Origin: an uncultured Psychroserpens sp.
GTDB lineage: Bacteria; Bacteroidota; Bacteroidia; Flavobacteriales; Flavobacteriaceae
Length of the DNA: 64,000 nt
Reading direction: 5' to 3'
Assembly: GCF_947492715.1 (NCBI RefSeq)
Contig: NZ_CANLNS010000001.1
Span: 1,178,001-1,242,000 of the forward strand
A program made the position numbers and the translations under genes. The notes under the pieces are model-generated. The model did no database searches. It was given only the letters and a program-made list of their open reading frames with translations, and was not told the origin of the DNA. Below, piece after piece: positions 1-64,000 of the stretch. The stretch's first letter is position 1. Each line of letters begins with the position of its first letter.

Positions 1-155
1 GAACACATTATAAAGCATCTGTTCCTACTATAGCTACTTGTCCTACAACAGGAGAGGCTCACCTTTACCATAGAGCACATTGGCACGAAGGTAAGTTATA
101 TTACAGAGGTCAAGTTTTGATTGACAATTCTGAAAAAGAAGAAAACTTAGCATAA
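1..155 (+). CDS. rpmF: 50S ribosomal protein L32 (C-terminal part)
   Basis: Reading frame 3 from the window edge encodes a 50-residue tail ending at a TAA at 153-155. It contains [20 protein letters not shown] followed by [11 protein letters not shown], the Bacteroidota form of L32, a small basic protein of the large ribosomal subunit. The start lies outside the window. It sits directly upstream of fabH, the classical rpmF-fabH neighbourhood of bacteria, although a strong terminator separates the two here. The identification rests on residues seen; ribosomal function is family knowledge. Confidence 0.93.
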
Positions 156-175
156 GTATTATGCACGCATATAAT

Positions 176-203
176 AAAACGCTCAGCAATGAGCGTTTTT
201 TTT
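176..203 (+). terminator. Intrinsic terminator after rpmF
   Basis: A 10-bp stem AAAACGCTCA/TGAGCGTTTT with a GCAA loop is followed by a run of T. It ends the rpmF transcript 21 nt after the stop codon. The remaining 204-335 is an AT-rich leader of fabH without a clear motif. Confidence 0.9.
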
Positions 204-335
204 ATGTTTAATTTCTCAAAGTCTTAAAAACGACTTATTTTGCGTCGTATTCGTTCAAAATTTAGTAAATTCATTAATGTTTTGCCTTTTTTTGACGATT
301 TTTGCCTTTTTAGGACTGTTTTTTAAAAAATTAGT

Positions 336-1331
336 ATGAGTAAAATCACAGCTGCAATTACAGGAGTAGGAGCTTATTTGCCTGAGTATAAGTTGACCAA
401 CCAAATTTTGGAAACTATGGTCGATACCAATGACGAATGGATTACTACACGGACAGGTATAAAAGAGCGTAGAATCCTTAAAGAAGATGGAAAGGGAACC
501 TCTTTTTTAGCTATTAAAGCTGCTCAAGACCTTATCAATAAGAAAGGAATTGACCCCAAAGATATAGAATTAGTGATAGTTGCTACGGCAACTCCAGATA
601 TGAAAGCCGCTTCTACTGCTGCTTTTACTGCAACTAATATAGGAGCGACCAATGCTTTTTCTTTCGATTTAGAAGCGGCATGTTCTAGCTTTCTTTACGG
701 AATGTCTGTAGCTTCACGTTATATAGAATCTGGAAAATATAAAAAAGTATTACTCATTGGAGCAGATAAAAATTCTTCAATGATTAACTATAAAGACCGA
801 GCAACATGCATCATATTTGGAGATGGTGCGGGCGCAGTATTATTTGAACCAAATAATGAAGGGCTAGGTTTACAAGATGAACTTTTAAGAAGTAACGGAG
901 AGGGACGAGAATTTCTTCATGCACAATATGGAGGATCGTCATACCCATCAACACCTGAAGCCATAGCTGAGGGAAAACATTTTGTATTTCAAGAAGGAAA
1001 AACAGTATTTAAGAACGCTGTCTTTAATATGGCAGATGTTACAGAGCGTATCTTAGAACGCAACAACTTAACCAATGACGACATCTCTTGGTTAGCGGCA
1101 CATCAAGCGAATAAAAGAATTATTGAAGCCACGGCTAACCGCGTATCTTTGGATCCAGCGAAGGTAATGATGAATATTCATAAATATGGAAATACAACAT
1201 CTGCTACATTACCATTGCTCTTGCACGATTACGAATCACAATTAAAAAAAGATGATATAATTATATTCGCAGCCTTTGGAGGCGGATTTACTTGGGGCTC
1301 TATTTATTTTAAATGGGCCTATAATTCCTAA
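336..1331 (+). CDS. fabH: Beta-ketoacyl-ACP synthase III
   Basis: A 331-residue thiolase-fold enzyme, the normal FabH length. It condenses acetyl-CoA (or a branched acyl-CoA) with malonyl-ACP to start fatty acid synthesis in the cytosol. The catalytic Cys lies in AACSSFLYG (near residue 116), the His in AAHQANKR and the Asn in YGNTTSAT, so the Cys-His-Asn triad is complete. The start gives MSKITAAITGVG, a typical N-terminus. It is followed 37 bp later by accB and then accC, so the cluster makes the primer condensation enzyme and two acetyl-CoA carboxylase parts together. Nothing unusual is seen. Confidence 0.96.
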   Translation: MSKITAAITGVGAYLPEYKLTNQILETMVDTNDEWITTRTGIKERRILKEDGKGTSFLAIKAAQDLINKKGIDPKDIELVIVATATPDMKAASTAAFTATNIGATNAFSFDLEAACSSFLYGMSVASRYIESGKYKKVLLIGADKNSSMINYKDRATCIIFGDGAGAVLFEPNNEGLGLQDELLRSNGEGREFLHAQYGGSSYPSTPEAIAEGKHFVFQEGKTVFKNAVFNMADVTERILERNNLTNDDISWLAAHQANKRIIEATANRVSLDPAKVMMNIHKYGNTTSATLPLLLHDYESQLKKDDIIIFAAFGGGFTWGSIYFKWAYNS

Positions 1332-1368
1332 CCGACTTTTAACTAACTAATTAAAAAGACTAATAATT

Positions 1369-1854
1369 ATGGATATTAAGGAAATTCAAAACTTAATCAA
1401 ATTTGTAGCCAAATCTGGCGCTAGTGAGGTTAAATTAGAAATGGATGATGTAAAAATCACCATCAGAACTGGTTCAGATGACAAGGGAGACTCAACCACT
1501 TATGTTCAGCAAATTCCTGTAAGTCAACCTGTAGCTCAAGCTATGCCAGCAGCAGCTCCAGCACCTGCTCCAGCAGCACCAACAGAAGCAGCACCAACTT
1601 CAGACGACTCAAAATATATTACTATCAAATCGCCAATTATCGGTACATTTTATCGTAAGCCATCTCCAGACAAACCAGTGTTTGTTGAGGTAGGTAGTAC
1701 AATAGGAGAAGGAGATGTATTATGTGTTATTGAAGCAATGAAGTTGTTCAACGAAATTGAATCAGAAGTATCAGGTAAAATTGTTAAGATTTTAGTAGAC
1801 GATTCTTCTCCAGTAGAGTTTGATCAACCATTATTCTTGGTAGATCCATCATAA
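1369..1854 (+). CDS. accB: Acetyl-CoA carboxylase biotin carboxyl carrier protein
   Basis: A 161-residue BCCP, the carrier that takes carboxybiotin from AccC to the carboxyltransferase in malonyl-CoA synthesis. The N-terminal helical segment (1-45) is followed by an Ala/Pro-rich linker (about 52-78) and the biotinyl domain (about 82-160) with the lipoyl/biotinyl motif EAMKLFNE; Lys125 is the expected biotinylation site. Its position between fabH and accC fits. The length and linker are typical for the family. Confidence 0.96.
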
Positions 1855-1955
1855 CCGTTTAAAAATTCCAATTCACAGCGCATCGTATTGATGACCCAAA
1901 ACCTAATATGTGGTTTTTTGGTACTTGGAATTTGAAATTTTTAATTCAAGAAGTT

Positions 1956-3308
1956 ATGTTTAAAAAAATATTAATAGCCAATAGAGGAGAAATAGCACTA
2001 CGTGTTATTAGAACCTGTAAAGAAATGGGTATCAAAACAGTAGCAGTGTATTCTACGGCAGACGCTGAAAGTTTACACGTGAAGTTTGCAGACGAAGCCG
2101 TTTGTATTGGTCCACCATCAAGTAGTGATTCTTACCTTAAAATATCAAATATTATAGCAGCAGCAGAAATTACAAATGCCGATGCTATACATCCTGGGTA
2201 TGGATTTTTATCCGAAAACGCTAAGTTTTCAAAAATTTGTGAAGAACACGATATTAAATTTATTGGAGCATCTCCAGAAATGATCGATCGTATGGGAGAC
2301 AAAGCCAATGCAAAAGCAACAATGCTAGAAGCAGGCGTACCATGTGTTCCAGGAAGTGAAGGCGTTATAGAAGATTTTGAAGAGTGTAAAAAATTAGCAG
2401 AAGAAACCGGTTATCCAGTAATGCTTAAAGCATCTGCTGGTGGTGGTGGAAAAGGAATGCGTGCTGTTTGGAAACCAGAAGATCTTCAGAATGCTTGGGA
2501 ATCTGCACGAGCAGAATCTAAAGCGGCCTTTGGTAATGATGATATGTATATGGAAAAACTCATTGAAGAGCCAAGACATATCGAAATTCAAGTTGTTGGA
2601 GATTCAACAGGTCGTGCTTGTCATCTTTCTGAGAGAGACTGTTCTGTACAAAGACGTCACCAAAAATTAACAGAAGAAGTACCTTCTCCATTCATGACCA
2701 AAGCCTTACGTGATAAAATGGGAAAAGCTGCTGTAAAAGCCGCTGAATTTATCAAATATGAAGGCGCAGGAACAGTGGAGTTTCTTGTAGATAAGCATCG
2801 TAATTTTTACTTTATGGAAATGAATACGCGTATTCAAGTAGAGCATCCAATTACAGAACAAGTAATAGATTTCGATTTAATTCGTGAACAAATTCTTGTA
2901 GCTGCAGGTGTGCCTATTTCTGGTAAAAACTATACACCAAACTTACATTCAATAGAATGTCGTATCAATGCCGAAGATCCGTTTAACGATTTTAGACCAT
3001 CACCTGGACGTATCACTACGCTGCATGCACCAGGAGGACATGGTGTTCGTTTAGATACTCATGTATATGCAGGATATGTGATTCCGCCAAATTACGATTC
3101 TATGATTGCGAAGTTAATTACTACCGCACAAACACGTGAGGAAGCTATCAATAAAATGAAGCGTGCTTTAGAAGAATTTGTTATCGAAGGTATCAAAACA
3201 ACGATTCCGTTTCATAGACAACTTATGGAGCATCCAGATTATTTAGCTGGTAATTATACCACTAAATTTATGGAAGATTTCGTCATCGAACGAACTCCAG
3301 AAGATTAA
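1956..3308 (+). CDS. accC: Acetyl-CoA carboxylase, biotin carboxylase subunit
   Basis: An ATP-grasp enzyme of 450 residues that carboxylates biotin on AccB. The ATP-binding glycine loop [11 protein letters not shown], the catalytic [14 protein letters not shown] segment and the C-terminal biotin carboxylase domain are all visible. The frame is open from 1908, but the ATG at 1956 gives [18 protein letters not shown], the conserved AccC N-terminus, so the 16 upstream codons are not part of the protein. It ends the fabH-accB-accC unit, followed closely by a terminator. Confidence 0.96.
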
Positions 3309-3316
3309 CAATTCAA

Positions 3317-3348
3317 CTCCGAAATTTATATTTCGGAGTTTTTTTTCT
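3317..3348 (+). terminator. Intrinsic terminator after accC
   Basis: An 11-bp stem AACTCCGAAAT/ATTTCGGAGTT with loop TTAT and at least eight T follows accC by 8 nt. Confidence 0.93.
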
Positions 3349-3389
3349 CTTATTATAGTGTTCTTTTATCTCGAAGTGTCGAGACAAAA

Positions 3390-3454
3390 GGCAGGCTCTC
3401 GCAAGTCGCTCTCTACGAGGAGCTCCAACAGTTGCTCCATCCTTAACACAACCC
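3390..3454. repeat. Dispersed intergenic repeat, copy 1
   Basis: About 65 bp beginning GGCAGGCTCTCGC and containing CCTTAACAC closely matches 29093-29156. Both copies share GGCAGGCT, AGTCGCTCTCT, CGAGGAGCT and ATCCTTAAC. It resembles short dispersed repeats common between flavobacterial genes; I cannot count other copies from this window. Confidence 0.6.
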
Positions 3455-3496
3455 GATATTTCTTGTTATATTTAAGAGAGCTAATAACCAGCTTTA

Positions 3497-4087
3497 ATGT
3501 TTAAGACTAAAGAATCTATTTTTATATTTCTTCTGTTTTTATTGTTCTTTCCTACTTATGCCATAGTCAACAATACTATTTTGTTTTTGTTTGATTATAC
3601 GTTTACTGGAGGTGAAGTCTCAAAACTGTTTAGCTATAATTATACAGGTAATCTACTTGGTTGTTTAGGAGTGGCGAAATATATAGAACTATCAAGTTCA
3701 TTTAATTTTTTTCAAAAAAACGGCGTTCTAATGATTACATTTTTAGTTTCGGTTGTAACATTTTTAATGATTCTCAAAAGAAAGACATCAAAAAATTATC
3801 ACATCAAATGGCTGTTGATTTTCGTGTTTTCATTATTTCTATTTACAGGCTTAGAGTTCTTATATCACTTTATTTTTTATACAACACAAGTGGATGTTGA
3901 CTATATTAAGGTCGTTTTTTGGCTATTGGCATTCAGTATAATAGCCACTATTTTGGCGGCTGTTATGTTTATTAGATATTTCAGTAAGAAAGAAAAATTG
4001 CAAATTTTCCTGCTAGTTATACCAGCTTCGTTTTTAAGTGGTTATTTTTGGTATATGTATGTAGGACCAGCAGTTCTGCCAATTTAA
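3497..4087 (+). CDS. Predicted integral membrane protein, unknown function
   Basis: A 196-residue hydrophobic protein with roughly five predicted membrane segments: residues about 8-30 (FIFLLFLLFFPTYAIV), 74-92, 104-124, 138-160 and 170-190. Charged residues lie in short loops (KRKTSKNYHIK, RYFSKKEKLQ). I do not recognise a family. It precedes the flavoprotein gene by 5 bp and is probably the first gene of the polyketide operon, although a function in that pathway is not indicated by the sequence. Confidence 0.75.
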   Translation: MFKTKESIFIFLLFLLFFPTYAIVNNTILFLFDYTFTGGEVSKLFSYNYTGNLLGCLGVAKYIELSSSFNFFQKNGVLMITFLVSVVTFLMILKRKTSKNYHIKWLLIFVFSLFLFTGLEFLYHFIFYTTQVDVDYIKVVFWLLAFSIIATILAAVMFIRYFSKKEKLQIFLLVIPASFLSGYFWYMYVGPAVLPI

Positions 4088-4092
4088 ATTCT

Positions 4093-5202
4093 ATGAATCT
4101 ATCCTATTGGGAAACAAAATCATGGCTCACTAATATCGATTATACAATCGTAGGAAGCGGTATTGTTGGGCTTAATTGTGCTCTAGAATTAAAGCAACGG
4201 TTTCCAAAAGCGAAAATTTTAATTGTAGAGCGCGGAACTTTACCTCAAGGCGCTAGTACTAAGAATGCAGGCTTTGCGTGCTTTGGAAGTTTAAGTGAAA
4301 TCATAAGTGATCTTAAAACACATACAGAAGATGAAGTGTTCCATTTGGTAAAAAAACGAATTGATGGTTTGAGCTTACTAAGGCGTATCTTAGGAGATGA
4401 AACCATCAATTATCAAGAGTTAGGAGGCTATGAGTTGTTTTCGAAAGAAAGCAACCTATTAGACGAGTGCCAATCTAAAAAAGGAGCTATAAATACACTT
4501 TTAAAGCCACTATTTAATGCTAATGTATTTCGTTTTGAACCTAATCACTTCAAATTTAATAATTGTCATAACAGTTTAGGTTTTAATCAATTTGAAGGCC
4601 AAATCGATACAGGGAAAATGATGATGTGTTTAACACAGCTTGTATTAAAATCGGGAATAAACATACTTAACAATATTACTGTTGAGGATTTTTATGAAGA
4701 GTCAAGTATAGTGCATGTAAAAACGGATAGATTCGCGTTTAAGACTTCAAAACTGCTTATCGCTACAAATGGTTTTGCATCTAAATTAGGTATTTCCGAA
4801 GTAAAACCAGCGCGTGCTCAGGTACTTATAACAAAGCCAATTAGTAAACTTCACATCAAAGGCACGTTTCACTTAGACCAAGGATATTATTACTTTAGAA
4901 ACATCGATAATCGTATCTTATTTGGAGGCGGAAGAAACCTTGATATGAAAGGCGAAGAAACCACCAATTTAGGTCAGACTCAACATATTCAGGATGCTTT
5001 GGAGACTTTATTAAAAACAACAATTTTACCTAATACTTCATTCGAAATTGATCAAAGATGGAGCGGTATTATGGGCGTTGGTCATCAAAAAAAACCAATC
5101 GTTCAACAACAAAGCAATAATGTGTATTGTGGTGTTCGATTAGGAGGAATGGGCGTGGCAATTGGAAGTTTGGTTGGGAAAGAATTAGCTAACTTATTGT
5201 AA
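4093..5202 (+). CDS. FAD-dependent oxidoreductase, DAO family
   Basis: A 369-residue DadA/glycine-oxidase-like flavoprotein. The dinucleotide-binding motif VGSGIVGLNCALEL lies near residue 15-28, followed by the acidic strand end ILIVERG, and a C-terminal YCGVRLGGMGVAIG segment closes the FAD site. These enzymes oxidise amines or amino acids; the substrate here is unknown. The frame opens at 4048 inside the previous gene, but the ATG at 4093 after its stop is the likely start. The stop codon TAATG overlaps the next start, so translation is coupled. Confidence 0.87.
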   Translation: MNLSYWETKSWLTNIDYTIVGSGIVGLNCALELKQRFPKAKILIVERGTLPQGASTKNAGFACFGSLSEIISDLKTHTEDEVFHLVKKRIDGLSLLRRILGDETINYQELGGYELFSKESNLLDECQSKKGAINTLLKPLFNANVFRFEPNHFKFNNCHNSLGFNQFEGQIDTGKMMMCLTQLVLKSGINILNNITVEDFYEESSIVHVKTDRFAFKTSKLLIATNGFASKLGISEVKPARAQVLITKPISKLHIKGTFHLDQGYYYFRNIDNRILFGGGRNLDMKGEETTNLGQTQHIQDALETLLKTTILPNTSFEIDQRWSGIMGVGHQKKPIVQQQSNNVYCGVRLGGMGVAIGSLVGKELANLL

Positions 5203-5651
5203 TGAGTATTAAAGAAGAACTTTATAATTTATGCCAAGCATTTATTGATGAACGCTTACAAACGATTCAAAAAACGATTAATGAAATTCAAGAATCGTTA
5301 CGCTCTGAAACTAAAAGTTCTGCAGGAGATAAGCATGAAACAGGCCGAGCAATGCTACAACTAGAACGAGAAAAGGCAGGGCAACAGCTAGCTGAAATTC
5401 AAAAAATCAATCAACTCTTATTAAAAATAGACCCTTTAAAATGTTCAGAAATCATTGGTTTAGGAAGTCTTGTAATGACAACTCAAGCGAATTATTTTAT
5501 AAGCGTTAGTGCAGGTGAACTGAAAGCTCAACAACAGTCATTTTATGCTATCTCAGCACATACACCCATTGCTCAGTTGCTATTAGGAAAAACCACTGGG
5601 AGCGATATTCAATTTAGAAATCAGGAATTTAAAATTATTGAAGTACTCTAA
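5202..5651 (+). CDS. Small GreA-like coiled-coil protein
   Basis: A 149-residue protein. Residues 1-70 are a charged coiled coil (RLQTIQKTINEIQESL...GDKHETGRAMLQLEREKAGQQLAEI) and the rest is a small domain ending SAHTPIAQLLLGKTTGSD, which resembles the C-terminal domain of GreA/GreB transcript cleavage factors. Many flavobacterial genomes carry it next to an oxidoreductase. It overlaps the preceding gene by one base. A true Gre role is uncertain because the coiled-coil tip acidic pair is not clear. Confidence 0.7.
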   Translation: MSIKEELYNLCQAFIDERLQTIQKTINEIQESLRSETKSSAGDKHETGRAMLQLEREKAGQQLAEIQKINQLLLKIDPLKCSEIIGLGSLVMTTQANYFISVSAGELKAQQQSFYAISAHTPIAQLLLGKTTGSDIQFRNQEFKIIEVL

Positions 5652-5707
5652 TTTTTATCCCAATCAATTTCGGCTTATCTTTAAAGACATTGTTTTAGAA
5701 AAAGAAA

Positions 5708-6847
5708 TTGAATACAATACCCTCAACATTTGATGTCATTGTGGTTGGTGGTGGATTAGCTGGTTTGTCTAGCGCAATTCACTTATCAAGACAACAACTT
5801 AACGTGCTAGTCATTGAGAAAAATAGTTATCCAAAACATAAGGTTTGTGGTGAATATATTTCTAATGAAGTATTACCTTATTTCAATTATTTGGGTATAG
5901 ATGTTTTTGCACTTGGTGCTAAAAAAATTGACAAATTTCAATTATCTACAACTAAAAATAAACTTATTTCTACGAGTTTACCGTTAGGAGGCTTTGGTAT
6001 TAGTCGTTTTTGTTTAGATCATGCTTTAGAACAAAAAGCAATAGATTCCGATGTTAGTTTAATACAAGATACTGTAGATGATGTTCGGTTTAATAATGAG
6101 CAATTCACTGTAGTTACAAAAAACCAAAAACAGCTTAAATCGAAGTTTGTGATTGGAGCCTATGGCAAACGATCCAACCTTGATGTAAAACTCAATAGGC
6201 AATTCATAAAAACTAAATCTCCTTATTTGGCTGTTAAAACCCATGTCAAAGGAAGTTTCCCAAACGATATGGTAGCGCTTCATAATTTTGAAGGCGGCTA
6301 TTGTGGTGTTTCAAAGGTAGAGGGCGATAAGATTAACTTGTGTTATATAACAAATTTTGAATCCTTTAAGGCATTTAAGAACATTGAAGAATTTCAAGAG
6401 AAAGTTATTTTTAAAAACACCTACTTAAAACAAGTTTTTAAGACCACAATACCACTTTTTGAACAACCATTAACGATAAGTCAGATCTCTTTTGACCATA
6501 AGAAACCAATAGAGAATCATATCATTATGTGCGGAGATACAGCAACACTCATTCATCCGCTATGCGGCAATGGAATGAGTATGGCCATACGCAGTGCTCA
6601 AATAGCATCAACACTTATTGTTAAATTTTTTAATTCGGAAATCACCAGTAGAGATGCACTAGAAAAGCAGTATCTTAGAGAATGGAACACAACGTTTAAA
6701 TCGCGATTAAAAGTTGGTCGAATAGTTGCTAATTTGTTTAATAGGCCTCATTTGTCGGAGTTTTTAATGAAAGGACTACAATGGTTTCCGGGTATTTTAC
6801 CACAAATAATTAAACGAACACATGGTAAATTAATGCAGATTGAATGA
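5708..6847 (+). CDS. FAD-dependent oxidoreductase, geranylgeranyl-reductase/halogenase-like
   Basis: A 379-residue class A flavoprotein. It has GGGLAGLSSAIHLSRQ near the N-terminus, a KHKVCGEYIS segment after the second strand, and the second FAD motif CGDTATLIHPLCGNGMSMA near residue 275. Relatives reduce isoprenoid double bonds or hydroxylate polyketides. No ATG precedes the glycine motif at a plausible distance, so translation probably starts at the TTG at 5708. It overlaps the methyltransferase start by four bases (ATGA). In this cluster it is a likely tailoring enzyme for the type III PKS product. Confidence 0.87.
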   Translation: MNTIPSTFDVIVVGGGLAGLSSAIHLSRQQLNVLVIEKNSYPKHKVCGEYISNEVLPYFNYLGIDVFALGAKKIDKFQLSTTKNKLISTSLPLGGFGISRFCLDHALEQKAIDSDVSLIQDTVDDVRFNNEQFTVVTKNQKQLKSKFVIGAYGKRSNLDVKLNRQFIKTKSPYLAVKTHVKGSFPNDMVALHNFEGGYCGVSKVEGDKINLCYITNFESFKAFKNIEEFQEKVIFKNTYLKQVFKTTIPLFEQPLTISQISFDHKKPIENHIIMCGDTATLIHPLCGNGMSMAIRSAQIASTLIVKFFNSEITSRDALEKQYLREWNTTFKSRLKVGRIVANLFNRPHLSEFLMKGLQWFPGILPQIIKRTHGKLMQIE

Positions 6848-7557
6848 GCATATTTGTTAGTACAAAATATAGAAGTGAAGCCAACGAGATTATGGACGAT
6901 TTGGATTATAATGGGCCTATACTTCATGATGCGCTTGATAAGCTAGCAAAGATTAATAAATGGTTGGGCGGCAATAAGGTAACCCTTAGCGGACTTAAAA
7001 AAGCACTTAAAGAACATCCCAAAGAACAGCAGATTACTATTATTGATTTAGGCTGTGGAAGCGGAGATATGCTGAGGTTTGTTTCGCGTTTTGGAAAACA
7101 AAATGGGTATAATTTTCGATTATTGGGCATAGATGCAAATAGGCACACAGTAGATTATGCTAGAGCGTCATCAGTAGCTTATGAGAATATTGAATTTAAG
7201 GCTCTAGATATTTTTTCAGAAGAATTTAAACAACTAAACTACGATATGGTATTAACCACATTGTTTTTACACCATTTCAAAGAGGATGAGTTAATAGCGT
7301 TCTTAAGACCTGTTTTGGAGAAAGCAAAATGGGGTGTTGTAGTTAACGATTTACATAGACATAAATTAGCATATTACTTATTTAAACTATTATGTATAAC
7401 AATCAAAAATAAAACGATAATTGAAGACGGTTTAACCTCGGTTTTGAGAGGGTTTAAAAAACGAGAGTTGGTGGCGATATCGCAGCGATTAAATGCCGAT
7501 TATAAAATTCTATGGAAATGGGCGTTCCGTTTTCAATGGATATTAAAACAAAAATAA
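6844..7557 (+). CDS. SAM-dependent methyltransferase
   Basis: A 237-residue class I methyltransferase. Motif I IIDLGCGSGDMLRF binds S-adenosylmethionine; the acidic motif II loop LLGIDANR and motif IV MVLTTLFLHHF follow. The start overlaps the upstream oxidoreductase by ATGA and the stop lies 1 bp from the type III PKS start, so the three are translationally linked. Flavoprotein-methyltransferase-type III PKS triplets are frequent in bacterial alkylresorcinol and alkylpyrone clusters; that the methyl acceptor is the PKS product is inference. Confidence 0.88.
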   Translation: MSIFVSTKYRSEANEIMDDLDYNGPILHDALDKLAKINKWLGGNKVTLSGLKKALKEHPKEQQITIIDLGCGSGDMLRFVSRFGKQNGYNFRLLGIDANRHTVDYARASSVAYENIEFKALDIFSEEFKQLNYDMVLTTLFLHHFKEDELIAFLRPVLEKAKWGVVVNDLHRHKLAYYLFKLLCITIKNKTIIEDGLTSVLRGFKKRELVAISQRLNADYKILWKWAFRFQWILKQK

Positions 7558-7558
7558 T

Positions 7559-8611
7559 ATGAGTGTAAGAATAACAGCAGTAGCCAAACAACTACCTAAG
7601 TACACTAGAGAGACTGAAGCTATTATTCCTTATTTAAAACTTTGGCTAACTGGTCAGGATGAACGTTTTCAGCGCAAGGTTGTAAAGTTGTTTGAAAACG
7701 CTGGAGTAGATAGAAGATACTCAATTATGGATGCCGAAGCGGTGTTTACCAAAACCTCTTTTGAAGAAAAAAATGACATTTATTCGCGTGAAGTTATTAG
7801 ACTAGGTGAACAATCATTAATAAAAGCACTTGATAAAGCACATCTTAAACCAACAGATATAGATTATATTATAACCGTAAGTTGCACTGGAATTATGATT
7901 CCATCTTTAGATGCCTATTTAATCAATAAGCTCAATATGAAACAAGATATTGTTAGGCTTCCAGTGACAGAAATGGGATGCGCCGCTGGTGTTTCTGGAA
8001 TCATTTACGCCAAGAATTTTTTAAAAGCAAATCCTAATAAACGTGCTGCAGTTATTGCTGTAGAATCGCCAACGGCAACATTTCAACTGGAAGATTATTC
8101 TATGGTAAATATTGTAAGTGCAGCCATTTTTGGAGATGGCGCGGCGAGTGTGATTCTGTCGTCATATGATAATGAAAAAGGCCCGACAATTAAGGATGAA
8201 GCGATGTATCATTTTTATGATGCCGAAACGATGATGGGTTTTAAATTGGTAAATACAGGATTGCAAATGATTCTAGATAAAGCAGTTCCTGAAACCATTG
8301 CCGCACATTTTCCAAAAATTGTACATCCTTTCTTAGAACGCAACGGAATAACAATAGAAGCTATTGATCATTTGATATTTCATCCTGGAGGAAAGAAGAT
8401 TGTACAAACGGTTGAGGACTTATTTGGATCGCTTGGGAAAAATATTGATGACACCAAAGCAGTGCTTAAATTATATGGAAATATGAGCAGCGCAACTGTA
8501 CTTTATGTGTTAGAGCGCTTTATGGATAAACAATTGCCTAAAGGTGATCGAGGTTTAATGTTAAGTTTTGGTCCTGGTTTTTCGGCACAACGCATTTTAT
8601 TAGAATGGTAA
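7559..8611 (+). CDS. Type III polyketide synthase
   Basis: A 350-residue chalcone-synthase-fold enzyme that extends a starter acyl group with malonyl-CoA and cyclises the product. The catalytic Cys is in VTEMGCAAGV (near 140), the His in IFHPGGKKI and the Asn in LYGNMSSAT; the C-terminal loop FGPGFSAQRILLEW matches the GFGPG region of the family. The length is normal. It is the key enzyme of the operon. The starter is probably an acyl chain made by the ACP, KAS, dehydratase and reductase genes that follow, which would give an alkylresorcinol or alkylpyrone. Confidence 0.93.
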   Translation: MSVRITAVAKQLPKYTRETEAIIPYLKLWLTGQDERFQRKVVKLFENAGVDRRYSIMDAEAVFTKTSFEEKNDIYSREVIRLGEQSLIKALDKAHLKPTDIDYIITVSCTGIMIPSLDAYLINKLNMKQDIVRLPVTEMGCAAGVSGIIYAKNFLKANPNKRAAVIAVESPTATFQLEDYSMVNIVSAAIFGDGAASVILSSYDNEKGPTIKDEAMYHFYDAETMMGFKLVNTGLQMILDKAVPETIAAHFPKIVHPFLERNGITIEAIDHLIFHPGGKKIVQTVEDLFGSLGKNIDDTKAVLKLYGNMSSATVLYVLERFMDKQLPKGDRGLMLSFGPGFSAQRILLEW

Positions 8612-9402
8612 AAGAATTTCAAGATAAAAATTATTGGGCCCTTATTTTAGGAGGTTCTAGTGGGTTGGGTTTGGCTACAGCTAAAAAACTCGCTAAACAT
8701 GGGATGAACATTTGTATTGTTCATCGTAACCCAAGAAACCAAATGGATGCTATTGAAAACGAATTTCATAAAATTAAAGCAGAAGGCATTCAGTTTAAAT
8801 CTTTTAATGTTGACGCTTTTAAAGCTGAAAATCGAAATAAGATCATTTCAGAATTAACAACAATTCTTGGAAAAGAAGGGCGAATTAGAACACTAGTTCA
8901 TAGTGTTGCTAAAGGGAATTTAAAACCCATGATAGATGATGAAAAACCTACGTTAAAAAACGATGATTTTAATCTTACAATTAATGCTATGGCTATTAGT
9001 TTATATGATTGGACTACATCTGTTTTTGAAGCAAAACAGTTTTCAGAAGATGGAAGGATTATTAGTTTTACTAGCGAAGGAAATACTAAAGCTTGGAAAA
9101 ACTATGCGGCTGTATCAGCAGCGAAAGTAGCTTTAGAAGCCATAACCAGAAATATTGCTTTAGAGTTTTCGCCTTATGGCATTAGAGCCAATTGCATTCA
9201 AGCTGGAGTAACTGATACAGTGTCATTAAGAATGATTCCTGGAAGTGAACAAATTAAAGCAAATAGCTTAAAAAGAAATCCGTTTAAACGATTAACGCAA
9301 CCTGAAGATGTGGCGAATGCCGTATATCTTTTATGTAAAGATGAGGCCGCATGGATCAATGGTTGTGTGATTCCTGTAGATGGAGGTGAGCATATAAGTT
9401 AA
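8605..9402 (+). CDS. SDR enzyme, probable enoyl-ACP reductase type
   Basis: A 265-residue Rossmann enzyme with the NAD(P) motif GGSSGLGLATA (residues 16-26). The active site is Tyr167-x6-Lys174 (YAAVSAAK), the spacing of FabI/FabL enoyl reductases, not the Tyr-x3-Lys of FabG ketoreductases. The end IPVDGGEHIS is typical of SDRs. It overlaps the PKS gene by seven bases. A role in reducing enoyl intermediates on the cluster's own carrier protein is inferred from position and spacing. Confidence 0.83.
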   Translation: MVKEFQDKNYWALILGGSSGLGLATAKKLAKHGMNICIVHRNPRNQMDAIENEFHKIKAEGIQFKSFNVDAFKAENRNKIISELTTILGKEGRIRTLVHSVAKGNLKPMIDDEKPTLKNDDFNLTINAMAISLYDWTTSVFEAKQFSEDGRIISFTSEGNTKAWKNYAAVSAAKVALEAITRNIALEFSPYGIRANCIQAGVTDTVSLRMIPGSEQIKANSLKRNPFKRLTQPEDVANAVYLLCKDEAAWINGCVIPVDGGEHIS

Positions 9403-9405
9403 TTG

Positions 9406-9843
9406 ATGAATTCTAAACAAATCATAGCATTATTGCCCTATCAAGACCCCTTTTTGTTTGTTGACGACTTGACTGAAATATCTTCTAAAGGGATTTCTGG
9501 GCATTATACGTTTAAAAAAGAAACCCATTTCTATAAAGGTCATTTTAAAAACAACCCTATAACTCCAGGTGTGATTCTCACCGAATGTATGGCCCAAATT
9601 GGTTTGGTGTGTTTAGGAATTTATATACTGAAAGATGAGTTTGTAGAAAATACCAATCCAAAAATTGCTTTGACTTCAAGTCAAGTCGATTTCTTTTTAC
9701 CAGTATATCCAGGAGAAAAAGTGACAGTTGTATCAGAAAAAGAAGTCTTTAGATTTAATAAGTTAAAATGCAATGTAAAAATGTACAATGAGAAAGGTGA
9801 TTTAATATGTCGAGGAAAAATCTCAGGAATGATTAAAGCATGA
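9406..9843 (+). CDS. FabZ-like 3-hydroxyacyl-ACP dehydratase
   Basis: A 145-residue single hot-dog-domain protein. The catalytic His46 lies in YKGHFKNNPITPGV and Glu60 in ILTECMAQIG, the FabZ/FabA His and acid pair. A TTG three bases upstream is also in frame, but the ATG at 9406 is preferred. It overlaps the next synthase by ATGA. It would dehydrate hydroxyacyl-ACP in the chain-building cycle formed with the neighbouring reductase and synthase. Confidence 0.9.
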   Translation: MNSKQIIALLPYQDPFLFVDDLTEISSKGISGHYTFKKETHFYKGHFKNNPITPGVILTECMAQIGLVCLGIYILKDEFVENTNPKIALTSSQVDFFLPVYPGEKVTVVSEKEVFRFNKLKCNVKMYNEKGDLICRGKISGMIKA

Positions 9844-11111
9844 AAAACAGAGTTGTCATAACAGGATTAGGCGTTGTTGCACCAAATGGTGTTGGTCTTG
9901 AAGCGTTTTCAAAAGCTATAAAAAAGGGTGTTTCCGGAATTACGTTTCATCAACAATTAGCCGATTTAAAATTTTCATGCTGCATAGGAGGAATACCTCA
10001 AATTTCCGAAGAAAAAAAACTTGAATACCTTACGCCCTTGCAACTAAGAGGTTTTAATAGTTCTGGTATTTTATATGGATGCATTGCAGGAATCGATGCG
10101 TGGAAAGATGCTGGATTATCCATAGACAAAGACAGTGAATTAGATTTTGATAGCGGAACTATTTTTGGGACAGGAACATCTGGAGTTGAGAAATTTAGAG
10201 AAGCCATCTATAAACTTGATGATCATCTGGTTAAACGTTTAGGTAGTACTGTTGTGGTACAGACTATGGCAAGTGGTATTAGTGCATTTCTTGGTGGTAT
10301 TTTAGGTTTTGGGAATCAAGTAACAACGAATTCTTCGGCATGCACAACAGGAACCGAAGCAATTCTCATGGGCTACGAACGCATCAAAAGTGGTCAAGCG
10401 AAACGGATGTTGGTTGGGAGCTGTAGTGATCATGGCCCATATATTTGGGGTGGATTTGATGCCATGCGCGTGATGACTTATAAGCACAATGATATGCCTA
10501 AAATGGGTTCAAGACCAATGAGTGCTAGTGCTTCTGGATTTGTACCTGGGTCTGGAGCAGGTGCTTTAGTTTTAGAGTCTTTGGAGAGTGCTTTACAAAG
10601 GAATGCCACCATTTATGCTGAGGTTTTAGGCGGACAGATTAATTCTGGAGGGCAAAGACGAGGAGGAACTATGACTGCCCCAAATGCTGAAGCCGTTCAA
10701 CGATGTATAAAAGAAGCTGTTGCGAATGCTAATATTTTGGCTAGTGATATAGACACCATTAATGGTCATTTAACGGCAACTTCAAAAGATAGTTTAGAGA
10801 TAGATAACTGGGTAAAAGCCCTAGGTAGAAATGGAAAAGATTTCCCCTATATCAATTCCTTAAAATCTATGGTTGGTCATTGTCTAGCTGCTGCAGGAAG
10901 CATTGAATCTGTAGCTACTGTATTGCAACTTAAAGAGCAATTTGTGTTTCCAAATATTAATTGCGAAGATGTCCATCCAAAAATCTCCGAGATGATTTCC
11001 GAAGATAAAATTGTAAAACAACACTTAAGAACAACCTTAAATATTGCCGCCAAAGCCAGTTTTGGTTTTGGCGATGTGAATGGTTGTATTATCTTTAAGA
11101 GATATAATTAA
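9840..11111 (+). CDS. Beta-ketoacyl-ACP synthase II-like
   Basis: A 423-residue KAS I/II-type condensing enzyme. The nucleophile Cys168 sits in NSSACTTGTE, and the two histidines in INGHLTATSKD and MVGHCLAAAGS complete a Cys-His-His triad. It is distinct from housekeeping FabF because it lies in a dedicated operon with its own carrier protein. Chain elongation on that carrier is the expected job. It is followed 3 bp later by the ACP gene. Confidence 0.92.
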   Translation: MKNRVVITGLGVVAPNGVGLEAFSKAIKKGVSGITFHQQLADLKFSCCIGGIPQISEEKKLEYLTPLQLRGFNSSGILYGCIAGIDAWKDAGLSIDKDSELDFDSGTIFGTGTSGVEKFREAIYKLDDHLVKRLGSTVVVQTMASGISAFLGGILGFGNQVTTNSSACTTGTEAILMGYERIKSGQAKRMLVGSCSDHGPYIWGGFDAMRVMTYKHNDMPKMGSRPMSASASGFVPGSGAGALVLESLESALQRNATIYAEVLGGQINSGGQRRGGTMTAPNAEAVQRCIKEAVANANILASDIDTINGHLTATSKDSLEIDNWVKALGRNGKDFPYINSLKSMVGHCLAAAGSIESVATVLQLKEQFVFPNINCEDVHPKISEMISEDKIVKQHLRTTLNIAAKASFGFGDVNGCIIFKRYN

Positions 11112-11114
11112 ACT

Positions 11115-11369
11115 ATGACCAAAGATCAATTAATTGCCAAACTAAAAACCATCGTTGAGCCTTATATTCAGGATGAAACTGCCTTTGTAAACCTCTCTGA
11201 GGACACCGATTTTATCAATGATTTAAAGATTAATTCTGCCAATTTGGTCGATGTAGTTTTGGATGTTGAAGATGAATTTGATATTCGAATTGAAAATGAG
11301 GATATGGAAAAAATGATTTCGGTAAAAGCAGCAATGGCTATTGTTAATGAAAAGCTAGAAGCAAAATGA
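11115..11369 (+). CDS. Acyl carrier protein
   Basis: An 84-residue acidic four-helix carrier. The phosphopantetheine attachment site is Ser41 in DLKINSANLVDVV, a variant of the usual DSL motif (NS instead of DS). It overlaps the phosphopantetheinyl transferase gene by ATGA, which supports the two acting together. It is probably dedicated to the cluster and separate from the housekeeping AcpP. Confidence 0.9.
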   Translation: MTKDQLIAKLKTIVEPYIQDETAFVNLSEDTDFINDLKINSANLVDVVLDVEDEFDIRIENEDMEKMISVKAAMAIVNEKLEAK

Positions 11370-11938
11370 TAGGTAACGATATTGTTGATTTAAAACACAT
11401 GAATAATACATGCCATTGGCAACGACCTCGTTTTTTAGATAAGGTTTTCACGTTAGAGGAGCAAGAGCTTATTTCGACTTCGGAAAACCAACACGCTATG
11501 GTTTGGCTACTTTGGAGCATGAAAGAAGCGGCTTATAAACTGCATGTGCAGCAATTTGGCAATCGGTTTTTTAACCCAAAACGATTACAATGCCAGATCA
11601 TTTCCGAAGGTAAAGGAAACGTAAGTATTGAGAATCAAGTGTATGTTACATGTTCGACAATTACTGATGATTATGTTTATACTGTCGCTACAAAAGACTT
11701 AAATGAACCTTTCAATACTGCGGTTTTTAAATCTGAAATATCCACCTATACTGTCCAGAGCGACGCATTGAAACAAGAGGTACTTAGAACGATATCTAAA
11801 ACAAAATCGATACCCATTGACACATTAAGTATCAAGAAGAATACACCCGGAATTCCAAAGGTTTTTTATAAGTCAGAACAATATTCAATCGATATGTCAT
11901 TAACGCATTGCGGGCGATTTTCGGGGTTTGCGTATTAG
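11366..11938 (+). CDS. 4'-phosphopantetheinyl transferase
   Basis: A 190-residue Sfp/AcpS-superfamily enzyme that loads the pantetheine arm onto the adjacent ACP. The Mg-binding motif GNDIVDL is at the N-terminus and WSMKEAAYKLH, the W-x-x-KEAxxK signature, near residue 55. The last gene of the + strand operon, it ends two bases before the end of the convergent minus-strand gene. Confidence 0.9.
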   Translation: MIGNDIVDLKHMNNTCHWQRPRFLDKVFTLEEQELISTSENQHAMVWLLWSMKEAAYKLHVQQFGNRFFNPKRLQCQIISEGKGNVSIENQVYVTCSTITDDYVYTVATKDLNEPFNTAVFKSEISTYTVQSDALKQEVLRTISKTKSIPIDTLSIKKNTPGIPKVFYKSEQYSIDMSLTHCGRFSGFAY

Positions 11939-11939
11939 T

Positions 11940-12647
11940 TTATTTGCTATAAATTATAGTAGCTTCTGGAAGACATTCTTCAATAATGTGCTTACCCAAA
12001 TTAAGCCAACGCTTGGCACGATCTAAGACCCAAGCATCAGAGCTTACTACAATATGTTCGCTTTCAGCTAAGCGTTTATCAGGATTATTATCTAGTATTA
12101 TTTCCCAATTGAAATCATGCGATTCAGCCAATGTTCTTAATATGGTTTTAAGTCGACCACTATTAGAAACAGGTTTGTCAAAAATCCAAATCACTGTATT
12201 GTTTTTAAGAAGTTGACCAACAGTAATCAAAGCCTTTTCTGTTTGTTGCACGCGTTTGTAGGTGCCGTGAACACCAGATAAGTCTCTGTAAGCGCCATCT
12301 AAACCCTTAAAGAGGTAAGCTCCAGACAAGGCACTTTCTAAAATAATGAGGAGATTAAATCCGTCAATACTAATGGTTTCTGAGGCTATATTTTCGAATG
12401 GAATCATGTGAGCTTCTCGTCTTTCTATTTGTTCTTGTGAAGCACTCATGCCTTGAACTGCTTGTTGTTGCCTAACATTTAATCGGTGTTTATTTCCAAC
12501 GAGTTGCAATGACGATTTTTCGGCATAGCCTCTAGAGAGCAAATAGTGCATATCTGTGATCGCATCTTTAAGTTTCTGATGGATTTTATCAGAACCAAAA
12601 AGCTGATCGTCATTACTGTTTTTTCCTCTGTTTCTTATTTTAGACAT
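11940..12647 (-). CDS. DUF434-family protein
   Basis: A 235-residue protein with an N-terminal segment YLLSRGYAEKSSLQLVGNKHRLNVRQQQA typical of DUF434 proteins and a C-terminal half rich in alternating hydrophobic strands (NTVIWIFDKPVSNSGRLK, VVSSDAWVLDRAKRW) that looks like a PIN/Rossmann-type nucleotide-binding fold. Function is unknown. It lies at the distal end of the minus-strand RNA-repair island, 22 bp after the upstream gene, so it may be its last gene. The family assignment is from pattern memory, not a search. Confidence 0.7.
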   Translation of the reverse strand: MSKIRNRGKNSNDDQLFGSDKIHQKLKDAITDMHYLLSRGYAEKSSLQLVGNKHRLNVRQQQAVQGMSASQEQIERREAHMIPFENIASETISIDGFNLLIILESALSGAYLFKGLDGAYRDLSGVHGTYKRVQQTEKALITVGQLLKNNTVIWIFDKPVSNSGRLKTILRTLAESHDFNWEIILDNNPDKRLAESEHIVVSSDAWVLDRAKRWLNLGKHIIEECLPEATIIYSK

Positions 12648-12669
12648 TAAAATTAATTTAGGAGGTTCT

Positions 12670-13281
12670 CTATTTCGGTTTAAGTTTAGAAATATCTCCT
12701 CTGTATATATTAACAGGAAATATGGTTTTATCTATGACCTGATGTTCCATATCTTCCATTGGAAATATAGGGCGTTTGGTTTTAGAATTAATAACTTTCA
12801 AACTCGCTAATTTAGATCCTCCAGAACGTTTTTTATTAATTTTTTTGGCATATTTTACAATTAAACCAACAAGAGCTTCGTGTTCTTTTATGAGTAACGG
12901 ATTTAAACAGGTTAGATATAAATAATCATGTATAGATTTTCTCACTGTCAAGTCTTGCCCGTATAATTGATGGAATAAAAACCAATATAATTGGTTCTGA
13001 CTCACAGCTATATTTCTCTCAATTTCAGTAGGAGGAAGAATAAGATTGCCATAAATACTAATGATTGAATTGTCGTCTAAAAACAACAACTCATTATGCG
13101 TAACGTTTGCCTTTTTAATGGCACGATTTAATTTTTTATAACGCCAATAAATAATCACGCAAATATCATGAAGTTCTACAGGAAATCCATTTGGATAATG
13201 AACATTTTCAGGGTGTAAAAAACCATTTTTATGCTCTAGAAGCACTTTGTAGAATTGTTCATTTAATATCTTGAGTTTCAT
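12670..13281 (-). CDS. Unknown protein beside tRNA cluster
   Basis: A 203-residue protein of no family I recognise. It is basic and mainly helical, with a Lys-rich stretch KYAKKINKKRSGGSKLASLK near residue 160. The frame stays open up to 13356, but that would run through a tRNA gene; the ATG at 13281 gives MKLKILNEQFYKVLLEHK and lies 20 bp after the tRNA, so I chose it. Co-directional with the tRNAs and the upstream SDR gene. Confidence 0.6.
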   Translation of the reverse strand: MKLKILNEQFYKVLLEHKNGFLHPENVHYPNGFPVELHDICVIIYWRYKKLNRAIKKANVTHNELLFLDDNSIISIYGNLILPPTEIERNIAVSQNQLYWFLFHQLYGQDLTVRKSIHDYLYLTCLNPLLIKEHEALVGLIVKYAKKINKKRSGGSKLASLKVINSKTKRPIFPMEDMEHQVIDKTIFPVNIYRGDISKLKPK

Positions 13282-13300
13282 AAAATCAATTTTAAAAAGG

Positions 13301-13371
13301 AGCATAAGCAAGACTCGAACTTGCAACCTCGGATTTGATGTCCGCTGTTTTTCCAATTAAACTATTACGCT
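13301..13371 (-). tRNA. tRNA-like gene, anticodon UCA, position 33 not U
   Basis: Acceptor AGCGTAA/TTATGCT, D-stem GTTT/AAAC and T-arm GCAAG-TTCGAGT-CTTGC form well. The anticodon loop is CATCAAA on a 4-bp stem, giving anticodon TCA (reads UGA) with A at position 33 in place of the universal U. Two extra G-C pairs could extend the acceptor. It may be a UGA-reading tRNA, a tRNA-Trp variant, or a non-decoding RNA. Confidence 0.7.
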
Positions 13372-13390
13372 CCCAGTATTAAATAAAGTG

Positions 13391-13462
13391 AGGGTGTATG
13401 GGATTCGAACCCATATCCTTCTGCGTGACAGGCAGACGCTCTTCCTGTTGAGCTAACACCCA
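13391..13462 (-). tRNA. tRNA-Asp(GUC)
   Basis: A complete cloverleaf: D-stem GCTC/GAGC, anticodon arm TCTGC-CTGTCAC-GCAGA (GTC), T-arm ATGGG-TTCGAAT-CCCAT. The acceptor TGGGTGT/ACACCCT pairs except for T1-T72. This is the only member of the four-gene cluster with a normal U33. CCA is not encoded. Confidence 0.88.
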
Positions 13463-13477
13463 ATATTATAAAAGTAG

Positions 13478-13549
13478 AGAATGTATGAGATTCGAACTCA
13501 TAACCTCGGGGTTGTCGACCCCGCGTTCTTCCAATTGAACTAACATTCT
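13478..13549 (-). tRNA. tRNA-like gene, anticodon GAC (Val), C at 33
   Basis: Acceptor AGAATGT/ACATTCT is perfect and extendable by one G-C pair. D-stem GTTC/GAAC, T-arm ATGAG-TTCGAAT-CTCAT. Anticodon arm CGGGG-TCGACAA-CCCCG gives GAC (valine) but position 33 is C. Confidence 0.75.
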
Positions 13550-13565
13550 CCACCATTTTTTTAAA

Positions 13566-13640
13566 GTAGCAGACGGGACTCGAACCCGCAACCTTCGCTT
13601 GGCCGGCGATGTTCTTCCAATGATCTTGAACTACTGCCAC
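13566..13640 (-). tRNA. tRNA-like gene, anticodon GCC (Gly), G at 33
   Basis: Acceptor GTGGCAG/CTGCTAC (one G-T), D-stem GTTC/GAAC with an enlarged D-loop, T-arm GCGGG-TTCGAGT-CCCGT. Anticodon arm TCGC-CGGCCAA-GCGA has only four pairs; the anticodon would be GCC (glycine) with G at position 33. Confidence 0.72.
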
Positions 13641-13649
13641 AAAAATAAC

Positions 13650-15005
13650 TTACCAAGCTTCAACTCTATAATTTTTCAAGAGTTTTCCGGCTAACTTTTT
13701 TTGATGTGTTAATGTCTCGATAATAGGATGAATAATACGAGATGCACCATCTACTGGATCTAAGGGAGGGATATAACCACGTTCATATTGTTTTTCTCTC
13801 AATGATTCTATCGCTCCTGTAGAAACCCAGCCAACATCAACGGCACTCATACAAATATTATAACCCTCATATTCTTTGGCTGAGGTTCGTGTGAGCATAT
13901 TCAAAGCGGCCTTTGTCATATTAGTATGCGGATGAAACACCGTTTTATTAGCATAACTAAACTGGCCTTCAGAAGAGGTTACATTAATAATAAACTTCTG
14001 TTTAAATGCAGATGCTTTCATTAATGGCGTAAGCTCCTTTATTAAGAAATATGGTGATATTTGGTTGATTAAATTAACTTCAACCAACTCATACATTGAC
14101 ACATCTTCCAATGTTGAGTTCCAACTGTTTTTAGAGCTTAAATCTACGGGTTGCCCAAAACGATTCAGTTTTAATTCTAAATCACTTACAGATGCAAGTG
14201 CTTGCCTGTTTTGAATTATAGGCGTTTTGTTTTCAATAAGCTGTTGAGAAGCCCCATAATTTAAAAGCAACTCTTGCTCGTTCTTAACAATTGGCTCATA
14301 ATATTGGTCTGAGTATTTTATCGTTTGTGCCGCATTATTTATTAATATATCAAGGCTGTCATGATGAGATGTATAATACGAAATAAAATCTTCAACAGAT
14401 TTGAGATGCTTTAGATCTAACCCATATATAGTTAAATTGCCCGACCAAACATTATAATCTTTTTCCTTCTGAAAAAGAGCTAATGCCGAAGCAGGAAACC
14501 GTGTTGTTACTAAGACATTGGCATGACTTCTTAAAAAACGCAATGCAGTGGCGTAACCAATTTTTACTCGACCTCCAGTTATAATAACATTTCTAGAACT
14601 TAGGTCTACAGAGGCAAAACGATTGGCATAATTGAGCTCAGCACATGTTGGACATAACCTATTATAAAACGAATGAACTTCATTATAAGGAGCATTACAT
14701 GAATAACAATTTTTAGGAATATTGATGGTTTCATAAGACTGCTCTGTTCTTATAAAACCATTATATTCTGTAGTATTGTTTAACGCGTTTTGCGCAATTT
14801 TAGAGCTTTTAAGTATTTGCAAATCGTGGGTTCTTTTAGCTTTATAACTAGACGATCTGTTTTGTTTTTTGGCATTCTTATGAATTTTAGAAATCAATGT
14901 CCCAAATGTTTGATTATCTGGATTATCTAAGGGCTTGTCTTTTAACTCAGACAAAACCTTTAAGCAGGATTCCCATTCTTTCGATGTGAAATTATACGAC
15001 TTCAT
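13650..15005 (-). CDS. Zinc-ribbon plus SDR-fold protein
   Basis: A 451-residue protein with three parts: a basic N-terminal region (1-95), a probable zinc ribbon with C100-x2-C103 and C118-x2-C121 (NCYSCNAP, LCPTCAEL), and a short-chain dehydrogenase domain from about 135. The nucleotide motif TGGRVKIGYATA and the NNAAQT motif are intact. The catalytic YxxxK appears as TNMTK (near 366-370), so the Tyr is replaced by Thr and ordinary dehydrogenase chemistry is doubtful. It ends 10 bp before the tRNA-Gly-like gene and follows the next gene upstream by 8 bp. A zinc ribbon next to tRNA genes suggests RNA binding, which is inference. Confidence 0.8.
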   Translation of the reverse strand: MKSYNFTSKEWESCLKVLSELKDKPLDNPDNQTFGTLISKIHKNAKKQNRSSSYKAKRTHDLQILKSSKIAQNALNNTTEYNGFIRTEQSYETINIPKNCYSCNAPYNEVHSFYNRLCPTCAELNYANRFASVDLSSRNVIITGGRVKIGYATALRFLRSHANVLVTTRFPASALALFQKEKDYNVWSGNLTIYGLDLKHLKSVEDFISYYTSHHDSLDILINNAAQTIKYSDQYYEPIVKNEQELLLNYGASQQLIENKTPIIQNRQALASVSDLELKLNRFGQPVDLSSKNSWNSTLEDVSMYELVEVNLINQISPYFLIKELTPLMKASAFKQKFIINVTSSEGQFSYANKTVFHPHTNMTKAALNMLTRTSAKEYEGYNICMSAVDVGWVSTGAIESLREKQYERGYIPPLDPVDGASRIIHPIIETLTHQKKLAGKLLKNYRVEAW

Positions 15006-15013
15006 AATTTAAG

Positions 15014-15709
15014 TTATAAAAAGGGTTCTAAAAAACCTATTAACAATTGATCTTTGTATGACCATCGCATACCATGACCACTTTCTACTCGTATTTCGAA
15101 AACGATTTCATGTTTGTAATGATGAAAGGTATTCCACCAGGTATGCTGTTCAATTAGTGTTGTTATGATTTGTTTTACTTTATTTTGTTTTTGCTGCGGT
15201 GTCCCTTTTATATTGCCCCAAAAAGCATCTTCAGAGCGGTCTGTATGCTTTTCCCAAGCCCGAACACCTACACTTATTTGTGAGTTAAATGCGCTTAAAG
15301 AACTATCAATAAGCACCTGTTTTTTTAATGGTAAACCCTCAATGGTTTTTAGAGTTGCCGACGTTTGTCGTTGCCCCATAATTAAAAGGATGTGATCAAA
15401 AGGTGTATTTTGAATCGCTTCCACAAGTTTTGCCATAATAGCTATATCATTACTAATTTTTTCATCTATTATTTCTGAAATATCAGACTCAAAAAACCTG
15501 TATGAAGTATCTAAATTTGGCGTTATCTCTTCTGAAAAATGAGGCAATGGCAAATGGTCTGAAACCCCGTTCTCATGAAACCTTATCAACCCTTTTGAAA
15601 ACCTTTGAATGTGTTCTCGCTCAAAGAACAGTCCATAGGATTTTAGCCAATCTTTGGAAAACAAAGATTTTGCGTCTAATATAAGTTGTGTTAATTGATC
15701 TGCTGTCAT
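15014..15709 (-). CDS. Unknown protein, first gene after operator A
   Basis: A 231-residue soluble protein without a family I recognise. It ends with ESGHGMRWSYKDQLLIGFLEPF, a conspicuously polar and aromatic tail, and contains HILLIMGQRQTSATLKTIEG, which could be a strand-loop-helix of an alpha/beta fold. Its ATG lies about 13 nt from the start point predicted for operator/promoter A, so it heads the unit 15709-11940 that includes the SDR protein and four tRNA genes. Confidence 0.7.
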   Translation of the reverse strand: MTADQLTQLILDAKSLFSKDWLKSYGLFFEREHIQRFSKGLIRFHENGVSDHLPLPHFSEEITPNLDTSYRFFESDISEIIDEKISNDIAIMAKLVEAIQNTPFDHILLIMGQRQTSATLKTIEGLPLKKQVLIDSSLSAFNSQISVGVRAWEKHTDRSEDAFWGNIKGTPQQKQNKVKQIITTLIEQHTWWNTFHHYKHEIVFEIRVESGHGMRWSYKDQLLIGFLEPFL

Positions 15710-15727
15710 GATTACTTATGTCTTTGG

Positions 15728-15763
15728 CAAATATGATACAGTTGTACGCAGTCTTTTTACGTA
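15728..15763 (-). promoter_or_regulatory. Operator/promoter A of the island
   Basis: Palindrome TACGCA-N7-TACGTA (15745-15763, one mismatch in one arm) lies 8 nt upstream of the minus-strand -7-like element TCATATTTG (15728-15736). The spacer is identical to that of site B (AAAAGAC on the minus strand). Predicted transcription start near 15722. Confidence 0.75.
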
Positions 15764-15767
15764 ATGA

Positions 15768-16823
15768 TTAATAGTTGTTATAAAATTCTGTTCTTATAGA
15801 CGCCAACAATGTATTAATATGAGCCATGTTTGGTCGTTCCATCAAATTAGAGCTTTTATAAATATCGTCTAATTCGCTTTTCATGTGTTCGGCTTTATTA
15901 ACCAGGTCATCATATTCAAATTCGGCATTTTTCACAGACAATAAAAAATCCCGATCCAAGCGTTTCACATTAATACTCCCATCCAAACCAATTTCTTTTG
16001 CCATATGCAATAGCCTAAAAGTATGCATCATGTTTTTAGCATCATAGTTTTTGCTATGAGAGATATTGTTTTTATAGCGTTCCTCATTTCGAATATCTAC
16101 CCAGTTCCAATACTCTTTATATGTTTTACAATACGCAGAGTAGCCATCCACATTAAAATACAATACAGCTATAGGCTGTTCTGGTTTTGGTACAGAACTT
16201 AAACAAACCTCGTTGGCATTAACTCTTGCAATCCCGTTGTAATTTAGATTTTCGTGATAAAACAGGTTGTAACAATCCTTCATGTGAGGTAAATTTACTA
16301 GTCCGCAGTGTTCAGCTTTTAAATTATTATTCTTAATAAAATCTTTAAAAGGTATCGATTGTTTATCGGCTCTTATGTAACAAAAATCCTCTACTGTTTT
16401 ACGCTCTTTATCGATTGGGTTAACAATTTTTTTGTTTAAACCTCTTGCTTTTTTAATTTGAGTAAAGGCATAATTAGCAAAGGTGTTTTTGCAAAGTTTA
16501 GATAGAAAGTCTTTTTTTTCAATGCTATCAAAAATGGGATGCTTATACAGGATGCACTCGTCTGGAGCATTTAAAAGTTCTAAGATATTTGGATTGTTTT
16601 TAGACAATAACTCTACAAACTTATTCAGTTCATAATAGGCAATGTCATTAGTTTCGTTGTTAACTTGCCCAATATAATTAAGCCCATAAAACAGGTTCTT
16701 AGGCAAAATAAAAACGCCTCTTATATCTGTATCAGAAGCGGCAGTATCTAAGCCATATGCTTTACTGCCGCTAATACTTTCAAAGATGATTGCTCCAGAT
16801 GTTTTAAGATCTTCTATGGTCAT
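15768..16823 (-). CDS. Nucleotidyltransferase, YcgL/COG3541 type
   Basis: A 351-residue protein with the polymerase-beta-like nucleotidyltransferase motif ISGSKAYGLDTAASDTDIRG near residues 17-36: the GS and the two Asp (31 and 33) that bind Mg-NTP. The rest is helical and similar in plan to COG3541 proteins. Substrate is unknown; relatives sit in RNA-repair neighbourhoods, so nucleotide addition to damaged RNA ends is possible. It overlaps the next gene upstream by four bases and is a paralogue of it. Confidence 0.83.
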   Translation of the reverse strand: MTIEDLKTSGAIIFESISGSKAYGLDTAASDTDIRGVFILPKNLFYGLNYIGQVNNETNDIAYYELNKFVELLSKNNPNILELLNAPDECILYKHPIFDSIEKKDFLSKLCKNTFANYAFTQIKKARGLNKKIVNPIDKERKTVEDFCYIRADKQSIPFKDFIKNNNLKAEHCGLVNLPHMKDCYNLFYHENLNYNGIARVNANEVCLSSVPKPEQPIAVLYFNVDGYSAYCKTYKEYWNWVDIRNEERYKNNISHSKNYDAKNMMHTFRLLHMAKEIGLDGSINVKRLDRDFLLSVKNAEFEYDDLVNKAEHMKSELDDIYKSSNLMERPNMAHINTLLASIRTEFYNNY

Positions 16824-17566
16824 GATATTGTGTTTAAGAAGAAACTATTAAATTCTTCTGGATTTGATTTTTTATGCATTACATCGTTTTTTATACGATT
16901 ATTTTCTGCAACAGTTTCTCTAACCAATGTAATTAAAGTAGGATCAACTGGTTCTTGGCTTTTCTCTATTTCCCGACTTTTCAAATCAATTAAGTCATCT
17001 AATATTGAATGATATTTCATGTCGATTATAGGATAGAGCTCTTTAAATAAAACAGGCGGGATGCTCTCTTTTTTATAGATCCAATTGGCACATAAGGCTG
17101 TTCTAATCGCATAGAAAAAACTTTTAAGTGTCATTTTTTCTGTATCTAAAGTTTCTTCAAAGCCTTTACTCATACTGCTATAATGGTAAAATCCAGAAAC
17201 TGGATTAAAGTTATTTGTAGCGAGTGATTTGACGTCATTTAAAAACGATTCATTGGCTCTATAGATTACTGGAGAAAATAACCACCCTAAGAATGAAGCA
17301 TTTGATTTTGCTAATAGTTTAAGAGCCTTTCTTAAGTCCCACCCTGAACCATCAAGATCGTCATCGGTCATAAACTCTATAGTGTCTTTTTGCTCCCATA
17401 GATTCAAATACCAGTCTGTATTGTGTTTGTACACAAAACGAATGTCATAGTCTGAATCTGGAGATTCAAAACCCCAAGCCCTGCTTCCAGATTCCACTGC
17501 AAATAGGATCTCTATGTTACGCTCCTTTTCTATCTCGGAGAGTTTTTCTAGTATTTTAGTTTTCAT
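16820..17566 (-). CDS. Nucleotidyltransferase, YcgL/COG3541 type (second copy)
   Basis: A 248-residue protein with AVESGSRAWGFESPDSDYDIRF (residues 24-44), the nucleotidyltransferase GS motif and Asp-x-Asp pair. It is shorter than the neighbouring paralogue and only distantly similar outside the catalytic motif, so the pair is an old duplication or two separate families. Co-transcribed with rtcB upstream and the paralogue downstream (four-base overlap). The substrate is unknown. Confidence 0.85.
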   Translation of the reverse strand: MKTKILEKLSEIEKERNIEILFAVESGSRAWGFESPDSDYDIRFVYKHNTDWYLNLWEQKDTIEFMTDDDLDGSGWDLRKALKLLAKSNASFLGWLFSPVIYRANESFLNDVKSLATNNFNPVSGFYHYSSMSKGFEETLDTEKMTLKSFFYAIRTALCANWIYKKESIPPVLFKELYPIIDMKYHSILDDLIDLKSREIEKSQEPVDPTLITLVRETVAENNRIKNDVMHKKSNPEEFNSFFLNTIS

Positions 17567-17571
17567 TGTTT

Positions 17572-18240
17572 TTAATTTTTATTTTCCAAAAGACTATAAG
17601 CTATTGATAACCGATTAGCTTCTTCTTTATGTGTTGTGTTTAAGAAACGTTGTTCAATTTTCTCAAGGATTTTTGGATGTGCATATAATTCTGCTAACCT
17701 TTCGTTTATAGGCTGAGAATAACCTGTTAAGGCTTTATCTACAATATTTGAAATGAGCTTTTCTGAATCAGATTCTAATAAAATCTTAGATAATGTTTCA
17801 AAATCATTGTAAAGTAAATTCAATGAAATGAAATCGTCAATATGTTCCGAGTTCTCATTTAGAGCCTGTATTAGAGCACATTCTAAAACAGAGTTTATAG
17901 CTTTAATCTCTTTCGCTTCCCAACCTTCCCATTTAGCATAGTCTAACTTTTCAAAAGTTAAAAAATCCTCTCTTACATCTGCTGAAAATATTACAAGTTC
18001 TAGTATTCTTGGTAAAAAGTGCTTGTAATCTTCAACATCTCCAAAAGTGGTCATTGCTGAGGTCATAAAATGATAAATATCGTCTTTATCAAGTGATTTA
18101 ATAGGCTTAGACAATAGCATTTTTATTTCGGTATCAAAGACGCAACAATCACAACTCCTATCTCTTAAGTTTCCCAATATTGTATAAGATTTAAAAGTAT
18201 CGTATAGATGATCTATAGCTTTTAAAAGTTGTGTTTTCAT
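17572..18240 (-). CDS. Unknown helical protein with CxCC motif
   Basis: A 222-residue acidic, apparently all-helical protein. Residues 28-33 contain CDCCV, a cysteine cluster that could bind metal. No family recognised. It lies between the nucleotidyltransferases and a membrane protein in the rtcB transcription unit, with 5-bp spacers on both sides, which supports a role in the same pathway. Confidence 0.7.
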   Translation of the reverse strand: MKTQLLKAIDHLYDTFKSYTILGNLRDRSCDCCVFDTEIKMLLSKPIKSLDKDDIYHFMTSAMTTFGDVEDYKHFLPRILELVIFSADVREDFLTFEKLDYAKWEGWEAKEIKAINSVLECALIQALNENSEHIDDFISLNLLYNDFETLSKILLESDSEKLISNIVDKALTGYSQPINERLAELYAHPKILEKIEQRFLNTTHKEEANRLSIAYSLLENKN

Positions 18241-18245
18241 TGTTT

Positions 18246-18716
18246 TTAATTTTTCAAATTATGTATTGAGCGACCTATTAATTCAACGAAGGCATCAATA
18301 TTATTATTTCTTTTATAAAGATGCTTAAAAGCATTGTAATGTTCCTTATGAATCAAGTTATCGTTTTCAATTTTCACCAATCTCGGGTAACTTCTATTGG
18401 AACAATCTTTTACCAAATGTCTAGTAAGTAAATCGTGTGTTAAACTTCTTTCAACCTTGATGCAAATAATATCCTCATATTTTTCCTTAATTACTTTCGA
18501 AAGATTATAACGATTATAATAGGCATGAATAAAATAAATTTGACCATTATTGATTTTTAGAAGCTCTTTAAGTTCTGATTTATCCTTACGTTTTTGAATT
18601 CCCCCAGAAATAATAGTATAAATTATAATTGGAAGGAAAATAACCGCAGCAATTATGATAATTGGAATGGCAACTATAAAACTCATAAGTCCTCTTATAA
18701 TTTCTACTATTTTCAT
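18246..18716 (-). CDS. Small membrane-anchored unknown protein
   Basis: A 156-residue protein. Residues 10-38 (LMSFIVAIPIIIIAAVIFLPIIIYTII) form a long hydrophobic segment, probably a hairpin or one helix, followed by a basic loop QKRKDKSELK and a cytosolic domain. Family unknown. It lies downstream of rtcB after a terminator-like hairpin, so its expression may be reduced relative to rtcB. Confidence 0.65.
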   Translation of the reverse strand: MKIVEIIRGLMSFIVAIPIIIIAAVIFLPIIIYTIISGGIQKRKDKSELKELLKINNGQIYFIHAYYNRYNLSKVIKEKYEDIICIKVERSLTHDLLTRHLVKDCSNRSYPRLVKIENDNLIHKEHYNAFKHLYKRNNNIDAFVELIGRSIHNLKN

Positions 18717-18727
18717 GGTCTTGTTTT

Positions 18728-18771
18728 AAAAAGCAGACCGACTAAAACCAATTAAAGTCAGCCTGCTTTTG
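18728..18771 (-). terminator. Terminator-like hairpin after rtcB
   Basis: On the minus strand AAAAGCAG pairs with CTGCTTTTT, with further pairing GACT/AGTC inside, 12 nt after the rtcB stop. It may attenuate transcription into the genes that follow. Confidence 0.7.
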
Positions 18772-18783
18772 CGTTTTCAAAAT

Positions 18784-20211
<1,428 letters not shown>

Positions 20212-20227
20212 TTAAACTTTATTTTTA

Positions 20228-20259
20228 ATGAGATTCCTCGACTGTGCTCGGAATGACAT
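20228..20259. repeat. Short dispersed-repeat-like sequence
   Basis: The segment containing ATTCCTCGACTGTGCTCGGA is palindromic around its centre (CCTCGAC/GTGCTCGG) and resembles short repeats scattered in Bacteroidota genomes. It lies in the rtcB leader just downstream of the predicted start of promoter B. Only this copy is in the window, so the repeat label rests on memory. Confidence 0.4.
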
Positions 20260-20261
20260 TA

Positions 20262-20297
20262 CAAATATTATAACGTATTACGCAGTCTTTTTGCGTA
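20262..20297 (-). promoter_or_regulatory. Operator/promoter B (rtcB unit)
   Basis: A perfect palindrome TACGCA-N7-TGCGTA at 20279-20297, then exactly 8 nt, then TAATATTTG (minus strand, 20262-20270), a flavobacterial -7 element. Predicted start near 20256, about 70 nt before the rtcB ATG. Confidence 0.82.
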
Positions 20298-20298
20298 G

Positions 20299-21093
20299 TT
20301 AAATATATGTCTTATTTATAGTGAAATAAGTGAATAATGCTTTGAAAATAGCCTTAATATTTGTGTTAGGATAAAAGCCAGAGCTATTAATACAGTTAAT
20401 TTCTACAATTTTCCAACCGTTATGTGTTAAGCCAATATCCATTACGAAAGCGTCGGCAATATTAAAAAGGCTTATCATTTGCTTTGCAAACTGAATACCT
20501 TCTGGTGGAACATTTAACTCGAATGCGCTGTTTTCATTAAATTTATAATAACCTGCATCTATGATTTGTTCGCCTACAATCCAAAGTCTTGCTTCCTTAC
20601 GAATGTCTTGTGGCTTTGAGATTTGGATAAGCGTATTTTCGTTGAGGTTTTCTGATCGTTTACTCGCAAGTGCTTCATAAACATAATCAGACCACGTATG
20701 CTTGTTGAAAACCTGTCCTGTGAACACTTTTGCATCACGAAAAGGCTTAATAAATAATTGGGTGTTTGTTGTCCAATCTATGTTATCTGTAAGTTTCATG
20801 ACTTGAAATTCATAGTTTAACACATGGTCTTTGTAGTGTTTTGAATAGATTTCAAATAAGTGATTATTCCCATAAAATGAGTTGGGTTTCCAATCGGTGT
20901 ATTGCAATGCCAAACGTGCTAATCTTACCGAGCCATATACAAAAATATCTTGTCTATTTGTGTTGAGTTTTAAGTGTTTCGTTTCTTTTAAAACTTCAAT
21001 GGTTTCATAAGGATAATTTAGCTCATCTAACACATCGTAAATTCTGTTATGATCGGGATCTGAGTATATATTTGATTGAATTAAAAAGTACAT
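20299..21093 (-). CDS. ATP-grasp domain protein
   Basis: A 264-residue protein with an ATP-grasp C-terminal half: lysine strand LFIKPFRDAKVFTG (near 130), EARLWIVGEQIIDAGYY, and the metal-binding end FVMDIGLTHNGWKIVEINCINSSGFY. ATP-grasp enzymes join a carboxylate to an amine or thiol through an acyl phosphate. Target unknown. It is related to the protein at 24441-25166 (shared EVR/EAR strand and the VEIN/IEAN ending). It follows the 613-residue protein gene after a hairpin. Confidence 0.82.
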   Translation of the reverse strand: MYFLIQSNIYSDPDHNRIYDVLDELNYPYETIEVLKETKHLKLNTNRQDIFVYGSVRLARLALQYTDWKPNSFYGNNHLFEIYSKHYKDHVLNYEFQVMKLTDNIDWTTNTQLFIKPFRDAKVFTGQVFNKHTWSDYVYEALASKRSENLNENTLIQISKPQDIRKEARLWIVGEQIIDAGYYKFNENSAFELNVPPEGIQFAKQMISLFNIADAFVMDIGLTHNGWKIVEINCINSSGFYPNTNIKAIFKALFTYFTINKTYI

Positions 21094-21120
21094 GTTTTCA
21101 ATAGTGTTTGTTTTAAATTA

Positions 21121-21146
21121 AGCCTACAAGATTGGGCTTGTAGGCT
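21121..21146 (-). terminator. Hairpin between unknown gene and ATP-grasp gene
   Basis: A perfect 10-bp stem AGCCTACAAG/CTTGTAGGCT with loop ATTGGG. The following minus-strand sequence is only moderately T-rich (TTAATTT), so it may be a weak terminator or an mRNA-stabilising hairpin. Confidence 0.6.
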
Positions 21147-21160
21147 ATTGAAACTTCGTT

Positions 21161-23002
21161 CTAATTAAAAAGTTTTAAAAAACTATCTTTTTCTAAATTT
21201 TCCAAAGAGAAATCAAAATCGGCTTCGTCTTTATAATCTGTAATTTGAGCTCCTAAAGCTCTGACTAAACTATCAAAAGATAAAGATTCATTCCATTGTT
21301 GATATAAAGCTTTGGTTGCTAAATTTGATACTTCAGAATTACCAGACACTCTAGTGTGACCTGCACCAAAGTTTAATAATACAAAGCACTGTTTGTCTTT
21401 TTTGGGAATTAACATTCCTAAAATAGTTTGCTTTTGTACAGACTCACATCTAATATCTGCAAACAGTTTGTTTGGATTCATCATATAGTCTTTAGAAACA
21501 GAATCGCCTTTACCGACGATAATTTTGTAGCCACAATCGGCTGCTCCGGAAAACACATTGTTTTGAATCAAAGTAGGAACATTTAATCCCTTGTTAGCAT
21601 ATAAATATTCTACGGCGCCATTAGGTGCTGAGGTTATATCTCCAGAATACATAAGATTGCCTTGTTGTTGATTATATGCGGCATTCCAACCTACTTTACC
21701 TGCAATGTTTAAGCCTGATAAATCTAAGTCTCTTGCTCCCCAAGCATCTTCCCAATAAATACCGACTGCTAACTTTTTACCATAGAAACGCGTCCCAGTA
21801 GGAATATTTCCCACATACATTTTTTCTGATGTTGGTAAAGCATAAGTAATGTCCTCAGGAAAAAATAAGCGCTTACCTGATAAATCAAAACGTTGTTTTA
21901 AATACTTAAGCAAGAACGCGTAATTTTGCTTGAACACCGTGTTTTCAGGAACGACTCCTTTATATTTAGCTGCTTTATTTTTCTTCAAAAGATTAACAAG
22001 CATGTTCTTTCTAACTACGGTAGAAACAGTATTAGATTTGACCCAAGATTTACCATTTCTAATTCTGTATAAAAAAGCATCTTGACCTTGGTTTCTGGTG
22101 TAGCATGCCGACAATGCTTTAAACAAAGCAAAAGGCGTTGCGTTATCTAACCAGTGAATATCGTTATCTGTTATTAATGCATTTGTGACATCGTTTAACG
22201 GATTAGAAATTAAAGGCTTGTGATACGTTTTAGATAGCTTGCTAATCTTGTTGATCGTTTTAGGAGCTTTACTTTTGAATGCCAAAAACAAAGGTTTGAA
22301 TCGGTTAAAAATTTCCGCAAGTTTTTCTAATCCAAACGTATTAAATGCTTGCGCTGGATTGTATGAACTGTCTTTGATTAATTCAATTAATGCGTCGTTT
22401 TTGATTAACAAGGTGGTGTCTGTAGCTCTATAAATGATATACCTAAAAAATTCAACAGGATTACTAGGGTAGATGTCATAATACTCGGCTAATTTTACAA
22501 CGGCCTCTTTGTTTCTAATGTGTTCTTTGCCAGTAAACGTGTATCCTAATTCATCTACTAAAACAGTAATCAAGGCATCTACTGTGTCTTCTTTTAAAGC
22601 CATACCAGATGCTAAGATGTTCAAGCATTTCTGAGTCATCTCATCTATTGAATAGGCATTTATTATCTTATAGCTGAGCTTTACATTTGGAATACTTAAA
22701 ATTTCTTCTGGAATATAAATGTCATCTCGAAAGTTACTTCCATAGGTTGACAGATAGTGCTTAATTTGCTCCATGTATAACTCATATCTTGAGCTATTTC
22801 TAATTTTAAGCCACGACTTGTGGAACGTTTTATTTAGATCATTGCCACTGAGTTTTTCAGCTTTTAAAAAAGCCATGATTCTATCTTTTGCCCAAAGTGC
22901 ATTTGGTGCTATAATATAGCCTTCATCTGAGATGTATGGCTTGTCGTTTGATGTTTTCGCTAATACGGCGTTAAATAATTTTAATGTATTCATAGTATTC
23001 AT
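21161..23002 (-). CDS. 613-residue RNA-island protein, TerD-like C-terminal region
   Basis: Residues 1-320 are mainly helical and include FKSKAPKTINKISKLSKTYHKPL. Residues about 400-560 are beta-rich: GIYWEDAWGARDLDLSGLNIAGK followed by YSGDITSAPNGAVEYLYA is reminiscent of TerD-type beta sandwiches (D-x-D-x-S, then SGD). I could not find the TROVE signature or a von Willebrand MIDAS (DxSxS), so it is not a clear Ro60 protein although it sits where such a gene might. It is the first protein gene downstream of the large RNA and the intron-bearing tRNA, with ATG 42 nt after the last 40-nt repeat. Function unknown. Confidence 0.72.
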   Translation of the reverse strand: MNTMNTLKLFNAVLAKTSNDKPYISDEGYIIAPNALWAKDRIMAFLKAEKLSGNDLNKTFHKSWLKIRNSSRYELYMEQIKHYLSTYGSNFRDDIYIPEEILSIPNVKLSYKIINAYSIDEMTQKCLNILASGMALKEDTVDALITVLVDELGYTFTGKEHIRNKEAVVKLAEYYDIYPSNPVEFFRYIIYRATDTTLLIKNDALIELIKDSSYNPAQAFNTFGLEKLAEIFNRFKPLFLAFKSKAPKTINKISKLSKTYHKPLISNPLNDVTNALITDNDIHWLDNATPFALFKALSACYTRNQGQDAFLYRIRNGKSWVKSNTVSTVVRKNMLVNLLKKNKAAKYKGVVPENTVFKQNYAFLLKYLKQRFDLSGKRLFFPEDITYALPTSEKMYVGNIPTGTRFYGKKLAVGIYWEDAWGARDLDLSGLNIAGKVGWNAAYNQQQGNLMYSGDITSAPNGAVEYLYANKGLNVPTLIQNNVFSGAADCGYKIIVGKGDSVSKDYMMNPNKLFADIRCESVQKQTILGMLIPKKDKQCFVLLNFGAGHTRVSGNSEVSNLATKALYQQWNESLSFDSLVRALGAQITDYKDEADFDFSLENLEKDSFLKLFN

Positions 23003-23043
23003 ATTTAAATAAGTGAGGTGTATGGATTTGATTAAAAGTCAAT

Positions 23044-23092
23044 GAAATAGGAACACCTTTTACCTATTATTCTTAAAGACGAAGAGTAATTA
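23044..23092 (-). repeat. 40-nt-type repeat R5
   Basis: Minus strand contains ATTACTCTTCGTCTTTAAG followed by GGTGTTCCTAT, aligning with the insertion in the tRNA(CAU) but with extra bases in the middle. Lies just upstream of the 613-residue gene. Confidence 0.6.
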
Positions 23093-23119
23093 TCCTGCAC
23101 CCAATGGGTACAAGTCGTG

Positions 23120-23162
23120 AATTTATAGGAACTCTATTTGTCTTTTAAGACGAGATGTAGAT
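23120..23162 (-). repeat. 40-nt-type repeat R4
   Basis: Minus strand contains ATCTCGTCTTAAAAGACA followed by AGAGTTCCTATAAATT; the inner GTCTT/AAGAC can pair. Shares GTTCCTATAA with the other copies. Confidence 0.65.
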
Positions 23163-23203
23163 ACAACCAGAAGACCCTTCCGGGCGCTGGACTCGAACCA
23201 GCT
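23163..23203 (-). other. Isolated tRNA T-arm-like segment
   Basis: Between repeats R3 and R4 the minus strand has CTGG-TTCGAGT-CCAG (23187-23201), an exact T-arm with canonical loop, followed by CGCCCGGAAGGG. No acceptor or D-arm is nearby. It may be a tRNA remnant or part of a tRNA-mimicking RNA. Confidence 0.6.
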
Positions 23204-23247
23204 AATTATAGGAACATCTTATGTCTTTTACTAACGGAAAGTAATTT
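23204..23247 (-). repeat. 40-nt-type repeat R3
   Basis: Minus strand contains AAATTACTTTCCGTTAGTAA and then AGATGTTCCTATAATT. As in the tRNA insertion, flanking bases pair with the inside of the element (CGGA with TCCG). Confidence 0.65.
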
Positions 23248-23255
23248 CTCCGATG

Positions 23256-23288
23256 AATATTATAGGAACTTTCTGTGTCAGTAATTTT
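23256..23288 (-). repeat. 40-nt-type repeat R2, shortened
   Basis: Minus strand has AAAATTACTGACACAG followed by AAAGTTCCTATAATATT: the two conserved ends of the element with a shorter middle. It starts 6 nt after the tRNA(CAU) 3' end. Confidence 0.6.
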
Positions 23289-23293
23289 AATGT

Positions 23294-23405
23294 AGTCCAG
23301 GTGGGACTCGAACCCACGCCCCGCGGATTATGAATCTTTACAGGAACTTTTTTATGCCTAAAGCGAAAAGTATTTTCGCTGCTCTACCTTCTGAGCTACT
23401 GGACT
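23294..23405 (-). tRNA. tRNA(CAU) carrying a 40-nt intron-like insertion
   Basis: Acceptor AGTCCAG/CTGGACT (7 perfect pairs), D-arm GCTC-AGAAGGTA-GAGC and T-arm GTGGG-TTCGAGT-CCCAC are intact. The 5' strand of the anticodon stem is split after GCG by a 40-nt insertion (23337-23376). Removing it gives GCGGA-TTCATAA-TCCGC, a perfect 5-bp stem with a 7-nt loop, U33 and anticodon CAU (23330-23332), and a normal 72-nt tRNA for Met or lysidine-modified Ile. The insertion folds back on the exon (GCGAAAA with TTTTCGC). It could be spliced, or the RNA could act as an uncharged tRNA mimic. Confidence 0.82.
23337..23376 (-). repeat. 40-nt insertion inside tRNA(CAU), repeat R1
   Basis: On the minus strand it begins AAAATACTTTTCGC and ends AAAGTTCCTGTAAA. 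Four related elements (R2-R5) follow within 300 bp, all ending in GTTCCTAT-like sequence. Both ends are A-rich. Confidence 0.75.
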
Positions 23406-23413
23406 ATTTTTTT

Positions 23414-23443
23414 AAAAAAAGCGTTCTGAGAATACCTTCGCTT
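23414..23443 (-). terminator. Terminator-like hairpin at 3' end of large RNA
   Basis: Minus strand AAGCG...CGCTT followed by seven T, immediately before the tRNA(CAU) 5' end. It could define the 3' end of the large RNA or mark a processing site; some transcripts must pass it if the downstream protein is made from promoter C. Confidence 0.65.
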
Positions 23444-24386
23444 ATAGACAAGCTTTCCTAGAATTATAACTTTCGTCTTCTCTAGTTTTCCACATTCTTC
23501 TCATTGCTTAGAGTGTCATGTACTTGTCTGATGCCTATTTACATTGTAGCTGTTCGGCAACTTAGACTTGGCTTGCATAGTGGCTTATTGCCACGCTTTG
23601 CAATTACGAGGGTTGGCTCCCTCACCATTCGTAGGCGTCCTCTCTTGAGGCGGCCTACTAGAATGTTCACCGCACGACAAAGGTTTGCGACCTTCATCGC
23701 CCCATATATTGCAATGGGTTTAGGCAACTACTAGCTGCTACAATGTTCGAAGTCTTTTGCGTTTACGATATGGGAAAAACCCAACTTCTGTATGTGAAAT
23801 AACAGCGTTCTATAATTGAACTATATCTTTTGACCTAGGAGAAGGGCTTCGAAAATGGCTTCGTAGATTTTAGCCTACAAAATACCAACCTTCTCCTTGT
23901 GTACTTCCCAGTACACGATATGTTAAGCTACCGAACCGTTTCCAATCGGGTAACTCTAATATTGCAATACGCTCCGTTCGGTTGGATGACCTATACGTAA
24001 CCTATTACTACAACTTTTCCTATTGATGTCTCCATCGCAAGCCTATCAAGTGTCGGCTACAAACCCTCTTTTACTTCAGCGGTTGCCCCTTGCAAAAAGT
24101 GGTTTGTGTTAGTTGCTTGCTTACCTGTACTATTTTCAAAAGAAAACAGTCTCCATTCACAGTGCCTGTAAATAGATTTATCCTTGTTGCCAAGTTTATC
24201 TAAGGACGATAAGCCGCCCTATCAAGCGATAATCGAGATTAACGCATGATGATTTTTTTATGATTGAAGCTCTAATCTGAGCTTCATTTTTATTTCAATG
24301 AACTTTTTTATTAAGCTCCACCAGAATCCCTCGGTCTGGTGGAGCACTACTACCAAAGTCTAACTAACAAGACTTCTTTATGATTA
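23414..24386 (-). ncRNA. Candidate large structured RNA, about 0.95 kb
   Basis: No convincing protein gene exists here on either strand, yet the DNA is richer in G+C than its surroundings and packed with hairpins: GTGGC/GCCAC (23580-23594), GAGGG/CCCTC (23608-23623), GTAGGC-CCTC/GAGG-GCCTAC (23631-23658), AAGGT/ACCTT (23680-23694), GGAGAAGG/CCTTCTCC (23838-23845 with 23889-23896), GTGTAC/GTACAC (23899-23916), GAAGCTC/GAGCTTC (24266-24285) and an 11-bp stem GCTCCACCAGA (24315-24345). Promoter C points into it on the minus strand. Size, ornateness and tRNA neighbours recall the phage-associated GOLLD and ROOL RNA classes, but I cannot match it to either. Confidence 0.68.
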
Positions 24387-24391
24387 CACTG

Positions 24392-24427
24392 CAAATGTTT
24401 AACCCTATTGCGCAATCATTTTGCGTA
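24392..24427 (-). promoter_or_regulatory. Operator/promoter C (large RNA and unknown gene)
   Basis: Palindrome TACGCA-N7-TGCGCA (24409-24427, one arm differing by one base from the others) lies 8 nt upstream of AAACATTTG (24392-24400) on the minus strand. Predicted start near 24386, at the beginning of the large RNA region. Confidence 0.77.
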
Positions 24428-24440
24428 GTAAAAAAATAGT

Positions 24441-25166
24441 TTAATTTTCACAACTTTTTATAATGACATCTAGGACTTTTTCTGGGTCGCAAGCATAAAT
24501 TCCTGAGCTATATACAGGGTTTGCTTCAATTATGGCCCATCCTAAATCTTTAATGTATCCAAAGTCTACAACAATGGCTTCTGGAAGTTTTACGTTTGAG
24601 TCATTTAAAAATGCACGTGTAAACTTTTCAAAACCATCCTTGTCTTTCGGAATATTAGAATCAATAAAATAGCGTCCATTTTTAAGATATGTTGAATAGG
24701 TTTGTATGGTGTTATTTAGAACAAATGTTCTAACCTCACAATCCCATTCTACAACATTACTTGTATATACATATTGATCTTTATCTAAGCTATGATATCC
24801 ATTAATAGCTTCTTTAGTTTCGTACACACCAGCTTTAAAATATTTTGTATCTACTGGTTTAATGAAACTTTCATTTATTGAAACATCTTTCAATCTTTGG
24901 TGAACTACCGTTCGTTTTAAATACTTATTAGGAACACGAGCCAACCAATTTCCTTCTACATTAGATAAATGGAAACCACATTGGTGTGCGACATGTGTTG
25001 TAAAAAAATCTTCACCATAAACACCTACTATGTTTTTGCGCTCATTAAAAGGAACATTCCATTTTATGCAACGCAAACTTTTTAAATCTCTACTATATGT
25101 TGCCTGATTTATTAAGTTAGAATCTGTGCTATAAATAGGCGATAATGCTATGTATTTTGTTCTCAT
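24441..25166 (-). CDS. ATP-grasp domain protein
   Basis: A 241-residue protein. The ATP-grasp C-terminal half is seen in FIKPVDTKYFKAGVYE, the strand CEVRTFVLNNTIQ and the ending VVDFGYIKDLGWAIIEANPVYSSGIYACDPEKVL. It is a relative of the protein at 20299-21093. It ends 14 bp before operator C, and follows the RimK-like gene by 29 bp. The substrate is unknown; peptide-like ligation or protein tagging is possible from the fold. Confidence 0.82.
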   Translation of the reverse strand: MRTKYIALSPIYSTDSNLINQATYSRDLKSLRCIKWNVPFNERKNIVGVYGEDFFTTHVAHQCGFHLSNVEGNWLARVPNKYLKRTVVHQRLKDVSINESFIKPVDTKYFKAGVYETKEAINGYHSLDKDQYVYTSNVVEWDCEVRTFVLNNTIQTYSTYLKNGRYFIDSNIPKDKDGFEKFTRAFLNDSNVKLPEAIVVDFGYIKDLGWAIIEANPVYSSGIYACDPEKVLDVIIKSCEN

Positions 25167-25195
25167 TTTATTTTTTAATTACCATATAATTAAAA

Positions 25196-26014
25196 CTACG
25201 AAAGCTTCTTCCTTAATGAATTTGCCAACTCGTTTTTCAATTCGCTACGAAAACCTGAAAGCCCAGGAATATCGTTATACTCTACAATGTGTAGTTCTCC
25301 ATTTTCGTCCTCAAGAATATCAATAGCCAGAATATCTGCTTTAAGTTCTTTTTGTAGCATTAATAGCTTATTTGATATTCCTTTTAAAGGCTCTATTTCA
25401 GTAAAGTCAGTTGTCTCAATATTAGCTTTCCAATATTTTCCTTTTCTAGACATTGCCCAGATTTTGTCATTAATAATGATATATCTAATATCTCTTTTAT
25501 AATTAATATAAGGTTCTGTAGTAACGTAAGTTTTAGACACAAAAAGTAAATCTCTAATATCTTGCCATTGACTCTCATTTTGTATTAATACCTTTCCATA
25601 TCCTCCATGATAATTTCCAACTTTAACAACAAAAGGAAACTCCATCGTTATGTTTTTTAAATACGAAGATGCCGTAACTACGTTAAAGTCTATTATTGGT
25701 AGCCCCATTTTTTTAATCATAAAAAGCATGGACAATCTATCAAAACCTTTTTTTAAGGTTTCCGACGAATTCACGCAAGGAATACCGGCTAACTCTATTA
25801 AATTTAGAGCTGTCGTCTGTATTTCCGATGGGCGAATAGCTCCTACTCGCCAAAGAATCCCATCGGGTTCAATGACACTTTCAGAATCGGCTACAAACAA
25901 CCTATTGTTCTTTAATATCCATGAGGTGTTTTGAATAAACTTTTGTACTACTTTAAACTCAGGTAAAAAGTCTTGCCAATAAGTTTCTCCATTTATAACT
26001 AATATTGTTTTCAT
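25196..26014 (-). CDS. RimK-like ATP-grasp ligase
   Basis: A 272-residue ATP-grasp protein closer to RimK/synapsin-type ligases than its two neighbours. It has FPFVVKVGNYHGGYGKVLIQ (lysine strand and glycine loop, near 135), RDIRYIIINDKIWAMSRKGKYWKAN and LAIDILEDENGELHIVEYNDIPGLSG at the metal site. RimK relatives add glutamate to proteins. The frame opens at 26050 but MKTILVINGE at 26014 is the natural start, just after a hairpin. Third ATP-grasp gene of the island. Confidence 0.84.
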   Translation of the reverse strand: MKTILVINGETYWQDFLPEFKVVQKFIQNTSWILKNNRLFVADSESVIEPDGILWRVGAIRPSEIQTTALNLIELAGIPCVNSSETLKKGFDRLSMLFMIKKMGLPIIDFNVVTASSYLKNITMEFPFVVKVGNYHGGYGKVLIQNESQWQDIRDLLFVSKTYVTTEPYINYKRDIRYIIINDKIWAMSRKGKYWKANIETTDFTEIEPLKGISNKLLMLQKELKADILAIDILEDENGELHIVEYNDIPGLSGFRSELKNELANSLRKKLS

Positions 26015-26029
26015 TCTACTACTTGTTAT

Positions 26030-26065
26030 AACCTGAGCAGTATTCAACAAAGTACTGCTCAGGTT
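26030..26065 (-). terminator. Strong hairpin between RNA ligase and RimK-like gene
   Basis: A perfect 13-bp stem AACCTGAGCAGTA/TACTGCTCAGGTT. The minus-strand downstream sequence has no long T run, so termination would be partial. Confidence 0.6.
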
Positions 26066-26113
26066 TAATTACTATTCTTTTGATTAACTGAATTCTACGA
26101 AAACCACTAATCT

Positions 26114-27109
26114 TTAATACAACTGCAATAATTCTTGTCTTACAAGCTTTGCCGAGTATTGATTCAGCTGTTTTGTTAATCGTTTTTGTTCTGATTTCTC
26201 AAGAGTTTTATATTGAATTTCAAACGCTTTTAAGAAATCTTCAAAAGCATCTTTAGATAGCAAACCAATAAGTTTACCAATTTGGATACTATCCAAATTA
26301 CTTTCTTTACTCATTACATTTGCCAAACGATTAGGGTTGACATAGCGTTCTAATTCAGACAGTAAAATATGTGCCTCTTTTGACAACTCAATCTGTACTG
26401 AATGTTTTGAATTAGCTTTGCTTTTTTCGCTCCATTTCGCATTTTTATTTTTAATAATAACACGACTTCCGTTTGGTAAAAAATGTGGCTCTATAGGTTT
26501 AATAACTACACCTTCACAGATATTATCTGAGATTTCGGGTAGCTTTAACCATTCAGGAATTTTACTGTCAAAGGCATTAGGATAATCCAGCACCTCTTTT
26601 AGTATTCCTCTGCAAAGTGTTTTTGCATAGAAGAAACCGTGGGTTTCTAATAGTTGATTAACCTCAATGACGTTGAGATAAAACTCCTGATTGATCATAA
26701 TATCAAATGCATAGAACTCATTATAAGGTGCGTAAAACACTCCTTTCTGAACCTTAAATGCTCCTCTAACTTGCTCTACATCTGGATAGCTACCGCCAAA
26801 TAGCTCACCAAAAACAGTTATACTTTCTGTATTTGGGTATTTGATTTTTACAGCTTCAAAGAGAGCTAACATTTTTTCATAGTATAGCGACTTGATTGAA
26901 GCATGGTTGTAAAACGTATCAGTATCTTCTAGAATACTAGTGCGTTTTGCAGACCTTAAATCCTTCCCGTTGGTGATTAGACTAAAATTAGCACCATGTA
27001 CTTTTTCTTGCACCACAAAATCATTACTGTTTGCGGTAGCTATAGCCACACGCTCAATAAATTCTTTGCGGTATGCATTCTCGATTGAATTATATTTTTT
27101 AAACATCAT
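26114..27109 (-). CDS. RNA ligase, T4 Rnl2 family
   Basis: A 331-residue ATP-dependent RNA ligase that seals 3'-OH/5'-phosphate nicks. Motif I is EKVHGANFSLI with Lys36 as the adenylation site; RSAKRT (motif Ia), FGELFGG (motif III), ICEGVVIKP (motif IV) and IIKNKNAKW (motif V) follow in order. A C-terminal helical domain of about 90 residues completes the Rnl2 plan. Together with RtcB the island can seal both main classes of RNA break. It lies 26 bp downstream of the AlkB-like gene. Confidence 0.93.
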   Translation of the reverse strand: MMFKKYNSIENAYRKEFIERVAIATANSNDFVVQEKVHGANFSLITNGKDLRSAKRTSILEDTDTFYNHASIKSLYYEKMLALFEAVKIKYPNTESITVFGELFGGSYPDVEQVRGAFKVQKGVFYAPYNEFYAFDIMINQEFYLNVIEVNQLLETHGFFYAKTLCRGILKEVLDYPNAFDSKIPEWLKLPEISDNICEGVVIKPIEPHFLPNGSRVIIKNKNAKWSEKSKANSKHSVQIELSKEAHILLSELERYVNPNRLANVMSKESNLDSIQIGKLIGLLSKDAFEDFLKAFEIQYKTLEKSEQKRLTKQLNQYSAKLVRQELLQLY

Positions 27110-27135
27110 AATTTTATGGTTTTAAGGGTTAATAA

Positions 27136-27669
27136 TTATTTTAATTTTCTAAACGTTAAACTTATTCTTCCGTTTTCAGTATTAGCTTTTGTTATGGCAT
27201 GTTGCCATATATTTTGGATCTCATTATTCACGTAAATCAATGAACCAGGTATAAGATTAAAGTCTACAGTCATACTTCTATCTTCGATATTTCTGAAGCA
27301 AAGTGTTCTTGTTTCTCCAATAGAGATAATTGCTACGCCTGTGTTTTCTTCAAGTATATCTATCTGGTCAGAATGAAACCCCATTCTTGAACTTCCATTT
27401 TCATAATAATTGATTAAGCAGTTATTAGATCTATAACCAACTAATGCTTCAATAGAATCCCTAATTTCTTCTAGTTCTTCTGTGAATTCCTGAAAAAGAT
27501 ATTCCATCTGAGCGTAATTGTAAGGCCTACCAAAACTTGCTGTTTTTCTATTAGCCATACGCGTATCCCATATGGTATTACTTATTAAGGTTTCAAATAA
27601 TAAAGCATGATTGCTTAAAAAGTTTTCTATGTAAACTATTCCTTCCATGATTGTATTAAACGGCTTCAT
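27136..27669 (-). CDS. AlkB-like 2-oxoglutarate/Fe(II) dioxygenase
   Basis: A 177-residue AlkB-superfamily protein that would remove alkyl groups from nucleic acid bases. The iron ligands His99-x-Asp101 (GFHSDQ) and His157 (WQHAITK) and the 2-oxoglutarate-binding Arg168 and Arg174 (GRISLTFRKLK) are visible; NYYENGSSRMGFHSD matches the AlkB NxYxDGxxxxxxHxD layout. Short N-terminal domain. Its place beside RNA ligase and tRNA genes suggests RNA, not DNA, as substrate; that is inference. Confidence 0.9.
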   Translation of the reverse strand: MKPFNTIMEGIVYIENFLSNHALLFETLISNTIWDTRMANRKTASFGRPYNYAQMEYLFQEFTEELEEIRDSIEALVGYRSNNCLINYYENGSSRMGFHSDQIDILEENTGVAIISIGETRTLCFRNIEDRSMTVDFNLIPGSLIYVNNEIQNIWQHAITKANTENGRISLTFRKLK

Positions 27670-27762
27670 CTCATTTTAAGAGTTCTGCCAGGTTCTAGGC
27701 TAATTAAAACCCAGCAGAATCCCTTATAAAAAGAATAGGAATCTATTCTAGAGTGAAGTATT

Positions 27763-28248
27763 TTAAACCACTTTATCTGCGCAAGATGAACTTGCAAAAG
27801 CATGTGGTTTTGCTTTAAAAACAAAGCCCATTCCAAGAATGTAACCCATAGCATCTTTTAGGGCTACGTTAGATTGAAATTTTGGATCTGTATTGATATC
27901 GGCATGAACCTCTAAAGCAACATCGTATTTATCTAGAATATCACAAATAGTATAAGCGACTTCTACAGACATTGTTACTTCCTTGAGCATTCGTTCTTTA
28001 ATACCAATGTGTTTTGTGCCTTTGTAATTTCTCATAAACATGAATCCACCTTTTCCTTCACGTAAAACCACAATAACAGTAGCATACTCAATATGAGATT
28101 TATAGGCTTGAGAATCTGAACCTACACAAACCTTTAAGCGATATCCAGCATTTTGCTCTTTCACAATGGCGCTTTCAATCAATTCTGTAATAGGTTGATT
28201 GTAGATTTTCCCACTAAAATTTCTCCATTTTTGTTGTACGATTTTCAT
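27763..28248 (-). CDS. YkuK-type RNase H-like protein
   Basis: A 161-residue protein of the DUF458/YkuK family, an RNase H fold. CVGSDSQAYKSHIEYATVIVV (near 41-61) holds the first catalytic Asp45; ALEVHADINTDPKFQSN carries further acids, and AFASSSCADKVV closes the domain. Nuclease activity is predicted, not shown, for the family. It begins 35 nt downstream of the last tRNA of the array, so it probably shares the array's transcript. Confidence 0.85.
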   Translation of the reverse strand: MKIVQQKWRNFSGKIYNQPITELIESAIVKEQNAGYRLKVCVGSDSQAYKSHIEYATVIVVLREGKGGFMFMRNYKGTKHIGIKERMLKEVTMSVEVAYTICDILDKYDVALEVHADINTDPKFQSNVALKDAMGYILGMGFVFKAKPHAFASSSCADKVV

Positions 28249-28283
28249 TGGTCTTCATAGTTTAAATTAATAACAATTACTGC

Positions 28284-28355
28284 GGAACAAACTGGATTTG
28301 AACCAGTATCTTCTGGGCTTCAACCAGACGCATAGACCTACTTTGCTATTGTTCC
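28284..28355 (-). tRNA. tRNA-Phe(GAA)
   Basis: Acceptor GGAACAA/TTGTTCC perfect; anticodon arm TCTGG-TTGAAGC-CCAGA. Last gene of the array in transcription order. Discriminator base is G instead of the usual A of tRNA-Phe. Confidence 0.92.
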
Positions 28356-28362
28356 TTTTTAG

Positions 28363-28434
28363 GGTGATTCCGAGATTCGAACTCTGTTCTCCTCATTCAC
28401 AGTGAGGTACTTTACCACATAAGCTAAAACCACC
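28363..28434 (-). tRNA. tRNA-His(GUG), no encoded G-1
   Basis: Acceptor GGTGGTT/AATCACC, anticodon arm CCTCA-CTGTGAA-TGAGG, discriminator C. The base before G1 is T, so the extra 5' G that bacterial HisRS needs is not encoded; one T-stem pair is also lost. Confidence 0.88.
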
Positions 28435-28444
28435 ATATTTTAGT

Positions 28445-28516
28445 TCTGATAAAAGGATTTGAACCTTTATCCACAAACGTATCAGGTTTGTACTTTACCA
28501 GTTAAGCTATATCAGA
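28445..28516 (-). tRNA. tRNA-Ile(GAU)
   Basis: Acceptor TCTGATA/TATCAGA, anticodon arm CAAAC-CTGATAC-GTTTG, T-arm AAAGG-TTCAAAT-CCTTT. All pairs form; begins with T1-A72. Confidence 0.92.
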
Positions 28517-28522
28517 ATATGT

Positions 28523-28592
28523 TAACCTGACAGGATTCGAACCTGTACCGGAAGATTCAAAATCTTCCATGCTGCCGTTACACCACAAGTTA
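28523..28592 (-). tRNA. tRNA-Gln(UUG)
   Basis: Acceptor TAACTTG/CAGGTTA, anticodon arm GAAGA-TTTTGAA-TCTTC, T-arm ACAGG-TTCGAAT-CCTGT. U1-A72 is normal for glutamine tRNA. Confidence 0.93.
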
Positions 28593-28598
28593 ATTTGT

Positions 28599-28669
28599 AG
28601 GTTTAATAGGATTCGAACCCATACCACAAGGGTCGAAACCTTGCATGCTATCCATTACACCATAAACCT
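28599..28669 (-). tRNA. tRNA-Arg(UCG)
   Basis: Acceptor AGGTTTA/TAAACCT perfect, anticodon arm CAAGG-TTTCGAC-CCTTG, T-arm ATGGG-TTCGAAT-CCTAT. The UCG anticodon could read all four CGN codons when U34 is unmodified. Confidence 0.92.
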
Positions 28670-28675
28670 AATTGT

Positions 28676-28748
28676 ACTTCGCCTTGGATTCGAACCAAGA
28701 AATCACAGCGCTTAAAACTGATGCCTTTTCCAGTTTGGCCAGCGAAGC
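28676..28748 (-). tRNA. tRNA-Leu(UAA) with short variable loop
   Basis: Acceptor GCTTCGC/GCGAAGT, 3-bp D-stem GCC/GGC with a large D-loop as in leucine tRNAs, anticodon loop TTTAAGC (TAA). Only five bases (GATTT) separate the anticodon stem from the T-stem CTTGG, so the long class II arm is missing. Confidence 0.85.
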
Positions 28749-28754
28749 ATAAGT

Positions 28755-28827
28755 ACAGGAAGAGAGACTCGAACTCTCAAAATCTTGTTTCTAAAACAAG
28801 AGTGTATGCCAATTCCACCATTCCTGC
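28755..28827 (-). tRNA. tRNA-Leu(UAG) with short variable loop
   Basis: Acceptor GCAGGAA/TTCCTGT, D-stem GTG/CAC with large loop, anticodon arm CTTGT-TTTAGAA-ACAAG, then only ATTTT before the T-stem GAGAG. The class II variable arm expected in bacterial leucine tRNA is absent. Confidence 0.87.
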
Positions 28828-28833
28828 AGTTGT

Positions 28834-28906
28834 TGAGATGTCAGGAATCGAACCTGAATCCTTCGCCTTATGAGAGCGATGCTCTACCAGATTAAGCTAC
28901 ATCTCA
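28834..28906 (-). tRNA. tRNA-Met(CAU)
   Basis: Acceptor TGAGATG/CATCTCA perfect, anticodon arm TCGCT-CTCATAA-GGCGA, T-arm TCAGG-TTCGATT-CCTGA. Elongator Met or a lysidine-modified Ile tRNA; T1-A72 pairs, so it is not a typical initiator. Confidence 0.9.
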
Positions 28907-28912
28907 ATATGT

Positions 28913-28984
28913 TGAGGTAATAGGATTCGAACCTATGACTTTCACGATGTAAGCGTGATGCTCTAACCACTGAGCTATACCTCA
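28913..28984 (-). tRNA. tRNA-Val(UAC)
   Basis: Acceptor TGAGGTA/TACCTCA perfect, anticodon arm TCACG-CTTACAT-CGTGA, T-arm ATAGG-TTCGAAT-CCTAT. Confidence 0.94.
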
Positions 28985-28990
28985 ATTTGT

Positions 28991-29061
28991 ACTCTATAAG
29001 GGAATCGAACCCTTGTCTTCCGGTAGAAAGCCGTTTGCACTAACCACTATGCTAATAGAGC
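28991..29061 (-). tRNA. tRNA-Glu(UUC), weak anticodon stem
   Basis: Acceptor GCTCTAT/ATAGAGT, T-arm AAGGG-TTCGATT-CCCTT. Anticodon loop CTTTCTA gives TTC, but only three pairs (CGG/CCG) close it; 27-43 and 28-42 are mismatched, and position 37 is T. Confidence 0.85.
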
Positions 29062-29092
29062 ATGTTTTTCTTTTATGGCGTTACCCTAAAGG

Positions 29093-29156
29093 GGCAGGCT
29101 TTCGGTAGTCGCTCTCTGCGAGGAGCTTCAACAATACCTCAATCCTTAACGCGGTT
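29093..29156. repeat. Dispersed intergenic repeat, copy 2
   Basis: Matches 3390-3454 over about 64 bp (GGCAGGCT, AGTCGCTCTCT, CGAGGAGCT, ATCCTTAAC). It separates the Glu and Asp tRNA genes and is the only large gap in the first half of the array. Confidence 0.6.
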
Positions 29157-29163
29157 GTTTAGC

Positions 29164-29234
29164 GGTTCATACGAGAATCGAACTCGTGTCTCCCGAGAGA
29201 CAGTCGGGAAGGATAGCCATTACCCCAATGAACC
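29164..29234 (-). tRNA. tRNA-Asp(GUC)
   Basis: Acceptor GGTTCAT/ATGAACC perfect, anticodon arm CCCGA-CTGTCTC-TCGGG, T-arm ACGAG-TTCGATT-CTCGT, discriminator G as expected for Asp. Confidence 0.92.
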
Positions 29235-29241
29235 ATATTGT

Positions 29242-29418
29242 ACATCTACTAGGATTAGTTCGTATCATACATATTGTTATAAATATGTACTCATGAACGC
29301 TTCGCGTTTCGAACCAAAGAACCTAAAGATTAGAAATGCGCAGCATTCACGAACACCTTCATTTAAAATAAAAATGGGTGAGCTAAATCTTTAGTGCTAT
29401 CCCTTACACCATAGATGT
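29242..29418 (-). pseudogene. tRNA interrupted in anticodon loop and T-loop
   Basis: Acceptor ACATCTA/TAGATGT is perfect and the D-arm GTGT/GCAC is intact. The anticodon stem AAAGA/TCTTT is separated by 58 nt instead of 7, and the T-loop (TTCGAA ... AAT) by about 60 nt instead of 7. Both extra segments fold (AACGC/GCGTT; ACATATT/AATATGT). If the loop insertion is removed TTTCTAA (anticodon UCU, Arg) is one possible product. A repeat insertion that killed the gene is the simplest reading; a large spliced or regulatory tRNA-like RNA is the alternative. Confidence 0.6.
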
Positions 29419-29434
29419 GTGTTATTAATTATGA

Positions 29435-29505
29435 GCATCTATCGAGACTCGAACTCGAAACTATAGATTGGAAGTCTACTATGTTGCCAATTACACCATA
29501 GATGC
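29435..29505 (-). tRNA. tRNA-Gly(UCC)
   Basis: Acceptor GCATCTA/TAGATGC perfect, anticodon loop CTTCCAA (TCC), T-arm TCGAG-TTCGAGT-CTCGA. Its acceptor and D-arm resemble those of the interrupted tRNA next to it. Confidence 0.92.
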
Positions 29506-29512
29506 TTATTGT

Positions 29513-29593
29513 AGGAATCATAGGATTCGAACCTATTTAGCTTTAGCACCAGTTTTACAGACTGGCTCAACTCTCCAACGTTGACGCATTCCC
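29513..29593 (-). tRNA. tRNA-Tyr(GUA)
   Basis: An 81-nt class II tRNA: anticodon arm CCAGT-CTGTAAA-ACTGG, an 11-nt variable arm (TGC/GCTA), T-arm ATAGG-TTCGAAT-CCTAT. The acceptor has one G-G mismatch at 7-66. Confidence 0.9.
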
Positions 29594-29602
29594 GTATTTT
29601 GA

Positions 29603-29674
29603 GACAAGGATGAGGATCGAACTCATAAAAATTGGTGTTGCAGACCAACGCCTTAGCCATTCAGCCACCTTGTC
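29603..29674 (-). tRNA. tRNA-Cys(GCA)
   Basis: Acceptor GACAAGG/CCTTGTC perfect, anticodon arm TTGGT-CTGCAAC-ACCAA, T-arm ATGAG-TTCGATC-CTCAT. Confidence 0.92.
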
Positions 29675-29680
29675 TTTTGC

Positions 29681-29751
29681 GATACCGATAGGATTCGAAC
29701 CTATAACCTGATGGTTAACAACCAACTGCTCTGCCTTTGAGCTACGATATC
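29681..29751 (-). tRNA. tRNA-Asn(GUU)
   Basis: Acceptor GATATCG/CGGTATC with one T-G pair, anticodon loop TTGTTAA (GTT), D-stem GCTC/GAGC, T-arm ATAGG-TTCGAAT-CCTAT. Confidence 0.92.
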
Positions 29752-29758
29752 ATTTTGT

Positions 29759-29830
29759 GGAGCTACGGAGACTTGCACTCCATTCTGCGAATTGCAAATC
29801 CACTGTTTTGGCTTGTTAAACTATAACCCC
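29759..29830 (-). tRNA. tRNA-Ala(UGC)
   Basis: Acceptor GGGGTTA/TAGCTCC contains G3-U70, the alanine identity pair. Anticodon loop TTTGCAA (TGC) on GTGGA/TTCGC. The T-loop is TGCAAGT, so U55 is replaced by G. Confidence 0.88.
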
Positions 29831-29840
29831 ATTATGTTGC

Positions 29841-29926
29841 GGAGAGTAAAGGAATTGAACCTTCACCGCGATATTGCGGACTTGTTTAGCAGACAAGCGC
29901 AACAAACCAATATTTGCCTACCCTCC
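29841..29926 (-). tRNA. tRNA-Ser(GCU)
   Basis: An 86-nt class II tRNA: anticodon arm CTTGT-CTGCTAA-ACAAG and a long variable arm with CCGC/GCGG. Acceptor GGAGGGT/ACTCTCC, discriminator G as for serine. Confidence 0.92.
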
Positions 29927-29979
29927 AAAATATTTTTCAAGAGCATTTTTAATTTTATTATAAATACTCATGTTTTTAA

Positions 29980-30036
29980 TGGTGCATTTCCATGCGCCAT
30001 CTGGCACGTTCACTAAAAATGTCTACTAGACATTTT
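29980..30036. other. Two hairpins in the gap between Ser and Pro tRNAs
   Basis: TGGTGCA/TGCGCCA (29980-29999) and AAAATGTCT/AGACATTTT (30016-30036) are strong stems in a 128-bp tRNA-free gap. The second is followed on the minus strand by TTTTTAG, so it may be a terminator or an extra small structured RNA. Confidence 0.5.
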
Positions 30037-30054
30037 CTTAACGTTCCGTCCTGT

Positions 30055-30125
30055 CTAAGAGACAGGATTCGAACCTGCAACCTCTCACTTCCAAAGCGAG
30101 TAAACAGCCATTGTTATTCTCCTAG
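30055..30125 (-). tRNA. tRNA-Pro(UGG)
   Basis: Acceptor CTAGGAG/CTCTTAG starts with C1-G72, the bacterial proline pattern. Anticodon arm CTCGC-TTTGGAA-GTGAG. Position 8 is A instead of U. Confidence 0.88.
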
Positions 30126-30131
30126 TTTTGC

Positions 30132-30217
30132 GGAAGGAGTGGGAGTCGAACCCACACGAGTCGTAATCTCCGAACACTTTTCAAGAGTGTGGCCACCGCC
30201 TATTGGCTTGTCCTTCC
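30132..30217 (-). tRNA. tRNA-Ser(UGA)
   Basis: Class II: acceptor GGAAGGA/TCCTTCC perfect, anticodon arm ACACT-CTTGAAA-AGTGT, long variable arm, discriminator G. Confidence 0.93.
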
Positions 30218-30225
30218 TGGTTTGT

Positions 30226-30298
30226 TGACGCAGTGAGAGTCGAACTCACATCACCTCGATTAAAAGTCGAGTGCTTTAGCCAGTTAAGCTACGCGTCA
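30226..30298 (-). tRNA. tRNA-Lys(UUU)
   Basis: Acceptor TGACGCG/TGCGTCA (one G-T), anticodon arm CTCGA-CTTTTAA-TCGAG, T-arm GTGAG-TTCGACT-CTCAC. First gene of the array in transcription order, 28 nt after a terminator. Confidence 0.93.
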
Positions 30299-30325
30299 GT
30301 ATTATTTAATTTCGGTTTACACCAT

Positions 30326-30362
30326 AAAAAAAGCACCTCTTTTTAAGGAAGGTGCTTTTCTT
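30326..30362 (-). terminator. Intrinsic terminator upstream of tRNA array
   Basis: Minus strand AAAAGCACCT pairs with AGGTGCTTTT and is followed by seven T. It closes the short ORF at 30383-30511; it has T runs on both strands and could work in both directions. Confidence 0.85.
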
Positions 30363-30382
30363 AAATCTATAGATACATCAAC

Positions 30383-30511
30383 TCATGGATCTATAACCTT
30401 CCTATTAAATACTATTGATCTGGCATCGCCGCCACTACGCAAGACTTCCATCTGCTTCGGTTCGAGCAGCCAGATCATTTCTTGATATATATGTTTTAAA
30501 TAATTTCGCAT
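30383..30511 (-). CDS. Short ORF, 42 residues, unknown
   Basis: ATG at 30511 begins MRNYLKHIYQEMIWLLEP and ends VFNRKVIDP at a TGA 21 nt before the terminator. The frame stays open farther upstream, but a TTCATATTTG promoter-like sequence (minus strand, about 30533) lies inside that extension and favours the internal ATG. The middle is richer in G+C than its surroundings and can also fold with GATCTGG/CCAGATC at its ends, so a structured RNA is an alternative. The transcript would be about 200 nt. Function unknown. Confidence 0.5.
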   Translation of the reverse strand: MRNYLKHIYQEMIWLLEPKQMEVLRSGGDARSIVFNRKVIDP

Positions 30512-30750
30512 TATTATCTTGTTTGTTTTGATGTTGCAAATATGAAACCAATTTTTGAATTTCACAAGAAAAATTTCAATTTAATTTATTGATAATCAAT
30601 ATGTTACGTTCATTTTGGATAAAGAAATTCCTGTCCGTTTTTTAACGAATATTCAACATGTTGTACAATAGTCTGTCTCCCAATTGTTTCACTGTTTTAA
30701 GCGTCTATTTTTGTCTTTTTACTTTTCGATAATTACTTTTAAAAAAAATT

Positions 30751-30783
30751 AAAAAAAGCGCCCAACTTTTAGGTTGGGCGCTT
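30751..30783 (-). terminator. Strong intrinsic terminator after 41-residue ORF
   Basis: Minus strand AAGCGCCCAAC/GTTGGGCGCTT, loop CTAAAA, followed by seven T and then a second T run. It gives promoter D a transcript of about 200 nt. Confidence 0.9.
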
Positions 30784-30810
30784 GCTATTCTAATATTAAC
30801 TGTGTTTAAA

Positions 30811-30936
30811 TCACAATGCTCTCTTTAAAATATGCATGAAACGCCCACGAAGATGATTGAGTTCAATGACCATCCATCTATAATCGCATCCACTAAAGTG
30901 CGATATCGGTTGTTTATGTATTAATTGTTTTACCAT
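30811..30936 (-). CDS. Short basic ORF, 41 residues, under operator D
   Basis: ATG at 30936 begins MVKQLIHKQPISHFSGCDYR and the frame ends LKRAL at TGA 30811-30813. The peptide is basic (several Lys, Arg and His) with one Cys. It is the only ORF between promoter D (start near 30950) and the terminator at 30751-30783, so a dedicated operator and terminator frame it. That placement supports either a small protein or a small RNA of about 200 nt. No relative is known to me. Confidence 0.6.
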   Translation of the reverse strand: MVKQLIHKQPISHFSGCDYRWMVIELNHLRGRFMHILKRAL

Positions 30937-30955
30937 TCTATTATTATTTACCCTG

Positions 30956-30991
30956 CAAAGATTATGTGTTAATACGCATTGTTTTTGCGTA
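30956..30991 (-). promoter_or_regulatory. Operator/promoter D (41-residue ORF)
   Basis: A perfect palindrome TACGCA-N7-TGCGTA (30973-30991) followed by 8 nt and TAATCTTTG (minus strand, 30956-30964). Same layout as sites A-C. Predicted start near 30950. Confidence 0.82.
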
Positions 30992-31008
30992 GTAAATTAT
31001 TTTTTTAA

Positions 31009-31323
31009 TTATTTGGATGCGTACATTTTGTCTCTCCTGTCTATTTCGCCTAAGGGGCTTCCTTTGAAAGTTAAAATGTTTACGAACCCATTTTGTTTGG
31101 TGATTAAAGAGTCTTGTTCTTTAACGGCTCCAATACTTTTGTTGCCATAGTCTCCAGTAAACTTATTAGTCGCTGGATCAACATCTCCCCAAAGATTATT
31201 TGGTTTTCCGCTATCTATAGGTTCAACAAAATAGGTGATTCCTGTAACTTTAGAACTCACGATGAAACGACCAGTCTTATCTGTTCCTGTAAGAAATCGT
31301 TTCATTAATTCTTGACGTGTCAT
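31009..31323 (-). CDS. Unknown 104-residue protein
   Basis: A small soluble protein, MTRQELMKRFLTGTDKTGRF..., with a mixed beta pattern (RFIVSSKVTGITYFVEPI, VNILTFKGSPLGEIDRRDKMY). No family recognised. It follows the phosphoesterase gene by 28 bp on the same strand and ends 17 bp before operator D, so it is the last gene of the unit 32492-31009. Confidence 0.65.
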   Translation of the reverse strand: MTRQELMKRFLTGTDKTGRFIVSSKVTGITYFVEPIDSGKPNNLWGDVDPATNKFTGDYGNKSIGAVKEQDSLITKQNGFVNILTFKGSPLGEIDRRDKMYASK

Positions 31324-31351
31324 AACTCTTAATTTTTAATATTACTCGTTT

Positions 31352-31909
31352 TTAAAATGGTGGCTCCCACGTTTTTTTACTCATAATCTGCTTCACTTCT
31401 TCATAACTTATCGGATAAAAATCATGACAATCTACGCCAACATCGAAACTATTCATTGTTGGATCGTCGGGTAAACTACCATGTGAATGACCATAAAGAT
31501 GCCATGTGCCTCTGAAACTAGATCTCCAAACTCGCATTGCATAGTGCAAGAGCATGATTTTCTGCTTGCCATTTGGGGCATCGGAATCATTGACATTGAG
31601 TTCGAAATAATCTTTTATCCATTCAAATCTATTTGGGTTTGCCAAAGCAGCACCTTCATGATTGCCTCGAATTAAAAAGATATGTCCGTTTAATTCTTGT
31701 AAAATGTCCCGCATACGCTCGGCTTTACAGAGTCCGAAATCGCCTAAATGATAGACTTTATCATGTTTATTTACACGGCTATTCCAGCGTTTTATGAGTT
31801 CCTGGTCCATGTCTTCTACACTACCAAATGGACGATTGGTGAATTTTATAATATTCTCATGACCAAAATGATGATCTGAAGTGAAATATATGTTTCTTGT
31901 TTTATTCAT
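31352..31909 (-). CDS. Calcineurin-like metallophosphoesterase
   Basis: A 185-residue single-domain phosphoesterase. The dimetal site is complete: D-x-H in TSDHHFGHENI (12-14), GDFGLC, GNHE in LIRGNHEGAA, His in MLLHYAMRVW and GHSHG near 140. It resembles phage and bacterial phosphoesterases that hydrolyse phosphomonoesters, phosphodiesters or 2',3'-cyclic phosphates. In this island a role in trimming RNA ends before ligation is plausible but inferred. Confidence 0.88.
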   Translation of the reverse strand: MNKTRNIYFTSDHHFGHENIIKFTNRPFGSVEDMDQELIKRWNSRVNKHDKVYHLGDFGLCKAERMRDILQELNGHIFLIRGNHEGAALANPNRFEWIKDYFELNVNDSDAPNGKQKIMLLHYAMRVWRSSFRGTWHLYGHSHGSLPDDPTMNSFDVGVDCHDFYPISYEEVKQIMSKKTWEPPF

Positions 31910-31937
31910 GTTTTCTAATATGTTTTACAAATGATAT

Positions 31938-32492
31938 TTAATCATTTTTGTTATTTTTTTTCGACTTCTTTTTATTCTTTTTTTTCTTTTTTGAAGTCTT
32001 CTTTTTCTTTGGTTTTATTTTGTTCTTGACCCTCGTTATTTCAGAATCTATGAACGAAATAAAACTGTTGTTGTAAACAAACAACTTCGATTTTTTAAAA
32101 GTTTTTAATGCCTTTTTATATGCGCCTTGGCATTCAAAAAGTTGAGCCTGTAATACCATAAGCTCTCCTTTTTGAATTGACCTTACAGTAGTTGCAAAAT
32201 CAATTAGTTTTTGTGCTTCGTCAAAATCATGATTCCAAATTAAAACCAAAATGTATTTTGGATATACTTTTGCAAAATCCATCTTGCTAGCAAGCGCTTC
32301 TGCAAAGTAGTGTTTGGCCTTTTCATAATCTCCAAGTTGCTCTGCTTGTAAACGACCCATGAGATATAATGCATAAGCGTTATCGCTCTCATAAGACAAA
32401 GCATAATTTAGATTTTCTACCGTTTCTTCTAAATCGTATGGATATGCATCTATTGCTTTTAACACGTAGTTGCTTAACAAATTCGTGTCCAT
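31938..32492 (-). CDS. TPR-like protein with lysine-rich tail
   Basis: A 184-residue protein. Residues 15-140 contain tetratricopeptide-like helical pairs (ALYLMGRLQAEQLGDYEKAKHYFAEALA, AQLFECQGAYKKALKTFKKSK). The C-terminal 25 residues are almost entirely Lys, Ser and Asn (KPKKKKTSKKKKKNKKKSKK), a probable nucleic-acid-binding tail. First gene of the unit with the phosphoesterase. It could tether partners to RNA; function is not known. Confidence 0.75.
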   Translation of the reverse strand: MDTNLLSNYVLKAIDAYPYDLEETVENLNYALSYESDNAYALYLMGRLQAEQLGDYEKAKHYFAEALASKMDFAKVYPKYILVLIWNHDFDEAQKLIDFATTVRSIQKGELMVLQAQLFECQGAYKKALKTFKKSKLFVYNNSFISFIDSEITRVKNKIKPKKKKTSKKKKKNKKKSKKNNKND

Positions 32493-32581
32493 TGTTTTTT
32501 ATTTTAATAATTTGTTTGGTGCGAAAACATTCGCTTTAGCCCATAATTTGAGCCTTATATTTTAACTGTTTGGAGGAGGTT

Positions 32582-32595
32582 TAGCAGATCTGCTA
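32582..32595. promoter_or_regulatory. 14-bp perfect palindrome upstream of the TPR gene
   Basis: TAGCAGATCTGCTA is a perfect inverted repeat about 90 bp upstream of the TPR-protein ATG. It may be an operator but is unlike the ACTACGCA sites. Confidence 0.35.
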
Positions 32596-32607
32596 TAGAC
32601 TGAAAAC

Positions 32608-32646
32608 AAAAAATCCGAAACAGTTAAACAAGTGCTTCGGATTTTT
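32608..32646 (-). terminator. Terminator after 24-residue ORF
   Basis: Minus strand AAAAATCCGAA pairs with TTCGGATTTTTT around a 16-nt loop, ending in a T run 22 nt after the short ORF. T runs on both strands allow bidirectional use. Confidence 0.8.
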
Positions 32647-32667
32647 CATTGTGTTTGAAAATGTATA

Positions 32668-32742
32668 TTAACTATACGCTCGAAGCATCACAGAAAGGGC
32701 TTTTCCCTCTGGATTTCCTGAAATAGGTATGAATAAATACAT
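32668..32742 (-). CDS. Very short ORF, 24 residues, unknown
   Basis: ATG at 32742 encodes MYLFIPISGNPEGKALSVML plus RAYS and a TAA. A promoter-like TAAATATTTG lies about 60 nt upstream on the minus strand and a terminator follows, so this is a compact independent unit. Residue choice is not random-looking (no rare codon run, no stop in 75 nt), yet the length is too small for certainty. The rest of 32743-32941 is AT-rich with no other feature seen. Confidence 0.4.
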   Translation of the reverse strand: MYLFIPISGNPEGKALSVMLRAYS

Positions 32743-32941
32743 AGCTTCGTGTTTTAGTTAATATTAATTTTTTGCCTGAATTGTTTAATTCGCTGTTGCA
32801 AATATTTAGATTTATTTTTCAATTTTCAAAATTTATTTTTTCATTTTCTGAAAATTTCCAGCCTTAATACATAGTATTAACTTTTTTTGAAAAAACAAAA
32901 TCTGAATTCAAGTTTTTCGTTTTTTACTTGAATTTCATCAC

Positions 32942-32972
32942 TACGCAGTATAATTGCGTATATTTAATTTTG
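32942..32972 (+). promoter_or_regulatory. Operator/promoter E (CAP-protein and WYL-regulator operon)
   Basis: A perfect palindrome TACGCA-N7-TGCGTA (32942-32960) in + orientation followed by 4 nt and TAATTTTG (32965-32972), an exact TAnnTTTG -7 element. Here the spacer is shorter by four bases than at sites A-D. Predicted start near 32979, 19 nt before the first ATG. Its place in front of the WYL gene suggests autoregulation. Confidence 0.8.
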
Positions 32973-32997
32973 CTATGATAATCATGCTAGACAGCAT

Positions 32998-35301
32998 ATG
33001 AAATTTAAGTTTTTTCTTTTTATTATTCTTGCCATAAGTTTTCAAAAATTGGACGCTCAAATTAGTATTGCGGATGAAGAAAAATTAGCAATATTTTTAT
33101 TAGAGCACATCAACAAATTGAGAATAGAAAAAGGTAAGCAAGCTCTAAAAAGGCATGAAGATTTAGCCAAAGCGGCAAAGATACATTCTACCTACATTTC
33201 AAAGCGAAATAAGCTCACGCACATTCAAATTAAAACGGCTCTGCCGCAACCAAAAGACAGGGTAGAAAAATTTAATACATCTTTCGCGAATATAGGAGAG
33301 AACATTTTGTATTCAAAAACGATTAAAACACCACTATCTTCAACTGGTTTAAAGCGATTAGCTTTTGATATGTTTCGTTCTTGGAAAAACTCGCCTGGTC
33401 ATTATGCGAATTTGATTTCAGATAGTTTTACGTATGGTGATTTTGGATTTACTTATAACGCAAAATCGAAACGTGTATTTGCTGTTCAGGTCTTTGGTAA
33501 AAAAGGACATGTGATAGACGGACAATTATCTAAAAATGCTTTTGGTATACAGCCAAGAGATGTGTCTTGCCATTATTTAATTGGCAACAAAGGCAATATT
33601 GTTGTTAATATGGGTAATGCGATATCTATCGTTGACGATGAGGTTATCTTGTCTCACCACAATCTTGAAACGATGCATGAAATATTTGAAAGTGTAAAGG
33701 ATGGTTTGGCTATTGATTTGGTAGCGAGGGATCAATTGCAATGTGGTGAAGAGAATAGATTAGACGTTTCAAATATTTATGAAGGCACTTTGCTTGAACC
33801 CAAATATAGAGATGATATTTTCGGGAGTAATACTGCACAAAACCCTAAACGACTTATTGTGTCGTTGGGAAAAATCCCGGAGCATCTTAAAAATAAAGAT
33901 TTAAGCCCTAATTTGATTTTAATAAAAGATGGGAAGAAATGCAGTTATGCAGTGCCTTCAAATATTCCTAGTAGAAGATATGATCTTAGACCTGTGGATC
34001 CTGAAATTTTAATCCCAGACGAGACTTTAAAAACCGAAGGAGTTCATGGGATTTATGAAGTGAGTTTTGATTTTAAAACTGGAAAAACGATACCAATAAT
34101 CAACCCCGAAATTCAATTAGAAGGTCGTAAGGTTCATTCTATCGATATCAAAAGTTTCACTTCGGTTGATGGTAATTCGGCAACAAACAACGTATTACAC
34201 AGTAAACGTGCGAGTTACATTAGAGATTTTTTAAATAAAAATTTAGAGTTAAGCGAGATTCCCATTACTATTAACGCTAAAGAAAATTGGGATTTGTGCT
34301 TTTATCATTTAGAACTTTTAGGTTTGGACCGAACCTTAGGGCGAAACAAAGAAGCGATTAGAGCCTACATTCTCAATAATTTGGATGATAAATGGGAGGA
34401 ATCTCTTAGCTTACAACGACAATCAAAAGCTATTATATATACCATTGGAAGTTGGAGTGAAGCAGATAACCTTCACTTAAACAACAACCTAACCAATGCT
34501 CTCTTAAATAAAAACTATGATTTGGCAAATCAAGCGCTAGCCGAAATGTATTTTTCGGGAAAAGATGACCTTTTTTTAAATGAAGAATTCATACGAGATA
34601 AATTATTTGACAAGCCAGAATTGGTTCAAAACGTAGCGGCTTTATTGTTGAAAAACATCAGTTATTATGCTACTGACAATATCGTATTTTTTGTTCGAAA
34701 CTGGTTATCGAAACCTGATTTGCTTTCAGAGGAAGCTCAAAAAAACCTTTTGAACCTTTATACTATTACGTCTAGAGAACTTCTTAGAAAATGGGACAGT
34801 AGTGTAGAAGATTTTTCTAAGGTTTTGCATCCTGAGAAAGTAGAACCCCTTTTCGAGAATTACAAAAACAAAGATAAAGTAAGCCCGTTGTTTCTTAATT
34901 TTCATATGTCTAGTATCGAATACTTTGGTCAAATCAATTTCAGTCCTAAAATAAATGAATCGTTCGAGTTTATCACAAACTACTTTAAAAGCGCTGCTAA
35001 AAGTGTTAAAGATGATACAGATTTAAGCCTGTTTTTTAATAGTTGGAGTATGTATACGATGACCGTAGATCGTTTAATGGAGCGGTTTGATATTGGAAAA
35101 ATGGATGAGAATTCGGCCTTTGTCTTGGCAAAAACTTTTGTAGCAAAGACTAAAGACTATGATCCCGAAATTTTGCTAAACATCCACAAACTGTCCATAT
35201 CATTTAATAAAGATAGATGGTGCAAATGGATTAATAAGGACTTTCAGAATTTACGCGATGACGGCGTTAAAAATTTATTTTGTAAAACTTGTAATAACTA
35301 A
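32998..35301 (+). CDS. Exported CAP/SCP-domain protein
   Basis: A 767-residue protein with a signal peptide (MKFKFFLFIILAISFQKLDA, cleavage after DA) and an N-terminal CAP/SCP domain (about 28-180): LLEHINKLRIEKGKQALKRH, AKIHSTYISK, NIGENILYS and FRSWKNSPGHYANLI are typical, including the His and Glu of the CAP cavity. The following 580 residues are unknown; VEPVDPEILIPDETL-like and helical segments suggest two more domains. It is unexpected to find an exported protein as the first gene of the regulator's operon, 3 bp before it. Function unknown. Confidence 0.82.
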   Translation: MKFKFFLFIILAISFQKLDAQISIADEEKLAIFLLEHINKLRIEKGKQALKRHEDLAKAAKIHSTYISKRNKLTHIQIKTALPQPKDRVEKFNTSFANIGENILYSKTIKTPLSSTGLKRLAFDMFRSWKNSPGHYANLISDSFTYGDFGFTYNAKSKRVFAVQVFGKKGHVIDGQLSKNAFGIQPRDVSCHYLIGNKGNIVVNMGNAISIVDDEVILSHHNLETMHEIFESVKDGLAIDLVARDQLQCGEENRLDVSNIYEGTLLEPKYRDDIFGSNTAQNPKRLIVSLGKIPEHLKNKDLSPNLILIKDGKKCSYAVPSNIPSRRYDLRPVDPEILIPDETLKTEGVHGIYEVSFDFKTGKTIPIINPEIQLEGRKVHSIDIKSFTSVDGNSATNNVLHSKRASYIRDFLNKNLELSEIPITINAKENWDLCFYHLELLGLDRTLGRNKEAIRAYILNNLDDKWEESLSLQRQSKAIIYTIGSWSEADNLHLNNNLTNALLNKNYDLANQALAEMYFSGKDDLFLNEEFIRDKLFDKPELVQNVAALLLKNISYYATDNIVFFVRNWLSKPDLLSEEAQKNLLNLYTITSRELLRKWDSSVEDFSKVLHPEKVEPLFENYKNKDKVSPLFLNFHMSSIEYFGQINFSPKINESFEFITNYFKSAAKSVKDDTDLSLFFNSWSMYTMTVDRLMERFDIGKMDENSAFVLAKTFVAKTKDYDPEILLNIHKLSISFNKDRWCKWINKDFQNLRDDGVKNLFCKTCNN

Positions 35302-35304
35302 ACA

Positions 35305-37029
35305 ATGGCAGTTAACAAAAATGCTCTAATACGATATAAAACAATTGATAGATGTCTTCAAAACAACTTTAGGCAATGGACACTCAATGATCTAATTGAT
35401 GCTTGTTCTGATGCTTTGTATGAATATGAAGGTAAGGATGTTGATGTAAGTAAGCGAACAGTTCAGTTAGATATACAAATGATGCGAAGTGATAAACTAG
35501 GTTACAATGCACCAATTGTAGTTTATGATCGAAAGTTTTACAAGTATGAAGATGTCAATTATAGCATTACCAATAGTCCAATTTCTAATCAAGATTTAAC
35601 TAAATTATCTGAGGCGGTATCATTTTTAAAACAATTTCAAGGATTTTCTCATTTTGCCGAGTTAGGTAGCATGGTTCAGAAGTTAGAAGATCATGTTTAC
35701 ACACAACAAACACATGAGAAGTCATTGATAGATTTTGAAAAGAATGACAACCTAAAAGGGTTAGAGTTTTTAGATCAGCTCTATCAGTTTATTTTAAAAA
35801 AACATGCGATAGAAATGACCTATCAATCGTTTAAAGCCCGACAAGAAAGTACCTTTACGTTTCATCCATATTTACTAAAAGAATTTAGAAACCGATGGTT
35901 TGTGATAGGAAAAAGAAGGTCATCAGAAGGGATTATGAATCTAGCCTTAGATCGAATCGTTTCCATAGAGAAAAGCCCGCAAACATTTAAAATCGATAAA
36001 GACTTTGATTCTGAAACCTATTACAATCATGCTATAGGTGTGTCTATTAGTCCTAACTTAGAGCCAGAGCACGTCTTGTTATATGTAAATCACAAACAAG
36101 CCCCTTATGTGCTTACAAAGCCATTTCACCATTCGCAAAACGTAGTAAGCCGAGATAACTATGGTGTTACGATTTCTTTAGATGTTCAATTAAATTTTGA
36201 ATTAGAAAAAGAAATTTTAGGATTAGGAGAGGGTATAAAAGTAATTTCGCCAGAGCGTTTAAAGCGAAATATAAAAACTAGATTATATGATGCTGTAGAT
36301 GCTTATGAAACGGAAATTGATGACAAAAATTTACGCACTTTATCAAAGCGGTTGGAGTATAAGGGTTTTGGAATTTTAAATCATGTCTACTCTAAACGTG
36401 ATGTGAGAAAACTTAAAACAAAATTAGATGCTTATATAAAACAGCATCATGACGAAAAGGTTTTTGGCATGCGAGAAGTACTTTTAAAAATGCCAGAACT
36501 TAAAGCTATTTTGTTTAATAAAAATTTCAGAAAACTTGTAAGATCTATAGATAAAGATGCGTTCTTAACTAAAGCGATATACTTCGATAAGACGCCTAAA
36601 GATAATTGGTTTGTAAGCTGGCATCAAGATATTCCAATTAACGTTTCAGAAAAAAAGGAACTAAAAGGATTTGATTCTTGGACCAATAAAAAAGGTGTTA
36701 TTAGCGTTCGGCCACCAGAGGAAATTTCTAAAAATACGTTCTCAATGCGAATTCATTTGGATGACACAACATTTAAAAATGGTGCTTTAAAGGTTATTCC
36801 TGGATCTCATAAAAAGCGACTAAGTAGTGAAGATATTAAGTTGATTACCACAAATTCTATCCCATTTATTAGTGAAGTTGGTTCTGGAGGTGTACAGTTA
36901 TTAAAGCCCTTATTGCTTCATGCATCTTCTGAATCTAAAATTCAGCGACGCCGACGCGTACTTCATTTAGAGTTCTCATCAATAGAGTTACAACATGGGT
37001 TAAGGTATTCAGAAAAGGAACAGTTGTAA
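35305..37029 (+). CDS. WYL-domain transcriptional regulator fused to PhyH-like dioxygenase
   Basis: A 574-residue fusion. Residues 1-90 form a winged-helix region (RCLQNNFRQWTLNDLIDACSD ... KRTVQLDIQMMRSD). A WYL domain follows at about 155-240 (IEMTYQSFKARQES, FHPYLLKEFRNRWFVIGKRR) and a WCX-like extension to about 345 (ISPERLKRNIKTRLYDA). From 345 to the end is a phytanoyl-CoA-hydroxylase-type Fe/2-oxoglutarate domain: SWHQDIPINV holds His-x-Asp, LLLHASSES the second His and RRRVLHLEF the Arg. It is the only obvious DNA-binding regulator in the island and is autoregulated if site E is its operator. WYL proteins often sense nucleic acid ligands. Confidence 0.86.
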   Translation: MAVNKNALIRYKTIDRCLQNNFRQWTLNDLIDACSDALYEYEGKDVDVSKRTVQLDIQMMRSDKLGYNAPIVVYDRKFYKYEDVNYSITNSPISNQDLTKLSEAVSFLKQFQGFSHFAELGSMVQKLEDHVYTQQTHEKSLIDFEKNDNLKGLEFLDQLYQFILKKHAIEMTYQSFKARQESTFTFHPYLLKEFRNRWFVIGKRRSSEGIMNLALDRIVSIEKSPQTFKIDKDFDSETYYNHAIGVSISPNLEPEHVLLYVNHKQAPYVLTKPFHHSQNVVSRDNYGVTISLDVQLNFELEKEILGLGEGIKVISPERLKRNIKTRLYDAVDAYETEIDDKNLRTLSKRLEYKGFGILNHVYSKRDVRKLKTKLDAYIKQHHDEKVFGMREVLLKMPELKAILFNKNFRKLVRSIDKDAFLTKAIYFDKTPKDNWFVSWHQDIPINVSEKKELKGFDSWTNKKGVISVRPPEEISKNTFSMRIHLDDTTFKNGALKVIPGSHKKRLSSEDIKLITTNSIPFISEVGSGGVQLLKPLLLHASSESKIQRRRRVLHLEFSSIELQHGLRYSEKEQL

Positions 37030-37051
37030 AATTATTTTAAATAGAAAATGT

Positions 37052-37348
37052 CTATGACATTGGTAATATTTCTATCACTTTTCCATAAACATGTTTTGTC
37101 CATCCGTTAATTCTCCCGCGATTATTTCCAATTAATAATCCGCGTTTGCTGTTTTTGCCTTTCACAATATGTGTAAAACAATATCCTCTAACTTTACAAT
37201 AAACAATATCACCTACGTCACAGTTTTCCCAAGTTATAGGAATGAGCTTTACAGGCTGTTTAGATTTTAGAAGAGGTAACATAGAATTACCAGGTTCTTT
37301 TGAAATGATGGTTTCACCATTTTGAAGTTTTTGAATTTTCCAATTCAT
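37052..37348 (-). CDS. Small S24/S26-like serine peptidase domain protein
   Basis: A 98-residue single domain. EPGNSMLPLLKSKQPVKLI resembles the signal-peptidase/LexA catalytic Ser motif (GxSMxP), and CDVGDIVYCKVRGYCFTHIVK matches the second strand pair, with His in place of the usual Lys as in Sec11-type enzymes. LLIGNNRGRINGWTKHVYGKV is the typical end. No membrane anchor or helix-turn-helix is present, so it is a bare peptidase-fold domain. A near-perfect 18-bp palindrome lies just upstream. Confidence 0.7.
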   Translation of the reverse strand: MNWKIQKLQNGETIISKEPGNSMLPLLKSKQPVKLIPITWENCDVGDIVYCKVRGYCFTHIVKGKNSKRGLLIGNNRGRINGWTKHVYGKVIEILPMS

Positions 37349-37371
37349 AATTTTAAATTTTAAAAGTTATA

Positions 37372-37389
37372 TAAGTCAATATTGACGTA
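37372..37389 (-). promoter_or_regulatory. 18-bp palindrome upstream of S24/S26-like gene
   Basis: TAAGTCAATATTGACGTA has a perfect 12-bp core (GTCAATATTGAC) and one mismatch in the outer arms, 24 bp upstream of the ATG. A dimeric repressor site is likely; the regulator is not identified. Confidence 0.55.
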
Positions 37390-37448
37390 TATATCCTCCA
37401 AAATTTCACAAAAGAACATTCAATGAACTAGAACAAATATATAGTAAA

Positions 37449-38360
37449 TTATTTAACCTGTTTTAAAAACACAATGCTTTGGCTCTTAAGCGCAGTAGTA
37501 TGTTCGAAAAAAAGAGTGTTGTTATCTGTTTCAGCTTCAATTAAATAATAATGACCTTTAAAGTAGCTTTTGGAAACGGTTACTTTGAGTCCAGATGTTT
37601 TGGTTATTTGAAGTTGATGTGCATAGACAATTGTATTATTTATACGATTAAACTCCCCAAAAAATGAAGCTATCAAGGCTGTTTTTGGCTGGTGATACAG
37701 ATGTTCAGGTGTATCTATGGCTTCAATTTTATTGTCGTGTAAAACAATCATAGTATCTGCAAAACCAAGTACATCATCCTTGTCATGAGTTGCGAGAATG
37801 CAACTAATATTTTTACGTTTTAGGTATTTAAAAATACGTCGTCTTAGGGATTGTTTTTTAAAATTATCGATATGGCTAAAAGGCTCATCGAGTAAAACAA
37901 TTTCAGGTTGTCTTGCCAAAGCTCTTGCCAGAGCAACACGCTGTTTTTGTCCACCCGAAAGTGCTTTAACCTTTGTTTTTGCGAATGCTGAAAGTTCAAC
38001 AACTTCAAGAAGTTCTGCTGTACGTTCTTTTTTTTCTTCAGGAAAAAAGTTAGATAGAAATTTTCCAATGTTCTCTTCTACTGAAGTATAAGGCATGAGA
38101 TCAAATTCTTGAGTCACATACTTCATGAAATCATATCCAATAACGAGGTTGTATTTTGGTCCGAGAATTTCGGTGTCTTTCCAGTAGATATTTCCGAAGT
38201 TTAGATCGTACTCACCATACAATAGTTTTAATAAGGTACTTTTTCCTGATCCGCTTTCACCTATAATGGCAAGATGCTCTCCTTGTTCTACTTTAAAAGT
38301 GAGGTCTTTTAGAACAGGCGTTTTATGGTATGAAAAAGTGAGGTTTTTTACGCTTAGCAT
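37449..38360 (-). CDS. ABC transporter ATP-binding protein
   Basis: A 303-residue ATPase: Walker A GESGSGKSTLLKLLYGE, Q-loop region YVTQEFDLMPY, signature LSGGQKQRVALARAL and Walker B VLLDEPFSHID, then a His-loop ILATHDKDD. A C-terminal TOBE-like tail (about 230-303) is present, as in polyamine or molybdate importers. The frame opens at 38399 but ATG 38360 gives MLSVKNLTFSYHK. No permease is adjacent, so the partner is elsewhere. Confidence 0.88.
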   Translation of the reverse strand: MLSVKNLTFSYHKTPVLKDLTFKVEQGEHLAIIGESGSGKSTLLKLLYGEYDLNFGNIYWKDTEILGPKYNLVIGYDFMKYVTQEFDLMPYTSVEENIGKFLSNFFPEEKKERTAELLEVVELSAFAKTKVKALSGGQKQRVALARALARQPEIVLLDEPFSHIDNFKKQSLRRRIFKYLKRKNISCILATHDKDDVLGFADTMIVLHDNKIEAIDTPEHLYHQPKTALIASFFGEFNRINNTIVYAHQLQITKTSGLKVTVSKSYFKGHYYLIEAETDNNTLFFEHTTALKSQSIVFLKQVK

Positions 38361-38380
38361 ATGATGCAAAAATACTACAA

Positions 38381-38410
38381 AAAAAGTCGCTCGATACATG
38401 AGCGACTTTT
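38381..38410. terminator. Bidirectional terminator
   Basis: AAAAAGTCGCTC/GAGCGACTTTT with loop GATACAT lies between the prolyl oligopeptidase end and the ABC ATPase start, both on the minus strand. Confidence 0.88.
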
Positions 38411-38431
38411 ATATAAGATTGTGAAAAAGGG

Positions 38432-40600
38432 CTAGCCTTTTACTTCTCCTTCGGTTTTGCTTGGCAATACATCAAATCCCATATTATATAACGTAAAGCC
38501 AAAAATATCTGCATATTGCTCAATGGTTTTACTAATTGGTGTTCCAGCGCCATGACCAGCATCTGTTTCGATACGAATGAGCGTTGGGTTATTACCAGTT
38601 TGTTTGTCCTGAAGTTCTGCAGCAAATTTAAAACTATGGGCAGGTACTACACGATCATCATGATCTCCTGTGGTCACTAATGTTGCAGGATATTGAACCC
38701 CTTCTTTAACATTATGAACAGGCGAATATCCTTTTAAATATTCAAACATTTCTTTATTGTCGTCTGCAGTTCCGTAGTCATAAGCCCAACCAGCACCTGC
38801 CGTAAATGTATGATAACGTAGCATATCAAGAACACCAACAGCTGGCAATGCCACTTTCATTAAATCTGGACGTTGAGTCATTGTTGCTCCAACTAATAAA
38901 CCGCCGTTAGAACCACCTCTAATGGCTAAGTAATCACTAGACGTATACTTATTTTCGATGAGGTATTCGGCAGCGGCGATAAAATCATCAAATACATTTT
39001 GCTTTTGCAGTTGTGTTCCGGCTTTATGCCATTCTTTTCCATACTCTCCACCGCCACGTAAATTAGCCACAGCATACACACCTCCTTGTTCCATCCAAAC
39101 AGCATTAGTAACGCTAAAAGATGGATTTAAACTAATATTAAAACCACCATATCCATACAGAATAGTTGGGTTTTTTCCGTTGAGTTCAATACCTTTTTTA
39201 TAGGTGATAATCATTGGAACTTTAGTGCCATCTTTTGAGTTATAGAACACTTGTTTACTTTCAAAATTGTCACTGTTAAATTCAATAGATGGTTTCCAGT
39301 ACAACTCAGATTTTCCAGTATCAACGTTATAGGTGTAAATACTACTAGGTGTGTTGTAGTTTGTGAAAGAGTAATAATCGACTTTAGCGTCTTTTTTGCC
39401 TCCGAAACCACCAGCGTTTCCTACACCAGGAAGTTCAATATCTCTAATAAATTTTCCATCAAAATCGTATTGCTTTACTTTAGAAACCGCATCTACCATA
39501 TATTCTGCAAAGAAATAACCACCACCACTTGAAGGGCTTAGTACATACTCTGTTTCTGGAATAAAATCTACCCAATTGTCTGGAGTTGGGTTTGAAGCAT
39601 CAACAGTTATAATTTTTTGATTTGGTGCGTTTAAATTAGTAACGAAATATAATGTGCTTCCCTTATTGTCAATAAGATATGTATCAGAATCTGTGTTGTC
39701 TAAAATGGTAACCATTTCGCTATCAGGCTTTGTGAGATCTTTCATAAACAATTTATTTCCAGAGGTCGAAACACTTGCTGAAATAAACAAATAGTTATTA
39801 TCTTCTGAAAGATATGCACCAATGTACCTGTGTTTTTCAGAAGGTACGCCTCCAAAGATTAATTGATCATCTTTCTGAGGTGTTCCTAGTTTATGATAGT
39901 ATACTTTGTGTTGATCTGTTTTTGCAGATAATTCACTTCCTTTAGGTTTATCATAACTTGAATAATAAAAACCGTCGTTTTTATACCAAGACATACCACT
40001 AAATTTGATGTCTACTAAGGTGTCTTCTATTATTTCTTTAGTTTCAGTATCCATGACTAAAACTTTTCTCCAGTCACTTCCACCTTCTGAAATAGCATAT
40101 GCTAAAGTCTTCCCATCTTCAGAAAAACTTGCGCCTCCAAGTGAGATAGTACCATCATCTTTGAACGTATTTGGATCTAAAAATACAGTTGCTGTACTAG
40201 GGTCTTCACCAGTTTTATGCCTGTAAATCACATACTGATTTTGAAGACCATTATTCTTATAAAAATAAGTATAGTCGCCTTCTTTAAATGGAGCTCCAAC
40301 CTTTTCGTAATTCCAGAGTTTTGTTAAACGGTCTTTTAACTCCTCGCGATATGGGATGTTATCTAAATAACCAAACGTGGCTTCGTTTTGAGATTTCACC
40401 CAATCTTCTGTTTCTTTACTTCTATCATCCTCGAGCCATCTATAGGGGTCTTTTACATCTGTACCAAAATAATTGGTTACGGTATCAACTTTTTTTGTTT
40501 CAGGGTAATTTACCACAATGTCCTTTTTTTCTGTTTTAGCGTCCTCTTTACATGAACTAAACACAATTATAGCAATTAATAATATTGAAATTTTTTTCAT
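38432..40600 (-). CDS. Prolyl oligopeptidase, lipoprotein
   Basis: A 722-residue S9A peptidase that cleaves short peptides after proline. A lipoprotein signal ([17 protein letters not shown], lipobox FSSC) places it in the cell envelope. The N-terminal seven-blade propeller (about 90-420) precedes the alpha/beta-hydrolase domain, with the nucleophile Ser in [11 protein letters not shown], Asp in [12 protein letters not shown] and His in DAGHGAG. Length and order are standard. Terminators flank both ends, so it is a single-gene unit. Confidence 0.95.
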
Positions 40601-40636
40601 AATGGGAATGTCTTGATTAGTATCTCAAAAATAAGC

Positions 40637-40672
40637 AAAAAAGCCTCTACAACTTAATGCAGAGGCTTTTTT
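40637..40672. terminator. Bidirectional terminator
   Basis: AAAAAAGCCTCT/AGAGGCTTTTTT stem between the FG-GAP protein gene and prolyl oligopeptidase. Confidence 0.92.
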
Positions 40673-40693
40673 AAGATATCATTAAGATTATTA

Positions 40694-43084
40694 CTATTGT
40701 TTAATAAATTTTTGACTTTTAATACTGTTTCCAGATACAATTCTTAAGATGTAGTTTCCTGTATTTAGAGCACTAACATCAATTGTATTTTGGTTTAATT
40801 TTGCATTCATTACACGCTTACCTGTAATATCAAATATGGTGTAGATTGCATTTTGTAAATTGTCATTACTAGAGATTTTTATAACATCTTTAGTAGGATT
40901 TGGATAGATAACTAAATCATTAACAAACGACTCTTCAGCAGTAAGTGTAGCACCTTCTACAACCTCTAAAGGCGCATTAATAGCAGGGTTAGTTACTGTA
41001 TCAATAACACCAGAAGGCCAATAAATAACAACACTATCAATTGTTGTTAATGAGCCAATTCCGAAGTGCGTATTAATAGTACTCATATATTCAAAGCCTT
41101 CTCCACTTCTAACATCTCTAATTTGAACACCAGCGCTTGTATATAATTCTACTCGAGCCCCAATACCATCAATATTACTTACCGTTCCAACCGTATTAAT
41201 TTTAATCCAATTGTTAGATGTTGTGCCATTCCAATAGATAACTCCATTATAATAGGTATCTAAAAACCCATCATTATTTAAATCCCCAAAAGAACCATTT
41301 TTATAGTTAATTTGATTAGGGTCTAAATCTTCAAAAGTCATATCTCCTTTACCATACATGATTGTACCGTTACAGGCAATATCTAGGAATCCATCGTTAT
41401 CAAAATCATGACTTACATTTTCGTGACCTGTAGGCGCCGAACTTACATTTGCTGCAGTAGTAACGTCTACGAAAACACCGTTTCCGTCATTTCTCATTAA
41501 TTTATGACTTCCAGAACTTGCACCAACAAAAAGGTCCATATCACCATCATTATCATAATCTCCCCAAGAAGAAGACCAAGTTTGCATTGGATCATCTAAA
41601 CCTAAAGCTGCTGAATTTTCTGTATAAGTACCATCGCCATTATTAGTAAGCATGTTATTTCTTCTTCTATCTGTTTCACCACCACATTTAGCAATAAACA
41701 TATCTAAATCTCTATCATTGTCGTAATCAATCCAGATTGATCCATAATTTCCTCCTGAAGAGTAGTCACCTAGTCCACCTTGGTTAAAGGTTAAGTTACC
41801 ATTTCCATCATTGATATAATATACGTTAGGCGCTACATCATGACAGACAAAAGCATCTAAATTTCCATCGTTGTTGATATCGGCGAAATTTGATCGTTGA
41901 GAAAACACATATTGTGCCCCTGAAATTTCGGTAAAACCAGTACCAGTATTATTTGCTCTCATAAAAGTTACACCAGATCCGTTTCCATATAAAAGATCAG
42001 TGTGTCCGTTGCCATCAAAATCTGCGGCTGCCATACTCCATGTTGGAAGGAAATCTGCATTAGGTGTTGTAATATTAACTTCATTAAAGCCACCAAGTTC
42101 TTGTTGGTAGAAAATATTCACGTTTGTACTTGATGCTGATACGATATCATCTAAGTGATCGCCATTCATATCTACAACTGTTAAATCATATCCTCCAATA
42201 GGAAATGCTTGTGTTACGAAATTTACTCTAGCAGGTGAAAGGGTGTTAAGTATAACAGGTCCAACCCAATTGCTATAATCCGTGCCTCCACAATATCCTC
42301 TTACATATACCTCATAACTTGTTCCAGAATTTAAACCAGTAAGAGAATGAGGGTTATTTGATGATGTTGAGGTTCCAGATCCAGCAGGAACTCCAGAGCC
42401 TGGAGTTTGCACAGCAATTTCCCAGTTTGATTCATTATTTCCAGCTTGCCAGTAAATATCTGCAGAGTCTACAGTTACGTTATTCGCTAAAAGGTTTGTG
42501 ATATTCGGACAAGCAGGAGGTGTTTGTGAACTTATCGTTGGTGATTGAAAACAAAATCCCCATCCCCAAACATTATTATCGTCATAAGAAATTCTATATC
42601 TAAAATTACTTAATTGATTTGCTGTAAATGCTGAAATATCTAGAGGAGATGACGTAAAACTTTCAGCAGCTCCGCCACAAAAATTATCGTTAGGAGGATT
42701 TGCGGTTCCGTCAAGAGCGGCACCCCAAACAACCCATGAACTAGCATCGGCATCCCAATATTGTAATGTTAGTAATTCTCCAATGTGATTAAACACATAA
42801 CTTGAGCCTACTGTTATCCAGTTTTCACCAGCATTGCTAGCGGCTGTTAAATTTATAATAGGAGATTCTGCAGCGATATCATCGTCATGACCATTTTGAG
42901 CGTCGTCGTCGTCGTAAGCGAAGCTATTATCTTGAGTAGGGTTTGCCTCAAAAACAGCTGCGTCAAATAAGTAGTTACCAGTGATAGACCAGTTAGGGTT
43001 TGGCCAGTTTGCCGGTTGATTTAAAGTTTGGGAAAAACTAAAAAATGCACTTAAAATAAAAAGTGTTAGCGTAATTTTTTTCAT
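40694..43084 (-). CDS. FG-GAP/VCBS repeat protein with T9SS sorting domain
   Basis: A 796-residue exported protein. Signal peptide 1-18 (FILSAFFSFS); a fibronectin type III-like region (about 195-270, NLLANNVTVDSADIYWQ); a series of FG-GAP/VCBS calcium-binding repeats (DMNGDHLDDIVS, DFDGNGHTDLLYG, DYDNDGDMDLFVG, DLNNDGFLDTYYN); an ASPIC/UnbV segment (NWIKINTVGTVSNIDGIGARVELY) and the type IX C-terminal domain LVIYPNPTKDVIKIS...NYILRIVSGNSIKSQKFIKQ. It is displayed or secreted and probably binds carbohydrate or protein. Close paralogue of the next gene. Confidence 0.92.
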   Translation of the reverse strand: MKKITLTLFILSAFFSFSQTLNQPANWPNPNWSITGNYLFDAAVFEANPTQDNSFAYDDDDAQNGHDDDIAAESPIINLTAASNAGENWITVGSSYVFNHIGELLTLQYWDADASSWVVWGAALDGTANPPNDNFCGGAAESFTSSPLDISAFTANQLSNFRYRISYDDNNVWGWGFCFQSPTISSQTPPACPNITNLLANNVTVDSADIYWQAGNNESNWEIAVQTPGSGVPAGSGTSTSSNNPHSLTGLNSGTSYEVYVRGYCGGTDYSNWVGPVILNTLSPARVNFVTQAFPIGGYDLTVVDMNGDHLDDIVSASSTNVNIFYQQELGGFNEVNITTPNADFLPTWSMAAADFDGNGHTDLLYGNGSGVTFMRANNTGTGFTEISGAQYVFSQRSNFADINNDGNLDAFVCHDVAPNVYYINDGNGNLTFNQGGLGDYSSGGNYGSIWIDYDNDRDLDMFIAKCGGETDRRRNNMLTNNGDGTYTENSAALGLDDPMQTWSSSWGDYDNDGDMDLFVGASSGSHKLMRNDGNGVFVDVTTAANVSSAPTGHENVSHDFDNDGFLDIACNGTIMYGKGDMTFEDLDPNQINYKNGSFGDLNNDGFLDTYYNGVIYWNGTTSNNWIKINTVGTVSNIDGIGARVELYTSAGVQIRDVRSGEGFEYMSTINTHFGIGSLTTIDSVVIYWPSGVIDTVTNPAINAPLEVVEGATLTAEESFVNDLVIYPNPTKDVIKISSNDNLQNAIYTIFDITGKRVMNAKLNQNTIDVSALNTGNYILRIVSGNSIKSQKFIKQ

Positions 43085-43124
43085 AGGTTTTTCGAGATTA
43101 ATTAAGAAAGTTTATAAAAGTAAG

Positions 43125-43160
43125 AAAAAAGCCTCTAAATTCTTAGTTTAGAGGCTTCTT
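43125..43160 (-). terminator. Terminator between the paralogous FG-GAP genes
   Basis: GCCTCTAAA/TTTAGAGGC with A and T runs on either side. It is similar in sequence to the terminator at 40637-40672, as expected after a gene duplication. Confidence 0.85.
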
Positions 43161-43163
43161 TGT

Positions 43164-45164
43164 TTAGTTTTTGATAAATTTTTGACTTTTTATTGATGTT
43201 CCAGATACTATTCTTAGAATATAATTACCAGGAGATAGTTTTGATACATCTATTGTTGGTGTTTCGAGTTTTGAATTCAAGACTCTCTTTCCAGTAACAT
43301 CAAAAATTGAATAAATGGTAGAATCATTAAGCTGTAACGATTCAATATTTATAACATCCTTTGCTGGACTTGGATAAATAATTAATTCATCTGTTAAGGA
43401 ATTTTCTAAACCAAGTGTTGCGCCTTCTACAACCTCTAAAGGTGTATTAATTGAAGGGTTAGTAACTGTATCGATAATTCCAGAAGGCCAATAAATAACA
43501 ACGCTATTTATAGTTGCGTCAGTACCAATTCCAATATGTGTATTTAATGAGTTCATATATCTAAATCCGTCACCACTTTTCACATCTCTTATTCTAATTC
43601 CAGATGGTGTATGTACTTCTACACGAGCGCCAATACCTTCAAGGTTACTAACTGTTCCAACTGTATGAATTTTAATCCAGTTGTTATTACTTTCAGCGTT
43701 ATTAATATATAAGTTTCCAGAGTTAAAAGCATCGATATAACCGTCATTATTTAGATCTCCATAAGATCCAGATCCAGGAAAGACGTTGGTGTAAACATTA
43801 AATGTCATATCACCATTTCCAAATAAGATATTATTTCCAGAGACTAAATCTAAGTTACCATCATTATCGAAATCGAAAGTTACCGTTTCCGTAGAGTTAC
43901 TTGTAAGCGTATTTATATTAGAACCAGCAGAGATATCTGTAAACGTACCGCCGTCATTTCTCATAAGTTTGTGAGCACCAGAACTAGCACCAACAAATAC
44001 ATCCATATCGCCATCGCTATCGAAATCTCCCCAAGCGGCAGACCACGTTTGCATTGGATCTGCTAAACCAATAGCAGCAGCATTCTCTGTATAATTTTCA
44101 TTTCCATCGTTTGTATGCATTTGGTTTGTTCTACGCGCTGTTTCACCACCACATTTAGCGATAAACATATCTAAGTCACGATCATTATCATAATCTATCC
44201 ATATAGATCCATAGTTTCCTCCAGAAGCATAATCTCCTAGTCCACCTTGATTGAAAGATAAATTTCCACTTCCATCATTTAGATAATATACATTAGGTGC
44301 CACATCATGACAAACAAAGGCATCGAGATTTCCATCATTGTTAATGTCTACAAAATTAGAACGTTGAGAGAATACATCTTGCGGGCCAGAAACTTCTGTA
44401 AATCCAGTTCCAGTAGAGTTTGCACGCATAAACGTAACACCACTACCAGCACCATATAACAAATCTGTATAACCATTTTCATCGTAATCTGCAGCCGCTA
44501 AACTCCAGGTTGGAAGAAAATCTGCGCTAGGTGTTGTAATATTTTTTGTTGTAAAACCTCCACCAGCATTTTGTTCTCTAATATTCACATTTGTCTGAGA
44601 AATTGAAACCATGTCATCCAATTTATCACCATTCATGTCTACAACAGCAATTCGGTAACTTCCAGACGAACCAGACGATTGCGATGTAAACGTTATAGGC
44701 ATTGGAGGCGGTGGCGTATAGTTGATTGCTTCTAAACAGAAAGCAACATCTGCAAGTCCTGTTCCTTGGAAATCATAGATTTGAATAACTAAATCGTCTC
44801 CAACTGTCCAACCGTTTATGCTTTCGGTAGCAAAAGTATCTGTACAAGCAATTTCTGTTAAGCCATCAGAACTCCATACTACAATCCCAGGATTTCCAGG
44901 GTCTTCAGAAGAGAAAAATAATCCATTAGTGGTTGCGGTCCACGTAAAGAACTGATCCCGTCCCGAAGTTCTACATGACCCTTGAACACCACTATCGGTT
45001 GTTCCATCAGTAGAAAATGGTAAATTAAATGTAGGAGATGCGCATCCTGTTCCTTCAACCGAAGGCGTAATAGGAATTGCTCCTGCAAAATTGTCATTAG
45101 CAGGTTGTCCAAAAGACAGAGAGCAACATGCTAAAATTGTTAATACTAGTAATTTTGATTTCAT
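43164..45164 (-). CDS. FG-GAP/VCBS repeat protein with T9SS sorting domain (paralogue)
   Basis: A 666-residue protein sharing most of its FG-GAP, ASPIC/UnbV and sorting regions with the neighbour at 40694 (for example NLDAFVCHDVAPNVYYLNDG and GGLGDYASGGNYGSIWIDYD). It lacks the fibronectin domain and has a different N-terminal domain of about 160 residues (PANDNFAGAIPI, an animal-protease-appended type fold). The pair arose by tandem duplication. Secretion by type IX is indicated by IYPSPAKDVINIES and the IKSQKFIKN end. Confidence 0.92.
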   Translation of the reverse strand: MKSKLLVLTILACCSLSFGQPANDNFAGAIPITPSVEGTGCASPTFNLPFSTDGTTDSGVQGSCRTSGRDQFFTWTATTNGLFFSSEDPGNPGIVVWSSDGLTEIACTDTFATESINGWTVGDDLVIQIYDFQGTGLADVAFCLEAINYTPPPPMPITFTSQSSGSSGSYRIAVVDMNGDKLDDMVSISQTNVNIREQNAGGGFTTKNITTPSADFLPTWSLAAADYDENGYTDLLYGAGSGVTFMRANSTGTGFTEVSGPQDVFSQRSNFVDINNDGNLDAFVCHDVAPNVYYLNDGSGNLSFNQGGLGDYASGGNYGSIWIDYDNDRDLDMFIAKCGGETARRTNQMHTNDGNENYTENAAAIGLADPMQTWSAAWGDFDSDGDMDVFVGASSGAHKLMRNDGGTFTDISAGSNINTLTSNSTETVTFDFDNDGNLDLVSGNNILFGNGDMTFNVYTNVFPGSGSYGDLNNDGYIDAFNSGNLYINNAESNNNWIKIHTVGTVSNLEGIGARVEVHTPSGIRIRDVKSGDGFRYMNSLNTHIGIGTDATINSVVIYWPSGIIDTVTNPSINTPLEVVEGATLGLENSLTDELIIYPSPAKDVINIESLQLNDSTIYSIFDVTGKRVLNSKLETPTIDVSKLSPGNYILRIVSGTSIKSQKFIKN

Positions 45165-45181
45165 AACTCTTTATTTATAAT

Positions 45182-46549
45182 TTATTCACATTCTCCGCTA
45201 AGAGAATTAATCCATTCGTCGATTAGTCTAACACCTTCCGCGTGTTTTAAAGTTCTTCCTAATAAAGGCATTCTGTTTTGCTCTTCAATAGAGTTGACTC
45301 TAAATCGAAGGACAGACGCATCAATGTCTCCAGGAACAACAATATGTGTTGCGCCAGCAATTTGAGTGTCTGGTGTTACACATAATCCTTTATTTGTATC
45401 GTCATCGTTTTCATTAAAAGCGAATCGCATAGGTCTATACTCACAATAGCTTTCTTCTGAATGACAATGTGCACAATTAATATCTAGGTAAGAGCGAACT
45501 CTTAATTCTAAATCTAGAGATTCATCTTCCCATTTTACAGTAGAAACTATAGATGTAGGAAGGTTATCTTCTAGATATCCGAAGTTTATCCATTTTTCTA
45601 ACTGGTTAAAGGTGCCGTCTGTATAACTTAAATCTCTATTAAGGTTTTGAGGTTTTGGTCCAATAGGTAAAGGTGTACCAAATTTATTGTGACATGTGAA
45701 ACATTCATTTCTAGAAGGAATTCGATAAGTAGCATTATTTGTAATACCATTTTCTATCCATTCAACATCTGTAAAGCTTCCTGCATTAGTGAAAGTTGCT
45801 TCAGTTTGTTCATCATTCCAAACATATTTTGCAAAATCCCATCCATCTTCAGTCATATACATTAATCGCGTTTCAATTATTCTAGTTTCATTACTAGGTT
45901 GAACATTATCGTAATAGAAATTCTTAATGAGCACTGAGCCAATTGGGAAATCTAATGGTGTAAAATCACTATTATAACTTGCCTTTGTCCCATCGGGCAT
46001 CCAAACAAATCGCTTTTTATGAGCGTAATCTGTAAATAAGGTAGAATTCAAATTGTAAGGTAACACTCCGTATACAGGGTCTAAATCTTTTAAAACTCCT
46101 TCAAAGAAGTTGTATTCTGAAAGCGTCGCATATGGGATGTCGTCTAAATTAAAATTTACAGGTGATGTAGGTGTTACCACAACAGTTACAGTACCTGTGG
46201 CACAATTATTATTGTCACTACAAATAGTGTATTGAAATGTATCGGTCCCGACAAAATCTAAAGTTGGTGTATATAAGATGACATCATCTGAAGGATTGTT
46301 TGGCGTATTATTTGGGTCTAAAATTTGAGCAGTACCATTTTGCGGAGTTTGAGCAGTAAGTGTTCCAGTGTTAGGAACATTAGTGTCATTTAACAATACC
46401 TGAATTTCAATAGCGTTATTTTGAGAAACCTCCACAGAATCTGCGTTAGCCTCAATAACTATAGGTACATAATTGTCGTCCTCACTGCATGAGTAGAAAG
46501 TTACAATGAGTATAACTATGCTAAGTAAATTGAGGTAATTTTTTAACAT
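45182..46549 (-). CDS. CxxCH lipoprotein, SO2930-like, with Ig-like domain
   Basis: A 455-residue lipoprotein (FYSCSEDDN, Cys about 20). Residues 35-135 form a cadherin/Ig-like domain (NNAIEIQVLLNDTNVPNTG). The rest has two CxxCH haem-attachment motifs, ECFTCHNKFG and NCAHCHSEES, and matches the plan of the diheme SO2930 family. It is an outer-membrane or periplasmic electron-transfer protein. Nearby FG-GAP/ASPIC proteins share an operon direction with an 18-bp gap, and the three may act together. Confidence 0.83.
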   Translation of the reverse strand: MLKNYLNLLSIVILIVTFYSCSEDDNYVPIVIEANADSVEVSQNNAIEIQVLLNDTNVPNTGTLTAQTPQNGTAQILDPNNTPNNPSDDVILYTPTLDFVGTDTFQYTICSDNNNCATGTVTVVVTPTSPVNFNLDDIPYATLSEYNFFEGVLKDLDPVYGVLPYNLNSTLFTDYAHKKRFVWMPDGTKASYNSDFTPLDFPIGSVLIKNFYYDNVQPSNETRIIETRLMYMTEDGWDFAKYVWNDEQTEATFTNAGSFTDVEWIENGITNNATYRIPSRNECFTCHNKFGTPLPIGPKPQNLNRDLSYTDGTFNQLEKWINFGYLEDNLPTSIVSTVKWEDESLDLELRVRSYLDINCAHCHSEESYCEYRPMRFAFNENDDDTNKGLCVTPDTQIAGATHIVVPGDIDASVLRFRVNSIEEQNRMPLLGRTLKHAEGVRLIDEWINSLSGECE

Positions 46550-46925
46550 TTATAGTAAAATTTGGATAGTAAATATAGTTACAAACCCATCAATCCTTAC
46601 AATTAATTAGTTGTAATACACTTTTTATCAGACGACAAGGGTCTAAATGCTAAAAAAATCTATAAAACAATATTAGTTGGTTAGGAACTTTGCAAAGGTT
46701 CTATTAATTAAACAACTTAATTATGAAAAACCCTACTTTTATATTAGAAATAAAGTGTTATAATCCTTGTTTTGTCAAACAATTCATAATCAAAAAGTTT
46801 ATTTTTTCAAGAGCGAATACCTTTTCTAATCGTTTTGAATACTAGTTAGCGTTTAACCAAGAGGAATGAACAATTTCAAGAATTGTAATAATCTCTTTAG
46901 TAACATATTGACAATATAATATCAC
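46550..46925. other. Intergenic gap, no feature seen
   Basis: A 376-bp AT-rich region between the CxxCH lipoprotein start and the asd end. I see no ORF with support, no strong hairpin and no repeat shared with the rest of the window. Confidence 0.6.
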
Positions 46926-47915
46926 TTAAACTAAATTATTAGCCACCAAATATTCTGCAATTTGAATTGTGTTCGTAGCAGCTCCTTTTCTAAGGTTGTC
47001 ACTTACAATCCACAAGTTTAACGAATTGGGTTGCGACGTATCTCTACGAATTCTTCCAACAAAAACATCATCTTTACCATTAGCATAAATAGGCATTGGA
47101 TAGGTATTGACGTCTACATTGTCTTGCACTACAATACCAGAAGTTTCATTGAGTAACTGTCTTATTTCTTGAACGTTAAAGTCGTTTTCAAATTCAACAT
47201 TTACGGCCTCACTATGACCACCTGCAGTTGGGATTCTAACTGCAGTTGCAGTTACAGCTATGGTGCGATCATCTAATATTTTTTGGGTTTCATTTACCAA
47301 TTTCATTTCTTCTTTGGTATAGCCATTAGCTTCGAAAACATCACAATGTGGAATAGCATTTTGATGTATTGGATATGGGTAAGCCATTTCTCCTTTAACA
47401 CCTGCCAACTCATTTTCTAATTGCCTTACCGCTTTTACACCTGTACCTGTTATAGATTGGTATGTAGATACTACAATACGCTTAATCTTATATTTTTTAT
47501 GAAGAGGAGCAAGAGCAACAACCATTTGAATGGTTGAACAATTGGGATTAGCAATAATTTTATCGTCAGAAGTTAAGGTATTTGCATTAATTTCGGGTAC
47601 AACTAATTGTTTGCTATGGTCCATTCGCCAAGCTGAAGAATTATCAATGACAGTAATACCTGCTTCAGCAAATTTAGGAGCCCATTCTAAAGATGTGCTT
47701 CCACCAGCAGAGAATAAAGCTAACTGCGGTTTCATGTCAATAGCATTTTGCATGCTAACAACTTTGTAGTCGTTCCCTTTAAAAGAAATTAATTTACCAA
47801 TAGAACGCTCTGAAGCGACAGGAATTAATTCCGAAACAGGAAATTGTCGTTCTTCAAGAACTCTTAGCATAACTTCGCCAACAAGACCAGTGGCACCAAC
47901 AACTGCTATTTTCAT
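46926..47915 (-). CDS. asd: Aspartate-semialdehyde dehydrogenase
   Basis: A 329-residue enzyme that reduces aspartyl phosphate to the semialdehyde for lysine, threonine and methionine synthesis. The NADP motif GATGLVGEVMLRVL is at the N-terminus; the catalytic Cys is in NPNCSTIQMV and the His in GGHSEAVNVEF. The length is normal and no partner gene of the pathway is adjacent. Confidence 0.96.
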   Translation of the reverse strand: MKIAVVGATGLVGEVMLRVLEERQFPVSELIPVASERSIGKLISFKGNDYKVVSMQNAIDMKPQLALFSAGGSTSLEWAPKFAEAGITVIDNSSAWRMDHSKQLVVPEINANTLTSDDKIIANPNCSTIQMVVALAPLHKKYKIKRIVVSTYQSITGTGVKAVRQLENELAGVKGEMAYPYPIHQNAIPHCDVFEANGYTKEEMKLVNETQKILDDRTIAVTATAVRIPTAGGHSEAVNVEFENDFNVQEIRQLLNETSGIVVQDNVDVNTYPMPIYANGKDDVFVGRIRRDTSQPNSLNLWIVSDNLRKGAATNTIQIAEYLVANNLV

Positions 47916-47986
47916 AAGAAAAAGGTTTACATATAATATTGAACAAATGTAGTTATTATATCATTTTGAGGTCTAAAAAAAAACAT

Positions 47987-48016
47987 AAAAAAACCGCTTC
48001 ATTTAATGAAGCGGTT
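47987..48016 (-). terminator. Terminator after mscL
   Basis: Perfect AACCGCTTCAT/ATGAAGCGGTT, loop of three, with a T run on the minus strand. Confidence 0.9.
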
Positions 48017-48051
48017 AAAGTTAAATATATAGTGTAGCGATTAGTTACAAA

Positions 48052-48453
48052 CTATTTTTTTAAGGCATCTCTTATTTCTGTCAATAAATCAACTTCAGAT
48101 GGTCCAGCAGGAGCTGGCTCTTCGGCAGGAGCCTTTGTTTTGTTATAAGCTTTTACAATAATAAATAGAACAAATCCAACGATTATTAAATTAATGATGG
48201 CGTTAATCCACTTACCATACATGATGGCATTTTCTGGTTTTTCAACAGTTCCATCGGCGGCCATAACGGCAGGAGATAGAACGTGCTTCATGTCTTCAAA
48301 GCTAACACCTCCAGTAAAATGACCCACTAACGGCATCATAATGTCGTTTACAAATCCACTTACAACCAGTCCCATTGCACCAGCAAGTAAAACGGCGACA
48401 GCAAGATCAATGACATTACCTGTCATTATAAATTCTTTAAATTCTTTAAGCAT
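48052..48453 (-). CDS. mscL: Large-conductance mechanosensitive channel
   Basis: A 133-residue MscL that opens under membrane tension. The N-terminal MLKEFKEFIMTGNVIDLAVAVLLAGAMG contains the amphipathic helix and first membrane helix; FINDIMMPL-type segment (FVNDIMMPLVG) and the second helix IINLIIVGFVLFIIVKAYN follow, then a charged C-terminal helix EVDLLTEIRDALKK. Standard length and order. Confidence 0.95.
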   Translation of the reverse strand: MLKEFKEFIMTGNVIDLAVAVLLAGAMGLVVSGFVNDIMMPLVGHFTGGVSFEDMKHVLSPAVMAADGTVEKPENAIMYGKWINAIINLIIVGFVLFIIVKAYNKTKAPAEEPAPAGPSEVDLLTEIRDALKK

Positions 48454-48527
48454 AATTAATGTATTAAGTTAGTTATTAGAACCCTAAAATAACTAAAAAA
48501 AACGAAATGTTAAAAAATGAAAACGAC

Positions 48528-49634
48528 TCATTTTAAGACAATACGCTTTACACGTTGTGAAATAGCAGTGATAATTTCATAAGAAATGGTATTTGCAGAT
48601 TGGGCTAACTCCGAAGCATTAGACGCTTTTCCAAACACAATGACTTCATCGCCTTCATGACATTCTATATGGCTTATATTAACCATAATCATATCCATAC
48701 AAACGTTTCCAATTATAGGTGCTTTTTTATTATTGATAACAACATATCCTTTTCCGTTACCATATTGTCTGCTTATACCATCTGCATGACCAATAGGTAT
48801 CGTGGCTGTTTTTTCGTATCCTTTACTGGTATAAGCCCTATTATAACCTACAGTTTCTCCTTTTTCTATCTTATGAATTTGAGAAATAACAGATTTTAAT
48901 GTTGCAATGGGTATCAAATTATGGTTCTCTTCTTTAGAATTTCCAAAACCGTATAAACCAATTCCGGTTCTTACCATATCGAGATGGGCTTCCGGATAAT
49001 TAATAATTCCAGAGGTGTTTGTAAGATGAAGTATAGGCTGATAATCAATAGATTTTGAGAACTGCTCAGCTATTTTTTTAAAGTTAATAATTTGAGATTC
49101 TGTGAAGTCCTTTTCGTTTAAATCTTCACTTGCTGCCAAATGAGAAAACAATGATGCCGCCTTTATAGATGAGGTATTTTTAAGTTTAGATACGATATAG
49201 TCTACATCATTTTCCCAAAACCCCAAACGATTTAAACCCGTATTAAACTTAATATGTACAGGGTAGTTTGTTTGGTATTCCTGTGTAGCTATTTCAATAA
49301 AGGCATTTAAAACTTTAGCATTGTATAAACTCGGTTCTAAACAACGTTCAATTAATGTTTTGAAATTAACAGCCTGAGGATGTAAGACCAAAATAGGAGT
49401 CGTAACTCCTGCATCTCGTAAGGCTACACCTTCGCTAACATAGGCAACAGCTAAATAATCTACATCTAAATCTTGAAGGTAATTGGCAATGGTAACGGCA
49501 TCGCTACCATAGGCAAATGCTTTAACAACCGCTAAAATTTTAGTGTTAGGTTTAAGTTTAGACTTAAGATACTCGAAGTTGTGTTTGAGCGCTTTTAAGT
49601 CTATTTCTAAAACAGTCTCTTTAGCTTTGGGCAT
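48528..49634 (-). CDS. alr: Alanine racemase
   Basis: A 368-residue fold-type III PLP enzyme making D-alanine for the cell wall. The PLP Lys lies in [13 protein letters not shown] (near 38; the usual KANAYG is KAFAYG here). [12 protein letters not shown] and the C-terminal Tyr region [11 protein letters not shown] complete the active site. Its start overlaps the tdk stop by 14 bp, so the two are co-transcribed. Confidence 0.94.
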
Positions 49635-50274
49635 TGGTTTTACTGTCTTTGTTAGAAATTTCTTCTGGATCAGTAACCTTCATATGTCTAATTTTATCAC
49701 GCAACATTGCCTTATAAAAAGCAGCCCGACTCAAAGGTTCATATTCATCAACTTCTCCAAGTAAAACAAGTGCGTCACTAGTGGCTTTACGATAACTGTA
49801 TTGTGCCAAGTTTCCTGTTCTTGTGCATATAGCATGTACTTTGGTTACATACTCTGCTGTGGCCATCAAATTTGGCATAGGACCAAATGGGTTTCCTTTA
49901 AAATCCATATCTAAACCTGCTACAATAACACGAATACCTTTATTAGCCAAATCGTTACAAACCCGTACTATTTCATCATCAAAAAATTGAGCTTCATCAA
50001 TTCCAACAACATCGCAACCATCTGCCAAAATAGGAATATTTGCCGCAGCTGGAACAGGTGTAGACCTAATTTCGTTTGAATCATGAGAAACGACCATATC
50101 TTCGTCGTAACGAACATCAACCGCTGGTTTAAAGATTTCAACTTTTTGTCTAGCAAATTGGGCGCGTTTAAGTCTTCGAATCAATTCTTCCGTTTTGCCA
50201 GAGAACATTGAGCCACAAATGACTTCAATCCATCCAAATTGTTCTTTATGATTTACTGTATTTTCGAGAAACAT
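49621..50274 (-). CDS. tdk: Thymidine kinase
   Basis: A 217-residue type II thymidine kinase for pyrimidine salvage. P-loop [19 protein letters not shown] near 24, Walker-B/DE motif [13 protein letters not shown] near 90, lasso region with [15 protein letters not shown]. The zinc-binding cysteines of many homologues appear only partly. Overlaps alr. Confidence 0.95.
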
Positions 50275-50377
50275 TTTGTAATTTTAACACTAAAACTCAC
50301 CTAAAGTTCGTTTTGTATAAAGGTGGCGTAAATTTATTAAAAAACAAAAACCTATTTGGGAATAAAAAATAAAAGTT

Positions 50378-51112
50378 ATGAAGAAGAAGCTGGAAGCAGA
50401 TTTAATAAGCATTGCTCATAGAATTTTAAAACTTAAAGGAAAGGAAGATGTAGTAAAATTGCATGCTGAAGTTGCTGCCTTGTATGAAAAATTAAGCGTT
50501 CTCAAGTTTGCAAACGAAAACTTTGAGGGCGATTTGCCAACAATTGGAAGCAATTCATCATTCTTTGGAATGCTTGATACGGCATTCAACAATAAAGTAA
50601 GTGACAATATTGAAATTGAGGATAAAATTTACGTTAATCTTGATGAAAAAGAAGACGACCATATTTATGAACCAGTGATGGAAAAAATCAAAGATATGGT
50701 AGCCCAAATGCCACAGGAAACTCAGCAAGTTGATGAACTCGTTGAAACTGCTGTTGCAGAACAACCAAAGACAGAAACTCATTTAGAAGATATTACAGCA
50801 GGTTTTGAAGAAATTCCTGTTTTTGAACCCGTATCTGAAGTTAATGAAAATTTGAAGCAGTCGTTAAATGACAAGCTCAAAAATGGTGGATTAAACATTG
50901 GACTTAATGATAAATTAGCTTTCATAAAACATCTCTTTAATGGGCAAGTTGAAGATTACGAACGTGTTTTATCCCAGTTAAAAACAATAAGCTCACTTAA
51001 AGAAGCAACACATCTTATAAAAGACATTGTAAAACCAGATTATAATAACTGGGAAGGTAAAGAAGAGTTCGAAGAACGCTTCTTAGCAATTATTGAGCGT
51101 AAGTTTCAATAA
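50378..51112 (+). CDS. Unknown flavobacterial protein, 244 residues
   Basis: An acidic, mostly helical protein. Residues 1-45 form a helix pair (ISIAHRILKLKGKEDVVKLHAEVAALYEKL), a low-complexity acidic middle (about 85-150) follows, and the C-terminal 90 residues are conserved-looking (LNDKLAFIKHLFNGQVEDYERVLSQLKTI, KPDYNNWEGKEEFEERFLAIIERKF). This architecture recurs as an uncharacterised gene in Flavobacteriia. It diverges from tdk with a short intergenic region. Confidence 0.78.
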   Translation: MKKKLEADLISIAHRILKLKGKEDVVKLHAEVAALYEKLSVLKFANENFEGDLPTIGSNSSFFGMLDTAFNNKVSDNIEIEDKIYVNLDEKEDDHIYEPVMEKIKDMVAQMPQETQQVDELVETAVAEQPKTETHLEDITAGFEEIPVFEPVSEVNENLKQSLNDKLKNGGLNIGLNDKLAFIKHLFNGQVEDYERVLSQLKTISSLKEATHLIKDIVKPDYNNWEGKEEFEERFLAIIERKFQ

Positions 51113-51132
51113 GAGTTTTCGACTGCCAATAG

Positions 51133-51513
51133 ATGAAAACAACCAAAATAATCTATTGGATTTCTACAATCCTTGTAGCACTAGTATTTCTGTATTCTGC
51201 TCAGATGTACTTTTTTAAAACAGAAATGATTAAAGGCTTTTTTGAGCATTTTAATTACCCAACCTATATTGTAATTCCACTTGCTATAGCTAAAATTGCA
51301 GGTGTTGTTATGATTCTATGGCGAAAAAGTCAATGGCTAACAGAGTGGGCCTATGCTGGTTTTTTCTTCGACTTAGTTTTAGCGACAGCAGCACATCAAG
51401 AAGCTGGTCATGGATTAGGTTTATCGGCAATGGCAATTCCTGTACTAATAATATCTTATTTCCTAGGGAAACAGGAAAGACCTAATAATTTAGATATACC
51501 CAACCAAGAATAG
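51133..51513 (+). CDS. DoxX-like membrane protein
   Basis: A 126-residue protein with four membrane helices: 6-24, 44-64, 74-92 and 98-116, with the pattern LYSAQMYFFKTEMIKGFFEHFNYP and LAIAKIAGVVMILWRKSQWLTEWAYAGFFFDL typical of DoxX-like proteins. Function unknown. Its 3' end overlaps the convergent large gene by 32 bp. Confidence 0.83.
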   Translation: MKTTKIIYWISTILVALVFLYSAQMYFFKTEMIKGFFEHFNYPTYIVIPLAIAKIAGVVMILWRKSQWLTEWAYAGFFFDLVLATAAHQEAGHGLGLSAMAIPVLIISYFLGKQERPNNLDIPNQE

Positions 51514-54500
51514 GTTTTTCTCCAGTATTTAAATACAAAATATAAAAATAAGTACCAACTGGTAAAAGACCTAAGTTGTTTGGTATGCCTTTATTTGGTG
51601 TGCCATCCCAGTCGTTTTTGTAGTCTTTGCTTTCGTAGACTAGGACACCCAACCTATTATATATTTTGAGACGATTATTCGGATATTCTTCAATACATTC
51701 TATGGAGAATACATCATTTAAGCCATCACCATTAGGAGATAACCCTTCAGGAATGTATAGACAAACGTCAACCGTAACTTCGGCATCATCCATGTTATTG
51801 GTATCATCTCTATCTGGTTCCTCTAAGTTGCTTAAAATTGCAGTGTTCAGTAAATCTGAAGCGGATGAAATTTGAGCTACTATTGTTAATGTTTCAGATT
51901 GATTACTATCTAACGCATCAATAGACCAAATGAATGTGGATTGGTTAAATACTCCTGCAGAAGTTGTTGCAGATATAAAGCTCATCCCACTAGGAAATAC
52001 ATCGAGAATTTCAATAAGTGTTCCTTGTGAGGTTCCTAAATTTGTGGCTGTAATTTGAAATGTTACTTGATCTCCAATTGAAGCTTCTTGTGGCGATACC
52101 GCTTTCAAAATTTCAATATCAACATCCGAATCATCGTCTAATACGGTTAAGGTCGCATTAGTTTGGGAGGTGTCAACGTTGTTCTGTGACTCAAAATTAT
52201 TAGTATCATTAAGATAGACTCCTGGTGTATTTGAAGATACAACAACACTAAAGGTACAAGACGAAACACCATCTGGGAAAACCAAATTAGTAACACCAAC
52301 AAAATTATCTCCAGTAGTTCCTATAAATGTAGCCGTACAACCATTACTCATTACCCAATCTGGCGCCGAAACCAATGTGATTTCCGCAGGAAATACATCT
52401 GTAAATGAAATATCACTTTGAGACGGATTTGAAGGTAAATTAGTTATAGTAAACGTCAAAGTGCTTTCTTCTCCAATAGTAATAATTTCGGGATTATAAC
52501 TTTTGTCAAGAACTGGAGCTACGATTTGAACATTACTTATAGACGTGTTGGTTTCAGGAGAAATTTCAGAATTATCATTTTCATTTGGAGTTGCTATGGC
52601 AATGTTATTATAAGCACCTCCAAAGTTTGGAGCAGTAACCGGAATTGTAATTCTTATTGTTGATCCAGCGTCCATGTTATCAATGGTTCCAGTAACAACA
52701 TTATTGTTTATGGCTAAACCAGAGATGCAAGTTGCATTACCATTAGTTACCACACATGATGGCGAACCATTAATAGTAAAAACATTATTAATAGTATCTT
52801 CAAACGAAATGTTAATGGCATTCGAACTGTTTTCACTATTGGTAATATCTATAATCCAATCAAAGTTTTGATTAATATTTACTTGTGTAAATTCTGGAAA
52901 TGTTTGAACCACCAAGTCCACGCAAGGTGCAATAAAGGTGACAACATCATCTTCATTGTTCGCTGGGTTATTGTCAAAAGAACTATTAGCATGATTAATT
53001 TCAACCATATTATAAACAGGAATAGCATTAATATCGCAATCTGTTTCCCAATTTACTGTAACATGAAAGCTTACCGAACTATTGCCAGGCAAATTCCAAT
53101 TATCGGCTTCGGTAATTTCCCAAAATATGTCAGGTTCTCCATTTTGGGATATGCCATCTAACGGTACACCAATATTTGCAGTATTAATTGTTGAGCATTC
53201 GGCATCTCCAGTCGTTGACACGCATTCTACGGCAACTAATGTGCCAGTGTAGCCAGTATTTCCTAGATTTTCAGTGAAATCTATGAGCTCAATAACTGTA
53301 TCAAGATCACTAAGATTTGAAGCGGTAATCTCATAAATAACATTACCAGCTTGCATCGTATTATCTGGAGATTCTCCAATAGGCAATGTTGGACTTATTT
53401 GCGTTTTTGAAACTTCCAAATTTATAGTTGGACATGCTTCGGTTGCAGGTAACATTACAAAGTCTGTTTGCGTACTGTTTTCAATATTGGAGTCAAATAT
53501 ATTTGGTTCAAGAATATTGGTTCCACTTCTAATATTAGCCATACTAATATCTGTACTGAAAGAACATTCGGGCTCTAGAAATATCGCTACAGTGGTAATG
53601 GTAACGGTTGCACCGACAGGCAAAACAAAAGCGTCACTCACCCAAAACAGCTCATCTACATTTATGGTGACATCCTCGCAACTCACATTTCCAGTGGTTT
53701 GAGTACAGGTTACTGTAAGAATCTGCCATTCTATTTGTGGTGATAAATTTTGAAGAAAAAATGCAATACTGGCATCCAATGGGCCATTATTACAAACGGT
53801 CGTTTCAAAAGTGACTTCTTCATTCCAATCGGCTACTGTATCAGGATCTGGATCGGTTTGAATGGTATCAATACAAATATCAGTAAGCTGACATAATTCG
53901 GCTTCTAATAACTGAGTTATCACAGGATCAGACATACTAGGCGATATATTTTCGTGATCTAACTCTATCCTAATAGTACTAGATACGGCAATAGGTTGTT
54001 GTTCTACAGCGCATGAAGGATCTAAATATTCATAAACCATTTCAAAAGTAACAGAGCCTCCAGCAGTAAATACGTGAGGAGTGCCAATTGTAAACATAGT
54101 TGTAGTTGCACTAATCAAATTAGGCGATCCAGGAGCTAAACCCGAAACATCTGGGCATTCTGTGTCATTCGTTGTGCCAATACATTCAATAGATTCTAGA
54201 CGTACGTTTGGTCTCCCATAGTCTAAATCTGAAACCAAAGTAAGTTCACCTACAATATCTGTAAGTGGAAAATCTATAGCGCTGTTATTGGTAATCGTAA
54301 ATTGATAGGTTACAAAACTATTCCAAGAAGGGATGGGAGTGCCTTCTGGAGGAGACACTTGAGTGTGGGCTATTGAAAAATCGATGGCGACATCAATAAC
54401 ATCAATAGAAATTAGAGATTGATTGTTAGAATCATTGGTGTCTGTGGTACCATCTGGAGGAGTAATAATGGCGTTAATAGCAATACCTCCAACTTGAGAA

Positions 54501-54877
54501 GGGGCTGTTACTTCAATTTTTAATTCCACACTAGAATCACTGGGTAAACTAGCAACGCTCCCTGTGAGGACACTTCCATTTAAAATCAAGTTGGATGCAT
54601 TGGATGCACCTCCTGAATTATTTTGAGAACTTATAGCATTAATATCGAGATTTGCTAAATCGGGATCCATGGTGATTTCAAATGTTGCATCAGAAACCGC
54701 ATTTCCAGAGTTTATGATGGTAACGATATATTGAAAATCTTGGAAAATTTCTACTTGAGAAACGCCATTTCCGCCTACATTTTGAGCTTGCGCAACGATA
54801 GACAAATCGGTAGTTTGGCCGTAAACAGAACTACATAGAAAGACTAAGATAAAGAAGCGGAAAATATTCCTAATCAT
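51482..54877 (-). CDS. Giant DUF11-repeat adhesin with gliding-type C-terminal domain
   Basis: A 1131-residue exported protein. Signal peptide 1-20 (FRFFILVFLCSSVYG), about seven DUF11/CARDB-like beta-sandwich repeats of 120-150 residues (IVTIINSGNAVSDATFEI, VTYQFTITNNSAIDFPLTD, LTFTITNLPSNPSQSDISFTD), then the gliding-motility type C-terminal domain CLYIPEGLSPNGDGLNDVF...GTYFYILYLNTGEKPILGWVYLNY, a type IX secretion signal (type B). Many paired Cys suggest disulfides. Surface adhesin role is inferred from architecture. Confidence 0.9.
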   Translation of the reverse strand: MIRNIFRFFILVFLCSSVYGQTTDLSIVAQAQNVGGNGVSQVEIFQDFQYIVTIINSGNAVSDATFEITMDPDLANLDINAISSQNNSGGASNASNLILNGSVLTGSVASLPSDSSVELKIEVTAPSQVGGIAINAIITPPDGTTDTNDSNNQSLISIDVIDVAIDFSIAHTQVSPPEGTPIPSWNSFVTYQFTITNNSAIDFPLTDIVGELTLVSDLDYGRPNVRLESIECIGTTNDTECPDVSGLAPGSPNLISATTTMFTIGTPHVFTAGGSVTFEMVYEYLDPSCAVEQQPIAVSSTIRIELDHENISPSMSDPVITQLLEAELCQLTDICIDTIQTDPDPDTVADWNEEVTFETTVCNNGPLDASIAFFLQNLSPQIEWQILTVTCTQTTGNVSCEDVTINVDELFWVSDAFVLPVGATVTITTVAIFLEPECSFSTDISMANIRSGTNILEPNIFDSNIENSTQTDFVMLPATEACPTINLEVSKTQISPTLPIGESPDNTMQAGNVIYEITASNLSDLDTVIELIDFTENLGNTGYTGTLVAVECVSTTGDAECSTINTANIGVPLDGISQNGEPDIFWEITEADNWNLPGNSSVSFHVTVNWETDCDINAIPVYNMVEINHANSSFDNNPANNEDDVVTFIAPCVDLVVQTFPEFTQVNINQNFDWIIDITNSENSSNAINISFEDTINNVFTINGSPSCVVTNGNATCISGLAINNNVVTGTIDNMDAGSTIRITIPVTAPNFGGAYNNIAIATPNENDNSEISPETNTSISNVQIVAPVLDKSYNPEIITIGEESTLTFTITNLPSNPSQSDISFTDVFPAEITLVSAPDWVMSNGCTATFIGTTGDNFVGVTNLVFPDGVSSCTFSVVVSSNTPGVYLNDTNNFESQNNVDTSQTNATLTVLDDDSDVDIEILKAVSPQEASIGDQVTFQITATNLGTSQGTLIEILDVFPSGMSFISATTSAGVFNQSTFIWSIDALDSNQSETLTIVAQISSASDLLNTAILSNLEEPDRDDTNNMDDAEVTVDVCLYIPEGLSPNGDGLNDVFSIECIEEYPNNRLKIYNRLGVLVYESKDYKNDWDGTPNKGIPNNLGLLPVGTYFYILYLNTGEKPILGWVYLNY

Positions 54878-54969
54878 ATAGGATGGTTTATTGTTAGACG
54901 CTAAATAATATTAAAGGTTGTGTCAATATAGTTGAAAACATTGTAAATTTGAAAAGAAATCTCTTACAA

Positions 54970-55641
54970 ATGAGTAAACTCTATATTGTACCAACACCTA
55001 TCGGAAATTTAAAAGACATGACCTTTAGAGCTGTTGAAGTTTTAAAGGAGGTCGATTTAATTTTAGCCGAAGACACACGAACTTCTGGAAAACTGCTGAA
55101 ACATTTTGAAATTGGAACTCAAATGCAAAGCCATCATATGCACAACGAACATAGAATGGTAGAGCAATTGGTCCAAAAATTTAAAAGTGGTTTATCTATT
55201 GCGCTTATAAGTGATGCGGGCACACCTGCAATTTCAGATCCTGGGTTTTTATTAACAAGAGCTTGTATTGAAAATGGTATAGAAGTAGATTGTTTACCAG
55301 GAGCAACGGCCTTTGTGCCTGCGTTGGTAAATTCAGGATTACCAAATGACAAGTTTGTATTTGAAGGATTTCTACCTGTGAAAAAAGGACGTCAAACACG
55401 ATTAAAATTATTGGCGGAGGAAACTCGGACTATAGTATTTTATGAGAGTCCACATAAGTTGATAAAAACCTTGGGCAATTTTTGTGAGTATTTTGGTGAG
55501 GACAGGCCAGTTTCAGTATCTAGAGAGTTAACAAAACTTTACGAAGAAACGATTAGAGGTACGGCAAAAGAAGTTTTAGACCATTATACTAATAAGCCTC
55601 CAAAAGGGGAAATAGTGATTGTAGTAGGAGGGAAAAAATGA
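54970..55641 (+). CDS. rsmI: 16S rRNA 2'-O-methyltransferase RsmI
   Basis: A 223-residue tetrapyrrole-methylase-fold enzyme that methylates C1402 of 16S rRNA. MSKLYIVPTPIGNLKDMTFRAVE, LILAEDTRTSGKLLKHF, LISDAGTPAISDPGFLL and CLPGATAFVPALVNSGLP are characteristic. The frame opens at 54949, but the ATG at 54970 gives the conserved N-terminus. It overlaps the next gene by four bases. Confidence 0.94.
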   Translation: MSKLYIVPTPIGNLKDMTFRAVEVLKEVDLILAEDTRTSGKLLKHFEIGTQMQSHHMHNEHRMVEQLVQKFKSGLSIALISDAGTPAISDPGFLLTRACIENGIEVDCLPGATAFVPALVNSGLPNDKFVFEGFLPVKKGRQTRLKLLAEETRTIVFYESPHKLIKTLGNFCEYFGEDRPVSVSRELTKLYEETIRGTAKEVLDHYTNKPPKGEIVIVVGGKK

Positions 55642-56210
55642 TGCAAGATTTACTTCATGACATAAGACAATGTAAAATTTGTGAAGCGCATTTACCGCTA
55701 GGACCAAGACCTATTGCTACAGGGCACCCAGACTCGAAAATTGTAATTATTGGTCAGGCGCCAGGAACGAAAGTTCATGCCTCTGGAATTCCTTGGGATG
55801 ATGCTAGCGGAAGACAATTACGTAAATGGTTAAACGTTTCTGATGCCGATTTTTATGATGAAAGTAAATTTGCCATCATACCCATGGGTTTTTGTTACCC
55901 AGGTAAAGGAAAAAGTGGTGATTTGCCACCACGAACAGAATGTGCACCACAATGGCACCAACCTTTGTTTGATTATATGAAACATGTAGAATTGGTTGTT
56001 TTAATTGGGATGTATGCTCAAAAATATTATTTAAAAGATCGTGCTAAGCGTACCTTAACGGAAACGGTTGCCAATTACCAAGATTACTTACCTGAGTTTT
56101 TCACCTTACCACATCCTAGCCCTAGAAACCGATTTTGGCTGGCAAAGAACCCTTGGTTTGAAACCGATGTGTTGCCAGAGTTGAAGAAGAGGGTAAAACA
56201 TATTCTATAG
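55638..56210 (+). CDS. Uracil-DNA glycosylase family protein
   Basis: A 190-residue UDG-fold protein. The base-flipping motif GQAPGTKVHASGIPWDDASGRQLRKWL (near 38-64) and the C-terminal motif LPHPSPRN (near 158) are those of type IV/V or YqiA-like UDG families; two Cys-x2-Cys-like residues at the N-terminus (CKIC) could be part of an iron-sulfur site, but the other two ligands are unclear. Removal of uracil or other damaged base is expected. Overlaps rsmI by ATGA. Confidence 0.87.
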   Translation: MMQDLLHDIRQCKICEAHLPLGPRPIATGHPDSKIVIIGQAPGTKVHASGIPWDDASGRQLRKWLNVSDADFYDESKFAIIPMGFCYPGKGKSGDLPPRTECAPQWHQPLFDYMKHVELVVLIGMYAQKYYLKDRAKRTLTETVANYQDYLPEFFTLPHPSPRNRFWLAKNPWFETDVLPELKKRVKHIL

Positions 56211-56231
56211 TTTAAATGTAAACAATAAGAA

Positions 56232-56253
56232 GCCCCTCCATTTCTGAAGAGGC
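56232..56253 (-). terminator. Weak terminator after the A2M-like gene
   Basis: Minus strand GCCTCT pairs imperfectly with GGAGGGGC, then TTCTTATT. Six pairs with a G-T; placed 30 nt after the stop of the alpha-2-macroglobulin-like gene. Confidence 0.5.
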
Positions 56254-56282
56254 CTCATTCAACAACTAAAATATGACAACCA

Positions 56283-59200
56283 TCAATTCAAAATCTCAAT
56301 TGTATTTCCTTCAATCCAAGTTTTGTATTCATCACCATAATATAAGTAGGTTGTGCTTGCAGGAGCCTGATAATCACCCGCGATATCTGCTTTGAGGTCT
56401 AGTCTTATGGTTTTTGTTTCGGAAGGCCTGAAGAACCTCCAGTAAAACACCAGATAGTTATCAAACACTTCATAATAGGCTACTTTTTCTTTTTCTAATA
56501 GTTCTTTCAATTGCCAAGGCTGGGCTGTAGTTCCTGATGGAATACCAATAATGGAGGTCACCATTCCTAAAGGCTCTTCTTTGATGTTAGATACATGTAT
56601 CGTCATGCTCACATTGTCTCCAACTTTATATTTATTCTCAAGAAGTTTTGTCTCTAATTTTAGTGGACTTTCTGAAGACGAATCAGGAACATAACTGTCC
56701 CAATTTATAGTTAAACAGTATGGAAAAGTGACTTTATCATTTGCAAATTGTACCTGAATCTTTTGTTGCCCTTGTTTAAAATAGGTTGCTAAACTATCAA
56801 TGACAATCTTTCCTTGATCGTTGATGCTCAATCGTCTTTTTAGAGACTGTCCGTTAATTGTTAATTCTACAGTATCATTACCTTTGATAATGAGTTGTTT
56901 TTGCATTTTAGTGTAATTAATCAACGCTTTTAATGCCATAGCTGTAGATTGTGTAGAACCAAATCTGTCGTGTTTTCTTAGACCTACTAAATACTCAATA
57001 CCTTTAGAAATTAAGGTTTTGTCTGCGTGTGCTTCTCTCATTAAAGCCAACAAGGTAAAAGCGGTAGTTTCTATATGTTTTGCATTTCCGTAGGATCTTG
57101 TAATGGTATTTTCTACTGGTAAGCCTTTAAAATCGTTTTTAAAGATCTGATCTTTAAGTTTACTAATGAGTGTGCTTGCATTTTCTGGCTTATCAAGATT
57201 ATAACTGGCTAAGGCCATCATGGCCATTTTATAGGCATCTTTACTTTTTAGAGCATCTTTATATGCCGCTTCGTATTCTAGGTTGAGGTCTACATCAATT
57301 CCTGCTTCACTAATCGCATAGACAATATAGGCATTGGCAACATCTGCTGGAGAGCTCGCAAAACTATCATAACCTTTAGTGCTTTTTTTGAAGCCACCTT
57401 CCCCATCTTTTCTGCTCATGAGCCATTGTACGGTTCTATCAATCATGGCTTGATCTACATTACCATAGACCTGTTTCATCTCGGTAAACTCTAAAATGCC
57501 GTAAGCTGTTAAGGTTTCATGAGGCGGTGTTTTTCCAAACCATTCAAAACCACCGTCTTTAGTTTCAAACCCTATAAGACGCTTATAACCTTTATCAATA
57601 AAGTCTAAAGCTTTAGCTTCTATTTCAGGATTGCTTTTACCAGATTCTTTAAGGTATTGAAGTACCATAATGTTTGGATATGTTGATGATGAGGTTTGCT
57701 CAAAACAACCATAAGGAGCTCGTATTAAGGATTCTATGCCATTCATTACGTCTCCAATGACATCAGTGTATATGTTGAAATTGGCGCTTAGACTTCCGTC
57801 AACAACACTATTAATGTCAAATTGGTAGACTCCAGATTTAGATCCAGAAATGGAGGTTTGTGTTGGGAAGTACGGACTTAAAACCGTGACGTTTCTTTTA
57901 ACCACATCACTTAGTGTTTCTGAGTTTATACGAACTTCAAGTGTTGCGTTCTCCGCTTTTTCAATAGGAACAACACGAACATTTCTCAATACCGAACTGT
58001 TGGCATTAACAGTGACTTGACGATCATAATTTTCGGCAAACTTTAATTGTTTTGGTAGTATAATTTCTATGTCAGTCGTAATGTCTTTATCTGTTTCGTT
58101 TGTTATGGTTAATGGTAAAACCACATCATCTTTGAGTGCCATATAGTTTGGTGATTTAAAATCGATATTCAATAATTTTTTTGTGGCATAAGTTTCTTCT
58201 TGCCTTCCAATCATACCATTAAAGCCAACACCTTCAGTAGTAATTTTGAAAGATGTGATGGCATCGTTATTGTAAAACTCAACCTCTGCTTGCCCATTTT
58301 CGTCTGTTTGTACAACAGGGTTCCAATAAATCGTTTGTCTAAAATCGGTTCTCTCGTTTATGGTGTTTCCACCTACATAAACAGGAACATAGAATTCCTT
58401 TGCTTGAGAGAGACGTGATGGTTTTGAGTTTTGAAAATTGGCAATACCGTAGTTATTGAACTTTGCATTATTTAGTTTTTTCTTCGAACTGTTATTAATG
58501 TAACCACCACTATTGGTTTGAATAACAATAACACCATTACTGCCTCTTGAACCATAAATTGCAGTAGCTCCAGCATCTTTTATTACGCTAATACTATGGA
58601 GGTCTGAAGGATTAAGGTTTCGAAAAACACTTTCATCTACAGGAACTCCATCAACTATAAACAAAGGTTCAATGTTTCCAGAGATACTTCCAACACCTCT
58701 CAATTGAACGGTTGAGTTTGCGCCTGGCGCACCATTGGATGTTGTGATGTTAATTCCGGCCACTTGCCCTTGTAATAATTGTACAACAGAAGATGCATTT
58801 GAAAGGCTTTCTTCTGCGACTACTACCACAGAAGCGGTTGTTGAGCTCTTACTTGTTGTTCGATATCCTACAATCACTACTTCATCAAGTTGACTAGAAT
58901 CTTCTGTAAGTGCAATTTCTATTGCTTCTGCTTCTTTTAGAATTTTCTTTTTTAAAGGCTTTTCTTCTTTATCAAATGTTTTAATACGCTTAACATTTTC
59001 TTTGTGGGTAGCGTCTTTATGATGTTGATAGCGACCATTAATGAAGTTCGTTTTTTTGATAAATACAGATTTTCTATCATCTCTGTAAGCTAATAGCACA
59101 AGATGCTGACTATCTGTGAATTTAAAAGTAAACGTACCATCGTTTTCGGTGTCAAATGCATGTATTTTATGACCAAGTCTATCCATAAGAAGTAAATGGG

Positions 59201-60857
59201 CTGTTATTGGTTTTCCTTTTTTGTCTACAACGGTTCCAGATTGAATAGCATGTTGTTCTGGTAAAAACTCGGCATTTTCTAATGTCACTTTTGGATCCAC
59301 AATATAGTTTCTCCAACCATGAGTAAGCATCAAATAATCTAACGCTTCGGCAGACTTTTCTTTTTTAGGATTGAGGTAAAAACTTGGCTTGTGGATTTTT
59401 CCTTTTAATTCTGAAGACACTAACAAGTACGATAGGATATGATCTTGCTTGTCGTCTGCAAACGATAGTAGCTTGTTGTCTGCAACGGCAATTGATAAAT
59501 TAGACGGTAAGGGGAGGCCTTTGCCATCTGTGGTATTGATCTTTAGCTTTACTCTTTCACGAGTTTCGTAAACGGTTTTTTCTAAATCTATATCAACGTT
59601 TAACTGTTTATGTGGGTTTACAAACACCAAACGCTCAGCTACAATTTGATTGTTGTTATTTGTGATACTGAATTTTGTAATTCCCATTGGAAAGTCTTCC
59701 GTATTTATACTAATAAAACTTTCCTTGTTAGATATTTTCTTCTGAAGTAATACTTTAGAAGCACTTGAAACCTCTAAACGCAATGATTTTTTTTCAGTAG
59801 AAAACAGAATGATTTTAGTCATGGACTCTTCAGTTTCTACCGAAAATCGTGTTCCTTCTTTTTGAACTTTTGGAAGTGCAATAGCACGCTCAGAAACAAA
59901 AGGTGTTTTAAGTTTTGCTGTATAAACTTCACCTTCTTTTGCATTGAGAATAAAACTTCCCATCCCATCATGAAAACTTGAAAACGTAGTGATTAAACGT
60001 CCATTGCTATCCAATATATCTCCTGAAACATCGACTGGTTTTGTGAATTCGTTAATGGCTTTAAATGCTATGGTGTTGTTGGTTCCAGCAATTATTTGGC
60101 CGCTTTCAGGAAACAACTGAAAATCAATATTATCTAATGCTACAGGAACACTTCTTGATATAGATTCTGTAGATCCTTTGTAAGGGATAAGGACGTTGAG
60201 AACTACATCTGTAGTGACCAAATCTTTTGGAAGTGTAAACGTCGGATTAATTTTTCCTTCGCTATCTGTCACAGCGTTTTGAGTGCTTATTTTTTGCCCT
60301 TTTACTGAGACTTCATACGTGATTTCTGTGTTGGCGAGCGGATTGTTTTTTAAGTCTTTAACTTCAAAATCGGCTATCACCTTGCTGTTTTTTCCGTAAC
60401 CTTCTTTTTGAAATTCTAGTGTTAAAAGTAAGTTAGGTTTCACTACTTTTTGAACAGTAATCTGTTTCGTAAAAAAGGTGTTTTCACCAAAATTACGCAT
60501 CCAATTCGTATAGACTTTTAAGGTATAAATACCTCCTACCCAATTGGTGTTAATGTCAAAATCACCATAAGCATACCCATCTTTAATTGATAATCTTAGA
60601 GATTTAACGACAGCGCCTTTAGGTGAAATAAGTTGTGCATGTGCAACATCACTAAGGTTAGAAACCGTATTGTTTTCGGTAACGATATAAGATTTAAACC
60701 ACAGTGTTTCTCCGGGGAAATAAAATGGTCTATCAGTCTGTGTATATATTTTCTCAATTGGAGCTATTGTATTTTGATACGCCTTAACAGCCGTCAATGA
60801 TGTCATGACAATAGCAGTTAAAAGAAAATAAACGCTTATTTTTTTTATAGTTTTCAT
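56283..60857 (-). CDS. Alpha-2-macroglobulin-like protein with inserted TonB plug domain
   Basis: A 1524-residue exported protein. Signal peptide 1-26; MG2-type domain and further macroglobulin domains (30-640), a regulatory-like beta domain, then a TonB-dependent-receptor plug at about 670-790 (VVQLLQGQVAGINITTSNGAPG, VQLRGVGSISGNIEPLFIVDGVPVDE, AIYGSRGSNGVIVI). The complement-like half (from 850) carries the thioester motif YGCFEQTSSSTYPN (GCxEQ), so it can probably form a covalent link to target proteins. Plug plus thioester in one chain is an uncommon combination. It follows the SusC-like gene by 5 bp and is likely its partner. Confidence 0.88.
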   Translation of the reverse strand: MKTIKKISVYFLLTAIVMTSLTAVKAYQNTIAPIEKIYTQTDRPFYFPGETLWFKSYIVTENNTVSNLSDVAHAQLISPKGAVVKSLRLSIKDGYAYGDFDINTNWVGGIYTLKVYTNWMRNFGENTFFTKQITVQKVVKPNLLLTLEFQKEGYGKNSKVIADFEVKDLKNNPLANTEITYEVSVKGQKISTQNAVTDSEGKINPTFTLPKDLVTTDVVLNVLIPYKGSTESISRSVPVALDNIDFQLFPESGQIIAGTNNTIAFKAINEFTKPVDVSGDILDSNGRLITTFSSFHDGMGSFILNAKEGEVYTAKLKTPFVSERAIALPKVQKEGTRFSVETEESMTKIILFSTEKKSLRLEVSSASKVLLQKKISNKESFISINTEDFPMGITKFSITNNNNQIVAERLVFVNPHKQLNVDIDLEKTVYETRERVKLKINTTDGKGLPLPSNLSIAVADNKLLSFADDKQDHILSYLLVSSELKGKIHKPSFYLNPKKEKSAEALDYLMLTHGWRNYIVDPKVTLENAEFLPEQHAIQSGTVVDKKGKPITAHLLLMDRLGHKIHAFDTENDGTFTFKFTDSQHLVLLAYRDDRKSVFIKKTNFINGRYQHHKDATHKENVKRIKTFDKEEKPLKKKILKEAEAIEIALTEDSSQLDEVVIVGYRTTSKSSTTASVVVVAEESLSNASSVVQLLQGQVAGINITTSNGAPGANSTVQLRGVGSISGNIEPLFIVDGVPVDESVFRNLNPSDLHSISVIKDAGATAIYGSRGSNGVIVIQTNSGGYINNSSKKKLNNAKFNNYGIANFQNSKPSRLSQAKEFYVPVYVGGNTINERTDFRQTIYWNPVVQTDENGQAEVEFYNNDAITSFKITTEGVGFNGMIGRQEETYATKKLLNIDFKSPNYMALKDDVVLPLTITNETDKDITTDIEIILPKQLKFAENYDRQVTVNANSSVLRNVRVVPIEKAENATLEVRINSETLSDVVKRNVTVLSPYFPTQTSISGSKSGVYQFDINSVVDGSLSANFNIYTDVIGDVMNGIESLIRAPYGCFEQTSSSTYPNIMVLQYLKESGKSNPEIEAKALDFIDKGYKRLIGFETKDGGFEWFGKTPPHETLTAYGILEFTEMKQVYGNVDQAMIDRTVQWLMSRKDGEGGFKKSTKGYDSFASSPADVANAYIVYAISEAGIDVDLNLEYEAAYKDALKSKDAYKMAMMALASYNLDKPENASTLISKLKDQIFKNDFKGLPVENTITRSYGNAKHIETTAFTLLALMREAHADKTLISKGIEYLVGLRKHDRFGSTQSTAMALKALINYTKMQKQLIIKGNDTVELTINGQSLKRRLSINDQGKIVIDSLATYFKQGQQKIQVQFANDKVTFPYCLTINWDSYVPDSSSESPLKLETKLLENKYKVGDNVSMTIHVSNIKEEPLGMVTSIIGIPSGTTAQPWQLKELLEKEKVAYYEVFDNYLVFYWRFFRPSETKTIRLDLKADIAGDYQAPASTTYLYYGDEYKTWIEGNTIEILN

Positions 60858-60862
60858 AACGA

Positions 60863-63709
60863 TTATATTTTAATGTTAAGCATAAAGCCAATCTCACTAG
60901 TTATTGGCATATTAAAGAAGTTTAATCCAAGACTAGAAGGTGTGTCATAAAGGCTGCGATAAGGAGAAGCACCATCAAACTTGGCCCATGTGATAAGGTT
61001 ATTAGCGTATAAACTAAGCGTTAATTCTCTTATAAATGTAGAATGGTCGTTGTCAAATTCGAAGTTATAGGAGAGGTCGATTGATTTTAAATTAACATAG
61101 CTCCCATCTTGAATTGCGGCTTCGTCAACACCCGAAAACCCATAGCGCACAAATCTGTTTTGTGAAATATCATTTTGCGGATTATAAAAATCAACAGGAA
61201 CTGTATTTTGTTGTCCTAGCTGATTTACACCTGAGAAAATAAAGTTGGTAATGGTTCTTTCATTGGCAGACTGTTGAGACCTCCCTAAATAATTGAGCAC
61301 ATTTTGAGTGCCATTCCACACGTCGCCTCCTTTTTGAATATCTAAAACAACTTTTAGTTCTAAATCTTTCCATACAAATGATTGTTTAATTCCAAAATTA
61401 AAATCAGGAATTGGATCACCAATAATTTGTGGTTGATTGGCCACTAAAGGGAATCCTTCGTTATCAATGATTATGTTGTTTTGATTATCTCTAGCATATG
61501 CCGATCCAACAATAACTCCGGCAGATTCTCCTACAATAAGATTTTTAGACACCGATGAAAATCCAGCAATTGGAACACGTTCTTCATCACTATTTATACT
61601 AGTAACTTTTGCGTTATTAGTAGAAAAAACAAAAGATGAATTGTAATCGAAATTGTCTGTTATTCTAAGTCTTGAATGAAGACTCATTTCTAATCCTTTG
61701 TTTGTTACATCTGCAATGTTCTTTAATGCGTAGTTGTTGTTCTCAAAAATTGGAAATACAGAACCTTTGGTTTGGGTATTGAAATAACCCAGATCAAAAC
61801 GGAAATAATTATGGCTGAGGTAAAATTCGAAATCTACACCAAACTGATAACTTCTTTTTTCTTCTAAATCTATGGCATCACTCAAAAACAAATCATTATT
61901 AGCGGTGTAACTTAAACTTTGAGAGGGTAATAAGCCCAGACTGTTATGACTTTGATTGTTGTAAAATAATGACGCGTTATTAACGTCAAAAGACGTTAAG
62001 GCATAAATATTAAAGAAGGTAAAACCATAAATATCAAATATTCTTTCGATGTCTGCATTAAGTTGTAAAAATGGAAGTGCCCACTTGTTGTTTTGAACAG
62101 ATGAGATATACGAATTATTTCCTACAGTAAACTCAACATCAGAATAGTTCAATCCGTAGGTGAATTTGTTTAAAATCTGCAATGTATTTCTGTTCAAGCG
62201 ATTATTGATGGTATTAATCGTTTGCGGGTTTTCAAAGCTAAACGGATTAAATCCAATACCTTCATGGAGGTTATATGTTAAGTCTTCAGAAGAAAAGTCG
62301 AGTTTAGAGATCACTTTAATTTCATTTTTGTGATCGTCACTTTCGTATTCAAAATCAAGTATGGCGTTGAATACATTCTTCTCAATAGTTTTGTCACTAG
62401 AATACCCATCATCAAATCCAGCAGAATTAGTTACCAGCCCAAAATTTTGAGTATCTGTATTTTTGGTATAACTTAAACTGTTATGAATATTAATGGTTTC
62501 AGATAGTTCTATTCCATTTTTAAGATAAGCGACAAAGAATTTGTTTTTTTCGGCGTTGCGATTGTTGTCTAATAACCAATTAGGATTATTGAAGTTTGCA
62601 TTAAAACGACGTTGCGTATTATTAGTTAAAACAGGGTTTTGAGCATTGCTAAAACTGACTGGAGTTGCCCAAGCGTTTAATAGCGTGTTATTTAAAAATC
62701 CATTTATATTAGGTTGATTGTCTCTGTTTTTACCATATTTTAGATAGGCTTCCCATAACAGTTTTTTAGAGTTACGGTAGCTTTGATTAAAAGAAATTTT
62801 CATAAAATCGCTAACACTTCTTTCTCGATTGAAGACATCTTTAAACAGAGTATTTGAATAATTAAATTCAAGAATACTTCCATCTGTAGATGCGCTAAAA
62901 GAAAGGGTGTTATCTGTTTTGTATGTTGTTTGTAAAACAGCATTGTCATAGGGGTTAGATACCGTCCCATTACCACTACCAAGAGCAACTAATTGTCCGT
63001 TAACATCATAATCATAGGTGCTACCATCAAATTCTAGATTGCTCAATTTTGGACCATAGGAAAATGGATTTCCTGTTTCGGCACCTAAAAAAGCAAGCTC
63101 ACCATTTAGAGAAGCACCTTGGACATAAACAGATTGTAACTTAGGCAAGTTCTCATCTTTAAAAAATTGAGTTCCGAACTTACTATTGAATTTAATTTCA
63201 AAATAGATATCGGAATCAAAATAGTTTAGATCTACTTTGTTTTCCTTGACTTTAATGTCTTTGATACGATTATATTGGTAATTATTTACTTTGTTGTAAG
63301 TTTTATTAGAAAGATCCAAACTAGGTACATTAAATGGAGTATTGCTAGTCGTTTTTATAGCATTCTTGTAGGCGTCATTTTCAATGGGTTTAATGGGAAT
63401 TTCATCAACGAAGAAATCGTTAGACTCCAATCCTAACATGCTTGATGTGACCTTTACCTCTTTGGTTGTCATAGCGATGTACTTAAATACTAAAGTTTCT
63501 CCAACTCTGCATTTAATACTGTAATCCCCATCAAAGTCGGTTTGAACACCTCTATTAGTGCCTTTTACTATAACACTAACACCAGGAAGAGGAAGACCAT
63601 CTATTTCAGAATTGATCGTACCACTCACAGTACCTTCTTGAGCAAAAAGGTTTGCCGAAACAAGTATGACTAGCCCTATGCATAGTTTTTTAAGTAATTG
63701 ATTTTTCAT
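60863..63709 (-). CDS. SusC-like outer membrane barrel lacking a canonical plug
   Basis: A 948-residue outer membrane protein. Signal peptide 1-23, a carboxypeptidase-regulatory-like domain (about 24-110: GTVSGTINSEIDGLPLPGVSVIVKGTNRGVQTDF), then a long beta barrel ending SLGLNFFNMPITSEIGFMLNIKI. Between them (about 115-230) there is no QLRG or GSRGxxG plug signature; that region instead reads DIYFEIKFNSKFGTQFFKDENLPKL. The plug appears in the neighbouring gene product, so the two may assemble into one receptor. Substrate unknown. Confidence 0.85.
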   Translation of the reverse strand: MKNQLLKKLCIGLVILVSANLFAQEGTVSGTINSEIDGLPLPGVSVIVKGTNRGVQTDFDGDYSIKCRVGETLVFKYIAMTTKEVKVTSSMLGLESNDFFVDEIPIKPIENDAYKNAIKTTSNTPFNVPSLDLSNKTYNKVNNYQYNRIKDIKVKENKVDLNYFDSDIYFEIKFNSKFGTQFFKDENLPKLQSVYVQGASLNGELAFLGAETGNPFSYGPKLSNLEFDGSTYDYDVNGQLVALGSGNGTVSNPYDNAVLQTTYKTDNTLSFSASTDGSILEFNYSNTLFKDVFNRERSVSDFMKISFNQSYRNSKKLLWEAYLKYGKNRDNQPNINGFLNNTLLNAWATPVSFSNAQNPVLTNNTQRRFNANFNNPNWLLDNNRNAEKNKFFVAYLKNGIELSETINIHNSLSYTKNTDTQNFGLVTNSAGFDDGYSSDKTIEKNVFNAILDFEYESDDHKNEIKVISKLDFSSEDLTYNLHEGIGFNPFSFENPQTINTINNRLNRNTLQILNKFTYGLNYSDVEFTVGNNSYISSVQNNKWALPFLQLNADIERIFDIYGFTFFNIYALTSFDVNNASLFYNNQSHNSLGLLPSQSLSYTANNDLFLSDAIDLEEKRSYQFGVDFEFYLSHNYFRFDLGYFNTQTKGSVFPIFENNNYALKNIADVTNKGLEMSLHSRLRITDNFDYNSSFVFSTNNAKVTSINSDEERVPIAGFSSVSKNLIVGESAGVIVGSAYARDNQNNIIIDNEGFPLVANQPQIIGDPIPDFNFGIKQSFVWKDLELKVVLDIQKGGDVWNGTQNVLNYLGRSQQSANERTITNFIFSGVNQLGQQNTVPVDFYNPQNDISQNRFVRYGFSGVDEAAIQDGSYVNLKSIDLSYNFEFDNDHSTFIRELTLSLYANNLITWAKFDGASPYRSLYDTPSSLGLNFFNMPITSEIGFMLNIKI

Positions 63710-63807
63710 AATATTGACGGTTTAATAGTTCAAATCTATTTCAGTATTAAAGATTTGGAAACTAGAAATGAGTGAAAGCTACGTTTCAATGAGTGAAGTA
63801 TTCCAAT

Positions 63808-63842
63808 AAAAAATCCTCTTCGGATAGAAGAGGATTTTTTAT
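63808..63842. terminator. Bidirectional terminator
   Basis: AAAATCCTCTTC/GAAGAGGATTTTTT with loop GGATA, between the SusC-like gene start and the partial gene at the window edge. Confidence 0.9.
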
Positions 63843-63923
63843 TTTGATGTTAAAAATGGCTAGGGATAACTTAAATACCCTTTACATTTTTGAAGATTTT
63901 TGGACGTATTATATGATCTTTAT

Positions 63924-64000
63924 TTAATATTGAGAACCATTGTGTTTACCACTTTCCCAGCCGTGTTTACCTAGGTATTGATCTCCGCTTTCTACTGCGC
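63924..64000 (-). CDS. C-terminal end of an unknown protein
   Basis: A minus-strand frame open to the window edge ends ESGDQYLGKHGWESGKHNGS then QY and TAA at 63924-63926, 82 bp before the terminator at 63842. Rich in Gly, His and Ser. Only about 25 residues are visible, so no family can be assigned. Confidence 0.55.
   Translation of the reverse strand, partial: AVESGDQYLGKHGWESGKHNGSQY

Follow-up and report, generated by a model that had tools for sequence, protein, structure and literature searches.

An RNA-repair island of an uncultured Psychroserpens sp. (GTDB lineage Bacteroidota; Bacteroidia; Flavobacteriales; Flavobacteriaceae) carries five copies of one palindrome, and sequence comparison indicates that a WYL protein resembling DriD, to which a 2-oxoglutarate oxygenase is fused in this genome, very probably binds these five operators and probably acts as an activator that switches on RNA repair. 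The window, that is, the whole stretch of DNA analysed, spans 64,000 nt (GCF_947492715.1, NZ_CANLNS010000001.1, 1,178,001-1,242,000 of the forward strand), and its features are collected in Table 1. An earlier note on this DNA placed all five copies correctly, but the string it gave, ACTACGCA-N7-TGCGTA, finds an exact match at just three of them (20279, 30973 and 32942, the 21-mer of the last starting at 32940). The other two each have one mismatch to TACGCA-N7-TGCGTA: one arm reads TACGTA at 15745, where ACT is absent in front, and one arm reads TGCGCA at 24409. Exact matches were absent from 100 shuffles, seven matches with at most two mismatches were observed versus a maximum of four in the shuffles, and the number of palindromes is well above chance. 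The whole-genome scan proposed in the earlier note (4.2 Mb, 99.95% complete) found the palindrome to be infrequent, with all three exact sites and five of six sites with at most one mismatch inside the island; the pattern written backwards, as a control, gave one exact match and four with at most one mismatch. The sixth site (C3:370224) lacks the spaced TTTG and is therefore probably a chance match.

Table 1. Features of the window, in window coordinates
Feature	Coordinates	Strand	Description
Operator 1	15745-15763	-	TACGTA-N7-TGCGTA; -7 TTTG at 15728-15731
Operator 2	20279-20297	-	Exact; upstream of rtcB; TTTG at 20262-20265
Operator 3	24409-24427	-	Upstream of GOLLD-like RNA, tRNA-like RNA and 613-aa protein; TTTG at 24392-24395
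Operator 4	30973-30991	-	Exact; upstream of conserved 41-aa ORF; TTTG at 30956-30959
Operator 5	32942-32960	+	Exact; CAP gene starts 37 nt past its end; TAATTTTG at 32965-32972
231-aa protein and SDR	13650-15709	-	After operator 1; then tRNA genes 13299-13640
Remaining rtcB unit	15768-18716	-	156-aa and 222-aa proteins, RlaP 16820-17566, second RlaP match 15768-16823
RtcB RNA ligase	18784-20184	-	Pfam RtcB; first gene after operator 2
R2K-type ATP-grasp protein	20299-21093	-	Last in unit after operator 3
613-aa protein	21161-23002	-	After operator 3
tRNA-like RNA	23293-23405	-	Enlarged anticodon arm; between GOLLD-like RNA and 613-aa gene
GOLLD-like RNA, conserved 3' region	23420-23897	-	Rfam RF02032, full model 1-416
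Island genes	24441-30298	-	tRNA array (28282-30298); RNaseH-like, AlkB-like, Rnl2, ATP-grasp and R2K genes
Terminator-like hairpin	30756-30783	-	After 41-aa ORF; 11 pairs, 7 GC
41-aa ORF	30811-30936	-	Directly after operator 4
CAP-domain protein, 767 aa	32998-35301	+	Ends just ahead of WYL gene
Predicted regulator, 574 aa	35305-37029	+	Winged HTH, WYL, WCX and PhyH-type 2-oxoglutarate oxygenase

The palindrome lies where a -33 box would be and keeps a fixed distance from a -7 box of the main sigma type. At four window sites TTTG begins 14 nt past the palindrome, equivalent to 8 nt ahead of a 9-mer ending in TTTG, and at the fifth TAATTTTG follows after 4 nt; these spacings are as first described, but only two of the four 9-mers start with the TAAT given for them. 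Among 80 loci selected for the presence of the WYL gene there were 120 palindromes versus no reversed controls, and 108 of the 120 have TTTG at +14. When near-copies and the window are added, the offset is exactly +14 in 116 of 132 palindromes (117 if one with TTTG at +14 on both strands is included), and no other TTTG offset exceeds 7 in this wider set. The consensus across loci is TRCGCA-N7-TGCGYA; G takes the second position in 33% of left arms and C the partner position in 60% of right arms, which means that TGCG or CGCA is common on one side. At operator promoters the -33 box is almost always missing and the -7 box incomplete, with TTG in the -33 place of 1/117 spaced promoters and TA opening the -7 box of 2/117.

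This architecture bears on the direction of control. WYL repressors are known among defence regulators, as in BrxR and CapW, and with this precedent the protein could bind the palindromes as a repressor, the genes turning on when a ligand releases it. An operator covering the -33 place could block polymerase, and TrcR of Anabaena, a functional analogue, is a repressor in the available text of PMC10272220. We nevertheless consider repression unlikely: with the -33 box and the full -7 box missing there would be little basal promoter to repress, spacing fixed to one base is typical of an activator that touches polymerase, and both of the closest relatives with solved structures, DriD and PafBC, activate transcription. 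Activation is thus the probable mode.

The predicted regulator matches WYL, WCX and PhyH in Pfam, and its HTH is seen in the structure model only (pLDDT 80.8), where the wing (67-93) has low confidence. Between HTH and WYL, where DriD-type activators have a three-helix-bundle linker, the model places helices at 95-109, 118-135 and 154-164, with low confidence around 137-147. Foldseek ranked DriD with DNA first and PafBC next, and DriD was also the best match in a profile search, with coverage of WYL-WCX only. The whole chain superposes poorly on DriD (rmsd about 20 A, TM 0.51 of target), and the good fit is that of single domains (DriD C-domain 9cu3_A, TM 0.75, 2.9 A). Conservation within the regulator is highest in the HTH helices, and the C-terminal oxygenase domain is present in one branch of the regulators. 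HxD...H, which we take to be the metal motif of PhyH 2-oxoglutarate oxygenases, appears in the window protein as WHQD and LLLHASS and is kept in most PhyH-bearing aligned homologues, the exceptions being Aureispira L023 and L028, where it is changed, and L029, where part of it is.

Operator and WYL gene tend to occur together in the sampled genomes. In 59 of the 79 usable loci a palindrome stands no more than 300 bp ahead of the WYL gene, and the absence from orthologous islands that had been named as a refutation was not seen. Among 296 genomes sampled without regard to WYL, except for the window's own, the strict spaced site occurs in 24, and 22 of these encode a WYL ortholog at a 46% identity cut that was fixed after the table had been seen (Fisher P = 4e-22, a test that ignores the kinship of these related genomes). 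Leaving out the window's own genome gives 21/23 (P = 3e-21) and the looser set of 56 gives 23/24 (P = 6e-18), both likewise ignoring kinship; by genus, 12 of 14 spaced-site genera have an ortholog. RtcB alone is no predictor of the site, which occurs in one of 30 genomes with RtcB and no WYL ortholog and in three of four with the ortholog and no RtcB. The two spaced-site genomes without an ortholog are G070 and G007, the latter with an adjoining homologue at only 30% identity. Spaced sites on contigs apart from WYL precede an SPFH gene after a 119-aa ORF (G277) and Ro60 (G265).

These data also address whether some other DNA-binding protein reads the palindrome, the WYL gene being a mere frequent neighbour or target. 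The evidence is mostly co-occurrence, and the strict spaced site is missing from 13 of 35 ortholog-bearing genomes; of 11 of these inspected, five have a palindrome with at most two mismatches and no TTTG at +14, and six gave no palindrome within the initial 2.2 kb of their locus. A different reader is nonetheless very improbable, given that the link appears in a genome sample drawn, the window's own genome apart, with no reference to WYL, that RtcB does not account for it, that the DriD operator has the same skeleton, and that the palindrome so often stands ahead of the WYL gene itself. The WYL-PhyH protein, proposed as regulator in the earlier note, is thus well supported by comparison, and we hold with high confidence that it binds the palindromes.

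Control of the WYL gene by its own product, also proposed there, fared less well. The operator is kept ahead of the WYL gene or of the CAP gene preceding it, but where the fixed -7 spacing is present at this operator it faces the divergent gene, and the window's TAATTTTG is lost in the two nearest Psychroserpens loci. We had at first expected self-activation here; self-control is now kept as a possibility.

The original target list is mostly right, with two refinements: the 'large RNA' after operator 3 contains a GOLLD-like and a tRNA-like RNA, and the 41-aa ORF is followed by a terminator-like hairpin. The RF02032 match scores 138.8 bits (E = 2.8e-38), below the gathering score of 150, and the whole RNA is likely to extend from about 24385 to 23410. 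It passes the collecting cut of E < 1e-5 given in the available part of PMC12286853, although search sizes differ. RNAs resembling the tRNA-like RNA precede homologues of the 613-aa protein, for which searches gave homologues and no convincing family match. The 41-aa ORF is 68% identical over 38 aa in two Psychroserpens loci (L001 and L002). The tRNA array, considered as a target of operator 4, was withdrawn because the strong terminator-like hairpin lies after this ORF and a second hairpin, seen by eye, lies just ahead of the array. An order comparable to that after operator 1 follows an operator in L125 (RNA ligase, 241-aa and 226-aa proteins, SDR and tRNAs).

Across loci, 123 spaced sites lead to RtcB (51), SPFH (18), Ro60 (15), an uncharacterised 195-aa family (9), RNA ligase (6), RlaP (2) and Hen1 (1). 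The recurrent targets are RtcB, Ro60, SPFH with Y-RNA-like leaders, RNA ligase and RlaP. The yrlBA RNAs of the RtcR system are Y-RNA-like, and here the YrlA-type Y RNA model matched at five leader places with 31.8 to 38.3 bits, below the Rfam gathering score of 69.

Many tRNAs and phage-type genes populate the island, and homologues of the 613-aa protein occur on viral contigs, as might be expected if the palindrome were a mobile-island repeat copied with its promoter, or else an RNA hairpin, rather than an operator. We regard this as the least probable account, and as highly improbable: its position relative to the -7 box should place the palindrome ahead of where transcription begins, in other families it precedes unrelated genes on separate contigs, all 80 loci considered its arms show conservation, and no palindrome was found in the examined stretch of two viral contigs with the 613-aa protein. 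A search for relatives of the regulator on viral contigs confirmed none. The strict operator pattern matched three contigs classed as viral (putative viruses L133, L134 and L135). We note that the site lies ~160 nt ahead of an RtcB-like gene (22-25% identity) in L135 and ~390 nt ahead of an R2K-like fragment, cut at the end of the stretch, in L133; nothing from the reference set was found near the site in L134.

In the mechanism that we favour, activation by the WYL protein, two winged-HTH domains would sit on TACG-N11-CGTA at the -33 place, a fixed 14 nt ahead of the -7 TTTG, and the bound protein would keep RNA polymerase at promoters that are too weak to fire unaided. DriD-type activators are homodimers activated by single-stranded nucleic acid. 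In the protein here the switch may be a nucleic acid bound by the WYL domain, broken RNA being the most likely one because the targets are RNA repair; that RNA damage is the inducing signal we regard as slightly less likely than not. The output would comprise RNA ligases, end-healing enzymes, the GOLLD-like RNA, the tRNA-like RNA and associated proteins. More tentatively, this may be one instance of a widespread Bacteroidota RNA-damage response, in which one WYL activator senses broken tRNA or rRNA and acts through one operator class on RNA ligases, Hen1, RlaP, Ro60 with Y-RNA-like RNAs, SPFH and spare or decoy tRNAs; here a GOLLD-like nanocage might shelter or replace tRNAs, and the fused oxygenase might be a second sensor or an RNA-modifying output.

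No description of the operator, or of a WYL regulator of RtcB in Bacteroidota, was found in literature titles and abstract openings; a survey of RNA-repair neighbourhoods (Burroughs and Aravind 2016, gkw722) might mention it. This sequence-defined regulon would tie RtcB, Ro60 with Y-RNA-like RNAs, Hen1, RlaP, RNA ligases and a GOLLD-like RNA to one regulator. The operator is very specific, so that sequence can serve to assign uncharacterised genes to RNA repair; a search for whatever switches the operator on could reveal the inducing signal, and the proposed damage-response circuit is directly testable.

Parts of the circuit have counterparts in known systems. The available text of PMC12340889 gives the operator of Caulobacter DriD as ATACGAC-N7-GTCGTAT, lying over the -35 at a constant distance from the -10 of nonoptimal promoters. 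DriD and the regulator here share winged HTH, WYL and WCX, and also, within that text, a palindromic operator with a TACG-N11-CGTA skeleton over the -35 place, a fixed -10 distance and weak promoters. They differ in the inner two half-site bases (CA/TG here, AC/GT in DriD), in the C-terminal oxygenase domain carried by one branch here, and in their genes, which for DriD concern DNA damage and here, as predicted, RNA repair. RtcR of Proteobacteria, in the available part of PMC7790460, is a sigma-54 activator beside and divergent from an operon with RtcB and the Ro60 protein Rsr. The WYL gene likewise stands beside and divergently from genes under its predicted control, RtcB and Ro60 being among the recurrent targets, but RtcR is a CARF-AAA+ protein, whereas Pfam matched neither CARF nor sigma-54 AAA+ domains in ours and the -7 is of the main sigma type. 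For TrcR, an RHH repressor, the same portion of PMC10272220 lists a tRNA array, rtcB, rimK and others as targets and a slipin-family protein as raised in the mutant. Both systems place much of this kit (RtcB, tRNA array, RimK-type ATP-grasp and slipin-family protein) under a single regulator, but TrcR overlaps or lies near the -10, and its family and motif are unrelated to those here. GOLLD RNAs are often near tRNA islands and have been described from prophages and phages; here a full-model match falls within the predicted transcript that operator 3 precedes. It has a tRNA-like RNA and a tRNA array nearby and forms part of a predicted RNA-repair regulon on the chromosome. The available part of PMC9503650 states in general terms that CARF and WYL factors, including some that control RNA repair, might sense RNAs with cyclic phosphates. 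Together, these comparisons suggest that the role of DriD-type WYL activators extends from DNA damage to RNA damage, and that similar RNA-repair kits have been put under unrelated regulators several times, as with RtcR, TrcR and the WYL protein described here.

All five of the 19-bp palindromes that the earlier note had placed in the RNA-repair island are present, but only those at 20279, 30973 and 32942 match TACGCA-N7-TGCGTA exactly; those at 15745 and 24409 carry one mismatch. In keeping with the regulon proposed there, the palindrome is not frequent in the genome as a whole: the three exact sites all lie inside the island, as do five of the six sites with at most one mismatch, and a backwards control pattern gives one exact copy and four with at most one mismatch. 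The sixth site (C3:370224) has no spaced TTTG, that is, no TTTG of a -7 element starting 14 nt downstream of the palindrome (+14). The minus-strand operators each lie closely 3' of the preceding ORF's stop (15768, 20299, 24441 and 31009). The island is therefore organised in consecutive head-to-tail units, to which the opposite strand adds a CAP-WYL pair. By eye, a conserved hairpin with a T run is seen in the alignment at about 30310-30350 (-), just 5' of the tRNA array and absent from the terminator list. Among the tRNAs that follow the SDR gene, ARAGORN calls the one at 13299-13371 (-) as selenocysteine (anticodon tca), and this could be a UGA-reading tRNA.

The operator form was compared across the best 80 of 101 relatives found with the 574-aa WYL-PhyH protein, loci that we take to span Flavobacteriia, Cytophagia, Sphingobacteriia and Saprospiria, with one bin labelled Thalassovita. 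The match to the regulator reaches through most of the PhyH part in 31/80; of the other 49, 48 match residues 1 to ~340 only and one (L030) is cut by the contig end. A regulon would be expected to keep its palindrome in such related loci, and TRCGCA-N7-TGCGYA was present in 74/80 (120 copies, 108 with TTTG at +14, against none for the reversed control pattern), although loci picked via WYL are by themselves no proof of a WYL-operator link. With one mismatch allowed and the window added, TTTG falls exactly at +14 in 116 of 132 palindromes (117 counted strand by strand), and the runner-up offset accounts for only 7. The Bacteroidota promoter consensus is TTTG / TAnnTTTG. Among the 117 spaced sites, TTG occupies the -33 place in one and TA opens the -7 element in two, though T (36%) and A (60%) are individually common there. 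The missing -33 TTG and -7 TA suggest weak promoters, as expected of activator-dependent genes.

Independent of that choice of loci, 296 phylum genomes were drawn regardless of WYL, the window's own genome being the sole exception. The pattern with TTTG at +14 occurs in 24 of them and the backwards control in 3. WYL relatives at E 1e-30 are encoded in 56 genomes, 35 of which reach at least 46% identity (here 'orthologs', a cut fixed after seeing the table). An ortholog is present in 22/24 spaced-site genomes (Fisher p 4e-22), in 21/23 without the own genome (p 3e-21), and against all 56 WYL-relative genomes the figure is 23/24 (p 6e-18); counted by genus it is 12/14 (p 2e-12). None of these statistics corrects for kinship. 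The site might instead follow RtcB, which is present in 61/296 genomes. However, only 1 of 30 genomes with RtcB but no ortholog carries the site (G070), versus 3 of 4 with an ortholog but no RtcB, and thus the site tracks WYL, not RtcB. The two spaced-site genomes without an ortholog are G007 and G070. In G007, the start of a WYL homologue (28-30%) lies beside an exact palindrome (L129 6227), whose TTTG at +14 faces a 211-aa ORF; judging from this case, the operator may predate the ortholog group. In G070, no same-strand ORF lies downstream of the site within the stretch examined. The strict spaced site is absent from 13/35 ortholog-bearing genomes; of 11 whose loci were scanned, 5 have a palindrome (≤2 mismatches) but no spaced TTTG, and 6 have no palindrome in the stretch scanned.

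In 59/79 loci a palindrome lies no more than 300 bp 5' of the WYL start, and in 5 of the other 20 a CAP gene intervenes (L001, L002, L004, L006 and L031). Among 77 palindromes ≤700 bp upstream of a WYL start (110 loci), 31 are separated from the start codon by 36-43 nt, and the window's palindrome is separated from CAP by 37 nt. The TTTG at +14, where present, faces away from WYL, toward rtcB or another divergent gene. The WYL gene thus shares the operator, and may be activated, repressed or left unaffected through it.

A census of 110 loci plus the window, drawn from two genome sets that may share species, comprised 123 sites with a spaced TTTG. The first ORF is RtcB at 51, SPFH at 18, Ro60 at 15, a 195-aa family at 9, RNA ligase at 6 and RlaP at 2; the other 22, three of them in the window, have an unclustered first ORF or none. 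Pfam searches of representatives returned TROVE/Ro60, Band_7, RNA_lig_T4_1 and RlaP, plus Hen1 for one singleton, and no match for the 195-aa family representative. Further stretches (19 from 15 genomes, plus one from that of the window) extend this to sites off the WYL contig, which precede SPFH in L118 (G277; a 119-aa ORF in between) and Ro60 in L121 (G265). In G088, sites stand before SPFH, before a 613-aa-protein homologue and before RNA ligase, with a 14-tRNA array nearby. Pfam assigned other remote-site genes to a DUF3892 protein (L114) and to RNase T and endonuclease V (L113), and gave no match for those of L111 (148 aa), L112 (224 and 277 aa), L120 (111 and 511 aa) and L128 (306 aa). 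In L125 (G289), RNA ligase comes first behind an operator, then a 241-aa ORF, a 231-aa-protein homologue, SDR and three tRNAs, an order much resembling the unit behind operator 1.

Non-coding RNAs also follow the operators (see table). The GOLLD-like and tRNA-like RNAs both lie inside the 1.4-kb leader behind operator 3; the former shares its class of operator with rtcB and belongs to an RNA-repair island on the chromosome of a Psychroserpens-like genome. Similarly long oversized tRNA matches lie 5' of 613-aa homologues at L116 15640-15750 and 15823-15940, L119 7503-7611 and, on a viral contig, L131 1523-1634. An arm core is common to the window, both L116 copies and L119 (alignment A3), in which a fifth row, L002, fits poorly. 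Sub-threshold YrlA-like RNAs were found in the SPFH leaders of 4/5 SPFH-bearing loci scanned in permissive mode (L013, L067, L116 twice, and L118), and none in that of L003. A model built from those five leader RNAs and searched against 59 of 131 sources gave 40 matches up to E 0.05, of which 30, from 29 loci, exceed 36 bits (5 being training sequences); the 10 weaker ones, among them tandem tRNAs from the window, were set aside. All 30 have a same-strand upstream operator (≤2 mismatches, TTTG at +14 or +15), ≤1 kb away in 25, or in 20/25 excluding training sequences.

Non-coding RNAs located behind operators
Feature	Position	Strand	Remarks
GOLLD-like RNA	23420-23897	-	138.8 bits (gathering 150), E 2.8e-38, model 1-416
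tRNA-like RNA	23293-23405	-	Anticodon arm enlarged
Y-RNA-like RNA, between operator and SPFH gene	L013 6944-7058		Under Rfam YrlA threshold, recurrent
Y-RNA-like RNA, between operator and SPFH gene	L116 7637-7981		Under Rfam YrlA threshold, recurrent
Y-RNA-like RNA, between operator and SPFH gene	L067 12827-12945		Under Rfam YrlA threshold, recurrent

On viral contig L132 (8001-12127), 18 tRNA genes adjoin a homologue (65%) of the 613-aa protein, and two contigs filed as viral carry an operator with spaced TTTG, before an RtcB-like gene (L135 3370) and an R2K-like fragment (L133 568).

The predicted structure of the regulator (pLDDT 80.8) comprises a winged HTH, WYL, WCX and a PhyH cupin. Its best Foldseek match is DriD with ssDNA and DNA (E 1.3e-11), followed by PafBC and 2-oxoglutarate oxygenases; whole-chain superposition on DriD is poor (rmsd about 20 A), but single domains fit. 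A profile search likewise ranked DriD top and PafBC second, covering WYL-WCX only. In a 32-row alignment, the HTH helices are most conserved (0.84-0.86), ahead of the wing (0.80), the next segment (0.75), WYL (0.67), WCX (0.66), PhyH (0.65) and the linker (0.53). In one branch the regulator bears a fused PhyH oxygenase domain, the C-terminal half of 35305-37029, and the HxD and distal H of this domain look to be lost from the Aureispira sequences (L023, L028).

The best reading is that the predicted regulator is a DriD-like activator of RNA repair. The DriD operator, ATACGAC-N7-GTCGTAT (PMC12340889), shares TACG-N11-CGTA with TACGCA-N7-TGCGTA here. The putative signal of the WYL regulator is deduced from its targets and by analogy with RtcR, described in PMC7790460 as a sensor of tRNA fragments with cyclic phosphate. 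Caution is warranted in assuming an RNA ligand, because ssDNA activates PafBC whereas the tested ssRNA does not (PMC11804915). RtcR and TrcR have a role analogous to that of the WYL regulator here but belong to families unrelated to its own.
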